From Echinarachnius parma (lineage: Eukaryota; Echinodermata; Echinoidea; Clypeasteroida; Echinarachniidae), in assembly GCA_037951105.1 (NCBI GenBank), contig JBAMJV010008401.1, forward strand, positions 27,511 through 91,510: 64,000 nt of DNA. Direction: 5' to 3'. The translations under genes and the position numbers were made by a program. The notes below the pieces were generated by a model, which made no database searches, had not been told where the DNA came from, and was given only the letters and a program-made list of their open reading frames with translations. Of the stretch, positions 1-64,000 are shown piece by piece (the first letter of the stretch is position 1; every line of letters begins with the position of its first letter).

Positions 1-1
1 G

Positions 2-3000
2 TGCAATAAAGACAGTGGAGGAGGAGGAGGAGGTGGCAGGGGGTGGAAACCACTCCATAAACCAGAGTGGTTTGAAGTATCAAGAAAGGTGAGATGTTAA
101 ACATTTATTGGAATCCGTTTACATGTAAATTAACTTGTCCATAGAGCCATCTGCTTAAAAGACCACCTTTTCTGTCTCCGCTAGGCGGTTGTTATTGACA
201 TGTTTGGCTTGATATTGTTTGAAGAGAGTAAATAAGGTGGAGGACCACCTTTTCTGTCTCCGCTAGGCGGTTGTTATTGACATGTTTGGCTTGATATTGT
301 TTGAAGAGAGTAAATAAGGTGGAGGACCACCTTTTCTGTCTCCCCTAGGCGGTTGTTATTGACATGTTTGGCTTTATATTGTTTGAAGAGAGTAAAGTAA
401 GGTGGAGGACCACCTTTTCTGTCTCCCCTAGGCGGTTGTTATTGACATGTTTGGCTTTATATTGTTTGAAGAGAGTAAAGTAAGGTGGAGGACCACCTTT
501 TCTGTCTCCCCTAGGCGGTTGTTATTGACATGTTTGGCTTGATATTGTTTGAAGAGAGTAAAGTAAGGTGGAGGAAGAAGAGGAAGAAGAGCAAGATGAA
601 GTTGGAAGACGAGGAGGAAGGGAGGAGGAGGAGGGAGGGAGGAGGAGGAGGGGATTTTGACCACAGCACAAACCAGAGTTGTTTGAAGAATCAGCTAGCC
701 GTTGTCAGCTCCCCAGTCAGCGCGTTGACAAAAGCTAGCAGAAGCGGCCAAAACATTTGCTGTTTATCATCTACACATCATGAGTGGACGGACATTTTTA
801 TAACATTCACTTTTTTTTTTACTGTTTTGATCATCAGTATCGTGACAGCAGCACGGCAGCCAAGGGTCTGTTTGTTGGTCACTGTTGGACTCCGATAGAT
901 CTACAGACCCAGCTCTTGCCTTACCTAGCGCTGGTCAACGTTCCACTCAGAAATCCTGGTGAGTTACTATTCATTGATTTTGATTTGTTACCAGTTCCAA
1001 GTCCTGACTAGGCCATTTGTGTCTTGCCCATTAATGGTAAGAGTAAGACTAAGCAATCATAATGGCATCCATCTGTCCATCTGTCCACAAACAATTTTAC
1101 AAGTTTACTTACAATCTCCTTAATTGCTAACAAGTTTGCAACCTGCCATCCATTTGGAAGCAAACTTGGTGAAGTATGGTCAAAGGTCACAAGATTAAGG
1201 TTTTGGTTCACTTCAACTGACGAAATCTTGATTTTACTTTGCCCACTGGGCCACGAGGGGAAAATAAGTTAATTAGCTCATCCGGCCCGAAGGGCCCGAT
1301 GAGCTTATGCCATGCCGTTGCGTCCGTCGTCCGTCCGTCCTTCCGTCCGTCCACAGTTTTCAAAATGCTTCTTCTTCGTTATTTTTCAACCGATTTTGAT
1401 TCTGATTGTTTCATAAGATAGGGCTAGGAGGGGGATTTAAAACTTCTATACAGAATTTTGAAATTTTTCTCCATTAATTAATTATGGTAATTTATGCAAA
1501 TTTATTCAAAAAATCACAAAAAATGCTTCTTCTCCTTCATTTCTCGACCGATTTTGATTTGGTTTGCTTTATCTGGTAGAGCTAACTTTGGTACACTAAA
1601 TTTCTACACAGAATTTTGAAATTTTTCTCCATTAATTAATTATGGTAATTTATGCAAATTTATTCCAAAAATCACAAAAAATGCTTCTTCTCCTTCATTT
1701 CTCGACCGATTTTTATTTGGTTTGCTTTATCTGGTAGAGCTAACTTTGGTACACTAAACTTCTACACAGAATTTTGAAATTTTTCTCCATTAATTAATTA
1801 TGGTAATTTATGCAAATTTATTCCAAAAATCACAAAAAATGCTTCTTCTCCTTCATTTCTCGACCGATTTTTATTTGGTTTGCTTTATCTGGTAGAGCTA
1901 GCTTTGGTACACCAAACTTTTACACAGAATTTTGAAATTTTTCTCCATTAATTAATTATGGTAATTTTTTATTTATTTATTTATTTTTTTTAAATTTTTT
2001 ATTTATTTATTTATTTATTTATTTTTATTTATTTTTATTTTATTAAAAAAAAAAAAATTTTGGTTATTTTTTTTACATTTTTAAATTTATTTATTTATTA
2101 ATTATTATTATTATTAGTAGTATTATTAGTTTTTTTCCCATGTTCCTTCTGGGGCGTCAAATTTATATTTTTGTCCCTTCCAGGGCAGTTTTTGACCAGT
2201 TGAAAAGTGTACCACATGAAATTTGCGATATTTGATGTTGCGAGATGCCGGATGAGCGCTACGTCATTGACGTTCTGGTTTTTAGGATGTCATCAAGTTG
2301 AATGTAATGTGCTCATCATAAAATAGAAGATGGCTAGTTATGCAAAAAATTGCAGCTTTTTGTTTTGAAAATTAATTGGCACCACCTTTGTAAAATTATA
2401 GCAATACAAATTGTATAAATGTGTTGATGTATTTTCTGCAGCTCCATATCTTTAGTGTAACTATGAAGAGCATGTTTCTTATGATATGTTGTAAATTTCT
2501 TTGGTGATTTTTTATTGCATAATTATCTTTCAATTTTCCACAGGTCAAATTGCCTTCCTTCAAGAGGTGACGAGATTCTCAAATATGAAGCATGGACGGT
2601 ATGTACTATTGTATTTATTATTGTTTTTCTTCACATTGTTTATTATTGATGCAATTTATGATTTCAAATGACAGAACTAATTAAGTACAGCTCTCCTTGA
2701 TATGTTAATCAAAACAAAACAAGTGAGAAAAATCATCAGTGGAAAATTATGGAAATTCTTTTGATAAATTGGAGGTAATAACTAATTCCTACTTATTATG
2801 AAGTCATTCACACATGAAAATTGAGATTAGATGAGTTGGATGTTGATAAGGTAATAAATAAGATGCCTTACTCTCATCATAGAGCTGTTATTATCCTAGG
2901 CCTTTTGTGATATCAGCCCCATATGTACATGTCAATGTTTGTTCAGTCCCACTTGTAGATTTTGCTGTTGCTGCTACATCCAATGGCTAAACCCTTGACT

Positions 3001-3742
3001 TATTCCCTCTAACATATTATAGCCAAAGAGACAAGATCCCTACATCCCATTGCTCTGTTTCCCTATCTCAGTCCCACATGTACATTTTGGTGTTAATTTC
3101 ATCGCTGTTACCTGTATATTGCAAAACCCTCTGTATATTCCCTCTAACAGGAGATGGCCCAAGGAACTGGATGAGAGAGATGTTGATGATTCAGGTCTCA
3201 AAGTTGTCTTCCCTCATGCAAGACCTCCGTTTCATCACTCTAGTCCCATATGAATATTTTAATGTTGGTTCAGCCCCTCTTACATCCCACATTCTATGTT
3301 TACAAATTTGTGGTCTGTGTTTGCTAAACCCTTGATATATTCCCTCTAACAGGAGATGGCCAAAGAAACTGGATGAGAAGGACATTGATGAGGCCGGTCT
3401 GGAAGATTACTTCCTTAGTTCTCTGTTTCTCCATCTCAGTCCCACATGTACATTTTGATGTTAATTTCATCGCTGTTACCTGTAATAATATTGCAAAACC
3501 CTCTGTATATTCCCTCTAACAGGAGATGGCCAAAGAAACTGGATGAGAAGGACGTTGATGAGGCAGGTCTTGAGGATGACTTCCCTAGCTCCCAGAACTC
3601 TGTTTCATCCACCATCTCATCCTCACAGGGAGGCAGGAACAAAACAACGCTGGATGGACACAACGTGGATGCCCTGGACGACTCTGCAGTCGCAGGGGAT
3701 GAGGAGGATGAGGAGATCGTTATCGAGGATTTCGATGACTGA
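2..3742 (+). CDS. 3' part of an unrecognised gene with acidic C-terminus (partial, 4 exons seen)
   Basis: Proposed exons are 2-88, 838-958, 2544-2598 and 3523-3742, with the stop at 3740-3742. Each junction has GT/AG sites (donors after 88, 958, 2598; acceptors before 838, 2544, 3523) and reading phase is kept (0, 1, 2). The joined peptide is about 158 residues: a Gly-rich run, then WKPLHKPEWFEVSRK, a hydrophobic stretch around LLPYLALVNVPLRNPG, QIAFLQEVTRFSNMKHG, then RRWPKKLDEKDVDEAG and a Ser-rich segment. It ends in a strongly acidic tail (EEDEEIVIEDFDD). The 5' part lies outside the window, and the exon at 2-88 may begin further upstream. I do not recognise the family, and the first exon's frame rests only on phase agreement. 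The terminal exon exists in three tandem copies (see 3151-3458). Confidence 0.6.
161..575 (+). repeat. 83-bp minisatellite, about 5 copies
   Basis: The phrase GACCACCTTTTCTGTCTCC recurs near 161, 243, 326, 409 and 493, a period of 82-84 bp, with few differences between copies. The same phrase type occurs at 41003-41050 followed by ATAGACAGGTTTGAC, the end of the CAGTCAAACCTGTCTATAG MITE family. The unit therefore appears derived from that MITE. It lies in the intron after the first visible exon. Confidence 0.85.
595..700 (+). repeat. Degenerate copy of the exon at 2-88
   Basis: A GGAGGAGG-rich run followed by ACAAACCAGAGTTGTTTGAA resembles the exon end at about 15-88 (ATAAACCAGAGTGGTTTGAA). 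It has diverged and lacks the donor GT at the matching place. It looks like an old local duplication of that exon. Confidence 0.5.
1275..2258. mobile_element. Inverted-end repeat element with GTCC-rich head and internal 160-bp repeats
   Basis: The left end carries TCATCCGGCCC and a (GTCC)n-like stretch at 1322-1350. The right end carries GCCGGATGAGC, so the ends are inverted (TCATCCGGC). The interior has about four copies of a 160-bp unit beginning ATGCTTCTTCTCCTTC, at about 1363, 1523, 1681 and 1840, then an A/T-rich tract. No coding capacity is seen. I infer a non-autonomous element of a type common in marine invertebrates. Confidence 0.55.
2600..3150. other. Intron, no further feature
   Basis: This is AT-rich intron sequence before the duplicated terminal exons. 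The stretch at 2900-3030 looks like an older, decayed version of the intron part of that duplication unit. Confidence 0.4.
3151..3458 (+). other. Two tandem upstream copies of the terminal exon (possible alternative C-termini)
   Basis: The acceptor-plus-exon segment TTCCCTCTAACAG|GAGATGG occurs at 3151, 3353 and 3523. All three copies open in the same frame (RRWPKELDE or RRWPKKLDE). Copy 1 would end at the TGA at 3251-3253 and copy 2 at the TGA at 3456-3458; only copy 3 has the long acidic tail. The repeat unit (about 170-200 bp) includes upstream intron with the phrase CAGTCCCACATGTACATTTT. A more decayed relative lies near 2930-3030. Splicing to copy 1 or 2 would give short alternative ends, but use is not proven. 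Confidence 0.6.
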
Positions 3743-4290
3743 GATTACCAAACTTATATACAGTAGAAACTCTCTATATTAAAAGTTTGGTTATAACGCG
3801 GTAATTATTCAGGTCCAGATATTATGTATGATGTAAAAGAGGAGTATCTGGAGATCATTATCCAGGATTTTGATGACCGAGATTAAAGGTGCACCTGTAA
3901 AGGGTCAGATATTGCCCAAAATGACATTTGAGACTTCAATCCTATACCAAAATCATTGTTAGATACATGTATGTCCGAATGATGTGTGAAAGTTTCATTG
4001 AAAAGGAACACTGCTTTCCTGGTTAAAAAAACATGAAAATTTGCTTCAGCTTTTACAACGAATTACTGTATGACGCTTATGAGGTTTATGACCGTTCATT
4101 AACGCTCTTGAGCTGAATGATAGATATCGTCATACAAAAGGGGCATTTGAAAAAAATCTAACTTTATTTTATTCTTCTCTTACCATAAGCTAAACAACAC
4201 GGTAGAAGAGAAACGAGGAAGCTCCAAGTAATTTTCGTGGAGTTAGACACTTTACAGGCATCCCTTTAACAGACTCATACAGTCACACCT

Positions 4291-5605
4291 AATGCTGTTA
4301 TCCGATCCGGATCCGATCCGAGATCCCGGCGGTAATGGCTTCCGAGCCGATTCCGAGACGGATCCGAGAAATATTTTTTCTCGGTAGAAAATATCGGAAG
4401 ATTTTGCCGACCCATTTTCTCCAGTGATAATTGAACATGTGTATGTTTGACAGTCCATTAAGTAGTGTAATTTAAATAAGAAATGGGGAAATCAATATTG
4501 TTTACTTTATGAGTGGTTATTTTGGAGAAATTCATGGTTCGTCAGTTCGTTTTGCAGTCGAAAATTGAACAGGATGCGCGAAATTGCTAGTCATTTGAAC
4601 GATGTTGTGGACGGATGTGCAATCAAAGTTACGCCGATACTCGAGGGGAGACGTCTGTTGGATGTCTGTATGATCGAGCTAATAAGCCAGTGCATTCAAA
4701 ATGTGGCTCTGAATACGTTTTATTGTCATTTGCACATTTAAAAATGTTCTGATATTCTACTTACATGATTTCTTGGCGTTTGATAGCTGGGCGGAAACAA
4801 AAATATGCCCCTAAACAATGAAAACAATTGCGCAAAATATCGATAAAAAATTACTACACCGCTCCCGTTTGCTTGTATAATTGCGTGTGCAGATATAGAT
4901 CCGCCGCCGGGAATTCCCCAATTTTCGGCGGATGGATCTCGCGTAAGAAAAAACGTTCACCATAACACACGCAAAGTAATACGACCAAATTAATGCCTAA
5001 TAACTTGTTGCATGTGCATGCAAGCTATAGCTAGCTAACTCATTGGAGTTCTCTCGAGGCCTAGCCGTCCGTAATCCGATTTTTTTCTTTGGAAATATAT
5101 CGATAATTCAGCAGTTTTGTCTTTGATTTGGGGGGTTATTTTGTATTCTGTTCGGCTTTCAGATGCCATGTTATCATGTAACTGTAAGTAGATTACCAGA
5201 ATTGTGTGGTTCCCTAAAAGGGTAATTTATAGCCGATTTTTGAGGGCAGTGGCCCGGCAGTGGCTCACAAGCGCGGTTTTCCACGCGATTGGCGGGTTGA
5301 GTTTCTGTGAAACGTGTGGTGCGATGCCGAACAAACCATCGAAAAAATACTTTTCTTGCGAAACTCTGAATAATCTGAATATTATTTTTCCGTAAAAATT
5401 GATATGTACATGCCTCGAAACGTCATTATTATTAATATTTTTGCCATATAAAACAAGAAAGATGAGTCTACAACGCTGCATTTTTTCAGAGCAAATTGCA
5501 ATATTTTTTTTCTCCGAGATCCGATCCGATCCGAGATCTCGTTAGCGATATAGAATTCTAACGATCCGAGAACGGGCCGGGATTTTTTGTTTACCTAACA
5601 GCATT
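4291..5605. mobile_element. TIR transposon nested in the 4280 MITE, 10-bp target duplication
   Basis: The ends are AATGCTGTTA (4291-4300) and TAACAGCATT (5596-5605), a perfect 10-bp inverted repeat. They are flanked by the direct repeat AGTCACACCT at 4281-4290 and 5606-5615. Both ends are followed inward by repeated GATCCGATCCGAGATC-type motifs (4301-4375; 5515-5580). A 9-11 bp duplication fits Mutator-like elements. It is 1,315 bp and shows no transposase reading frame. Confidence 0.75.
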
Positions 5606-5640
5606 AGTCACACCTGTCTTAGCGGCCACCCATCGGCCGC

Positions 5641-6575
5641 CGTCTGGCAGAAGGGCGTATCTCGAGTGTCGCGCCGGGATCTCAACACCGAGAAAAACGC
5701 CTTTGAAGTTTGACATATTCAACCCTCTTTTGAAGCTTTGGACGTAGAATTGTTATTGCGGGGTTGATTCAAGTTGAAAGCCGACATGTGAAATATTATT
5801 TTTAAATTTTAAAATTGATTCTGAACTTGATATTTCTTTTTCTAGGACCATTTAAAAAAAAGATACGCCTTTCTGCCAAACAAATTTGAACAAATTCGTA
5901 GTCGCTTTTGTACGGCAGAAGGGTGTATCTTTAGATACGTGGAAATATCGCCCGGTATCGTTGTGCTATCGTTTGGTAAAAGGGCGTATCTTTAGATACA
6001 TGGAAGTATCGCCCGGTATCGTCATGCTATCGTCTGGCAGAAGGGCGTATCTATAGATACGCCTTCTGCCTTACAAATGTGACTACGAAATTGTCCACAT
6101 TTGCACGGCAGAAAGGCGTATCTAAGACACCTTTCTACCATACTAATTGATGAAATAGATTGGTAATTTTTGTTTGGCAGAAGGGTGTATCTAAAGATGC
6201 GTCCTCCTTTTGTACAATTGTATATGCCATTGACATGATATTTTTTTTGGGGGGGAGCTGACTTGATGTCTGACTGTAACTCACCGTTTTTGTATGGCAG
6301 AAGGGTGTATATCGAGAAACGCCCTTCTGCCAGACGGATACCGAGCAGAAACCAACAAGATTTCCACGGACAGGGGCGTATGTATAGATACACCCTGTTG
6401 CAATACAAAATACGACGATAGTTATGCAATTGGGTAAAGAGGGCCCTGATATCTCAAAAACTAAAACTCGAGCACTTCTGAAATTTGGCCCAATGAAAAT
6501 TTTGACCTCAAAAACCACAAATATGCAATTTAAAAAAAGAGGCCCATTTTCGAGATACGCCTCTTTGCCAGACGA
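5641..6575. mobile_element. Second insertion in the 4280 MITE, rich in AGAAGGGCGTATCT repeats
   Basis: The left end CGTCTGGCAGAAGGGCGTAT and the inverted right end (GATACGCCTCTTTGCCAGACG) are near-perfect mirror images. Both are flanked by CGGCCGC (left 5634-5640, right about 6576-6582), suggesting a 7-8 bp target duplication as in hAT elements. The interior contains at least six copies, in both orientations, of (G)GCAGAAGGGCGTATCT, often followed by its own inversion (TTTAGATAC). Confidence 0.65.
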
Positions 6576-6743
6576 CGGCCGCCATCTATAGCAGCCAACC
6601 TGCCAATAGTGTGGCCAGCAAAAGTGATTACCTACATAGAAAAACAATGTTATAGAATCTGTCTAAAGAGGTCACCTTTTTAAAATGGTCAGTTTTCTTC
6701 TTTGCTAGTAGGTGGTAACTATAGACGGGTTTGACTGTACTTA

Positions 6744-6875
6744 CAGTAGAACCTCTCTATAACGAGCTAAGTTATACCGAGGTAAATTATATAACGAGTG
6801 CTATTTATTTTATTATTTTTAATAACAAGGTAAATTTAATGGGCCTAAGGCTCTCATTATAATGAGGCTTCATTG
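6744..6875. mobile_element. CAGTRGAACCTC MITE (family P2)
   Basis: It begins CAGTAGAACCTCTCTATAAC after TA and ends with AATGAGGCTTCATTG before TA. The family resembles pogo/Tigger-type MITEs. Other copies are at 10554, 13663, 22097 and 34085. Confidence 0.7.
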
Positions 6876-6879
6876 TATT

Positions 6880-9180
6880 TGATTTGTGTTCCGTTTCATG
6901 AATTTTTTTTTTGATTTAAGGGGATTTGTGAGACGGGCTGTCTGGTTTTCTTTGTCGTACGTCTGAGGTGTTTGTAAAAAGAACAACAAATTAATTTATT
7001 TTGAGTATATGCACCAGGGCTCCACACTAGCACTTGCCCGATAGCCCGGGGCAAGTCAAAATTGATGCCTGGCAAGTAAAATGTTTCAAATGTTCTAGTT
7101 TTGGTTGCCTGATTGGGCAAACTATCATTTCTTTTCTACTATGAGAGAGAAAAAGTAATACCTTACATTTACATCTTATTAAAGGGATGGTTAGGGTTAG
7201 GGTTTCAAAATTAATGTACCAGAATCTAAAAAAATTACTCATTGGTAATAAATTTTTATCAAAAAAAATATCCTATCAGGATGATTTGTACTCTATTGTT
7301 TTGTGTCTACAATTTTTGATATTCATCGTCTAATTGTCTGTAGGCTTCCGATTTTTATCACATGGTCACTTGACGCGCCAGCCTCACTTTGCTTTGTATT
7401 GGCAGCAAAGTGAGGCATCGACGTCACGAAAATTGCATGCTGACCAGTATAGATCCCACTGGCGGCAGATTCGATCAAGAAATGTTACCTTATTTAGTCC
7501 CAAAGTGATTGTGAATGATCGTTGGACTTTTTTCGTCGGGACAAAGGCAATATGTTGAAAAAATATTGCTTCTTTGATTGGTAAAGGCTGGAAATCGTCC
7601 GAACCCCTCCTTTAAGAAGCAAGTGGGAAACTACTTGTTCAACATTGTTATTTCTTTAAATGTTACGTTCCGGCAAGTAGAAATTGAAAATGGAAGATTT
7701 TACTTACCCCAATAGGCAAGCACGTGTAAAACAAATTTAGTTTCGAGGCTATTCATAGCTAAGGAGGGGGTCCTAGGAGCGTGTAAAACATCATCGGGTG
7801 TGCTGTGTGGGATCCAATGATTTTGCAGCAACTATATAAGTCAAAAGTGTAATATTTAAAAGTAAGAAACATTTAATGTGGCCCCCTAAGTGCACTGTTT
7901 TAAGGCTACATGTGTGTTAATAACTTCTGGGGGATAGAGAATTACTTGAAGCGATACGACCAAAAGAGGATAATAGAATCCCCAAGCAAAAGAATGGATT
8001 TTCTTTTACTTGAACCCCTTGACCACGGGAACAAGGTGGGCTGTGTGCAAGCCTACAAGGCCTGTGGGGATTTCAGAAAAGAACTCACGGGAACATGTTG
8101 ATAAAGAGGTGCAAGTAAAGACATTTGTATGAATTTTAATATGAATTATTTTTCTTTTACTTTGTAATAACAGATTTTGTTTGATCATTGACGCTGAAGC
8201 CAAGAGCTAAGAGCCCAACTATTTTGGTGGACAGAAAACAGAATTTGGTGCCCCCAAATGAAGCAAATAATTTCAAAGTTTTTTTTTTTTGGGCTGCCTT
8301 ATTAGGAATGTAACATTTGGTATTTGTGTTATATTAATGGTTCAAAGGGATTTGCTCCATGAAGTACATGTATATTGATTTTGCTGTTCTTTCACTACTT
8401 TCTCTATAATGAGCTTTTCTGTTTGATCAATGAAATTGCACATTCTACAGTAGTGTTGAATTTTAACTAGGTGTTTACAGGAAATAAGTTTATCATGTAT
8501 GTTTTCAAAAAAGGGATTGAACTATTTAGGATAAATTTGGTTGAAAAGTAAAATTGAAATGTACAGATCCAGATTAAAAAATACATGTATGGTAATGTAC
8601 ATGATAATACATGTTTATAATTTTGCTTATCGGTATTAGTTATCTCACTCTTTTAAAACCAATCATCCATCAGACTATCAGTCGTGCCTTAATTTGAGTG
8701 ACATTTGAACAAATCAGATTTTGTGCATTTAGTCAAATGATCTGACATGCAATTAATTGCAACTTTACAATCAATTGCAACAACTTTCTGCAACACTCTA
8801 GTGGTCTTAATCACTAAAATCGATATTAGTGTTTAGTAAAACACTGTGTTTATCAGTAAGCTATCTCACTTTTGTATTTAAACTTAATCACCCGTCGGAC
8901 TATCAGTTCCTAACTGTGCCTTTATTTATGCGTGACATGTGGTCACCAGCTTTGTATTAGCATGAGATGCTGAGGTATTACCAAGTATTACTATACTACA
9001 TTTACTGTACTGAGAAGTAATCTACAAGATTAACTGTTTGAATATGATTCAACGTAAATATATACGCGGAGTGCCTTGATGCCAAATGTACTTCTAATTT
9101 GTGTGTTTGTTTTGTTTTGGCCTTTCCTTAATAAAGTGAAATATTAAAATAGAAAATATGATTGTGTTTCTTCTGATTGA
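6880..9180. other. Spacer with partial repeats, no gene seen
   Basis: 7015-7735 holds GGGCAAGT-type phrases at both ends (GCACTTGCCCGATAGCCC; TAGGCAAGCACGTG) and is probably a repeat element. Two partial copies of a phrase ending CATCAGACTATCAGT lie at 8630-8690 and 8850-8910. A short open frame at 7910-8101 has no recognisable homology. AATAAA at 9130-9135 could be a poly(A) signal. Confidence 0.4.
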
Positions 9181-9187
9181 AGCTTAA

Positions 9188-9506
9188 AGGGATCTAGTAA
9201 CTTTGTTGACATGTGCAACAAGTGATGAGTGGTTGATACAATGTATCGTTATATGGCCGAGTAATGACAAAAATGCAAAGTGATGTTCACTAACTCATTG
9301 CACTGACTTTGTACACGGTTTTGACGATCCATTGGATAATTTATCATCTGAACACTTCAATCGTAAATATCTTTCTAACGAAAGGGAAATTTGAAAAACC
9401 GAAACCTGTCCCATGCTTTTATTGCTAATACGAATACAACAAGGTATGCGGGAACCGCTAGAATTTCAATTGGATTTTGAGTATTTGGACAATGTTACTA
9501 GTCCCT
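9188..9506. mobile_element. AGGGAnnTAGTAAC MITE (family P5), TTAA flanks
   Basis: It is flanked by TTAA on both sides (9184-9187; 9507-9510). The left end is AGGGATCTAGTAACTTTG and the right end GTTACTAGTCCCT, which are inverted. Related copies lie at 14676-15053, 42490-42869 and 52763-53135. A TTAA target fits piggyBac-like mobilisation (inference). Confidence 0.75.
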
Positions 9507-9795
9507 TTAATGCTAACTTGTGGTACATAGCATCGGTTGAGAAAGAGAAGGGCACCAAGTCCTTTAATGCTAACGTGTGGTACATAGCATCGGTTGAGAA
9601 ACAGAAGGGCACCAAGTCCTTTAATGCTAACGTGTGGTACATAGCATCGGTTGAGAAACAGAAGGGCACCAAGTCCCTTTAATGCTAACGTGTGGTACAT
9701 AGCATCGGTTGAGAAACAGAAGGGCACCAAGTCCTTTAATGCTAACGTGTGGTACATAGCATCGGTTGAGAAACAGAAGGGCACCAAGTCACTTT
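9500..9795 (+). repeat. 57-bp minisatellite abutting the P5 MITE
   Basis: Five copies of a 57-58 bp unit containing CCTTTAATGCTAACGTGTGG and GAGAAACAGAAGGGCACC repeat near 9500, 9557, 9614, 9671 and 9729. The first copy starts inside the MITE's right end (GTCCCTTTAA). The resulting open frames on both strands are products of the repeat, not genes. Confidence 0.85.
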
Positions 9796-9799
9796 TGTT

Positions 9800-10550
9800 A
9801 AATTTTAAGGATGAGCAAGTTGGGGAGCATTATAGAAACCTGATAAAGCTCTATTTCCCCATTTATAATAAATAATGATTAGCTGACAATGTGACATAAT
9901 GCCCTTCTCATCCGACAATATGGTATTAAAAACATGTTTTAGTGCACACAGAAATTTTGTTTAAGCAGCAGAACATAATGTATGTAAAAAAACGCAGTTT
10001 TTGTACTGAACGAAAATGCCAGACACTGCATACATCTACAGAGATATGCACACATCGAACAGTGTTTGTGATTGCGCATTTTATGGAGGTGTGCGTGTGT
10101 GAGTGTGTGTGTGTGTATGTATGTGAGTGTGAGCGATAACACGTTGTTTGACATACATTTCACTTTCAGCAAATTGGAACTGATTTGTTTACAACAAGAG
10201 AAAACTTTATAATGAAATCATACATGTATTTATATTAACACTTTATTAACATACAGAACAAATTATGGCAAACACTTATTTTTGTGGAAGAAAAAAGAAA
10301 GATGCATGAAATTCATATTACGAGAGCCGTTGACTAAAAAGAAAGCATTTGATCAAAGCTGCCCTTCATTTCGGATTTGATTTCCTCTTTAAGTACTTAG
10401 CGAATGAAAAATAAACCATCACCCTTGCATTTATTGAATCAACTACATAAAAGTGTTTGGACCAAGGCAAATTTGGCCTTGTTCAGGTCAAATAATAAAA
10501 GAAAACCAGAGGAAAGGAATCAGAGTAACCCTATGAACTGGCTTATACAT
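9800..10550. other. Spacer with (GT)n microsatellite
   Basis: A GT/GTAT-rich microsatellite lies at about 10088-10137. Nothing else recognisable. Confidence 0.5.
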
Positions 10551-10553
10551 GTA

Positions 10554-10741
10554 CAATGGAACCTCTTTATATTGAGCTCTGTTATAACGAGGTACCTGAT
10601 ATACAGTGATATAGCGAGTTAAGTTCTCCAGTCCAGGTTCTATGTATTTTATTGTTTGTTTTGCCCAGATACAACAATATATCTAATATAACGAGGTTAA
10701 TTCTATGGACCCAACATGCTCGTTATTGCGAGGTTTCACTG
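10554..10741. mobile_element. CAATGGAACCTC MITE (family P2)
   Basis: It is flanked by TA on both sides (10552-10553; 10742-10743). The left end is CAATGGAACCTCTTTATATT and the right end GCGAGGTTTCACTG. Internal ATAACGAGG motifs are arranged as partial palindromes. Confidence 0.75.
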
Positions 10742-11351
10742 TACATCCATTTGCCTTTAATACACGGGGTAGACATAAGCATAGCTGACTGTTTAGTTCT
10801 TATTCTATCTGTCTGCTAACTTAACTTGTTTGTGTGAAAGGGCCAAACAATGTGAAATATAAGTATATTTAAAAAGGACCTTTTACTGAACTAAATCAAA
10901 AAAGAAGACTGTCATTTTCTAATTCTAAAAATGAACATGATCAATGGAATGTCATGTATTGTAGAGTGTTACAATGTTCAAATTCCTTGATGCAAATACT
11001 ATAATAAATAATAAATCGGAATTCCTTGATATAATGGAATTCTGCTTTATGGGTGTTCTTGATAACAAGAGTTTCCTATTCACTGTCAGTAAAGTCACCA
11101 TACATGTAGTACATATTTGGAAGATTTAAAAAACATACAATATTTAACTGTCTTTTCCATAAACATTGTTTTTTGGTTTCATTAATTCATAACATGATGT
11201 AAAAAACAGGGACTAGACAGTCCTTTAAAAAAACAATATCTAGCCAGAGAATAAATAAATAGCATAATTACTTAAGGACTTTTTAATGTAAAATTGACTA
11301 GCACAAATATTGACCTATTATCACCTTTTGATGTTTGTCGTCACAAGGACA

Positions 11352-11595
11352 TGGCTACAGCAAAACCTGGCACTTGTCGGTAAAAATTAAAAAAAATAGA
11401 TTTTCATACCATTACAAAGGCTTCATCACAAGCTTTCATTTGATGCTTTATTCTAACTAATTGGTCAATAATTGGCAAATATATGATTATTTCAATTTTT
11501 ACAATCATAGGTCTTTTACACACATTGTGTGAACTTAAAATGCCCATTTCTTCATAACATGAATTACCTACAAGTGCCAGGTTTTGCTATAGCCA
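11352..11595. mobile_element. Palindromic MITE with TGGCTAYAGCAAAACCTG ends
   Basis: The left end TGGCTACAGCAAAACCTGGC and the inverted right end (GCCAGGTTTTGCTATAGCCA) match except for one base. The middle is AT-rich and includes CAAGCTTTCATTTGATG. Related copies are at 33204-33420 and, interrupted by another transposon, at about 59760-61640. Confidence 0.75.
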
Positions 11596-11599
11596 GTCT

Positions 11600-12080
11600 C
11601 ATATGGTACATGAAGATGTATACACACATTATTTCAGTTCAGTCATTTGTATTTTGATCCTAGACCAATATTGCTTCAAAGATAACAAGTGGAGTAAAGA
11701 CATACTCACAAATCACATTAGCCTACAATTCCTTCTCATAATTGCTTTTCATTTCACAATTGAACACTTTGAGCTAATCTTGTTTCCATCATGGTGAATG
11801 TTTTCTCTTTGAAAGAAAGTTCTGCTCATTCTTTTCCATCTCAATCAACTCTGATCATTAGATTACCTCTCCTGCAGCTACATGTAATTTCAGCTCATCA
11901 ATTGACAATTGTACCATTATTATCACAAATCGCAACTCCTTAAATGACATATTTTCTTGTCTCTGTGGTTAGTAATTTATTGTCCTTTTGAAGAACCTCC
12001 ACCATTCATTAACCAAATAGTCATGGCACATTTATGTCTTTCTTTGGAAGATATTACAACTTATGATTCCATAATTATTT
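11600..12080. other. AT-rich spacer, no feature seen
   Basis: No gene, repeat boundary or RNA could be supported in this stretch downstream of CZIB. Confidence 0.4.
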
Positions 12081-13248
12081 CCCCTTTTCACAAGAAAGTT
12101 TTCGTCTAAAAGATATTTCTCATTTTTATCAGCTGGATGCAAGTTTTCCTTTTGAAGAAATGACAACAGATACTTGTTAACACCAACTAGGGACTGATGT
12201 ACGGTCACATCTCAATGAACTAGCTCTCGAGTCCAGAGATCACTTTCTTTGGAAGAAATTAGACAATATACTTTTACTTGTGTGATGAAAGTTTTCCTTG
12301 TGAAGAAATGACAGCAGATATTTGTAAACACCAACTGGGGACTGATGTATGGTCACATCTTAATGAACTAGCTCTTGAGTTCAGACATCACTTTCTTTGG
12401 AAGAAATAACACAATCAATTTTTACTCGCTAGATGAAAGTTTTTCATTTGAAGATATTTTTTTGCTCAATGTTTGAAAGTTTTTCTTGTGAAGAAATGAC
12501 AGCAGATACTTGTAACACACATCTGGGGACTGCTGTAAATGGTCACATCTTGATGAACTGGCTCTTGGGTTCAGACATCACTTTCTTTGGAAGAAATTAC
12601 ACAATATATTTATACTTGCTGGATGAAAGTTTTTCTTTTGAACAAATTTCAAATTTGTATAAGCTTATAACAGTTTTCCTTCTGAAGAAATGACAGCAGA
12701 TCTATATAATTTTACAGGATGTGAGTGTTTTCTGGTCACACCTTGATAAATAGGCTCTTGAGTTCAGAGGTGACGGTCTTCGAAAAGAAATTTCATAATA
12801 TTTGACTTGCTGGATCAAAGTTCTTCTCCTAATATTTTAACTCGCTGGATCAAAGTTTTTCTCTTGAAGCAATTTCACAATATTTGTACTTGCTGGAAGG
12901 AAAGTTTTTCTTGTGAAGAAACGATGGCATCTATCATTTTACAAAGTCTAGGAACTGTTTTCTGGTCGTCGCACCTTGATGAACTAGCTCTGGAGTCCAG
13001 AGATAACTTTCTTTGGAAGAAATTACACAATATATTTTATACTTGTGTGATAAAAGTTTTTCTTGTGAATAAATAACAGCATCTGGGATACTGGGGACTG
13101 TTCTCTGGTCAGACCTTGATGAACTGGCTCCTGAGTTCAGAGATGACCACAGCCTCACCCTTCCTCTCATAATAGTGGTCAGACCTTGATGAACTGGCTC
13201 CTGAGTTCAGAGATGACAACAGCCTCACCCTTCCTCTCATCATAGTGG
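12080..13248 (-). repeat. Array of decayed copies of the CZIB last exon
   Basis: The end of CZIB's last exon (plus-strand phrase CCTTGATGAACTGGCTCCTG) is repeated downstream of the stop. Two near-perfect 70-bp copies start at 13108 and 13178, in series with the real one at 13248. Five or more diverged copies lie near 12195, 12345, 12540, 12735 and 12965 (for example TGATGAACTAGCTCTGGAGT followed by CTTTCTTTGGAAGAAAT). Divergence rises with distance from the gene. The copies would sit in the 3' UTR or 3' flank. Confidence 0.75.
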
Positions 13249-13901
13249 TCAGACCTTGATGAACTGGCTCCTGAGTTCAGAGATGACCACAGCCTCACCC
13301 TTCCTCTCATCATAGTCTGCCCAATCCTGTAAAGTAAAAGAAAATGGAAAGAGATATTCGGTAATAATAATTGATATCAAATAACTTGAAAACAGGTATT
13401 CATGCTCATTGGCATTGGTGAACAATGGCATTGCTGAAGTTTGGTGCCCCCCAAAGGTAACCAATACTCATAAATATATATGTTTACTATTAAGCATTGT
13501 TAACAAAGATCGCAGGTTCGATATGAAAATCTTTATTTCCGTAATACAGCTTGAGAATTGATAAAAGAAATTCAAAATATATATTCAGGCTTTGTCAAAA
13601 CAAATTGTAATAATCATTGAAACCATTTAAATTGCATTCTTTCAAGCAAAACAAGAACTATACGGTGGAACCTTGTTATAGAGAGCTCTATATATAGCAA
13701 AACTCTCTTATAACAGGGTAAATTTGCTAGTCCACACTTTTTATTCATTACATTTTTTCACTGATATAACAAGATCACTGTAATATAACAAGGTCATTTT
13801 CATGGTCCCAAGGTATTCATTCCAAAAAGGTTGGAATGTAATTTGCATTTCTTGCCATCATAATTCAAGGTCATCTTTTAAAAGAGATTTCTTGTCACTA
13901 T

Positions 13902-13947
<46 letters not shown>

Positions 13948-15814
13948 ATTGATGAGGATGATGTTGGTAGTGGTGATGGTGATGCTTCACAGCACTTGTG
14001 TGCCATAGAAAGGTGCCTGTGACTCCAAGCATTAATGTATTTATAGTTATATCAGATTAAAGTTGAAAACTTGATATGAAATTAATCTTACGTCTGATTG
14101 AAGGTCAATTTCAGCAAACTTGGTTGTGGTGTCAACTCCCTCAGCCTGGAACCCCGCCTGAAATACAACATTATAGATCAGAAGAAATTGAAATTAAAAT
14201 TGAAAATCAAACAGTTTTGAGTAATTTGCTTTCTTTCAGTCTAGATATTACATTTAATTGAGTATTGGGAGAGTAACATAGAAGTAATCTTCTATGGTAC
14301 ACAGTGAGTGAGCGTGCGCCGCGCTGCGAGTTGTTGCTACTCTCTTTATGTAGGTACTCTTAAGTATTGATACCTTACAAAATGCTCAATAGTGAGCTCT
14401 TTCTACTATTACTTACCCTGAAAGAAAACTCCACAGGCTCCATACCTCTGCAGTCGAAGGCCACTATCGTCTGGAATTGGTTGTTCTTGTCTATCGAGTA
14501 GGGCTTGAGGAAGTCTTTCAGGATATCTGTGGATAATCAGCCAGTGAACATTCATTTTATTGGGGCAAGTAGAAAAACTTTTCTACTTTACTAACACATT
14601 TCTACTCAAAAACAATTTGGACTCGTCGAAAAACAGCTTTTTTTTGCGGACAATGGCAATAATCCCTGTATTTAAAGGGACTTAGTAACATTGTCCAAAT
14701 CCTCAAAATAAAATTTTCACTCTAGTGGTTCCCTCATACCTTGTTGTATTCGTATTAACAATAAAATCATGGGACAGGTTTCGGTTTTTAAAATTTCTCT
14801 TTCGTTACAAAGATATGTACGATCGAAGTATTCAGATAAGGAAAACTCCGGGCGAGTTTTTCTTCTGTGTACAAAGTGAGTGCAGTGAGTTATTGAATAT
14901 CACTTTGCATTTTTGCTCATTGCTTGGCCATGCAATGTCCATGTGACTTGAAATTTTCACACAATACCCTGTGGACACAATACCCTGTGAGATAACAATA
15001 ATATACATTGCATCAACCATTCATCACTTTTTGCACAAAGTTACTAGATCCCTTTAAAGTGTAGACTTACTATAGATAGATAGATAGATAGATAGATAAA
15101 TGGTTTTATTCATATAACTGCACATCGTAGCCCGAAAGCTAAATTGTATACAATTTTACAATCAAATAAATCATATAAAGCATAAGATACCATTACAAAA
15201 TACAATTACATAATAACAATAAAGTACATATTATAAAGACAAATAATACATCCATTACACTGAAATAATCGGAAACGTTAGCATAAAAAGATAAAAAGTC
15301 ATGGTACTACTATAAAATCATTTAAAGTGGATAATGAATCTGGCATTTGAGTAATTACTTGGAGTTGATATTTATGTTAAATAGCATCACGATTATCGAA
15401 TATTGCAACAAAATTAATAGAGTAACGAATAAGTAATTCATGAACTCATGTTCACTATATGTTCACTATGTTCACAATCACTGTGTGAGATCATTACTAC
15501 ATGTATAGTAGATCATTACTAATTAGACATATTATATTAACAAATGTGACCAGTAGTCAGTACTATTGATTTGATTTTTAACCTGTTCAGGACCAGTCCC
15601 AAAAATACTTGGGTCTATGGAGAATACATGTTTTAGCAAAATCAATCAGTCCTGAACGAGATAAGTACAAAACATCAACATTTTCTTGAACCGTAGATAT
15701 TTATCACATATTTATCATACTTAGCCTACCTATTGAGTTTTCTCTGTGGCAGAGTTTGCATTTTGCCACCATACTGGCATGACCTCTCCCTCCCTTCAAA
15801 GGACATTGTTCCTG

Positions 15815-15845
<31 letters not shown>

Positions 15846-17571
15846 AGTGATCAAGACATTTCAGGATATTCAGTTATTTATTTATTCCCCACTCATGTGA
15901 TGGATTGCCTTTTTTTTCAAAGGGGTCCCAGCCAAGATAAAATTACAAACACAATCAGAATTAACAAGGTATACTATTACACAACAACATCAATTGGGAG
16001 CAAATATACAAACATCTTTACATGGGTCGATCAATGAAGAGCCCTTTTCAAGGCACACCATTTCCACATCAATAGTAAAAATAAAAATTAAAGATTGTAG
16101 ATTCTGTGTCAAATTCATCATACAATTAACCCTTCAATTAAATGCAGGCCTTGACATTATAGCACAGGCCCGCTGGCTTCATACCACCAAATTTAATCCA
16201 AATTTTACTTGTCTGAATGGGGAAACAAATGGTATGAAAATAATTCTTCATTTTTAGAAACCACCAGATGAAGATTTTGGTCCACTAAAACTTGAGTAAA
16301 GTACACCTGATTAGTTGATTTTACTTGCCCAATTGGGGAACATGAAAATAAAAAGATGAATTTCTATCCTTGAATTATGATTTTAATTGAAATACTCACT
16401 GTTAATGTGACATACTGCCAAGCATCAGTCACCTCATTGCAACTGTTGCATTTCAACTGTAAGAAAGGAACACACATTTGGTAATTTTACTGGTATATAT
16501 GACTCATGAGTTTGTTGTAAAGGAATAATTTAGTTAAACAAATAAACAAATACATTATAAATCAACCACTATCTTACACTTTTAGTTTTACTATATTATT
16601 ATTAAAGGGAAAGTTGAGTTTTGGTAGAGAGGGCGCTAGACTACTTAATTGGTTTGTGAGGTAATGAAAAACTGAGTGTAAAATTTGAAAGAGCATAATA
16701 TTTAAACAATAAAATCATCTTTGTTTGATCAAAATCGGTTCAGAAACGGCTGAAATATCCATAAATATAACAATTTGTAATAAACCCGGGGCCCGGGTTT
16801 ATTAGAGAATTTTGAACCAGCCGTTAAAAATTCAAAAAAATGCTTCCTCTTTTCAAAAAAGTTACAAAATAGGTATTTAAATAGTTATTGGTTATTTCTC
16901 TATCTAATCACTATTTCAACAAAGCATCACATGCACAATATTTTATTCAAAATGGTTGAAACCGATGAGTGTTTAGAGAGCGCCCTCTTACGTTTTAACG
17001 GCTCTTTTTGAATGATAACATGATCTTTACTACGTCATTTGTAATTTTGTGTTCCTTTCTAGTTATAACTATTAGTTTGTAATGTAATGATGCAGGTTTT
17101 GGTTACTAAAATTCCGTTTCACTAAAACTGTACTCTCCTTACCAGAACTCAACTATCCCTTTAAGACAAGACCCCCTAAATTAACATGTTATGAAATTGT
17201 TGTCAACACTATATTAGTTATTGATTGCCCGGCCCCGGGCAATAGACTAGAGCAAGTGCGATATATACTGTGACAAATCTATTTTAAGAAATAAAAACAT
17301 ATAACAACAATATACATTCATGATAATTAAAAAAGATGATCAGACATGTGACTGAGATAGCTCAAAGTCAAACCAAGGCCAAGCCTCAGCTCAGGTAAAT
17401 CAACGATTACCAATTGATTTCAATGGGTAATTTTTAATTGGTAATTTTCAATTGGTAATTCTGATTACCAATTGAATTCAATTGTTTTGGTAATATAAGT
17501 CAATGGGAATTTCACCCTGGGTTAGTCTTTAGAACTGTGACTACATGTGAGTTTGCCTCCAACAATTTGCA

Positions 17572-17602
<31 letters not shown>

Positions 17603-17946
17603 CTAGATGATGGATGTCATGAATTGCACCCCCAACACCCAAAAACAACAAGAACAAGAAGTCAACGTCAATGCCAATGGATGTTGCGCAATCACGAGAT
17701 CCGACCGAAAACCCCGTTAATGAAATGTCCAATTGGATGACAACGTTACCTTCAGATACCACCGAAAATCCTCCCCGTCCGGAGCGAGGTTGGTGACATT
17801 CTCCAGGTTAGCACTGATCTGAAGCCCGAGACGCTGCAAAAATAAAGACAATTCAAGTTTATGTTATTGACCAAAATATAAGGAGAAATCATCACCAATA
17901 AGATACACATATCAAGCAGAAAGAAGGGTTTCGAACTTACCACCAT
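13249..17946 (-). CDS. CZIB: CXXC motif-containing zinc-binding protein (C1orf123/CZIB family), complete, 7 exons
   Basis: Exons (plus coordinates, transcription right to left): 17946-17941, 17833-17750, 16456-16400, 15811-15730, 14526-14417, 14157-14092, 13326-13249. All introns have GT-AG sites and phases agree. They sum to 483 nt, or 160 aa plus stop, the usual length of this family. The protein begins MVRLGLQISANLENVTNL and contains GEDFRWYLK, then the zinc-binding pairs CNSC (exon 3) and CKLC (exon 4) around LKGGRGHASMV. FDCRGMEPVEF and AGFQAEGV follow, and it ends DWADYDERKGEAVVISEL. This matches the DUF866/CZIB fold, a small zinc-binding protein of poorly known cellular role. The start is the only ATG upstream of the exon 1 donor that gives the conserved N-terminus. 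Its last exon is tandemly echoed downstream. It is head-to-head with the ZIP transporter gene. Confidence 0.93.
13663..13815. mobile_element. P2-family MITE copy in CZIB intron 6
   Basis: It begins CGGTGGAACCTTGTTATAG after TA and carries internal ATAACAGGG and ATAACAAGG motifs. The right end is diverged, so the boundary is approximate. Confidence 0.55.
13902..13947 (+). repeat. (GAT)n microsatellite
   Basis: About 14 uninterrupted GAT units in CZIB intron 6. Confidence 0.95.
14676..15053. mobile_element. P5 MITE copy in CZIB intron 4, TTAA flanks
   Basis: TTAA at 14672-14675 and 15054-15057 flanks inverted ends AGGGACTTAGTAACATTG and AAGTTACTAGATCCCT. It is the same family as 9188-9506. 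Confidence 0.75.
15070..15330 (-). mobile_element. (GATA)n-tailed retroelement fragment
   Basis: Seven GATA units (15072-15100) are followed by AAATGGTTTTATTCATATAA and GCCCGAAAGCTAAATTGTA. Read on the minus strand this is a 3' end closing in a tetranucleotide tail, typical of a non-LTR retroelement 3' fragment. The family is not identified and the left boundary is uncertain. Confidence 0.45.
15592..15660. mobile_element. Short CCYGTTCAGGAC MITE (family P3)
   Basis: It starts CCTGTTCAGGACCAGTCCC after TTAA and ends AATCAGTCCTGAACG. The right TTAA is mutated. It is about 70 bp and palindromic. Other copies are at 25205, 39431 and 52141. Confidence 0.65.
15818..15845 (+). repeat. Poly(A) tract next to CZIB exon 4
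   Basis: A run of about 28 A lies just upstream (in transcription) of the exon 4 acceptor. On the coding strand it is a long poly(T) polypyrimidine tract. Confidence 0.9.
16606..17160. mobile_element. AGGGAAAGTTGAGTT MITE (family P8), TTAA flanks, in CZIB intron 2
   Basis: TTAA at 16602-16605 and 17161-17164. Inverted ends are AGGGAAAGTTGAGTTTTGG and CCAGAACTCAACTATCCCT. It is 555 bp, with no open frame. Confidence 0.75.
17573..17601 (+). repeat. Poly(C) tract
   Basis: About 29 C in a row in CZIB intron 2. The length is unreliable in any assembly. Confidence 0.9.
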
Positions 17947-18290
17947 CCTGTCATAGTGTCATCAGCATTCAAGGGTCAAGATTCAATTTCGTGACACACA
18001 TACACCGGTCGTAACGTGCCACGCCCCTAAAAATCGTATGTCATATGGGTCAATGAAATATTACCCCATTTCACTTTTGGGGACTAGGTTTTCATACTAA
18101 TGGAAAATAAACGCATTTCTGTATTCTTATAATACTACTTTGTAATATGACATTACTTTTCAGAGAAACAGTTGCTTTGTGTAACACAAAATAATTGTAA
18201 CGTGTGGTTGAAATTTTACTGAAAACTTAATAGGAGTTTGCACCCCCGGATTTAAAGGGCTTAATTTACTTCCGGGGTTTATACGCGTCG
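17947..18290. promoter_or_regulatory. Divergent promoter interval between CZIB and the ZIP transporter
   Basis: The CZIB start codon (17946, minus) and the first noncoding exon of the ZIP gene (from about 18290, plus) lie back to back with roughly 350 bp between them. The interval contains CCACGCCCC (KLF/Sp-like, near 18020) and one TGCACCC (18239-18245), which fits the metal-response core TGCRCNC. No TATA box stands out. Transcription starts cannot be placed from sequence alone. Confidence 0.5.
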
Positions 18291-18514
18291 GTGTTTACGT
18301 TCTGCTCGACGCGTATTCCACCGGCGAAGGCTCCAGCAGGAACGATCAGACACGCGACGGATTGCTACGCCGGTGGGCCTGGCGTGTGGTGCCGAATAGT
18401 TACGCTCGAATCCTCTCACAAAGCAGCTGAGCTGTTCGTGCATGTGAATTTGGAGTTCTATTTGAAGCAGGAAAATATACAACTTGAGAACAAATAATAC
18501 TATAGTTGAAAGAG
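18290..18514 (+). other. 5' noncoding exon of the ZIP transporter gene
   Basis: GC-richer sequence ends at the donor GAG|GTGAGA (after 18514). It pairs with the acceptor TTTGCAG|ACC before 18850. It contains an upstream open frame (ATG 18291 to stop 18497, 68 codons) that could reduce translation of the main frame if included in the mRNA. The 5' limit is a guess. Confidence 0.55.
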
Positions 18515-18889
18515 GTGAGAAGGCAATATTTTAAACTTAGACGTAAATGCTAAGTGATTCAATTAAATTTGATTGATTTTATTGATTAAATTCATTTTTT
18601 GCACAAAAAATGCCAAAATAAAAAAGGTTCCACTGGAACTGGAAGTTCCAGTAATTTTTGTGCCTAAAATTGTAAGAAAAGAACGAAATGATCATATAAC
18701 TTGACCAGTGTTTGCAGTAAATGTATTTAATTCAAGGTGATATTATTTCAAAACTAAGACTGAGTTAACGTTAATTGTGTTCTGTTACAATTAAGAACTA
18801 TTTTATTTTTGTTCTAATACTCTAAATCTATTCACCATCTTATTTGCAGACCTTATCCTTTTGTCTGGCGCAATGCACAACTCGTCGCA

Positions 18890-19966
18890 ATGGAAGGCAA
18901 CATCAAGATCCTACTGGCGGTGTGCATGTTCGTTGTCTTTCTCGTCACGCTCTGCGGCGCACTGCTTCCCCTAAAGGTCTTTGGGCGGAGAAGCGGTCAA
19001 TCCACCGAACAACTACGGCGATCAGAGAAGATCCGTAGCCTCTGCAACTGCCTGGCTGGTGGCGTCTTCTTGGCTACTTGCTTCCTTGGGTTGCTTCCAT
19101 CCGCGAGGAAAAAGTTTGAGGAGGTTTTCGCCAGCAGCGGATACGAGACGGATTACCCCGTCACGGAGGCCGTCGTCATCGCTGGTTTCTTCCTCATCCT
19201 GATCCTGGAGCAAGCCATCTCGGCGGCGCAGCGGAGGAAAGCCGAGCAGACGAGCGTGGCGTATGTGCCCCTGCAGCAGTCAGAAACGGACTTCAGTCAC
19301 GATGACTCCGAAAGACACAGCATGGAGTTGGACATTGACGGTGATGACGAGGATGAAGTCATCTTTTCCTCACCGTCATTAGCAAAGTCAAAAGAAGATG
19401 CGGGCCGTAGAAACGGACAAGTAAAGAGCGGACACGCTCATCTATCCAGTCATTCCAACTCTAACCACTCCCATGGCAACCACAGTGGTCACAGTCACTA
19501 TGGAAACCTCGGTGAATCAAACTTCCTTCACTCTTTAATCCTACTTCTCGCATTATCGGTGCACTCCATTTTCGAAGGCATGGCGCTAGGTCTGCAGGAG
19601 GACATCAAACAAATTGTGTATCTTCTCGTTGCCATGGTAGCACACGAGAGCCTTGCTGCCTTCGCCCTTGGTGCTAGTCTTCTGAAGAGCGATGTCCAAC
19701 TATTTGCCTTTGTCACGTACGGTATTATCTTCTCCAGTATGATCCCGATCGGTACGGCCATTGGTCTGGGGATCCAGTCGAACCCTGGTTTTGCCGCTGA
19801 GGTGTGCTCGGCCATTATGCAGGCTCTTGCAGCTGGGATCTTCATCTTTGTCACATTCTTTGAAATACTGAACCATGAATTTGAGAATGCGAGCCACATG
19901 GGTCTGAAGCTTTTGTGCACGATTACTGGATACGTGGCTTTGGCACTGTTGGAGATTGTTGGATGA
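18890..19966 (+). CDS. SLC39A1-like: ZIP-family zinc/iron transporter (SLC39A1/2/3-like), complete, 358 aa in one coding exon
   Basis: This is a membrane importer of Zn2+ (ZIP subfamily II). Predicted membrane segments lie at about residues 5-27, 50-70, 92-112, 213-235, 241-265, 271-294, 303-325 and 338-356. The long cytoplasmic loop between TM3 and TM4 (113-212) is acidic (DGDDEDE near 150-156) and then His-rich (HxHxxSH runs, 182-203), as expected for metal handling. The signature HSIFEGMALGLQ (H225) lies in TM4 and HES (H252, E253) in TM5; these are the transport-site residues of the family. The coding exon starts at 18850 after TTTGCAG. The start chosen (GCAATGG context) gives a full TM1. 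A 17-nt upstream ATG (18873) opens a short overlapping frame. Which of ZIP1, 2 or 3 it matches cannot be settled by eye. Confidence 0.93.
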   Translation: MEGNIKILLAVCMFVVFLVTLCGALLPLKVFGRRSGQSTEQLRRSEKIRSLCNCLAGGVFLATCFLGLLPSARKKFEEVFASSGYETDYPVTEAVVIAGFFLILILEQAISAAQRRKAEQTSVAYVPLQQSETDFSHDDSERHSMELDIDGDDEDEVIFSSPSLAKSKEDAGRRNGQVKSGHAHLSSHSNSNHSHGNHSGHSHYGNLGESNFLHSLILLLALSVHSIFEGMALGLQEDIKQIVYLLVAMVAHESLAAFALGASLLKSDVQLFAFVTYGIIFSSMIPIGTAIGLGIQSNPGFAAEVCSAIMQALAAGIFIFVTFFEILNHEFENASHMGLKLLCTITGYVALALLEIVG

Positions 19967-21182
19967 AATACATCTCAGAATGATCTCTAAGTTATAAATT
20001 TTGTATCATTATCGTGTTATTTATCTGTGAAAACTGAAAATCTATTTCACAAACCTGAATTATGAGGATCTGCATGGGTACCATGAAAATTTATCAGATT
20101 ATTTCAGGGTAAAAAAAAAAGACAAACAAATACAGACCTCTAGACACTTACCTGCAAAATTATATAAAGAGGGCTTCAGAGTGTATCAGAGCTCATTGTT
20201 ACAAGGTTTTACTTTTAAATATGTATGCCGTCTGCCTTACAGTTACATTCTCTTCATGTATCCTCTCCTTCTTTTAGATCCACGGGGGTGTTTCACATAG
20301 ATCCTTTAAGTTGAACTTAACTCTTAGTTGGACTTAAAAAGTATGGTAAGCCATTTGTAGACCTGGAACAAAATATACTCAAAAGCAAAAATGCAAGTAT
20401 TTTAGACTTTTCATGAATTTTAAATGAGGAACAATTCTTTTTGATAATAGAAAAATACTTATGAATTGAAACAACATTTAATGCCTTTTCAAAGGACTTT
20501 TAGAATTTGTAAACGAAAAAAACTAACGGCTTTCCGTACTTGCTAAGTCCAACTTAGAGTTAAGTTCATCTTTGTGAAACACCCCCAGGTGGTATGATTC
20601 TATTACAGGAGACAGAAGGTGACTTGTATGAAATCTATATTTTCCATCAAGAAAAAATAATAAATAAGTATTGTGGGAATCACTGTAGAACTGATGACAG
20701 TAAGAAAAACTTCACTAAAAATACCTCATAATTATTGTAGGGTTTACTTCAAAGTAGTATGTTTAATACACAGTCCTGCTTGCATTTAGACATTCATGAA
20801 TTAAACCAAATTTGTTTTCAATATTTGTTTTTACATTGATTTTGTACAAATTTGTTATCGTAAGCCCAAAATATAAATTTAAGTTAAATCATTTAGTTAT
20901 CAAAATGTTTAATTTGTATTTTTGTTACCGAGTATAATGTCAATTTGTTTAATTTTCATAAATATTGTACAACATACAGTATGTCTTATTCAAACATTTT
21001 AACCACCGCAGTTGCCTTTCTATACTTAATTTTGTATTTTGTTTTGTTTTTTACACCAGCCTGTATACATGTTTATTTGTTTTTTCTTTTTTTTATATAA
21101 CTGCCATTCAAGAATGCAATATTTTGTTGAATTTCATGTTGATTTTGGTGACAATTTAATTCTCTCCGAGGATTAGAATAAA
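19967..21182 (+). other. Probable 3' UTR of the ZIP gene
   Basis: No other gene is seen. AATAAA at 21177-21182 is a good poly(A) signal candidate; nearer AATAAA sites near 20660 are alternatives. It contains the palindromic MITE at 20284-20586. Confidence 0.5.
20284..20586. mobile_element. Palindromic GGGGTGTTTCACA MITE
   Basis: The left end GGGGTGTTTCACATAGATC, with TTAAGTTGAACTTAACTC inside, is mirrored at the right (AGAGTTAAGTTCATC, then TTTGTGAAACACCCC). The inverted repeat is about 50 bp with mismatches. A transcript through it would fold into a long hairpin. Confidence 0.75.
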
Positions 21183-21549
21183 TGAACATCATTATTATAG
21201 AAAGTAAAGAACATATTTTTGTCTTCAAAATGTGAGAAGCGTCAGAACTTTTTGAAAACTGTTAGTTTAAGACTGACACTGACAGTAATGTGCCTTTCAA
21301 TACCTTGTTCATAAGTACACACTTTGCATGACCATTTTTGTATTAAGTTATGATCAACAGTATCACATATTTTCTTAGTGTTAATGCTCGTTCCTGTCTA
21401 TAACCCCCTTTAACTTTGTGCGTCCTCCCGTTTGTTCACTCTTGCCTGTACCTGTTCCAACCTTCACTCTGCTTGTTTTATGTTTATAGTTCAATGTTTG
21501 GGTGTGTTACTCGTCAGTTTATAACCCAGAGCTCGCATGGAATCTCCTA

Positions 21550-21958
21550 GTATAGGTTTTCCCACTCAATTTTACACTTTTTTCAATCGAATTCATTCAG
21601 GGTCATTCAAATTCACGCATTACCGCGTAATCGTTGGTATCGGTCTTCAAAATTCCGAATAAGTGCGAGCGAATTCATGCATACGCATAAGCTTTCGTGA
21701 ATACACACAGAAGTTCATTTATGGGCACTCAAATTCGTGAATGTGCAGCCAACTGTCAACTGCCCTTTCGCGAATTTGAATGACCATTGATGAAAAGGTA
21801 TGCTCTTTATGCAAATTCACTTGCTCCTGCGTGATTTTGAACGACTATTTACGAATTCGAATGCTGCTTTGACACGGCGATCGCAAATCGCGCGAATTCG
21901 TTTGCTCCTATTATCAATTTGAATGACAACCGCGAAATTGAGCGGGAAAACCGGATAC
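21550..21958. mobile_element. TIR element with quasi-periodic ATTCAAATT/AATTTGAATG motifs
   Basis: The ends GTATAGGTTTTCCC and GGGAAAACCGGATAC are inverted and flanked by TA. The interior has about a dozen variants of ATTCAAATTC, GAATTCG and AATTTGAATG on both strands, roughly every 25-35 bp. A second region with the same style lies at about 28480-28880 (TATAGGTTTTCTC, then repeated CATTCAATTT and AAATTGAATG). The family is unknown to me. Confidence 0.6.
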
Positions 21959-22096
21959 TATCCATGCCCAGAGGAAGGATCTGCTAAATGTAGATCTGAC
22001 AAGTCTGCACCTTTTGACTTACATTTGTTTTTGCAGCAGCTTCAAAAGTGGACACAAATGGTCATATTGCAATTTGTAACTAAACTCTTAAATTAT

Positions 22097-22238
22097 ATTA
22101 GAACCTCGTTATACGAGATCATTGGGACCATGAAAATTACCTTGTTATACCAGGAATCTTGGGTAAAAAGAAATATAGATGTGGGACCAGCTATAAGATG
22201 GTTTTGTTGTAAGAGCTCCTTATAATGAGGTTCCACTG
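22097..22238. mobile_element. P2-family MITE
   Basis: The ends GAACCTCGTTATACGAG and TAATGAGGTTCCACTG (before TA) are inverted. Interior motifs are the same as at 10554. Confidence 0.65.
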
Positions 22239-22239
22239 T

Positions 22240-23716
22240 ACATCTGTGTTTGGAACTTATATTATTTTTAACCTACACGATAAACCAGTGCGCCTGATGC
22301 TATTTTTAACGCTAAACTGGCAGGCAGAGAGTATAATAAAATGTGTAAGAAAACTAACGATTATCGTAGATTTTGCCAGATTTATTTCACTTTTCAAATC
22401 ATATGGACTCATCTCGCGGGGACACCGCCATACCCCGCCATCGAAACAGAGTGTAGAAAGTGTTTATTGAATGAATTAAAAATTAAGAAAAATGCTAAGA
22501 GGGAAACCATGGTGGCAAAGCGTCAATTACCCGGCTTTCCATAAAACAGTGGGTTAAATTTTCCTACTTCAGACGTAAAACAACGCGAATGACGCGTTTT
22601 TAGCACTGTGCTAATTGCTAAATGTAATCTTTTGATGAGAATTCCACCCTAAATTGGACATTCTATTCTTTGATGTTGTAGTAGAGTAATATGTTCAATA
22701 CATTGTATACTTGCATGTCAATTTTACTATAGGTATGTTTGCTGGACTAGACAAATTTTCAAAGACTTATTACATGGTGAACTAATCATTTCCCCTCAGT
22801 ATTATATATTCTAGGGTTCTTACATGTTGTTTGTATTAATTTAAGCTTTATATTATTTGATATATTTTTTCTAATTGTTTGAGGTATTACAGCTAAGTAT
22901 TTGTTATCAAAGTCCTATAGATGCTTAATCAACACTCGGAGCAATAATTTATGTAAACCTACATTCTGTAATGATTTGTTTTACATTTATTTGCATTCAA
23001 AACTTGAATAAAAATTAATTTGTCAAGTCTGAATTATGTTTTTCTTTTCCTTTTTAGCTGTAGTGGAGAGTAATTACTTCAAGTAAAGTGGTGTAAACTT
23101 CATTCCAGAGTACTGTACGTCACATCTATTCATTGCCCTCTCAATATGTAATGGTTCTATTGATCATCACTTACAAAAACCAAATCAAGGCATACTTTGT
23201 TTAGAACCATTACTAAGAATGGGATCACTACTTCGATACTATTTTCACTGGCATGTGCTCAAATTTGTCTTAAATTGTATACCATTGTCTTTTTTTATTC
23301 AATTCTAAACTTCAATCAGTTTGATGGATGTACATTGATGGATGTACATTTATGTGTGTGATTGTGTGTGTGTGTGCAATATCTCAATCAGCAACATTTC
23401 CACAAAAATGAATGTAAAACAAACGCCAAAGTCTTGGAAGTATGAAATTCATTTAATCACATTCCTTCATTAATATTTGAATGAAGAAGACATTTTGAAA
23501 AGAAAAAGTTGAAAAAGCTGTATTCTTTTCTTAAAATCATGGAAACAAACTTGTAATTAGTACTCACAATTTCAGGGTGGACATAAGGGTTAGGTGGTGG
23601 TTAACTGGTGGTGGAGGGAATATCACAGAATGTTTCTCTATGAGGGATTTGTCTTTCAAATCCAGAGGGAACATTCCCTGGGAACATGATTTTCCGAACA
23701 AAGTTAACATCTGTTA
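22240..23716. other. Spacer, no gene seen
   Basis: AT-rich sequence with a short (TG)n run near 23355-23377. Several short open frames have no recognisable homology. Confidence 0.4.
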
Positions 23717-23906
23717 CTGTAAACGTAATGTTCGCTGTGCATTAATTTTCGCGGATTTCGCGCTGAAGTCGGCGTCCGCGAGTATAAAAAACTTGCGAAC
23801 TTGCAATGCGTGTGAACACTTGCTTGGCCGTGAAATTAAAAAGCCGCGAATGTGTTTTTGTGTTGCTCAGCGCAAAATATTAATCGCGCGAAAATAACGT
23901 TTACAG
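23717..23906. mobile_element. CTGTAAACGT MITE, TA flanks
   Basis: The ends CTGTAAACGTAATGTTCGC and GCGCGAAAATAACGTTTACAG are inverted and flanked by TA (23715-23716; 23907-23908). The core is CpG-rich (TTCGCGGATTTCGCG), unlike its surroundings. Confidence 0.7.
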
Positions 23907-24650
23907 TATATTACATGACAAAAGTAACACCTCTCTACACTTTCAGCCTCTCTGAGCTCAATACGTGTGTCATGTGATATAAGACCTGCTGTGTAATATA
24001 ACAAAATATTATGTCAATCATGTGACTGTGTTGAGCCAATCAATGACTCATATTTCTACTAAATCATATAATATAAAACAATATTATAATTCTTCACTTC
24101 CAAACGTGATATGTGAACTGGTAATTAAAACAAAAATTACTCTTTAATCTTAACTATGTCATCAATGTATATTTAGAGAAGTTCATTATGGGAAATGTAA
24201 TACAACACAGATATCTTGTAATTTGCAGGATTGCATAAAAAGATAAATATGTAAGAACAAAGTTTTATAAACTCTAAATGATCTAATTCAGTCTATCAAA
24301 AGAGCACCACTACCCCTTCCTGTATGAAGTGTTACTTACTTTATTAAATTATAAACATAAAGCATTTTCAACAATGTTTAAAATAATGTGGAGAATTATT
24401 AAATAATTCTTGAGTAAAATTTCCAGAAGTACACATTGTAGAAAATGAGTCTGTAATCTTTGGATAGTGATAGCTACATGTAGCTCACAGTCACAGGTGC
24501 ATATTTTTTAAAGATAATTTTTTGTTGTTTTCTACCTGAAAATTTCAAACATAATTTTCATTACAATTACAACAAAATAGAGAGCATGATTCATCCCAAA
24601 TGGCGACAACTACTGTGCCAAATCTCTGCTAAAAATTTGTTTAGTGTTAA

Positions 24651-25046
24651 AGGGGACCACCAGGCAAAAAACAATGCATAATTATATGTTTTGGTACTAT
24701 TGTGAGATATCAAATAGATGCCCAACATTTTGCAAAGGGTCGTGTACTTCATAAACAATGCAATTAATTACCATCACTTACGGAACCATTATTATTTCAT
24801 GGCTCCGCACACCCCAAACATTTGCGAGTGCGCCAATTATATTCATGCATACGTTTGGAGGCAACAGAATAAGGATGATGCATTCATCCTAGACAAAAGT
24901 TAGTTTTCCAATGCAGACCCATGAACACATGTTGTAGTATGGTGATGCTTTTTCCCAATTATATATTTATTCTGGTGGAATGGACTACTGAAGATGTTAC
25001 CTTTCTTTTATGAGAATATTATTTTTGGGTGGTGTGGTGGTACCCT
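24651..25046. mobile_element. AGGGGACCACCAGG MITE (family P6), TTAA flanks
   Basis: TTAA at 24647-24650 and 25047-25050. The left end is AGGGGACCACCAGGC and the right end GGTGGTGTGGTGGTACCCT. An inverted-orientation full copy is at 58289-58718 and a partial one at 57567-57705. Confidence 0.7.
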
Positions 25047-25090
25047 TTAAGTGAACACCCATAGATGACTATCGTTTTCCCTTTGTCTAA

Positions 25091-25186
25091 TGATCTAATC
25101 TGTTGATCTAATCTGTTGATCTAATCTGTTGATCTAATCTGTTGATCTAATCTGTTGATCTAATCTGTTGATCTAATCTGTTGATC
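25091..25186 (+). repeat. 13-bp tandem repeat TGATCTAATCTGT, about 7 copies
   Basis: Exact 13-bp period with almost no differences, which indicates recent expansion. Confidence 0.95.
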
Positions 25187-25204
25187 GCAATTACAAAGCA
25201 TTAA

Positions 25205-25524
25205 CCCGTTCAGGACTGGTCCCCAAAACACTCGGGCAGGAGTCTATGAAGAATGCATGTTGTAGCAACCCAAAACACTCGGGCAGGAGTCTATGAAGAA
25301 TGCATGTTGTAGCAACCCAAAACACTCGGGCAGGAGTCTATGAAGAATGCATGTTGTAGCAACCCAAAACACTCGGGCAGGAGTCTATGAAGAATGCATG
25401 TTGTAGCAACCCAAAACACTCGGGCAGGAGTCTATGAAGAATGCATGTTGTAGCAACCCAAAACACTCGGGCAGGAGTCTATGAAGAATGCATGTTGTAG
25501 CAAAATTAGTCCGTCCTGAACAGG
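25205..25524. mobile_element. P3 MITE whose interior is expanded into six 47-bp units
   Basis: It is flanked by TTAA (25201-25204; 25525-25528). The ends are CCCGTTCAGGACTGGTCCC and CCGTCCTGAACAGG. The ordinary family member is about 70-85 bp. Here the central segment AACACTCGGGCAGGAGTCTA is repeated six times at 47-bp steps (25231, 25278 and onward) with no visible differences. Confidence 0.85.
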
Positions 25525-25549
25525 TTAAGAGAACCGAGTTGTCACATAA

Positions 25550-25830
25550 AAAGTTGAAGTTAAAAGTAAATTAAAGCCACTTTGGCACACACGTCTACTA
25601 TTGGTAGAAAGCTACAGAGGGTGGGCTAGGTCTAGGTCTAAGGTCTAAGTGGAGAGCGCATGGCTAGAAGGGAGAAGGTGCCATTTTTAAAGTCTTTGGT
25701 ATGACCGGGAGGGTTCGAACCCAGGGCCTCCTGTGCATTAGGTGACCACACTATATAACAACTAAGCCAACATTCTATTTCTGCTACGCCACCATGCCCA
25801 GTTAATTATTTAAAAACCCTTCACAAAGGT
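25550..25830. other. Spacer between the ZIP and OGFOD1 genes
   Basis: No gene seen. It has short low-complexity phrases (TCTAGGTCTAAGGTCTAAG). Confidence 0.35.
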
Positions 25831-25834
25831 TCAA

Positions 25835-26085
25835 ACAAGGTACAGTTCATAGAAGACTGGCTGGCTGGTTCAATTAATGCAACTACTCCCTCTGGGCTTA
25901 ACAAAGCTGTTGTTGATAACCAATTAGACATAGGTCTGTTCTTTTACCAGCCCACCCTGCTCATTCGTAATAAACCAGGTACAGTTTATAGAAGGGCAGG
26001 CTGGCTGCTTCCGTTACTGCTACTACCCCCTCTGGGCTTCACAAAGCTGTCGTTTATATGTTTAGCAAACCTCAGCCCACCTTGC
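25835..26085 (-). repeat. Two tandem copies of the OGFOD1 last coding exon, downstream of the stop
   Basis: The plus-strand phrase ACTGCTACTACCCCCTCTGG of the true last exon (26086-26259) recurs at about 26011 and, more diverged, at about 25880 (GCAACTACTCCCTCTGGGC). Each copy is preceded by the same TACAGTTYRTAGAAG text. The nearer copy extends through the stop-codon flank (GCTCATTCGTAATAAACCA). These would lie in the 3' UTR or 3' flank. Confidence 0.8.
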
Positions 26086-29000
26086 TCATTCGTAATAAAC
26101 CAAGTACAGTTCGTAGAAGGCAGGCTGGCTGGTTCCGTTACTGCTACTACCCCCTCTGGGCTTAACAAAGCTGTCGTTGATATGCTTGACGAACCTCAGT
26201 GTCTCCTTATCTCTGTAGACCAGGGAAAGTGAGTTGTCCCGGGGGAGTATGCTCAGAAGCTGGAAGAGCAAGAAGTGAAAGGTAATAAGTAAATTAGAAT
26301 GACGCTTGATTTAATAAAAATGTATCTTTTCTCTACATACTGTAAGTTCGAACAAATAACTAATTTGCAATTAGGCTTGCGATAGCACCAAGTAAGAAGG
26401 GAGGGAATTGAGAGTCCTCAGAAGGACCGTTGGTTTTCTATTATAATATCCTTGATTTATATAGCGCCTATCACGATTGATAATCATCACTAAGCGCTTT
26501 ACAATGATATTATTACCTCGGTCATCGGATGCATTCTGCAATCATTCCAGCACACAAAGTGCACGTTTTCCACTCCCTGGGGAGCATTCCAGCTAGAGGC
26601 AACCATGTGGGCGCACACAATGCTAAGGAACTACGTTCCATCATACTGGGTACCCATTTATACACCTGGGTAGTCGTACAAAGGACTACTCTCTAATCCC
26701 TCCATTCTTACATGGTGCTACCCCAAGCCTAAGTTTTATATCCACATCACCATGGAAACCGTTATCTATAGAAAATAAAAAATATACAATACAGTAAGAA
26801 CGATATTACTGTAATAAATTTGATCAACCTGTCTACAAATATGTTTGTTCTTGGAGTAGGAAGCATCTGTCATCTGTTTATAATAATTAAATATTAATGA
26901 TCATATATTAACCGACGCTCAACATGGCTTCCGTAAAAGAAGGTCATGCATCACCCAGCTCATCCTTTGCACCGAGGATCTCATGAAAGGAATCGACAAA
27001 GGAGAGCAACAAGATGTTATTCTATTATACTTTTCTAAAGCCTTTGACAAGGTTCCACATGCTCGCCTCCTCCACAAACTGCAGTACTATGGAATTCACA
27101 ACCACACACTTGACCGGATCCAAGATTTTCTACATCTCAGCAAGTTGTCCTTGAAGGATGCACCTCTGAAACAGTCTGTGTGACATCTGGAGTCCCCCAG
27201 GGCAGCGTCATAGGTCCTCTCTTGTTTCTCCTCTACATCAATGACCTTCCTGACTGCGTTTCCTCAACAACAACCACCAGACTATTTGCAGACGACTGCC
27301 TCCTGTATCGTAAGATCAAGACTCAGGAGGATGCCAGAAAACTGCAAGAAGATCTGGATTCGCTACAACTATGGGAAGCAGACTGGCTCATGGACTTCAA
27401 TCCTCAGAAGTGCAAGGCAATGTCTGTCACCAACAAGAGAAAACCAGTCCAACAAACCTACAACATACACCACGAATCTCTGGAAAAGGTCACCTCAGCA
27501 AAGTACCTTGGCGTAACAATGCAGCAGAACATGAAGTGGAACAATCACATCAACCAACTTTCCAAAAAAGCAAATTCCACGAGAGCCTTCCTACAGAGAA
27601 ATCTTAGATCCTGCCCAAGACATGTGAAAATACTCTGCTACAAAACCCTACTACGCCCCATTCTTGAGTATGGCTGTGAGATCTGGGATCCATCAACTCA
27701 AGCAAACATCCAGAAGCTTGAAATGATACAGCGAAGTATGCTCGCTTTGTCTACAGCGACTACAGATACTCCAGCAGTGTAGCAGCCATGCTGACACGAC
27801 TACAGTGGCCATCACTCCAAGAAAGGAGAGCTCAGTACAAAGTATACATGATACATCGGATGGTCAACTCTCTGGTTGATACTCCTTCAAACGTCTACCT
27901 CATACCAGTCACCCGTACCAGCGCTTCTCTCAGAGGTCACAGCCAGCGGTTCCAAGTTCCATTTGCATGCACCCAGACATACCAAACATCCTTCTTTCCT
28001 CATGCAATAAGACTTTGGAATTCCCTGCCAGAATCCACCATATGCACCTCGCCTGACCATTTTAAACAGGAGGTGCAGAGGATCCAAATTCATTAGAGCG
28101 CACAAGATTTTTACTTGCACACGTAGTTAGCATCACAGAGCACCACACTGTACATATGCACAAGGTACGAAAATACACCGCGCTGGTGGACTGTACCAAA
28201 ACGGAAGAAGAAGATCATATAATTTTGATTGAATAAAAATGAGCAAAAAATTAACCTTCAAATCTTTACAAGAGAATGCAAGGTGGGAATGATATTATGC
28301 ACACGTACATAGCTTGCGACATAATCTCCAACATAACAGCAAAAATTACAAATTTGTAAATTAGAGGGTATTTTTCTCAACAAAACAAATTAAATTATCC
28401 AGTACAAAACATGTACATTTTTGGATCATTTGGAAGAGAGATCTCAAGAGGGGGAGAGGGGTTGTAATGCCCCAATGGGTAATATAGGTTTTCTCGACCA
28501 ATTTGGTAAGCTTCTCATTCGTTTTGATAAGCATGTCATTCAATTTCGCGAAATTGAGCTGAAGGCTCGCAATTGTGGTTCAAAATTGCATTTTGTTCAT
28601 ATGATTTAGCTCTTCGGTCAAGTGATATACCACTTTTAGCATTCAATTTAAAAAACACGCTATTTGCATTCAATTTAGCTAACGGATTACACGAAAGGAG
28701 GTATTACGTAATCACAATTTTTCTCGCTTTAAATTGAATGACACTTTTACGAAATAAAATCGAATGCTTACAAAATGTTTTCAAATGATTGTTATATAAA
28801 TTTGAATGCTAAAAAACAAATTTAAACTGCAAAATACAGCTGCGGTGACAAAATCGGGGAAATCAAATGCACACAAAATGAATTTGTGTGGCCAACTTAG
28901 GAAATTGACCGATAAATCCTATTATAAAGCCTTTGTTGGGTTTTTAAATCATGATATCAAGAATCCACTTACTTCTTCATCTTCTCCTTTTGCGATGTAG

Positions 29001-32000
29001 GACACATAGCCACCACCGTCTGGGTTGTAATCTGCAAAGACACAAGATGAAATCTTATAATAAAGCACCTTTATAGGCTTCATGCAAAAACAAAAAAATG
29101 ACAACTATTCTAAGCATGTTTAATACTGCAGCAACGATTGCCGATGGATAAAACAGACTTTGGCTGCAGCTGGCATTAAAGCCAAATAAAGTATTGGGAA
29201 AGTTACTAAAAGTATCTTTATTGGCCAAACTAATTGATCAGTATTGATAGGGTGCCTATCAAAATACAACCATTGGCGATATCTATCAATACATCAATAG
29301 TTTTTCTAATTTTGCAAACATATCAATTAGTAGGCAGTTTTCTGGCCAAATTTGTATAATCCCATGTAAGTAAAAATATATTCTTTCACATGGTTGATGA
29401 TAAGAGCGTACATTTAATTTTGTGTGTGTGGAGTGGTTCCCCATTACTGTCATTTAGCTTGAACACAGGAGTGTACAAGGCCCATCCAAAGAGGGCAGCA
29501 TCATCATCTGCAGTATGAGGTGCAGACCTACCAGTGCAGATGATACCAGACCAGGCAGGGTGAAAGAAAAAACACATCATACAACACTTTCTAAACATGG
29601 GCTATCTGAAAGAAAAAAAAAACACACACACAAAAAACACAGGATGAAATCTTTTCTAGGCATGTGCACACAGTCAAGTGTTCGCCGCTAAGGCAGGAAT
29701 CGGCAGAAAGTGCTCATTATTTACTAAATTCTTGCTATAACCAATCTTATAAATGGGTGTCTTCACATTGAACAACATTAGCGTTACACAATTGGTAGCA
29801 TTGCTCCCGGGGAGTTGAGAAAGTATGCAATATCATTGTGTGGGTTTGAACTGTACCTGATGATCATGGTTAATTATAGCACCTGGGCCCCATTGCAGAA
29901 AGAGATATATACAATGTAAGTCAGATCATGTGTTCTAGATGAAACGCATACATTTCCTGACTTCCAATCAATTGTAACTTGCAATCGATTGCATCTCTTT
30001 CTGCAACAGGGCCCAGGAGTGTCACATCATTACAGACATGACTGCGCTCTATAAGTGGCCATTATTATTATTATAATTATCATTATGTTATCAATCTGGA
30101 CCAAGACAAAAGTGGTTTCTCATTACATCCCTGTAATACTGCATGACAATTTAAACTTAACATAATTTTGTTTCAATGAGTAAAAAAATATATTTGCAAC
30201 AATAAATCATACTGCTATTAGACATATCAATAAGAAACAAACTGTACCTCCAGTGTTGAAGTATATGGATGCGTCCAGAGCATATTCACATCCCTCTGTG
30301 TCTGTGTCATGGAGCAGTGTGTAGCACCCGTGGGTCCACCTCCGCACCTCAGCCCTGCAACGAGGGGTACTGGATGCACTCCTGGCACCCCCCTTGCTGG
30401 CCCCAGCATCCTCCTTGGAGTCCCTAGCAATCCCTTTATTGTCTTTAGCAACATCCTTGTTGTCCCTAGCAACCTCCTTGATGTCCACAGCAACCTCCTC
30501 ACTGTTTATAACGCCCCCCTCGTTGTCCTTAGCAACCACCTTGTTGCCTTCCCCATCAAGAGTCCGAGGTGTTTCCATTGTTCTACTGATATCGTTTTTA
30601 GTTCTTGATTCTTCCTTCTCTTCACTCTCTCCTTTCTTTGATTGCTTTGCCTCCCCCTTCTCTTGTTCTCCCTTTACAATGTTCGTCTCGGCTCCCGCGC
30701 TAGCTTCCTTTCCCTCCTCCTCTTCCTTAATATCATCACCATCTTCCTCATCATCATCATCTTCCTTCTCATCACCATCATCATCATCACCATCCCCATC
30801 TTCATCCTCTATAGCTGAATCCTCTTCCTTTAACTGCTCCTCCTCCACTCTATTCTTCACTGTCTTCTCTCTCTCCTCCTCTCCACCGTTATGACCCGCA
30901 TCGTTCTCATCACCATTGTCACCATCGTTGTCATCTTCATCGTCTGAAGAGTACGGGGCCTGCTCGTGAAGCCGAAGGGCCGTCAGGTTGGAGAGCAGAA
31001 GGAAGAAGTACTCACACTTCATCACGTCGACACATTCTCTGACGACGGGTGGAAGGGTTTCGGGATCTGCCACTTCGTAGTGTCTGAAAAAGAAGAACAT
31101 CGATTAATCAATTGATTAATTTACCACTCATTTTAAGGAATATGAAACTATGAAATAAAATCAGAACTTATTATGAATTTACAACAGCAATTGATACAAT
31201 GTACCTCACATCACCTCACATGGAAAAAAATACAGGGGGCCCCCAAACATTACATTTTTTTTTTTATTGGATCGTGGTCGAATGACAATCAGATGATCAC
31301 TTACAGCATTAGAGCTACCTAGTAGCCCCTGAAAAAAATTAAAAAAGAGCCCTGGAAATTTGTAGCTCCCGAAAGTTGGAAAAATAGCCCCCGAAAACTT
31401 CCATAAAATTAGATAGGGAGCCCCTGAAATAATTTTTTGGATTTTTCCCTGCTCACATCAGCATCCTTGAGCCATCAATGAAGAGCAGCAAACTTTGCAC
31501 TCAGTAGTAAAACAGGGATGTACATGTACCTCCCTTCTGTTCAATGCTTTATATGAGTAGGGAATCTTGTCTTATGGCCTAGTCCCACTATAGCGTATCT
31601 CCTTCCGTTTCCTATCCGTTTGACATCAGAAAGGTTCTTAGCAGAATACTGGCAGGAAACAAAATGATGCAGCCCAAGTTCGGAATGGACTAGTAGGATA
31701 CTTTTAAATCAGCTTCGTTTCGCGTGAAACAAAACTTCATGGAACTTCAGAATTTGTTTGATAGTGACCGTTTCGCCACAATTTGGTCAGATAGGAAACC
31801 GAAGGGGATACGCTATACATGTAGTGGGAGTAGGCGATTAGAGTTAAACCTGTCACTTGTATCCTGCTTATGAGCTGACATACCTCTTGTTTGCAGGGCC
31901 TCTCCTGGTCCACCTCACATCCCCATCCTTGAGCGCTGACTGAACAGCATCATACTTCTCGCTCTGTGTTTGAAAACAGGGATGTATTTTCGTGGCCAAA

Positions 32001-35000
32001 TTAATTATTTATGATTGGGTTTTTCATAGTAGACAAAATATTTGCGCAGTTAAAAAGGAATGCAGTAATGATAGACAGTTTAAAGCAGTTAAAAACTGCA
32101 ACCTGTCATTGGTATCCAATTTGTTTAAATAATAGTTTTCATTACAAGAGCTTTGTATGATAAATGCATATTTGACATGATCTTTGCACAAATCTTTATG
32201 CACATCAAGTTAGCTGATATACATGTAGGAGTCAAAGATGCCAGTAAAGGCCCAGTCCCATACTGACGATTGTCACGGCGACTCGCAACGACCCGCAACG
32301 ATTTACTGGAACGAATCGACTCGATTTAGCCACGATTTAACAACGAATTGGAAAGAATTATATGGCGACTCAAGACGAATATTCGTTCTTCGTCGTTGTT
32401 CGACGAGTCAGTCTGTCCTTCTTTTGTCTTTAACCATTGCAGTAGAAAAATCGTGTCAGAAAAAAAGTTGTGGTCCCATAGTGACGATTTTTACGGCGAC
32501 TCGCAACGAATTATCATTCGTGGAGCAAATCGCTTGAGTCGTCGCGAGTCGTTGTTCTTCGTTGCGAGTCGTTGTAATTCGTTCTTCGAACCGTTGTGCA
32601 TCGCGAAGAACGCCATGAATCGTGTTAGCACAACGAATGTTTTGGGACTGTTCAAAACTATCGCCATGTCGCGACGATTTCCTTTCATTCATTTTATGGA
32701 ACAATAGGGCAGTGCACCATATGAACAATCGGACTTGTTTGAGTCAGTTCTGGGCGTAGATCTGTCAATTCAACAGGGGGATGATCTATTCATTCACCCC
32801 CTCCCCCTCTCGTGATGAATAGGTATTACGTAAGTCTTTACGCCTATGGTCAGTTCAAAAACGGAAAGCGGCGATCTTCACGACGAAGCGATACGAGTAG
32901 CAACGAATTGCAACGATGTGGAACGACGTGATACGATTAACGGTAAATACAATAGTTTTTGGTAAAAATCGTCGTGGCGTGGCGATTGTTTTGAACAGTT
33001 GAAGACGGCGATTTTGGCTCCGCTTTCACGATTTTCTTCACGATGCGCAACCGTTTTGGGGAAAGAACCGATACGATGTAACACGATGCAACACGACCAT
33101 GGCGATGTTCTCGACGAATGTCAAATCGTTGCGAATCGCCGTGAAAATCGTCAATATGGGACTGGGCCTTAATATCCAGTTTTGGTATTGATGACCCTAT
33201 TTGTGAAAAACCCTACACTTGTCAGTAATTCATGTTATGAAGAAATTGGCATTTAAGTTCACATAATGTGTGTAAAAGACTTATGATTGTAAAATTGAAA
33301 CAACCATATCTTTGCCAATTATTGACCAATTTGTTAGAACAAAGCATCAAATGAATGCTTGTGCTGAGGCCTTTCTAATTGAGGTTTTTACCGACAAGTG
33401 CAGGGTTTTGCTATAGCCGGTCACATATAATAATTGGGTTTATATGAGCCCCTCTGAGCTCTGACCAACAAGGAATGGTTCGGATTCCATCTTGAGACAC
33501 CATATGCACTGTGCCAATTACACACTGGCTCAATATTGTTCAGTGCTCAATATCTAGCCTAGTTCAAAATGGTGAAAGTGGTTTACATTCCCACCCATGA
33601 CAAATTGACAATGTTTAAATTAACAATTTATATCTATACTACTAAAAGAGGAGGTTGTGTCTGTCTGTCTGTTTGTTTGTTTGTTTGTCTGTCCAGCTAT
33701 GCAAATCGCCATGCCTTGAAGTATGACCCTCACCTTTCAGGTGATGACTGTTACTACCTTTAGGGAGGTAATGGTCAAAGGGTATCAAATTACATCAAAC
33801 GGAAGTTGATTTTTTGGGCCGTTTTGAGCCTGGATGATTGTTGAAGGATCTCAAAATTAACTGGCACGGGTCCTCTTGTGTTTCTAAAAGCATAAGAGCT
33901 ATTATACCTCAAAGAAGGTTGGTAGCTGAATCTCTGACTCGTTGGAGAATGTTTCTTGGATGTCGCTCTGGTTGACAAAGTCCAAGTAACTCTCATCGAT
34001 CCAGTCTGCAAACAGGTTCTCCTGTAATCATAAAGTAAAGCAGAACCTGTCTTAGTGGCACCCTGTTTACAGCAGCCAACCAAGTACAAGATAATATAGT
34101 GGAACGTACCAAATGTAGTGATAAAGAGCTCTAATATAACAAAACCATAAAGTAAAGTAAAACTTTAATAAGGAGAGCTGATATAACAAAACCCTCTCAT
34201 TAAAAGGTATAGTGTCAGGTAGTTATAAAGAGCTCTGATATAACAAAACCCTCTCATAAAAAGGTATAGTGTCAGGTAGTTATAAAGAGCTCTGATATAA
34301 CAAAACTCTCTCATAAAAAGGTATAGTGTCAGGTAGTTATAAAGAGCTCTGATATAACAAAACCCTCTCATAAAAAGGTATAGTGTCAGGTAGTTATAAA
34401 GAGCTCTGATATAACAAAACTCTCTCATAAAAAGGTATAGTGTCAGGTAGTTATAAAGAGCTCTGATATAACAAAACTCTCTCATAAAAAGGTATAGTGT
34501 CAGGTAGTTATAAAGAGCTCTGATATAACAAAACTCTCTCATAAAAAGGTATAGTGTCAGGTAGTTATAAAGAGCTCTGATATAACAAAACCCTCTCATA
34601 AAAAGGTATAGTGTCAGGTAGTTATAAAGAGCTCTGATATAACAAAACTCTCTCATAAAAAGGTATAGTGTCAGGTAGTTATAAAGAGCTCTGATATAAC
34701 AAAACTCTCTCATAAAAAGGTATAGTGTCAGGTAGTTATAAAGAGCTCTGATATAACAAAACTCTCTCATAAAAAGGTATAGTGTCAGGTAGTTATAAAG
34801 AGCTCTGATATAACAAAACTCTCTCATAAAAAGGTATAGTGTCAGGTAGTTATAAAGAGCTCTGATATAACAAAACTCTCTTTATAACTCTGGTTGACAA
34901 AGTACAATGTAACTCTCACTGATCCAGTCTGCAAAGAGGTTGTTGTGGTACAGAAGGCCATCCAATTAAACCATTAACTCACTTGACAGTAGACAAAAAA

Positions 35001-38000
35001 AAAATGTCATTAACTTATTCAAGTAAATGTATGTATCTAGAAACATTGGTACTGTTACCAACCTCAATATCAATATGTGGTGCTAAGACACAGTGTGGCT
35101 TAATGTATGGTAGTGGTCATGGAACATGGGGCAACTGAAATGAAAACTGACTTGACAGTCAACGAAACACATAATTTTGTATTTGTAAAAGTACATGGAT
35201 CTTAATTAGTATAACAGGGCTCTTATTTTAGCTTTTCTTTCGGGTGACCAAAATATTACACATCAGATAGAATCCCACGGTGACCATGGACTTTGGCGTT
35301 TTAGATCCTAAATTTGGTGGCCAAAGTATGAGTTTCTAATTGTGGCTGAATTAAATCTTGGGTGGCCATTGGTACCCAGGCCACTGCTTGAGGCAAGCCC
35401 GGCAGCTATTAATATATGTTACGTTTACCAACCCCAATATCAATGTGTGGGACTAAGACACTGCATGGCTCAATGTACGGTGGTGGTCGTGGTACAGTTG
35501 GCCAGCCAATGAAACCATTAAAAGTACAGTGTGTATCTGGAAATATTTTAATATTCAGGGGAAACCCTATTTTCTTTGTTAATTTTCATTTATGGAAATG
35601 ATTCACCAACCTCAATATCAATATGTGGTGCTAGGACACTGCGTGGCTGGATGTATGGCTGTGGTCGTGGTACGGTTGGTCCATGAAACCAGCCGCTCAC
35701 TGACAATCTGCACTTGTCCCTGTTGAGGACTTCAGACACCTGCAATCAAAAGGTACAGTTTCATTTAAATTATGAAGTTTAGCATTTGGCTTAAAGGGAC
35801 AGGTCCACTTTTACAAAACGTCTGAACAGCTTTCAGTTGACGGATGGGGATCAATGTAACACGCAAAAAAAAAATCAGAGCGAACAGCCCTCTAATTTGG
35901 ATTCTACGAATGAAAATCGAATGCGTCCCTCCATTTAAACTATATATCGGTCAATAAAGGAGTTCAACTGATTTAGCATAATATTACAACAATATAGTAC
36001 TAATTCTCGTAAAGGTATTGTGAAGCCGACATTTGTTAACGTATGTCACGGAAAAAGATCTCAACAAGAAAGAATATATAATTACATGTAGTCAGTTAAG
36101 CGATGTTTGGGTATTTTGCTTGGTAAACGCTCACACATTAGTACTTATGCGCGGTCACGTAGCTAGCGCGGGTCACGTAGGTGTCATGCATACCGATCTG
36201 GCACTCGGTGAAATCTATGTACGAACTTACTCACCGGCCGAAAATACGTATGTACCTAATTATCCGACGTCCCTCAGTTTATTCAGTTTTAGGTCTATAA
36301 CTCCACGAAAAAGAGATTTCAAGCCCTAATTTTTTCAGGCATGCTATTAAATGACATTTCCTTTCATATAAGACAATAACCTCGCAACTTTTGAATTTTG
36401 GCTTGCAAAAGTGGATCTCTCCCTTTAACACGTTTACTACGCATTTAAAATAGAATGCTTAAATGACCATGGACAAGATTCTTATATGGGCCGGGCTAGA
36501 TACCACATTGAGCAGGCACAAAAGAACTAACTTATATCTGACTACAGAATTCTATTCAACCTAGCTCCTAGGCCCCCCCCCCCCCCCCCCCCCCCCACCA
36601 CCACCACCACCAATCATTCCGACCAGGCTTTAAAAAGTGACACTATGCAATATAAGTTTGCTGGTCAAGTAGAGTGCACCATAGAGACCATGGGACAAAA
36701 ATGTTTTTGCTCAAACTAAAGCTGAATGATATCACTTACAAAGTGAATGTCATTATTTCATTTAATTGCAATTTGTTAATTGTTAAACATCTAACATTTT
36801 ATAATTCAACATTTACATGTACCTGATGAAAGGACTTGGGCGTGACCTCGAAGAAAACAAAGTTGTTCCACTTTGGCACTAGGGACTTCACAATCGCCCT
36901 TGGTTGACCATGATCTGTGAAGATAACGAGGCACTGATTAGCTTCAAGAATTAACATTTGAAGATGTTATTACATTTCAGAAAAAGCTTCCATCATATTG
37001 CAAAATATTCTCTTTTAAATGTTTATACCATATTCAAGAGTTAGCTCTGAGTGTATGAATAAAACTTCCATCATATATCTTTTCATTATTGTCATTGTTA
37101 CATCACATATATCTGATCGTCATTTGTATTGTTTTTCAGCAAGTTTAACCCTAATAAGGCCGGGGGGGGGGGGGGGGGGCATAGTGGTCCCCCCTCCGCG
37201 ATTTTTGTTATTGCTCCAAAACGCGGAAAGATGACGCGCCTTTTGAAAATCGGACCTACCGTTACGAAGTCACGTGACCTTTTGTCTATGCATGTCAGCC
37301 CGAAAATTACTCAATTTCGTGATTTGTGTACAAAACATATGGAAATATCAGATTTCGTAAAAGGAGGTATATCATTGGTTATTTGGTCTTGTTTACATTT
37401 TATATGTTTGTTTTGGGGTTCAAAATAGTTGAATTATAGTTGGAAATAAAATAAACAACAAAAACAATAAAATACATAAGTAAAACAAACAAAGAAATAC
37501 ATAAGAAATTATAAAAACAATAGAAAACATAAGGAAGAACCTGGCTCTTCCAAATTTTGTTGTATTATTATTCCAAATGCTCTAAAGAATATATGTAGTG
37601 AAAACCAGAGTTTAATTATGAAGAATATAAGATTTATGGGTAAAAATATGAATTTTATGACCTTATTTGCATTTATAAATTACCATAAATATGCAAATTA
37701 ATAAATTTTTCAAAAAATTTAAATTACCATTGTATTCTATACACTTCACTTATCATGCGTGCAAATTTTCACGGCGATCGGCCGCGGAGCGGCCGAGATC
37801 TTAACCCTAATCCCACTGGGTTATTTTGGTAACTTGAGTCCACTGGGGGGGGGGGCCTTTTTGGCCCCCCCCCCTCAAATCTCGGCAATGAATGGACCGA
37901 TCGACTCGAAAATTGGCACACATGTAAAACAAGTCAAGTAGAATAAGAATTTGAAAAAAAAAAAAAATTGGACAATTATTTTTTTTTTTATAATTAATTA

Positions 38001-41000
38001 CAATTTTGAATATGCAAATTTTTGACGATTTTGGGAAAAAATTGGGATTTTCATCTAAAATCAAAAGAAATTACAGGATTTCTTCAGGTTTTCTGTAAAA
38101 ATACCTTCAAATGATGTTATTCATCATATCCATGTTTTTTATGGTGATAAAATATATCACTAATTTGCATAAATATGCAAATTATTATTCCCGGATTTAT
38201 CCACATTGTTTTCATTCTTATGTATTTTATTGTTTTTTTGTCGTTGTTTTTTTTTTTTTTGGAAGAATTTATCTCTGAAGAGTATGACTTCAACTAATAA
38301 CAAAGAAATAATCCAAATTATAATTAAAAGCAACAATTATAACAGATCTGGAGTTTACAACATCGGATATAGGAATTACATAGAAACCTGTACAAAAGTT
38401 ACATTTTGTTGTGACGGACGAGCAATTATCGACCTCTAAAATCAGTTCTACAGGTCCGATCGGGGTGAATTATATATCAAAACATGCGGGAGACTTGAGA
38501 GAAAATAGTCATGAAGTTTGAACGCGAAATTCCAAGCGGTCTAGTTGCACGACGAAAAAAACGACAGGGGGGGGCCTAAAAGGCCCCCCCCCCCAGTGGG
38601 ATTAGGGTTAAGGGGGGCCATAATGGCCCCCCCCCCCCCCTCAGGCGTAGGAAGACCTCAAATAGCCCGGCCTTTTTAGGGTTAATTACAATTATCTTGG
38701 ATTAGTGCAAATGAAAGTTATCAGTTTTTGCATAAAACTTTATTTCTTACTTAAGTTTTAAAGGGTGATATATGGCTTGCAGTCTAAATCTTCGGTCAAG
38801 TTTATTCATGGTTCTTGCTCATTGAACATCTCGCTGATTTTTATTGTTATTCAGTGTGTTGACTGTGGATTTGGTGCATAGCAAAGCAGCGAAAAAATTA
38901 ATATTTTTATTTCGGGGGCTACTTTTCCAACTTTCGGGGGCTACAAATTTCCGGGCTCTTTTTCGAATTTCAGGGGCTACTAATAAGCTACATGTATAAT
39001 GCTATAATTTTTTTTCGGTGGCAAATTTTTTGTTTTCGGGGGCGAATTTGGGCATTTCGGGGGCGAATTCGCCCGCCGCCCCCGTGTATTTTTTTCGCTG
39101 TAGCAAAGATGAAATAATAGTAAAATCTAGCCACTATAAACGCTATGCATCAGAATGTGACAACCAAGGAAAATGAACAATTAAAGGGGGAACCTGAACC
39201 CCTAATTATTTGGGGAAAACAGTATTAAAAAACCTCCCAAAACATGAGGTGTGCACCACCACTCAGTCTGACCACGCTATGCCACTGTAATCAGTGACAG
39301 TAACACTCACCATCCATATCAAAGAGATCCAACGTGCCCCCATCCGACTTCTCCCAGGGGGTCACCAGGTAGAGGATGAAGTCTACCCTCCTCCCCTCCA
39401 AATGGGAAACAATCGTAATAGATTTGTTAACCCGTTCAGGACTGATTGATTTTGCTATACCATTTATTCTTCGCAGTCCCTAGCCAGGGACTACTCCTGA
39501 ACAGGTTAAATGAAGCTTGGTTGCGGATGGTCAGAGTCCTGAATGGGTTAAATGAAGCTTGGTTGCGGATGGTCAGAGCCCTGAATGGGTTAAATGAAGC
39601 TTGGTTGCGGATGGTCAGAGTCCTGAATGGGTTAAATAAAGCTTGGTTGCGGATGGTCAGAGTCCTGAACGGGTTAAATGAAGCTTGGTTGCGGATGGTC
39701 AGAGTCCTGAATGGGTTAAATGAAGCTTGGTTGCGGATGGTCAGAGTCCTGAACGGGTTAAATGAAGCTTGGTTGCGGATGGTCAGAGTCCTGAATGGGT
39801 TAAATGAAGCTTGGTTGCGGATGGTCAGAGTCCTGAACGGGTTAAATGAAGCTTGGTTGCGGATGGTCAGAGTCCTGAATGGGTTAAATGAAGCTTGGTT
39901 GCGAATGGTCAGAGTCCTGAATGGGTTAAATGAAGCTTGGTTGCGGATGGTCAGAGTCCTGAATGGGTTAAATGAAGCTTGGTTGCGGATGGTCAGAGTC
40001 CTGAATGGGTTAAATGAAGCTTGGTTGCGGATGGTCAGAGTCCTGAATGGGTTAAATGAAGCTTGGTTGCGGATGGTCAGAGTCCTGAACGGGTTAAATG
40101 AAGCTTGGTTGCGGATGGTCAGAGTCCTGAATGGGTTAAATGAAGCTTGGTTGCGGATGGTCAGAGTCCTGAACGGGTTAAATGAAGCTTGGTTGCGGAT
40201 GGTCAGAGTCCTGAATGGGTTAAATGAAGCTTGGTTGCGGATGGTCAGAGTCCTGAATGGGTTAAATGAAGCTTGGTTGCGGATGGTCAGAGTCCTGAAT
40301 GGGTTAAATGAAGCTTGGTTGCGGATGGTCAGAGCCCTGAATGGGTTAAATGAAGCTTGGTTGCGGATGGTCAGAGTCCTGAATGGGTTAATGTGTTTCT
40401 TTGCTTGAGGCAACCACATTCATTTGGTAGTTTGCCTGACACAGAAAAAAAAGAGTAATTTCTAGCACGAAATGTGTGAAACTCACCAGGGAAACTACAT
40501 ATTACTCACCATCCATGTCAAAGAGATCCAACGTGCCCCCATCCGACTTCTCCCAGGGTGGAACCAGGTAGAGGATGAAGGCCACTCTCCTCCCCTCCAG
40601 CTCATCATCATGACACAACAACACATCTGCAGAAAAAAGGAGGAAATGTTGTTTTTCTTTATACATTTGTTATGTATTTGATCAAAACCCCATTAAATAT
40701 AAATCAATTTAAATTGAGGATGAAGGCCACTCTCCTCCCCTCCAGCTCATCATCATGACACAACAACACATCTGCAGAAAAAAGGAGGAAATGTTGTTTT
40801 TCTTTATACATTTGTTATGTATTTGATCAAAACCCCATTGAATTACATGTACATTGAATTGAGTGAAGAGGGCAAAGAGAAATTATGTTAATTAGAATGT
40901 CCTAGCTGCCACCTGTCTGAAGCAGCCAATCTGGCTATAGCTGCAACTAAGCATGATCCCCAGAAGAGAAAATTTAAGTTATAAGGAACCTGTATACAGA

Positions 41001-44000
41001 GACCACTTTTCTTGTCTCCATAAGGTGGTTACTATAGACAGGTTTGACAGGTAGAGGATAAAGGGCACCCTCAAGGGTGCAGGGGGGAAAGGGAATTAAA
41101 TTGATCCATAAACTTCATAAGATTTTTTCCAAAAGTGATATTTGAAACTTCAATCATATAATACAAACATCCTTCCTTTCTGAATGATGTGTGATAGTTT
41201 CATAGAAAACAAACACTGCTTAGTGTTTAACTAGTGAAAATTGAAGTCATGCAGATCTTATAACCTACTGCCCACTGATTTTGACTACCGTAAACTGGGG
41301 TGACTTTGGCCGCTGGGGTGACTTTGGCCGCCGGGGTGACATTGGCCGCCGGGGTGACTTTGGCCACCGGGGTGACTTTGGCCGCCGGGGTGACTTCGAC
41401 CACTTCTTGAGAAGGCTGTATTTTCATCAAGTCTCACTCTTTAGAACTAATTTCTGATTCTATACATTACCCTATAAGAATATTTTTGAAACAATAAGAA
41501 ATTTGTTCTAAAATGTGAGGCTTGATGAAAATACATTAATCTAAAAAAGTGACCTAAGTCACCTCAGTTTACAGTACAATAATAAAGTGTTCCAAGAACA
41601 CTTTTCATTCAATCATAAATATATCCTTAATTAGAGAGACATTTGACATTTCGAATGGATGTTGGCACCCAGGTCACTGCTAAGGTTTAATAGCTCTTGG
41701 CAACTTGGTACTGTAAACTGATCATTTTCCGAACAAATTGTGACACTATAAATATGAGAATAAAGGCAATGAGAATTAAGGGGTTTCAGGGACGAGCACC
41801 GTCTCGGGTTTTCTATAGCTCAGTCGGAAGAGCACCGGTCTAGCAATCCGGAGGTCTCAGGTTCGAATCCCGTTGGAATCCCATTTACTTTGCCTTCTTT
41901 TAATCACTATAAATATGAGAATGATACCTGTGTAGTTGTACTTGGAGCTTGTCAGATCATAGGTGTCGATGAACGGAATCCCCAACACCTCTCTCAACCA
42001 GCTCAGGAAGTCTTCGTACAAAACCTTCCTGTTGGGTGGGTAAAGGAAAGAAACATATGGGGTCAACTTTATTTATAAACAAGTTTTTCCTTTCTTTTTT
42101 TCAATGTATTAGTTTGAAAACTACTCCTCAGATCATAGGTGATCAAAGGTTATGAATGGAATCCCTCAACCAGCTAAAGGATGTCTTCATAAAAAAAACA
42201 TCCTGGTTGGGTAAAGAAAAAGAAACATTTAGGGTCAAACTCAATTGACGAACAAGTTTTCATTTGAACTCATTTGTTTTAAGCTTTAAAAATAATTCCA
42301 AATATGAATTTTCCCCAAAAATGTGTTAGTTTGAAGACTAACTCTCAATAGTAAGTTCACATAAACAATTGTTTACTTTTATAAACAGTGGAACCGCGTT
42401 ATAAATCCCCAACACCTCCCTCAACCAGCTTAGGAAGTCTTCATACAAAACATGTCTGGTTGGGTGGAAAGAAACAATGATAATATTAAAGGGAATTAGT
42501 AACATTGTCCAAATCCTCAAAATCCATTTGTAATTCTAGCGGTTCTCTCAATCTTGTTGTTTGCATTAACAAAAAAAGCATGGGACAGGTTTTGGTTTTT
42601 CAAAATTCCCTTTCATTAAAAAGATATTTACGATTGAAGTATTCAGATGTTAAATTATCCAATGGATTGTCGAAACCGTGTACAAAGTCAGTGCAATGAG
42701 TTAGTGAACATCACTTTGCATTATTGCTCAGTCATTACTCGGCCATATAAAGTCTATTTAACTCAAAATGTTCACACAACACCCAGTGGACATATCAGAT
42801 AACAACAATATACATTGTATCAACCACCCATCACTTTTTGCACAATGTCAACAAAGTTACTAGATCCCTTTAAGTGCTTGGTGCAAACAAGCCTCTAAGC
42901 ACTTTAGAGAAGGTGAGTATACACTATACAGAGTGTGAAAATAGAGAAGAGTTTGAACAAATTAAAATAAACTAGATCTATGGATCTTCGACTGCGTGCA
43001 GTCGAAAATTATGCCTCCGCTATCACGTGATTTTAATATCCTGAATTAATTTTTTTCTCATATATTTAAAGTTCTGTGACCTTGACCATATGACTCCAAA
43101 CTTTGATGGCTACATTGGATCCCAAAACATTCAGGTACCAAGTGAGATTGAAATCTGACATTTAGTTCTTGAGATTTTGCCATTACAAGCTTTTTTGCAT
43201 GTAGAGTCATGTGACCTTGACCTCAAACCTCATGATCCCAATATGTTATGGCTACGTTGACTCTTTATGATACATTCAGGTACCAAGTTTGATTGAAATC
43301 TGATATTCAGTTCTTGAAATTTGGCCATTACAAGCCACTTTTGCATATATTGTGTCCTGTGACCTTGACCTTTGACCTCATGACCCCTAAATCGAATCGA
43401 TCATTGCCACCCAGATGCGTACACTCGTACCAAGTTAGAAATTGATCTGTCAACCGGTTCTTGAGATATCGCGAGAAAGAGGCATTTTTTCACATATATT
43501 GAGTCCTGTGACCTTGACCTTTGACCTCATGAACCCTAAAATGTAATCAAATCATAACCACCTCAATATGTACACTCATACCACGTTTGAAATTGATCCG
43601 TCAACCGGTTCTTGAGATATCGCGAGAACGAGGCATTTTTGCATATACGGACGTACGGACAACCCGAAAACATAATGCCTCCGGCCACTTCGTTGGCGGA
43701 GGCATAACAAAGGTTCAAACTCAAGTTTACATCCATGGTTTTGTTACTGTTAGTTTGAAACTATGAAATATGGGATCTAACTGAACCTGTGAACTTGTTT
43801 TGGTTTCAACTTAATACTAGTTTGATATAGTTTGAAATATGGGATCTAACTGAACCTGTGAACTTGTTTTGGTTTCAACTTAATACTAGTTTGATATAGT
43901 TTGACATATGGGATCTAAACTGAATTCATGGACATGTTTTTTTCTCATATGATTTAGTTTGAAAACTCATATGCTATGGATTAAAATTTGAATTAAATTG

Positions 44001-47000
44001 ATCATGGTCCATTATTTGTATTCAATACAAATTTCAGGAATCATGATTTTAAGATCAGCAATTTCAAGGATATGAAACTTGTACAGTCAAACCTGCTAAT
44101 GCAACCACCTGTCTAAAGCGACCACCTGCTCATAACGACCGCTCTCTGGTCCCCCCCCCCCCCTGAAAAATCATGTGTTAAGCGACCTGCGTAATGCGAC
44201 CACCTGCCTAACCCGACCAGCGACCACCCTATTTGGGTCCCGACGCACATACATCTGTGTATAGCGACCACAAAATTAGCGCTTGAGCGAACAAGGCATC
44301 AAGTTAACTCAGTCGCCTCTGGTCACTCAAGGATCCAATTCTGAGCATGTCAATGCATAAAACAAACTTTTTAAATGACAATGAACTTCAGACAGCTTAT
44401 ACTATATAGATTGACATTGGCTGGTCAATAGCTATCACATTACGATTTTAGTATTTTAGTCTCTAATACAGTCAAACCTGTACTAGTGCCCACCTGTCTA
44501 TAGTGGCCACATAAAATTCCCCCCCCCCCGAGGAAAATTACAATATTATTATTAAATTTACCCTAAATGGCTTATATATCGCACCTCTTCTGAAATGGAC
44601 CCTAAATGGCGCATCGCACCTTTTCTGAAATTAATAATAATGTTTCTATTTATATAGCGCCTAATATGATTGATAATCATCTCTAGGCGCTTTACAATAT
44701 TATTATTAAATTGACCCTAAATGTTGTAAGTATCGCATCTTTTCTGAAATGGAAACTAAATGACGTATCGCAGCATTCCTGAAATGTACCCTAGATGGCG
44801 TATCACACCGTTACTGAAGTGGACCCTAAAAGGCGTATCAACATTTTAAATTTAACACCCCTAAAATGTTATAAATGGCGTATAAATGCTCTTCAAAGTT
44901 TAAATGCGATCTCCCCATCGACATCAACTTCCCCGCTGGTAGCAGTGAGAATAGTAACTAAATCAGAGAGAGGGGAAAACCGGTTCTTCGTTGCCGAAGC
45001 GAAGTGTAGCTAGTATGATGCGGTGTCCGAATATGGCCCCCCTAATTTTTAACAACCGATATCTGAAAAACTAACTTAGTAAAAAACACAAAATTCGTAA
45101 AGAATGAACTTCAATTGAAAATGAAAATAATGCCATACCTTATCTGCCGACTGCGATTGTAATCGTCCCGTAATGGCGATTTGCATTTCACTGCACAAAA
45201 AAATCACATTGAAAGAGGGTGCCGTAATATGGCCCCCCTTTTTAAAGTCTTGTTTTCTTTGAAAAATAATACACTTTTTCCAATGAAAGTGCCATCAAAA
45301 CATTTGTATAAACATGAAAAATCTGCCAAATCTGAGACAATTCTGAAACCATGTCATTTATTCCCCTGTGCAAAAAAAATCCCATTCATTTGTACACACT
45401 TGACTATGAGCGCGCAGAAGATGATTTGTTGCTTGCGCGATGAGTCTTATTGCGCTTACCACAAAGGAAAATAGATTTAAGCAAATGAAGTTCACTGCGC
45501 GAAATTTTCTTTGTTAATGCGCTTAATCAGCTGATAAAACAGGGGGGCCATATTACAGCATGGGCCATATTTGGTAGCCTGATTATACTAGTAGTATAGT
45601 ACTTGGACAATATTGTCAAACGTGATAACACAGAATGCCACACTCGGGACTGAAGTGAACGTTATTTCATTGAAAACCACAGAAAATCATTCAGTAGCCC
45701 AATAACTCGAAAGATGTATATTACATAGCATTTACCTCAGCTCAGACAGCATCATTGAAAACCACAGTAAATCATTCAGTAGCTCAATAACTCGAAAGAT
45801 GATATTACATGGCATTTACCTCAGCTCAGACAGCATCATTGAAAACCACAGTAAATCATTCAGTAGCTCAATAACTCGAAAGATGTATATTACATAGCAT
45901 TTACCTCAGCTCAGACAGCATCATTGAAAACCACAGTAAACCATTCAGTAGCTCAATAACTCGAAAGATGTATATTACATAGCATTTACCTCAGCTCAGA
46001 CAGCATCATTGAAAACCACAGTAAATCATTCAGTAGCTCAATAACTCGAAAGATGTACATGTATATTACATAGCATTTACCTCAGGCTCAGCTCAGACGG
46101 GGCTCAGCCTCAGACAGCATCAACAAGTTCATAACAAACATCTTGCGACATCTCAGGACTTATTTACTCTTCCCTCAATAACATTTAAAATCCCTTGGGA
46201 GTGGAACATTCCCTGCTTTTCCCTCCACCACCAGTTAACAAATGTATAATATTGACTAATCGGCATAAGAACTAAATAACAGCACGCTCTCGGGACTTTT
46301 TAACATGGCGGCGGACGTGCGCGCACTCTAGTCAGAGCCGTAATAAATATATGGCTCTGACTCTAGTATAGATCTACACAATGCATCAATGTTATACACG
46401 TACGTACGCATGCACGCGCTCGTGACCGGGCAGGTTCGATCGCGATATTTGGTGTTTCCATCATACAAAATGTGATTGTTGTTACAAAATATCCCGCAAA
46501 AGATGCGCCAATTGCGGGATAGAATCAGCCTGGGTAATTCACACCCTTTTTAAAGAAAAAACGTTGAAAACCTGTGCACCTAAAAAGGTACCCTTTTTAA
46601 AGAAAAACGTTGAAACCTGTGAACCTGAAAAGGTACCCCTTTTTAGGCTTTTGTGCCATCAGTGCTTGAAAAACACCCCTTTTTAAAGAAAACGGCGACG
46701 ACGCCGTATAGCTGTAAATGATACCCTTTCAACATTTTTTTTGGACGCGGGTGCATAGCCAGTCATGTTGAGAGTGACCCCCCTCCCCCCCCCCCCCCCC
46801 CCCCGGGGTTAACACATAATGAAACCTTTGTCATTATTTTAGTGCTTTTCTCAACAAAAAATAAGACAATTGTTTCCAGGATTATAGTCATGTTGTTTAT
46901 GTTCTTGTGTACATGTGTATGTGATATTAATGTTTATAAATATGTGCTTAAAAAAACAAAATGGCCGCCAACCTGTCTATAGCGGGGCCACCTGTCCATA

Positions 47001-50000
47001 GCGGCCACTTTCCAAGTTTCCCTTGAGCGGCCGCTATAGACAGGTTTGACTGTATATTGGATAGAATATTCCAGGGTCATCATTACCTCCAGTATACTAA
47101 ATGGAATTCGACATATTTTCATAGATGTTTTTCAAACATAGTTTCAGTACCGCCCCGGGAGCATAAATAATGATAATTATGGATGTGCACAAAAGAGTGA
47201 ACATTTATTGAAACAATTATGAGTATCATAAAGTCGCGTCCTTCTATGATGTTTGAACAGCCAGTATTTGCGCGGAGTACTATTTACGGAGTATTAATTA
47301 CATTAGAATAACAGCTATCTTTCTATTCTATTATCAAGGTTATCACGTTGACGTGGTTTGGCAAAATAGTCTCGTTGGCACTGAACCAATTCAGGACTTC
47401 GTTGCCGAAGCGAAGTGTAGCTAGTATGATGCGGTGTCCGAATATGGCCCCCCTAATTTTGAACAACCGATATCTGAAAAACTAACTTAGTAAAAAACAC
47501 TAAATTCGTAAAGAATGAACTTCAATTGAAAATGAAAATAATGCCATACATTATCTGCCGACTGCGATTGTAATGGCGATTTGCATTTCACTGCGCAAAA
47601 AAAATCACATTGAAAGAGGGTGCCGTAATATGGCCCCCCTTTTTAAAGTCTGTTTTCTTTGAAAAATAATACACTTTTTCCAATGAAAGTGCCATTAAAT
47701 TGTTCTTAAAATCCTGAAGATTTAATTTGTTCACAAAACATTTGTATAAACATGACAAATCTGCCAAATCTGAGACAATTCTGAAACCATGTCATTTATT
47801 CCCCTGTGCAAAAAAATCCTATTCATTTGTACACACTTGACTATGAGCGCGCAGAAGATGATTTGTTGCTTGCGCGATGAGTCTTATTGCGCTTACCACA
47901 AAGGAAAATAGATTTAAGCAAATGAAGTTCACTGCGCGAAATTTTCTTTGTTAATGCGCTTAATCAGCTGATAAAACAGGGGGGCCATATTATTACAGCA
48001 CGGGCCATATTTGGTAGCCTGATCATACTAGTAGTATAGTACTTGGACAATATTGTCAAACGTGATAACACAGAATGCCACACTCGGGACTGAAGTGAAC
48101 GTTATTTCATTGAAAACCACAGAAAATCATTCAGTAGCTCAATAACTCGAAAGATGTATATTACATAGCATTTACCTCAGCTCAGACAGCATCATTGAAA
48201 ACCACAGTAAATCTTTCAGTAGCTCAATAACTCGAAAGATGTACATGTATATTACATAGCATTTACCTCAGCTCAGACAGCATCATTGAAAACCACAGTA
48301 AATCATTCAGTAGCTCAATAACTCGAAAGATGTACATGTATATTACATAGCATTTACCTCAGCTCAGACAGCATCATTGAAAACCACAGTAAATCATTCA
48401 GTAGCTCAATAACTCAAAAGATGTACATGTATATTACATAGTCATAGCATATACCTCAGCCTCAGGCTCAGTTCAGACGGGGCTCAGACAGCATCAACAA
48501 GTTCATAACAAACATCTTGCGACATCTCAGGACTTATTTACTCTTCCCTCAATAACATTTAAAATCCCTTGGGAGTGGAACATTCCCTGCTTTTCCCTCC
48601 ACCACCAGTTAACAAATGTATAATATTGACTAATCGGCATAAGAACTAAATAACAGCACGCTCTCGGGACTTTTTAACATGGCGGCGGACGTGCGCGCAC
48701 TCTAGTCAGAGCCGTAATAAATATATGGCTCTGACTCTAGTATAGATCTACACAATGCATCAATGTTATACACGTACGTACGCATGCACGCGCTCGTGAC
48801 CGGGCAGGTTCGATCGCGATATTTGGTGTTTCCATCATACAAAATGTGATTGTTGTTACAAAATATCCCGCAAAAGATGCGCCAATTGCGGGATAGAATC
48901 AGCCTGGGTAATTCACACCCTTTTTAAAGAAAAAACGTTGAAAACCTGTGCACCTAAAAAGGTACCCTTTTTAAAGAAAAACGTTGAAACCTGTGAACCT
49001 GAAAAGGTACCCCTTTTTAGGCTTTTGTGCCATCAGTGCTTGAAAAACACCCCTTTTTAAAGAAAACGGCGACGACGCCGTATAGCTGTAAATGATACCC
49101 TTTCAACATTTTTTTTGGACGCGGGTGCATAGCCAGTCATGTTGAGAGTGACCACCCCCCCCTCCCCCCCCCCCCCCCCCCCGGGGTTAACACATAATGA
49201 AACCTTTGTCATTATTTTAGTGCTTTTCTCAACAAAAAATAAGACAATTGTTTCCAGGATTATAGTCATGTTGTTTATGTTCTTGTGTACATGTGTATGT
49301 GATATTAATGTTTATAAATATGTGCTTAAAAAAACAAAATGGCCGCCAACCTGTCTATAGCGGGGCCACCTGTCCATAGCGGCCACTTTCCAAGTTTCCC
49401 TTGAGCGGCCGCTATAGACAGGTTTGACTGTATATTGGATAGAATATTCCAGGGTCATCATTACCTCCAGTATACTAAATGGAATTCGACATATTTTCAT
49501 AGATGTTTTTCAAACATAGTTTCAGTACCGCCCCGGGAGCATAAATAATGATAATTATGGATGTGCACAAAAGAGTGAACATTTATTGAAACAATTATGA
49601 GTATCATAAAGTCGCGTCCTTCTATGATGTTTGAACAGCCAGTATTTGCGCGGAGTACTATTTACGGAGTATTAATTACATTAGAATAACAGCTATCTTT
49701 CTATTCTATTATCAAGGTTATCACGTTGACGTGGTTTGGCAAAATAGTCTCGTTGGCACTGAACCAATTCAGGACTTCGTTGCCGAAGCGAAGTGTAGCT
49801 AGTATGATGCGGTGTCCGAATATGGCCCCCCTAATTTTGAACAACCGATATCTGAAAAACTAACTTAGTAAAAAACACTAAATTCGTAAAGAATGAACTT
49901 CAATTGAAAATGAAAATAATGCCATACATTATCTGCCGACTGCGATTGTAATGGCGATTTGCATTTCACTGCGCAAAAAAAATCACATTGAAAGAGGGTG

Positions 50001-53000
50001 CCGTAATATGGCCCCCCTTTTTAAAGTCTGTTTTCTTTGAAAAATAATACACTTTTTCCAATGAAAGTGCCATTAAATTGTTCTTAAAATCCTGAAGATT
50101 TAATTTGTTCACAAAACATTTGTATAAACATGACAAATCTGCCAAATCTGAGACAATTCTGAAACCATGTCATTTATTCCCCTGTGCAAAAAAATCCTAT
50201 TCATTTGTACACACTTGACTATGAGCGCGCAGAAGATGATTTGTTGCTTGCGCGATGAGTCTTATTGCGCTTACCACAAAGGAAAATAGATTTAAGCAAA
50301 TGAAGTTCACTGCGCGAAATTTTCTTTGTTAATGCGCTTAATCAGCTGATAAAACAGGGGGGCCATATTATTACAGCACGGGCCATATTTGGTAGCCTGA
50401 TCATACTAGTAGTATAGTACTTGGACAATATTGTCAAACGTGATAACACAGAATGCCACACTCGGGACTGAAGTGAACGTTATTTCATTGAAAACCACAG
50501 AAAATCATTCAGTAGCTCAATAACTCGAAAGATGTATATTACATAGCATTTACCTCAGCTCAGACAGCATCATTGAAAACCACAGTAAATCTTTCAGTAG
50601 CTCAATAACTCGAAAGATGTACATGTATATTACATAGCATTTACCTCAGCTCAGACAGCATCATTGAAAACCACAGTAAATCATTCAGTAGCTCAATAAC
50701 TCGAAAGATGTACATGTATATTACATAGCATTTACCTCAGCTCAGACAGCATCATTGAAAACCACAGTAAATCATTCAGTAGCTCAATAACTCAAAAGAT
50801 GTACATGTATATTACATAGTCATAGCATATACCTCAGCCTCAGGCTCAGTTCAGACGGGGCTCAGACAGCATCAACAAGTTCATAACAAACATCTTGCGA
50901 CATCTCAGGACTTATTTACTCTTCCCTCAATAACATTTAAAATCCCTTGGGAGTGGAACATTCCCTGCTTTTCCCTCCACCACCAGTTAACAAATGTATA
51001 ATATTGACTAATCGGCATAAGAACTAAATAACAGCACGCTCTCGGGACTTTTTAACATGGCGGCGGACGTGCGCGCACTCTAGTCAGAGCCGTAATAAAT
51101 ATATGGCTCTGACTCTAGTATAGATCTACACAATGCATCAATGTTATACACGTACGTACGCATGCACGCGCTCGTGACCGGGCAGGTTCGATCGCGATAT
51201 TTGGTGTTTCCATCATACAAAATGTGATTGTTGTTACAAAATATCCCGCAAAAGATGCGCCAATTGCGGGATAGAATCAGCCTGGGTAATTCACACCCTT
51301 TTTAAAGAAAAAACGTTGAAAACCTGTGCACCTAAAAAGGTACCCTTTTTAAAGAAAAACGTTGAAACCTGTGAACCTGAAAAGGTACCCCTTTTTAGGC
51401 TTTTGTGCCATCAGTGCTTGAAAAACACCCCTTTTTAAAGAAAACGGCGACGATGCCGTATAGCTGTAAATGATACCCTTTCAACATTTTTTTTGGACGC
51501 GGGTGCATAGCCAGTCATGTTGAGAGTGACCACCCCCCCCTCCCCCCCCCCCCCCCCCCCGGGGTTAACACATAATGAAACCTTTGTCATTATTTTAGTG
51601 CTTTTCTCAACAAAAAATAAGACAATTGTTTCCAGGATTATAGTCATGTTGTTTATGTTCTTGTGTACATGTGTATGTGATATTAATGTTTATAAATATG
51701 TGCTTAAAAAAACAAAATGGCCGCCAACCTGTCTATAGCGGGGCCACCTGTCCATAGTGGCCACTTTCCAAGTTTCCCTTGAGCGGCCGCTATAGACAGG
51801 TTTGACTGTATATTGGATAGAATATTCCAGGGTCATCATTACCTCCAGTATACTAAATGGAATTCGACATATTTTCATAGATGTTTTTCAAACATAGTTT
51901 CAGTACCGCCCCGGGAGCATAAATAATGATAATTATGGATGTGCACAAAAGAGTGAACATTTATTGAAACAATTATGAGTATCATAAAGTCGCGTCCTTC
52001 TATGATGTTTGAACAGCCAGTATTTGCGCGGAGTACTATTTACGGAGTATTAATTACATTAGAATAACAGCTATCTTTCTATTCTATTATCAAGGTTATC
52101 ACGTTGACGTGGTTTGGCAAAATAGTCTCGTTGGCACTGAACCAATTCAGGACTTGACCAGAAAATACTCGGGTTTGGGTCAATGTAAAATACATGTTAT
52201 ATCAAAATCAATCAGTCCTGAACGGGTTAAGAGTATTGTACGATTGTAATAGTTAGGAATGTGGTAGGAGTCTATGAGCCCTTTTACACACGAGAAAATT
52301 TGTGATTGCAACCACGATTGGAATCAATCTTCACTCTAATCACGGTATTTTTGACCGTGTGAACACAAACTAGAATCACGAATCGCGAATTGATAATCGT
52401 TGTCCAGAGGTGTTTTCTAATCATGATTCACTCAAATCACAGTGCGAATCGGTAGTGTGAACGGCTTGTCCTCCAAAACACGATTTGGGAAGCCGAGCTT
52501 ACGTGACCTTACATGCACTTCCGCCGATAAACCGCGCTCTAATCGCTTCGAGTGCAGTGCATGTAGTGTAATATACAAAAGATGGCGCTCAGTTTGATTG
52601 ACAGGTACACATAAACACGTCTCCAGAAACGCGATTGTAATCACAGTTTGTGTGAAGGCTTTTAATAAAAGCAAGGCAACAGAATCACCGTGATTGTAAA
52701 CATGATTCCAATCATGATTGCAATCACAAATTTTTCTCGTGTGTAAAAGGGCTCTATTTTAAATGGATTTAGTAACATTGCCCAAATCCTCTAGTCCTCA
52801 AATTGGAATGCTAGCGGTTCCCTCATACATTGTTGTATTCGTATTAACAATATAAGTATGGGACAGGTTTTGGTTTTTCGAACTTTCCCTTTCGTTAAAA
52901 AGATATTTCAGATTGAAGTGTTCAGATGTTAAACTATCCACTGGATAGTCGTAACAGTGTACAAAGTAAGTGCAACGAGTGATTATCACTTTCCATTTCT

Positions 53001-56000
53001 GCTCATTACTCGGCCATATTACGTTCATTTAACTTGAAATGTTCACACAATTGCCAGTGGACATATCGCATAACAACACTATGCATTGTATCTTTTTGCA
53101 CTTTTTGCACATGTCAACAAAGTAACCAGTTCCCTTTAATTGTTTTGTTTAAGACTACACGCTTAATTACCGACACCTAGTGCTTCGGACTCATAAACGA
53201 AGAGTATTCGTGCCCTTCAGTACCTAATGCTGATACAGAAATTTGTAGAACAAAGGCACTTCACTCAACATCACAACATAATTTGACATCTAACAAATAT
53301 TTTAATCGCCGAGGCGGGGTGTTTTTGACTCTTTTTCAATGATAATCCGTGTGCTTGTTACGACCAAACAATGCATTTTGACTTAAAAATTCTGTAGAAT
53401 ACTATACACATAGGAATACGCGTAGCTGATTTTCTCATGATGAGAAAATAAATGACTCATTGACACATTTTGCAATTTTAATTTCACTTAACAAGATATA
53501 ACAATATTTAATATCATTTAAAATATAATGACAATATATAATTTCAATTTTGTTGTGGTTATGCATGCAACAAAATTAATACTAAAATAAACTATGGACA
53601 CTTGCGTGTACACGTGTACAGATGCCAATTAATTACACAACATGTGCATTAAACGAGAAATTTAAAATGGCCGCCAACCTGTCTAATGAGACCACCTGTG
53701 ACCTGTCTATAGCGACCACTTTTCGCCGGTCCCTTGAGGGGTCGCTATAGACAGGTTTGACTGTATTATAAAACCTACACATTCGTGAAAATATACTAAT
53801 ATACTGCAAATGCTCCACAATTAATATGAATACCCGTACTTACTTTAGAGCTGAGATGCTGGGTGAAGAGACATTATGTAAAGCATCAGACTGAAAAGAG
53901 AACAAAAGAAAATAATATTTTAAATAATGTAAACATTTCTTCTTTAACCCTAACAGGGCCGGGGGGCAGAAACCACCCCCTTGACTTTTCGCACGATAAT
54001 TCTGCAACACATGCAGGTATTGCTGCGCCGCTTCATGCGTTTTTTTCATTGTAAGTATTGATGGATTTGACAGGATTTCCTTATTTTTGAAAGTATTATA
54101 CCCCTTACGATTTCGATATTGTTTTTGTATAATTTTGGTCAAATATACTGCTTTTAACACTTACATTTTTACCTGTTTGAACTTGTATCTATTTGATTTG
54201 CTGCAATAGTCCAGTTTATCAAGTTCTTCTTTGAGCCTTTCTAGAATTCTCTTATCTTTAACTAATTATGTTTCCGAATGATATACAGTCAACTCTGCCT
54301 AAGTCGAATCTGTTGGGACTGAATGAATTGCTTCGACTTAGAAAGAAATCAACTAAATGTAAGGTTAAAACAATCGAAAATAAAGCAAAAGGACTGATAT
54401 ACATGTAACACCTTCAACTTAGGCGATTAATCGACTTATGCAAATTCGAATTAGGCAGAGTTGACTGTAGTACTTTAAGAACTTGAAGTATATCATTCGG
54501 AAACATAATTAGTTAATAGTACAAATAAGTTGAACTATTGTAATTACATTTTATTGAATCTTACCTGCTTGAATTTGTAGAGGTCATTTGATTTGCTGCG
54601 GTAGTCCAGTCCAGATAGCTCCTCCTTCAGGTCTTCCAGGAATCTCTGGTCATCGATGAAGTTTGGCAGGACGCAGCAAGTGAATGGGTCATTTATGAAC
54701 TCCGCCTGCGAGCCTAGAAAAAAGTAGCAAAGAAGAAAAGTGTTGAATTAATACTCAACCCAACTATTACAAATAATAATTATAACGAAAGGGTTCAATT
54801 TTGTAGCCCCTTATATGATACAGATCTCTTAAATAAAGGGACAGTCCCTCTTTTACAAAACGTCTGAACAGTTTCCAGTTGATGGATGGGGATGAATGTA
54901 ACACACACAAACAAAATCAGATCGAACAGCCCTGTAATTTGGATTCTACGAATGAAAAACGAATGCGCCCCTCCATCAAACTATGTATCGGTCAATAAAT
55001 GAGTTTAACTGATACTATTACAACAATATTGTACTTATTCTTGTAAAGGTATTGTGAAGCCAACATTTGTAAAACGTATGTCACTGAAAAAGATCTCAAA
55101 ATGAAGAATATATTATTACATGTAGTAAGTTTAAGCCGAGGTTTGGTTATTTTTTCAGTATCCGGTTATCCGTTGTTATTTATTCACGGGTCACGTAGCT
55201 AGCGCGGGTCACGTAGGGGTCACGCATAGCGATCTAGCACTCTGTGAATCCGTGTACGAACTTACGCACCGGGTGAATACACATATAATGCACAATTAAC
55301 CGTTGGACGATGGTTTATTAGTTTTAGGTATATAACTCCACGAAAAAGAGATTTCAAGCCCTAATTTTTTCAAACATGCTATTAAATGAAATTTTCTTTC
55401 ATATAAGACAATAACCTCGCAACTTTTGAAATTTGGCTTGCAAAAGAGGGGCTATCCCTTTAAATAAATGTGTTATGTGTCGTATTACAACTACCCCACA
55501 GTATATTCTAGGCTTCCACTTTATTTAGCCTGGTCCTTTAGACTCTTAGAGATTCTGAAATCCTTGTAGACTTTGTGCATGTAACTCACCAGGTTCCAGC
55601 AGGCAAGTGGTCAAAGTATATTCAGTACCGTAAACCGGGGTGACTTTGGCCGCCGGGTAGACTTTGGCCATTTTTTTAGATGAATGTATTTTCATCAAGG
55701 CTCACTTTTTGTAACAAATTTCTTATTGTTTCAAATATATTCTTATAGGGTAATGTATAGAGTGAGACTTGATGAAAATACATCCTCAAAAAGTGGCCAA
55801 AGTCACCCCGGCGGCCAAAGTCACCCCGGCGACCAAAGTCACCCCGGCGGCCAAAGTCACCCCGGCGGCCAAAGTCACCCCGGTGGCCAAAGACACCCCG
55901 GTAGTCACCCTGGCGGCCAAAGTCAGCCCGGTGGCCAAAGTCACCCTGGCGGCCAAAGTCACCCCGGTGGCCAAAGTCACCCCGGCGGCCAAAGTCACCC

Positions 56001-59000
56001 CGGCAGCAAAAGTCACCCCGGCGGCCAAAGTCACCCCAGCGGCCAAAGTCACCCTGGCGGCCAAAGACACCCCGGTAGTCACCCTGGCGGCCAAAGTCAG
56101 CCCGGTGGCCAAAGTCACCCTGGCGGCCAAAGTCACCCCGGTGGCCAAAGTCACCCCGGCGGCCAAAGTCACCCCGGCAGCAAAAGTCACCCCGGCGGCC
56201 AAAGTCACCCCAGCGGCCAAAGTCACCCTGGCGGCCAAAGTCACCCCGGTAGTCACCCTGGCGGCCAAAGTCACCCCGGTGGCCAAAGTCACCCCGGTGG
56301 CCAAAGTCACCCCGGTGGCCAAAGTCACCCCGGCGGCCAAAGTCACCCCGGCGGCCAAAGTCACCCCAGCGGCCAAAGTCACCCTGGCGGCCAAAGTCAC
56401 CCCGGTGGCCAAAGTCACCCCGGCGGCCAAAGTCACCCCGGCAGCAAAAGTCACCCCGGCGGCCAAAGTCACCCCAGCGGCCAAAGTCACCCTGGCGGCC
56501 AAAGTCACCCCGGTTGCCAAAGACACCCCGGTAGTCACCCTGGCGGCCAAAGTCACCCCGGTGGCCAAAGTCACCCTGGCGGCCAAAGTCACCCTGGTGG
56601 CCAAAGTCACCCCGGCGGCCAAAGTCACCCCGGCGGCCAAAGTCACCCTGGCGGCCAAAGTCACCCCGGTGGCCAAAGACACCCCGGTAGTCACCCTGGC
56701 GGCCTAGGTAATGTATAGAGTGAGACTTGATGAAAATACATCCTCAAAAAGTGGCCAAAGTCACCCCGGCGGCCAAAGTCACCCCAGTGGCCAAAGTCAC
56801 CCCAGTGGCCAAAGTCACCCTGGCGGCCAAAGTCACCCCGGTGGCCAAAGTCACCCCGGCGGCCAAAGTCACCCTGGCGGCCAAAGTCACCCCGGCGGCC
56901 AAAGTCACCCCAGCGGCCAAAGTCACCCCGGCGGCCAAAGTCACCCCGGTGGCCAAAGACACCCCGGTAGTCACCCTGGCGGCCAAAGTCAGCCCGGTGG
57001 CCAAAGTCACCCTGGCAGCCAAAGTCACCCCGGTGGCCAAAGTCACCCCGGCGGCCAAAGTCACCTCGGCGGCCAAAGTCACCCCGGCGGCCAAAGTCAC
57101 CCTGGCGTTTTCTCGGTTACTAAACGTCCAAAGTGGGTTAAAGTGGTATCATTTGAAAGAGTATTTAATCATGAATCTAGATATAGTAATGATTTTTTCG
57201 ATGGAGGGGTATAGCACCCAATAGCATATTGACATTTACTTTGAACTTTAATTTGACAATGTGGATCAAATATATTTTTGCTGAAATACATCAGAAATTG
57301 TTTCCTTGGATGTCATTAATAATATATAAAAGAATTGGAGATTATTTTTTGTTTTATTTTCATCACCAATTTTACTTTTTATACAATTCTTAATGTAGTC
57401 CCACAAGCAAATCCATGTGTTGGATTCACATATCTCAAGAGCTTTTATGACATCATCACTTCATTTGACTATTAATTTTATGTATTTTCCGATAATTTTC
57501 ACCGATTTCCCCAAAAAATATTTCAGATTTTGAAGGAAAAACAGCTTACTAGTCAAATTAAGTTAAAGGGTACCACCACCCAAAAATAATATTCGTATTA
57601 AAGAAAGGTAACATCTTTAGTATTCCATTCCATCAATAAGTTCACAAAAATATGTTTCCAGAAAAATATATAATTGGAAACGCATCACCATTCTAAAGTT
57701 CTATTCATTCCAACAGCTGGGACATTTGTAAAGACCATATTTATGGTAACCCTGCGCCACCAGATCCTTTTCCTACCACCATTGTAAATCCCCTGCTTAG
57801 TGACACAGTCATACAAAAGATCTTTTGTCACTCCAGTGGAAGGTTTTTCTATTGATATTCAAAATGTTCTAGCCAAAAGTTTAAGGTAAACAAATTAATC
57901 TGTGTGTGGGACTGTGTAGAATCTGATAAAACAATCTTCTTAAGATAAAAATGAAATGAAAAATAATATATCTCCAATTTTTTCATATTTGGTATAAAAC
58001 ATCTTGAAGCACAATTTAGACTAAAGTCTGACCCAAAACTATTTGATCCACATGGTAAAATCATAGTTCAAAGTAAACATCTTGTACATGTAATTATTGC
58101 ACTTTAGACGCCTCCTACATGAAAAATAATACTTTGTCTAGATTGATAATTAAATGCTCTTTCAAATGTTACCAATTCAACAAAAGTTTCCCAGTGGTAA
58201 TCGAGCAAGGGCCACTTGAAATTTGCTAGCCACGCCCATTTTGGCCAAAACATGGAAGAAAGGATGTGCTGTTGCGCTAAATCCTTAAAGGGTACCACCA
58301 CCCAAAAATAATATTCTTATTATAGAAATGTACCATCTTTAGTATTCCATTCCTTCAACAAGTTCACACAAATATGTTTTCAGAAAAAAATATATAATTG
58401 GAAAACGCATCACCATTCTCAACCATGCGTTCATGCGGTCTGAATTGCGTAGACTATATGCGTGCGGAGCCAGAGCGCACTGTGCAGAGCGAATAAATCA
58501 TCCGGGAATCTATTGACGTACGCGTGAAAGCATTGGCGCACTCGCAAATGCTTGGCCCGTATGGAACCAGGAAATAGCAGTGGTTCCGTAAGTGGTGGAA
58601 ATTAATTGCTTTGTTTATGAATTACACAACCCTTTGCAAAATGTTGGGCATCTATTTGATATCACAAAACGGTACCAAAACATATAATAATGTGTTGTCC
58701 TTTGCCTGGTGGTCCCCTTTAAGGCAGATCAGGCTAAAATTTGAAATTTGGGCTTTTAGAACCTCAATTACCCTAATTACCAAATTTGAGAGAATTTGAA
58801 GAGGGTGCGATGAAATCCATTGGGTGATTGACATGGAATGACCCAGAAGGCTAATATTTTATGACATGCGTCTATTTTATTTCCCCGAGTTCGAAACATG
58901 TGTATGCCCACTGAGTTTGTCATTTAGCAAGGGATTTTATCCACTATTGTTGCTCTCTACCCAGGTATATAATGGGGACCCAGAAGGTTGGCAACGTGTT

Positions 59001-59657
59001 AACTTAGGGCATTCTCTACCAACAGGTGCCCATGCACGACTAGGTACCAAAGATTGCCCAGACTTGGCATGCATGGCTAAAAGAACCAAATACAATTTGT
59101 ACAAATGTGTTAAGAGCTTCCGTTCTTTAAGTCATGCATACCAAGTAGTGGGCATGTGTTGGTAGAGAATGCCTTTGCTTATAACTGTGCACTCCGCTAA
59201 GTAAGGGCAAGCCCTGCTATGGTAACGTACCTATATGTGAGGCAAGCCCTGCTATGGTAACGTACATATATGTGAGGCAAGCCCTGCTATGGTAACGTAC
59301 CTATATGTGAGGCAAGCCCTGCTATGGTAACGTACCTGTATGTGAGGCAAGCCCTGCTATGGTAACGTACCTATATGTGAGGCAAGCCCTGCTATGGTAA
59401 CGTACATATATGTGAGGCAAGCCCTGCTATGGTAACGTACCTATATGTGAGGCCTCTATCCCATCTCTCAGAGCCTTTCCGATGCAGTCCTTGAAACTCT
59501 GCTCCACATATTTGGTGTTGATCTTGGGCGAGGGGCCCAGGGGTGCAGCCATGCTGACATCACCGTAATTCATCTTGCATTTGACCTTCCTGGGCGGACC
59601 GTTGGGATCAGTGGTATTGCAGCGAGAAGGCCTCTTCTCTTGCGGAACTTGTGACAT
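26086..59657 (-). CDS. OGFOD1: OGFOD1, 2-oxoglutarate/Fe(II) prolyl-3-hydroxylase, complete, 12 coding exons
   Basis: Coding exons (transcription right to left): 59657-59441, 54713-54565, 53890-53844, 42028-41928, 40626-40510, 36914-36823, 35739-35611, 34021-33908, 31963-31884, 31083-30248, 29031-28973, 26259-26086. All junctions are GT-AG, phases agree, and the sum is 2,115 nt or 704 aa. The family hydroxylates a proline of ribosomal protein uS12 and affects translation and stress granules. The N-terminal catalytic domain has the iron triad H177, D179 (in CHDDELEG) and H240 (in SFHQ), with the 2-oxoglutarate-binding R252 ([11 protein letters not shown]); all key residues are present. The second, non-catalytic domain holds [15 protein letters not shown] and ends [20 protein letters not shown]...YLVYYE. 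A roughly 200-residue acidic insert (about 394-590) makes it longer than the human protein (about 540 aa). Introns are packed with transposons, and many exons have tandem decayed copies nearby. Confidence 0.94.
26449..26705. mobile_element. Repeat fragment with TATATAGCGCCTAT...GCGCTTTACAAT
   Basis: This lies in OGFOD1 intron 11. The same phrase pair occurs at 44640-44705 (TATATAGCGCCTAATATGAT, GGCGCTTTACAATATTATTA). It is a dispersed repeat, and the class is uncertain. Confidence 0.5.
26900..28216 (+). pseudogene. Broken CR1/Jockey-like LINE reverse transcriptase, antisense in OGFOD1 intron 11
   Basis: Three open segments in different frames (26983-27183, 27180-27782, 27788-28096) together give the 3' part of a non-LTR reverse transcriptase. 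Visible landmarks are [42 protein letters not shown], the catalytic FADD motif, KYLGVTM and a C-terminal RLWNSLPES. Two frame breaks (near 27180 and 27782) make it inactive. The 3' end closes in ACGGAAGAAGAAGA, a short repeated tail as in CR1-like elements. The 5' endonuclease part is absent. Confidence 0.85.
28217..28972. other. OGFOD1 intron 11 remainder, with motif-rich element
   Basis: 28480-28880 shows repeated CATTCAATTT and AAATTGAATG motifs after TATAGGTTTTCTC, like the element at 21550-21958. Its right boundary is not clear. Confidence 0.4.
29040..30247. other. OGFOD1 intron 10
   Basis: Apart from the MITE at 29883-30016, no feature can be supported. The open frame at 29386-29598 has no recognisable homology. 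Confidence 0.4.
29883..30016. mobile_element. CTGGGCCCCATTGCAGAAAG palindromic MITE
   Basis: The left end CTGGGCCCCATTGCAGAAAG and right end CTTTCTGCAACAGGGCCCAG are inverted with a few differences. The interior holds CAATTGTAACTTGCAATCGA. It is 134 bp. Confidence 0.75.
31445..31530 (-). repeat. Decayed copy of OGFOD1 exon 9 in intron 9
   Basis: The plus phrases CATCCTTGAGCCATCAATGA and AAAACAGGGATGTAC match the true exon 9 and its acceptor flank (CATCCTTGAGCGCTGACTGA at 31925; AAAACAGGGATGTAT at 31973). The copy therefore includes both exon and upstream intron. Confidence 0.7.
31577..31836. mobile_element. GCCTAGTCCCACTATAGCG palindromic element
   Basis: The left end GCCTAGTCCCACTATAGCGT and the right end (GCTATACATGTAGTGGGAGT, then AGGC) are inverted. 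GTTTCCTATC and GATAGGAAAC lie just inside. It is about 260 bp. Confidence 0.65.
32248..33169. mobile_element. Harbinger-like element with AGGCCCAGTCCCATA ends, TAA target
   Basis: It is flanked by TAA (32245-32247; 33170-33172). The ends AGGCCCAGTCCCATACTGAC and the inverted TCAATATGGGACTGGGCCT continue as a roughly 45-bp inverted repeat. The interior is CpG-rich with many forms of TCGCAACGA, CGACTCG and TCGTTGCGA on both strands. A 3-bp TWA duplication fits PIF/Harbinger. No transposase frame is seen. It lies in OGFOD1 intron 8. Confidence 0.75.
33204..33420. mobile_element. TATAGCAAAACCCTGCACTT MITE, same family as 11352
   Basis: The right end ACAAGTGCAGGGTTTTGCTA and the left end AAAAACCCTACACTTGTCAG are inverted. 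The interior matches the family, including GCATCAAATGAATGCTTGTG. It abuts the Harbinger-like element. Confidence 0.7.
34085..34885. repeat. 57-bp minisatellite (about 12 copies) grown from a P2 MITE
   Basis: A degenerate P2 start (GTGGAACGTACCAAATG near 34098) is followed by a 57-bp unit containing GTGTCAGGTAGTTATAAAGA and GCTCTGATATAACAAAAC, repeated from about 34165 to 34880. 57 is a multiple of three, so a stop-free 220-codon frame runs through the array on the minus strand; it is not a real protein. It lies in OGFOD1 intron 7. Confidence 0.88.
34885..34950 (-). repeat. Decayed copy of OGFOD1 exon 8 (upstream intron)
   Basis: The plus phrases CTCTGGTTGACAAAGTACAA and CTGATCCAGTCTGCAAAGAG match the real exon 8 (CTCTGGTTGACAAAGTCCAA, ATCCAGTCTGCAAACAG). 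The copy sits beyond the 57-bp array, in intron 7. Confidence 0.8.
35059..35515 (-). repeat. Two decayed copies of the 3' half of OGFOD1 exon 7 with its donor site
   Basis: The plus-strand phrase CAATATCAATATGTGGTGCT near the real donor (35611) recurs at about 35064 and, as CAATATCAATGTGTGGGACT, at about 35435. The exon text follows in each case for about 75-85 bp (for example ATGTACGGTGGTGGTCGTGG). Both copies keep an ACCAAC donor complement. Neither contains the exon's acceptor half. Confidence 0.8.
35795..36424. mobile_element. AGGGACAGGTCCACTTTT MITE (family P7), TTAA flanks, intron 6
   Basis: TTAA at 35791-35794 and 36425-36428. The right end AAAAGTGGATCTCTCCCT is the inverted partner of the left. 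A second copy of the same 630-bp sequence is at 54836-55460. The interior contains GTCACGTAGCTAGCGCGGGT. Confidence 0.75.
36574..36612 (+). repeat. Poly(C) plus (CCA)n tract
   Basis: A run of about 23 C followed by CCA repeats in OGFOD1 intron 6. Confidence 0.9.
37149..38691. mobile_element. CCCTAATAAGGCCGGGGG element (family P9), TTAA flanks
   Basis: TTAA at 37145-37148 and 38692-38695. The left end is CCCTAATAAGGCCGGGGG and the right end AGCCCGGCCTTTTTAGGG. Long G or C runs sit just inside both ends. A fragment of the same left end (TTAACCCTAACAGGGCCGGG) is at about 53945. It contains the nested element at 37805-38607. It lies in OGFOD1 intron 5. Confidence 0.7.
37805..38607. mobile_element. 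CCCTAATCCCACTGG element nested in P9, TTAA flanks
   Basis: TTAA at 37801-37804 and 38608-38611. The ends CCCTAATCCCACTGGG and CCCAGTGGGATTAGGG are exact inverted repeats. It is related to its host in end sequence and G-run architecture, so one family member has inserted into another. Confidence 0.75.
39309..39413 (-). repeat. Copy of the 3' two-thirds of OGFOD1 exon 5 with donor (intron 5)
   Basis: The plus phrase AAGAGATCCAACGTGCCCCC and onward matches the real exon 5 (40510-40626) for about 95 bp at high identity. It lacks the acceptor side and the CHDDE iron-binding codons, so it cannot replace the exon. Confidence 0.9.
39431..40395. repeat. P3 MITE followed by a 42-bp minisatellite, about 21 copies
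   Basis: The MITE (39431-39504, ends CCCGTTCAGGACTGATTGAT and CTCCTGAACAGG, TTAA flanks) runs straight into 42-bp units. Each unit contains GAAGCTTGGTTGCGGATGGT and CAGAGTCCTGAAYGGGTTAA, so each carries the MITE's terminal CCTGAACGGGTTAA. 42 is a multiple of three, giving stop-free frames of over 300 codons on both strands, which I do not accept as genes. Confidence 0.9.
40716..40845 (-). repeat. 144-bp tandem duplicate containing the 5' half of OGFOD1 exon 5
   Basis: 40572-40700 and 40716-40845 are nearly identical (period 144). The second copy repeats the exon's acceptor and first half (CTCATCATCATGACACAACA), including the iron-binding HDD codons, but not its 3' half or donor. Confidence 0.88.
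41288..41574. mobile_element. CCGTAAACYGGGGTGACTTT MITE (family P4), TA flanks
   Basis: It is flanked by TA (41286-41287; 41575-41576). Left end CCGTAAACTGGGGTGACTTT; right end AAGTCACCTCAGTTTACAG. The left end carries five or six 18-bp units (GGGGTGACTTTGGCCGCC). The interior TGTATTTTCATCAAGTCTCA and GTGAGGCTTGATGAAAATAC are inverted. A second copy with a huge expansion is at 55628-57107. It lies in OGFOD1 intron 4. Confidence 0.8.
41762..41904 (+). mobile_element. tRNA-derived SINE with 18-bp target-site duplication
   Basis: The direct repeat CACTATAAATATGAGAAT occurs exactly at 41744-41761 and 41905-41922, bracketing 143 bp with an intact RNA polymerase III A box and B box. The right duplication copy ends at the OGFOD1 exon 4 donor, which lies in 41922-41927. 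It is a recent insertion, judging by the perfect duplication. Confidence 0.85.
41809..41881 (+). tRNA. tRNA-like head of the SINE (loop reads AGC, Ala-type)
   Basis: A box TAGCTCAGTCGG (41816-41827) and B box GGTTCGAATCC (41860-41870) are perfect. The anticodon arm CCGGT-CTAGCAA-TCCGG shows AGC at the anticodon. The acceptor and T stems have several mismatches, so this is a tRNA-derived retroelement head rather than a working tRNA gene. Confidence 0.6.
42120..42465 (-). repeat. Two decayed copies of OGFOD1 exon 4 (intron 3)
   Basis: Real exon 4 plus phrases are AACCAGCTCAGGAAGTCTTC and ATCCCCAACACCTC. Copies read CAACCAGCTAAAGGATGTCT (about 42165) and ATCCCCAACACCTCCCTCAA with AGCTTAGGAAGTCTTC (about 42405-42440). 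Both keep the text after the acceptor (TGGTTGGGTRRA). Confidence 0.8.
42490..42869. mobile_element. P5 MITE copy in OGFOD1 intron 3, TTAA flanks
   Basis: TTAA at 42486-42489 and 42870-42873, with ends AGGGAATTAGTAACATTG and AAAGTTACTAGATCCCT. Confidence 0.75.
42980..43710. mobile_element. Repeat element with ATGCCTCCGC ends and repeated TGACCTTTGACCT motifs
   Basis: The left part has the hairpin TTCGACTGCGTGCAGTCGAA and ATTATGCCTCCGC; the right end has GGCGGAGGCAT. The interior comprises about four diverged units of roughly 140 bp, each opening GTGACCTTGACC and containing TTGAAATYTGAYATT or TTGAGATATCGCGAGAA. Two units carry GTGACCTTGACCTTTGACCT (43362-43381; 43509-43528). Confidence 0.65.
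44090..44300. mobile_element. CAGTCAAACCTG-type MITE (family P1) fragment
   Basis: It starts CAGTCAAACCTGCTAATGC after TA, with repeated GCGACCACCTG motifs and a C run. The right end is unclear. Another start (CAGTCAAACCTGTACTAGTG) is at 44470. The same family occurs at 47010-47055 and in its tandem copies, and at 53662-53764. Confidence 0.6.
44988..52153. repeat. Tandem triplication of a 2.4-kb unit in OGFOD1 intron 3
   Basis: Three head-to-tail copies start at about 44988, 47399 and 49777, each opening TTCGTTGCCGAAGCGAAGTG. Copies 2 and 3 are offset by exactly 2,378 bp and are nearly identical. Copy 1 differs by several small indels. Each holds an element opening TGTCCGAATATGGCCCCCC and closing GGGGGGCCATATT, four or five 85-bp subrepeats (CATTGAAAACCACAGTAAAT), a CpG-rich segment (ATGGCGGCGGACGTGCGCGC), a poly(C) run and a P1 MITE end. 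No protein-coding frame beyond short ones is present. Confidence 0.92.
52141..52226. mobile_element. P3 MITE at the right edge of the triplication
   Basis: It reads AATTCAGGACTTGACCAGAA to ATCAGTCCTGAACGGG, followed by TTAA (52227-52230). The 2.4-kb unit ends inside this MITE (AATTCAGGACTT is also found at each internal junction), so the duplication broke within it. Confidence 0.7.
52276..52754. mobile_element. GAGCCCTTTTACACACGAGA TIR element, TAT flanks
   Basis: TAT at 52273-52275 and 52755-52757. The ends GAGCCCTTTTACACACGAGA and TCTCGTGTGTAAAAGGGCTC are exact inverted repeats extending inward (AATTTGTGATTGCAA). The interior has many ATTGNNATCA or TGATTNNAATC motifs. It has a 3-bp target duplication. 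Confidence 0.78.
52763..53135. mobile_element. P5 MITE copy, TTAA flanks
   Basis: It begins ATGGATTTAGTAACATTGCC after TTAA and ends AAAGTAACCAGTTCCCT before TTAA. It is the fourth copy of the family in the window. Confidence 0.7.
53140..53843. other. Intron 3 remainder
   Basis: AT-rich sequence. A P1 MITE fragment (ACCTGTCTATAGCGACCACT to TCGCTATAGACAGGTTTGAC) lies at about 53662-53764. Nothing else seen. Confidence 0.45.
54170..54255 (-). repeat. Decayed copy of OGFOD1 exon 2 with its donor, in intron 2
   Basis: The plus phrases ATTTGATTTGCTGCAATAGT and TCTTCTTTGAGCCTTTCTAG match the real exon 2 (CATTTGATTTGCTGCGGTAG, TCCTCCTTCAGGTCTTCCAG). The donor-side text TTACCTGTTTGAACTTGTA parallels TTACCTGCTTGAATTTGTA. 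About 85 bp is copied. Confidence 0.82.
54286..54467. mobile_element. CAGTCAACTCTGCCTAAGTC MITE inside a larger palindrome
   Basis: The ends CAGTCAACTCTGCCTAAGTC and TTAGGCAGAGTTGACTG are inverted and flanked by TA. Immediately outside, ATTATGTTTCCGAATGATAT (54266-54285) and its inverse ATATCATTCGGAAACATAAT (about 54490-54509) form a second, outer inverted repeat of about 25 bp. Confidence 0.8.
54836..55460. mobile_element. P7 MITE copy in OGFOD1 intron 1
   Basis: It matches 35795-36424 over its whole length in the same orientation (CAAAACGTCTGAACAG; GTCACGTAGCTAGCGCGGGT). The right end is GAGGGGCTATCCC then TTTAA. Confidence 0.75.
55628..57107. repeat. P4 MITE with one terminus expanded into about 70 copies of an 18-bp unit
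   Basis: It begins CCGTAAACCGGGGTGACTTT after TA, followed by the MITE interior. A long array of CCAAAGTCACCCCGGCGG variants follows (55790-56702, then again 56752-57107 after a repeat of the MITE interior GTAATGTATAGAGTGAGACT). Higher-order blocks recur, such as CCCCGGTAGTCACCCTGGCG. Stop-free frames of about 300 codons (SHPGGQ, KVTPAA, VTLAAG) appear in three frames at once, so they are repeat by-products. Confidence 0.9.
57110..58260. mobile_element. Long inverted-repeat element partly filled by a P6 MITE
   Basis: 57120-57200 (TGAAAGAGTATTTAATCATG, ATCTAGATATAGTAATGATT) is mirrored at 58090-58180 (ATTATCAATCTAGA read on the minus strand with TTTGAAAGAGCATTTAATTA). Both arms lead outwards to GGCCAAA-type ends. 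A partial P6 copy lies at 57567-57705. Confidence 0.55.
58289..58718. mobile_element. P6 MITE copy, TTAA flanks
   Basis: TTAA at 58285-58288 and 58719-58722. The ends are AGGGTACCACCACCCAAAAA and GCCTGGTGGTCCCCT. It matches 24651-25046 in the opposite orientation. Confidence 0.75.
58723..59200. other. OGFOD1 intron 1, no feature seen
   Basis: The open frame at 58866-59165 has no recognisable homology. Nothing else can be supported. Confidence 0.4.
59205..59455 (-). repeat. 35-bp tandem array that repeats the OGFOD1 exon 1 splice donor seven times
   Basis: GTAACGTAC occurs at 59222, 59257, 59292, 59327, 59362, 59397 and 59432. On the minus strand each is CAYATA(G/T)|GTACGTTACC, that is the exon 1 end plus its donor. 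The copy at 59432 joins the conserved coding frame. The others would add multiples of 35 nt, which shifts frame or reads the in-frame TAG. Confidence 0.9.
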
Positions 59658-59859
59658 ATTTGGGCTGCTACTCTCGTTATTGCTGTAGGGTTTCTTTCAG
59701 ATGACACTATCTGACAATTTGAAAATTGGTAAAACAAATGCTGTATTCAATTCAAAGCTCAACATTAACATAAACAGGGACCTTGTGACCCACAGCTAAC
59801 AAAACATGTATCTTACATACCATTACCATTAGAAATGCCTCATCACAAGCTTTCATTTG

Positions 59860-61371
59860 TGACCTTACAGGCCCGGTGGAGCACCCGGATTTGCATATCA
59901 TTATCGGCCCGCGCTATTTGAATTTCCAACGGACTTTTAAGTGAATCCAAAAACGTGGTTTCAAAAATGCAAAATCTTGAAATCCGTGTTGTGCCCTTTT
60001 TACTGCAATTACCGGTCTGAAACTTTTTATACTAACTAAATTTATTATGAACTCAGTGTGTGTGGAAAAATATGAAAATCTATCGAATATTATTTGAGAT
60101 TTTAGTGTGTTTTGAATTTTACCCATTGATAAACAAGCTGTCTATTTTTTTCTGACTCTGCCCTATCCAGCAATTCCTAAAGTAGAGACTTAGTATGTAT
60201 AATAATGAGGATTGAATCTATTTATGGGTGAAGTTTCCGCTTGGCCGATGTTGTACTTTTAGAGTTATAAGTATTGTTTCAAGAGCATTAATTTAAAAAT
60301 GTGTAGTCAGCGTACTCTACTGCGCATGCGCCTGATCATGTACACAATTGATATCGGTCATCCACCATTCTGGCAAATCAGCTGACCCGACAGTGCAGCA
60401 GATCGCCCATTGTCTATGTAACGAGGGCATGCAAGAGATTTAGAAATATACACAACTTTGAACGTGAGGGACTGGTTATCACAGTCGCCCAGGCATTTTT
60501 TTCAACGAGACTCGGACATTGAGGTACGTTTTTTTCTGACTCTACCCTATCCAGTTACGATGACAATCGATATTTCATGAGGATTGAGGTCATTAAATTT
60601 CCGTTCAATGGTTATTCAGTGATTTTTGGCCGCTCTCGGAAAAATAGTGAATTACAGGGTGAGTTCCTGTCTCATTTTTTTCGTTTTTATCGTAAAAAGT
60701 ATCCTTAAAATTTCGCATTTTCGATGCATCAATCACTGTTGTCATATTATGAGTGTCTTTTAATTCTATCAGGTTATCTATTTAGTAGCTTCGATTGCAG
60801 CTATTCATCATACTTGAGACGATTTCGCTTTCTTTATTTGTTTACCTTTTTTGCATTGGCCGGTAAACAGTTGTTGATTTTATGCAAATGATGTTTACTT
60901 GGCGATATTCGAACGCTCGTTAATTACAGTGCTCCACCGCGCCTGTTACACCACAAAACGACCATTATGTCGCTGTGGTAGTTTGTCTGTTATAAGCTGA
61001 TATAGCCAAATTTTGTTTAAAATATGAAATTCAAGATTTTGGTATTTCCTGAATGAAGGTATCATAATCTACCTTTTGCAAAATTGTGAGCGTCAGGAAT
61101 CATGTTTAAATATGATTTTTAATCAAATAAATATGATCAGATTACAGTGCTTGAATGGACGCCGATCTTTGAAATGGCCCGTTTTCTCCCTAACTTTAAA
61201 ACTGATTCAGCCATGTTCCAAATATTGGCTGCTCATTTTGAGAGGGTTTGCTTAGTCCAAATATGACAAATTATATACCATTTTAAAGGTACTGACTTCT
61301 ACTTTACTGCCATGTAAAAATTAGCACAATCATTTTTTCCGACTTATTGGTCGTTTTGTGGTGTGAGGTCA
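59860..61371. mobile_element. TIR element (TGACCTYACACCACAAAACG) with 6-bp CATTTG duplication, holding a second element
   Basis: CATTTG at 59854-59859 and 61372-61377. After removing 59868-60945 and one TTA, the left end reads TGACCTTACACCACAAAACG, the inverse of the right end (CGTTTTGTGGTGTGAGGTCA) bar one base. The uninterrupted element is about 430 bp. It is itself inserted in a copy of the 11352-type MITE (host text CAAGCTTTCATTTG | ATGTTTTGTTCT). Confidence 0.8.
59868..60945. mobile_element. CAGGCSCGGTGGAGCAC element, TTA duplication (Harbinger-like)
   Basis: TTA at 59865-59867 and 60946-60948. The ends CAGGCCCGGTGGAGCAC and GTGCTCCACCGCGCCTG are a 17-bp inverted repeat with one mismatch. 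It is 1,078 bp, with no transposase frame. It includes CTGCGCATGCGCC (60330-60342), an NRF1-like site. Confidence 0.8.
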
Positions 61372-61639
61372 CATTTGATGTTTTGTTCTAAAAAATTGGT
61401 CAATATTTAACACAGATATGTTTGTTTCAATTTTACAAAAATAAGTCTTTAATTAGACACATTATGTGAAATTATTTGTTTAAGTTCACATAATCTGTGT
61501 AAAACTAAAATTCTTAAGTCATGTAATTTAGTTATAAGTTATGTTTGTAAAATTGAAATGGGCATTTATTAATGCCCATTTCTTCAAAACATGAATTACT
61601 GACAAGAGTGCAGCCTGCAGGGTTTTGTGCCTACATCCT

Positions 61640-62514
61640 GTCACATTTGTCATTATCATGAAATCTTTACCAAATTCGTTCATGACCATGGACGGTAATT
61701 GACATTTTCAATTGAAGTAATATTTATTGTTCAGTATTAAACTGTGGTAACACTAACAACAGTGAACATATTGTAAATCATAATGGTCCTGGACCTACTG
61801 CCCTGGTACTGGTAGGACGGTCAGTAACTTTATTTTGAAAGCCACATTAATATCTAACAAATGTTAAGTGATAAAATTGTGAACATTATTCTTTAATTAT
61901 TCATTTATTGCGACTATTTTAAAATTAAAACGCTTTTTAAAATGATGCATGACATCGAGCCATGGCCGCCACCAGCAGCTGCAGGGCCACCTATAGTACC
62001 GTTTGTGTATAGCATACAGAATCACATTACCATAGCAGGCATAGTGCATTATTTTTTCGCTCGGCGGGGCAATTGATTGTGCGAGGGGTGTCGGCGAATT
62101 CACTTTGACCCAGTTGACAATGAGTTGTTAATGGTTACGACCCGACGCTAGCAGTATAGAACAATGGTACCACGTAGTGTGCGGCGCCATGTGTAACATA
62201 CAAAGTAACACTAACAGGTATGATGATGGCCGCCCACGGCCCATGCCCATGCCATGGGCATGGCCATGCCATGCTGATGACACGCACCCTCCTGCACGTG
62301 ATCACCTGCCCAGGTGAATGCATACAAAGTTAAGGGCAGTATATTACAGTCTTTGTTTGTATGAGTGATTGCTGACTAATACATGTATGGTAGGTGTACT
62401 ACACATCGGCACTGACCCCCCTGACCACCCCCCCCCCCCCCCACTCTTTTTTTGTTGAAACCTAAAGTCCCTTTGGCAACGGGGAGGGGTTGTGTGAGGG
62501 GCGATCCTACTGAC

Positions 62515-62545
<31 letters not shown>

Positions 62546-62716
62546 AAAAAAAAAAAAAAGAAAAGAAGAAGAAAGAAAGAACAAGAAATAAGTGGTTCAG
62601 CAAGATTATGAGGTGCAAATACGATTGTCAATGTCTTTTATTTTTTTATTATTAATAATATGACTTATTCAGATTTTACCACCATAATGACCTTGTACCG
62701 GTTAAAAAACACTGCA
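61640..62716. other. Upstream spacer with homopolymer tracts
   Basis: Poly(C) runs lie near 62428-62442 and 62514-62535, with poly(A) at 62536-62559. A GC-rich palindromic phrase (CCATGCCCATGCCATGGGCA) lies near 62243. No gene seen. Confidence 0.5.
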
Positions 62717-63589
62717 TGGTCGGACGTACGCAGAGAAAATGATTTTTCTGACAAGAGGATTTCAACTGGAAAACTCTGTGAAGTTAATCATTTTTTGGGG
62801 CCAAATCAATATTACCATTTTGATTAGATTGTAAATGATGGGAAATATAAACAAAATTGTAATATTTTCCCTTCGAAGTATGGAATATTTACGCTTTATT
62901 TTTGTGTCGGACGTACAATGTCGGACGTACAAGACTGCCGTGTCGGACGTACATGTGTTATACCAATGCAAGTCTACTTGCTGCTGAAATATTTGCTGTA
63001 AATAGACACTTAAAGTCATAGTTAGTAAGTAATGTTGCCTTAAATGGTAGATATAAACATGTTATCACTGTACCTTTACATTATGGCAGTATAATACAAA
63101 TAAAAACACAAATAATCTTCACTAACATGAATATGCACTAATGGGACTACATGAACTAGATTTATAATGTATATTTGAAGTTTAGGGTTGATTTTTCATC
63201 ACAAAATGTATGTTTGTTGTTCTTTCCTACTAAGAAAATTGTTAAATGGCCTAAGTGAGTCAAAACAAAATAATAATTATACAACGTGGTCCACCTGAAG
63301 TATGTTTTATGATATATTTTATGACAGCATGATAGTGTCATTAGTATTACTATGTAAATAGCCATACAAAAATGTGACTATGGAATGTCCAGCCATATGA
63401 TGATGATTTGTTAGAATTAAGGATATGAATCACTAAGTTAAGAGATGTTACATTTGAATACACTCTTTAATCATACAGATAAGATACAGTGTGAATTTAA
63501 GTGTTTTAGGCTGGCAAAACCCTAAATTCATTTCAAGGCCATGTCGGACGTACATGGTCGGACGTACGCAAAAAGAGTACGTCCGACCA
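62717..63589. mobile_element. Element with TGGTCGGACGTAC ends and repeated GTCGGACGTAC motif
   Basis: TGGTCGGACGTAC at 62717-62729 and its exact inverse GTACGTCCGACCA at 63577-63589. Further GTCGGACGTAC copies are at 62906, 62920, 62942, 63543, 63557 and (outside) 63733. The rest is AT-rich. No target duplication was found, so the boundaries and the transposon call are uncertain. Confidence 0.5.
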
Positions 63590-64000
63590 CCCATTTTTTC
63601 CGTAATAAGTGATGATTGGAATTTTTTTTTTTACTCTCTGTGTAGAGGGGTTAGAACTTGCTTTGCATTGACATCCTGCCTTTTATTGGGTTCTTTGTCT
63701 TTTCGTGAAATTGAAAATAAGTGTTTTTCCGTGTCGGACGTACATGACAAAAATAGTCCTGATATTAATTAGCTACAAATCGTAATTAAAAGAGTATTTT
63801 TCAAATTTATGTGTGGTAATGGATTCAGAAAGTTATACTGTGTACATCTATCATGGTCAATTAATTATTCAGTCTATTTTAATTGAAATACATACAAAAA
63901 TCAAATGGTATGTTACAGCAAAGAAAAATCAGCAACTTCAGTATGCCTTGATTTGGAAGGGTCTTTTGACCTTGACCTTAGTCAAATTTTTTTTTAATGA
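63590..64000. other. Window end, no gene seen
   Basis: Apart from one GTCGGACGTAC at 63733-63743 and TTTTGACCTTGACCTTAGTC near 63965, nothing is recognised. Confidence 0.35.

Follow-up and report, generated by a model that had tools for sequence, protein, structure and literature searches.

Decayed partial copies beside exons of OGFOD1, CZIB and RAD17 in Echinarachnius parma: likely relics of local tandem duplication

Decayed direct copies of exon sequence, here called echoes, lie near exons of OGFOD1, CZIB and RAD17 in the window, the 64,000-nucleotide stretch of Echinarachnius parma DNA analysed. All of the echoes that had been named in a first-pass annotation were found again by self-alignment, including those of OGFOD1 exons 2, 4, 5, 7, 8, 9 and 12, the exon 1 donor, and the last CZIB exon. 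The echoes are likely to be what remains of ordinary tandem duplication of local sequence, largely blind to exons, with products that stay visible longer there. Because selection would hold the original exon still, an exon–echo pair should lose similarity more slowly than an intron–intron pair and would therefore be seen for longer. Under this scheme, local tandem duplication would strike this genome widely, in units mostly below about 240 bp, and a duplicated segment crossing one exon edge would leave an intact exon together with a half-exon on that side, with some intron and no more than one splice site. This fragment would be nearly neutral and decay, while interspersed elements and minisatellites would come later between exon and echo and push them apart.

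Echoes in the window and at other genes

The echoes stand well clear of chance similarity. Echoed exons scored 26–91 against 10–18 in reversed and shuffled controls, and a low-complexity segment of exon 10, an exon without a flanking echo, scored 23 on shuffling; near pairs numbered 215 in the real window and 1 in total in two shuffled windows. No echo accompanies OGFOD1 exons 3, 6, 10 and 11, five of the six CZIB exons modelled, two of the four RAD17 exons in the window, or the intronless ZIP gene.

OGFOD1 and its echoes occupy the minus strand. The probable exon 1 (59442–59657, start approximate) has its donor at 59441 and a phase that fits exon 2; apart from its last 14 bases, which are repeated with the donor in a 35-bp, seven-copy array on the same strand (59206–59453), it has no echo. 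Exon 2 (54565–54713) is separated by a TTAA-bounded inverted-repeat element (54258–54516), the interior of which is a high-copy family, from an echo of its 3′ part and donor (54169–54252; 73% over 88 columns). The probable exon 3 (53844–53890) lacks an echo, and exon 4 (41928–42028) has two, comprising the 5′ part (echo a, 42404–42482) and the acceptor region with the 5′ part (echo b, 42128–42260). Exon 5 (40510–40626) is echoed on both sides: echo a (40716–40873), in a 145-bp tandem unit, holds the acceptor and the first 56 bases, identical at 56 of 56 exon positions; echo b (39305–39400; 93%) holds the 3′ part and donor and lies beyond a 42-bp, 21-copy array (39495–40391). Exon 6 (36823–36914) has none. 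Exon 7 (35611–35739) is accompanied by echo a, with the 3′ part and donor (35424–35517), echo b (35057–35125), and echo c (34938–34977), the last joined to an exon 8 echo (34888–34941; 91%) that a 57-bp array (34115–34881) separates from exon 8 itself (33908–34021). Between exon 9 (31884–31963) and its echo (31452–31522; 77%) lies a further inverted-repeat element (31570–31842). Exon 10 (30248–31083) has no flanking echo and exon 11 (28973–29031) no echo, and the last exon, exon 12 (26086–26259), is followed by two (25833–26075, individually 25948–26075 and 25833–25918; 87–91% over the exon part). Eleven echoes were inspected on both sides; homology clearly continues past the echo end in three of them, namely echo b of exon 4, echo b of exon 7 and the first exon 12 copy.

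The joined CZIB exons match Pfam PF05907 (E=1.9e-50). Next to the last exon (13249–13326, minus strand) are two young copies (13106–13241, minus strand; 98–99%) and five older copies of its 3′ part (12203–13007, minus strand; 78–86%). The mixed ages of echoes noted earlier are evident; the proposal that CZIB copies grow older with distance holds insofar as there are two age classes, and the smooth gradient is not seen (98–99%, then 81, 86, 86, 83 and 78% with increasing distance).

The gene left unnamed in the first pass is RAD17, as identified by alignment to PDB 7z6h (E=9e-106). On the plus strand, the exon at 36–88 (GWKPLHKPEWFEVSRK; donor at 89) was placed by this alignment and has an echo at 627–693 (plus strand; 78%). 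The exons at 838–957 and 2546–2599, likewise placed by it, have none. The last exon (3532–3742), outside the alignment and assigned by frame and position, is preceded by decayed copies of its acceptor and 5′ part (2915–3531) and followed by a copy of its 3′ end (3837–3885; 84%), all on the plus strand. Two exons of this gene are accordingly echoed, as had been claimed, and the one at the left edge is not the first exon. An 83-bp, five-copy array with splice-site-like ends (161–575, plus strand) was considered as a RAD17 exon and dropped, having no counterpart in the PDB 7z6h alignment.

Echoes also occur at other genes in this 1.2-Gb genome. They accompany 4 of 9 RAD17 exons upstream and 14 of 24 chaperonin exons. 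Stop codons interrupt eight of these 24 matches; of the 16 without one, 8 have echoes (stop-free tiles: 7/19 positive). These chaperonin counts leave out haplotig loci L023, L024, L030, L043 and L049 and the truncated L040, and locus L022 is additionally left out of the tile comparisons and codon-position counts.

Orientation, sides and offsets

In a census of 55 exons (omitting RAD17 36–88), 27 had a direct copy in the same gene neighbourhood and none had an inverted copy. Partial echoes follow a same-side rule: 44 of 46 carry the part of the exon that faces them, including all 21 in the chaperonin loci, and the proportion is 30 of 32 when the best echo per exon side is taken (exon 10, ZIP and L022 left out). 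The two exceptions are the echoes of OGFOD1 exon 9 and RAD17 36–88. Both the lack of inverted copies and the same-side geometry are as expected from head-to-tail duplication that crosses an exon edge.

Repeat offsets are small, at ≤240 bp in 85 of 97 events over 303 kb when the smallest offset per block is kept; in the 55-exon census, BLAST misses offsets below about 80 bp. A ceiling near 240 bp would approximate the length of a nucleosome repeat or of an Okazaki fragment, and as a nucleosome signature the unit size is no more than suggestive.

Rates in exons and in non-exonic controls

An alternative is that exons are true hot spots, with a local process preferring exon-sized pieces through, for example, chromatin, base composition or transcription. 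The raw counts invite this reading. Positive tiles made up 28/83 of exon and 184/1015 of control tiles pooled (1.9-fold), and 14/31 versus 35/381 in the chaperonin loci (4.9-fold). In the window, 9 of 21 duplication events were exonic, where 2.7–4.4 were expected (P 0.0001–0.014; still a two- to threefold excess), or 13 of 25 with RAD17 kept; these counts lack the non-exonic arrays found by TRF only and score the 83-bp array as exonic. Young events gave 6/15 to 8/17 exonic (P 0.001–0.09). With arrays and a 2.4-kb triplication removed, 10 of 18 exons were hit against 2.7 expected, and for OGFOD1 alone with everything counted, 7 of 9 against 3.1 (P=0.04).

Simulated detection bias alone yields a 1.3–1.5-fold enrichment. 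As the whole explanation it was rejected, since it falls short of the raw excess; we therefore propose that intron pairs are also lost faster, through indels and insertions. To correct for age, exon and control tiles were compared after age matching and de-duplication, with intervals from bootstrapping over regions. The first-pass annotation had suggested a process aimed at exons, and had named an equal density of non-exonic copies as the outcome that would speak against it. Such equality is what the pooled age-matched tiles yielded: 12/83 exonic versus 175/1015 control, a ratio of 0.84 (0.44–1.41), ranging over 0.78–1.11 across eight threshold pairs. The ratio was 0.69 for the contig that holds the window (8/52 versus 142/634) and 1.5 (0–2.6) for the chaperonin loci (4/31 versus 33/381), where it reached 2.1–2.2 at the 0.85 cut (6/31 versus 33–35/381).

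Exon targeting looked plausible from the event counts and is unsupported by the pooled age-matched tiles, with the chaperonin loci alone leaving room for it. The window's event excess above simulated detection bias, together with the chaperonin ratios (raw and, at the 0.88 and 0.85 cuts, age-matched at 1.5–2.2), favours hot spots. Against them stand the pooled ratio and that of the window's contig, the offsets common to exonic and non-exonic repeats, the scarcity of echoed exons in CZIB (1/6) and ZIP (0/1), and the choice of the window for its echoes. On balance we regard true hot spots as unlikely; a mild exon preference is possible, given the event excess and a bias of 1.3–1.5-fold alone.

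Local duplication is widespread across the genome. Eighteen random 10-kb regions of the genome contained 60 local direct-repeat events, and 132 of 560 random tiles were positive. Without two highly repetitive regions this becomes 73 of 496, so that roughly every seventh random 110-bp piece is matched by a direct copy no more than 1.5 kb away.

Fate of the echoes and related systems

Selective retention of the echoes as exons, whether alternative, mutually exclusive or poison, is very unlikely. Differences between exon and echo are distributed over the three codon positions as 79/55/159 (293 in total), which rejects two equally constrained copies (p 5e-33) and is nearer to the pattern of a constrained exon paired with an unconstrained echo, as would be expected if echoes evolve more or less neutrally. 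Third positions carry more differences than a neutral-echo model predicts (p 0.0002–0.006), and exon 7 echo a retains an open frame through its copied part and a donor-like end; both observations are in favour of selection. However, all nine aligned internal echoes are partial, several with frameshift gaps, and none combines acceptor, donor and open frame. The earlier idea that echoes supply new or alternative exons accordingly finds no support, and nothing observed demonstrates their use as exons.

Tandem joining of allelic sequences during assembly is highly improbable as a general explanation. Both haplotypes are present in the assembly, at about 95–96% identity, which makes such an artefact conceivable; nevertheless, most OGFOD1 echoes are 7–30% diverged, above the allelic distance, and the echo of exon 2 and echo b of exon 5 recur on a second contig, C11122, where exon 2, its insert and its echo are complete (96%). 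The haplotype results cover exons 2, 5 and 7. For exon 7, a repeat family took up the 40 scored of 209 candidates, so the lack of C11122 among them carries no weight. Exon 5 echo a matches at all 116 aligned bases, and on C11122, the other haplotype contig, a single copy was found; duplication thus looks recent, in line with the earlier view of it as ongoing. Neither divergence nor the second contig clears this copy, or the 98–99% CZIB copies, of an assembly origin.

Capture and re-insertion of gene fragments by mobile elements or retroposition is extremely improbable: interspersed elements and arrays do adjoin several echoes, but the copies of exons 4, 5 and 9 and of the last RAD17 exon hold intron sequence, and capture, being free in orientation, would not be expected to yield no inverted copy for any of 55 exons or a same-side rule obeyed by 44 of 46 partial echoes. 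Pieces of exons 7 and 8 are joined in one echo, but away from the exon junction. Element ends were seen for the inserts at exons 2 and 9 only, both of which adjoin echoes, and the arrays and elements between exons and echoes probably arrived after the duplications.

Local tandem duplication as favoured here resembles several known systems. Surveys of tandem exon duplication (PMC9013439, PMC12343006) describe exon copies beside their source; here, by comparison, 27 of 55 sampled exons are affected, nearly all partially, and non-exonic sequence is locally duplicated too. PMC12343006 also reports partial and intronic matches in more genes than full matches. Short tandem duplication, given as the main source of insertions in PMC2374710, which cites Messer and Arndt 2007, likewise copies local sequence head-to-tail; relative to that account, units here range in length from tens of bases up to about 240 bp, and their accumulation is visible. 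Mutually exclusive exon clusters share homologous exon sequence in tandem, whereas all nine aligned internal echoes fall short of a full second exon bounded by both splice sites. Among the titles retrieved in our literature searches, none concerned such echo density or the same-side rule, and PMC8998645 proved to have no bearing on them.

The echoes illustrate that a correct observation may seem to call for exon targeting when selection on one member of each pair may be enough to explain it, and age matching and the same-side rule offer simple tests. It is conceivable, if less likely than not, that unusually active duplication with a ceiling near 240 bp, perhaps mildly preferring exons, places single-splice-site half-exons next to roughly one in two conserved exons, as a standing supply for new splice sites or exons. 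With about one in seven random pieces having a nearby direct copy, duplicates of exon edges are raw material in abundance and can also mislead annotation; as an instance of the latter, our family search gave overlapping matches to one profile region, within about 260 bases, in four places.

Decayed copies beside exons

The window, from a 1.2-Gb assembly of animal DNA, carries four genes. On the minus strand lie CZIB (Pfam PF05907) and OGFOD1, nine exons of which (4–12) join in frame to encode 566 residues (PDB 4nhx, E=5.8e-125); OGFOD1 exon 2 was also identified, and exons 1 and 3 are probable. The plus strand bears a single-exon ZIP transporter and the end of RAD17 (PDB 7z6h, E=9e-106), the gene left unnamed by the first-pass annotation. 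That annotation had also claimed echoes, decayed partial copies near their source exons, and self-alignment recovered every one. The echoes run in direct orientation, most are incomplete, and their ages vary, ranging from 116 identical aligned bases (OGFOD1 exon 5 copy a, 40716–40873) down to ~73% identity. Echoed exons scored 26–91 against their own flanks, compared to 10–18 for reversed or shuffled versions. Local copies were detected for 9 of 22 modelled window exons, one further RAD17 exon was positive in the echo-geometry analysis, and upstream of the window (L002–L003, contig C8386 7511–27510) echoes accompany 4 of 9 RAD17 exons tested. One echo (34888–34977) fuses an exon 7 piece straight to an exon 8 piece, away from the normal exon junction.

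A second contig, C11122, represents the other haplotype of the OGFOD1 region and holds exon 2, its insert and its echo (96%), as well as the further exon 5 echo, b (88%). The search of that contig yielded a single copy of the exon 5 acceptor region, so exon 5 copy a may be haplotype-specific; alternatively, copy a may reflect an assembly error.

Geometry and origin of the echoes

Tandem exon duplication, including unannotated and degenerate copies, is a class described in PMC9013439 and PMC12343006. What seems unusual here is the echo density, with direct copies at 27 of 55 sampled exons (and inverted copies at 0 of 55), together with a size ceiling, both figures coming from this one genome. 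Partial echoes carry the part of the exon that faces them in 44 of 46 usable cases (the exceptions being the OGFOD1 exon 9 echo and the RAD17 36–88 echo), in 30 of 32 when only the best echo per exon side is counted, and in 21 of 21 at chaperonin loci sampled outside the window. Head-to-tail duplication of a segment spanning an exon edge would generate exactly this same-side pattern; dispersed copying would fail to do so.

Across 303 kb, local direct-repeat offsets were ≤240 bp in 85 of 97 events, and the exon-like size of the echoes is therefore simply that of the duplication process. Some echoes lie further off, with intervening sequence: a TTAA-bounded inverted-repeat element at exon 2 (54258–54516; its high-copy family occurs in at least 38 other places at 80–91%), an inverted-repeat element at exon 9, arrays at exons 5 and 8, and a high-copy family separating the exon 7 echoes from one another. 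Subtracting these, by arithmetic from echo positions, leaves offsets of ~130–190 bp at exons 2, 8 and 9, and ~300 bp for exon 5 b.

Exon preference and pair age

The first-pass annotation further suggested that copies concentrate on exons, for which tests inside the window conflict with one another. Local direct repeats cover ~31% of the window, and in circular-shift tests they overlapped 10 of 18 exons (6.4 expected, P=0.08), or 7 of 9 for OGFOD1 alone (3.1 expected, P=0.04). The excess was absent among repeats of ≥80% identity (6 versus 4.8 expected) or ≥85% (3 versus 4.3), yet removal of arrays and a 2.4-kb triplication gave 10 exons versus 2.7 expected (P=0.0008). With RAD17 left out, 9 of 21 events were exonic, versus 2.7, 3.6 or 4.4 expected at detection odds of 1, 1.5 or 2 (P=0.0001, 0.0035 and 0.014). 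Given this conflict, and because the window had been picked for its echoes, we extended the analysis beyond it.

Chaperonin exons were located by profile search, yielding 24 loci once haplotigs were removed; at 14 of these exons a direct copy lay nearby, and the reversed control gave 0 local copies. With overlapping loci merged and echoes taken out of the controls, local direct copies occurred in 14/31 exon tiles versus 35/381 other tiles. Upstream RAD17 exons gave 4/11 versus 50/152, and window exons 10/41 versus 99/482. Pooled, the raw exon excess stood (28/83 versus 184/1015; ratio interval 1.16–3.06, bootstrap over regions). However, it disappeared when exon pairs of ≥88% identity were set against control pairs of ≥78%, cuts of roughly equal age provided that decay in an exon pair falls chiefly on the echo (12/83 versus 175/1015; ratio 0.84, 0.44–1.41). 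An 88% cut on both gave 1.10. Most of the raw excess therefore resides in old pairs. Age-matched ratios were 0.69 (0.27–1.44) on the window's contig and 1.49 (0–2.63) at chaperonin loci, where an 85% cut gave 2.1–2.2; a mild duplication preference for exons may exist in some genes.

Fate of the copies and neighboring structures

Exon–echo differences number 79, 55 and 159 at codon positions 1, 2 and 3, counts that include some chaperonin matches with stop codons. These rule out both equal constraint on the two copies and uniform change. A model in which one copy is constrained and the other free comes closer, with third positions carrying still more differences than it predicts (p 0.0002–0.006). 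Frameshift gaps are common in echoes.

The window contains other repeats as well. Between OGFOD1 exons 3 and 4, a 2.4-kb unit recurs ~3 times head-to-tail (44986–52155), its later copies 98.9% alike. A 35-bp minisatellite (59206–59453) is seeded at the exon 1 donor, with AG|GTACGT kept in five copies, genuine donor included, and altered in two. Copies of an interspersed family occur at 9183–9521, 14671–15057, 42474–42882 and 52756–53148; one continues into a 57-bp array and another adjoins exon 4 echo a. Reverse transcriptase remains, in several frames, lie between OGFOD1 exons 12 and 11 (26887–28093; RVT_1 in 27114–27779).
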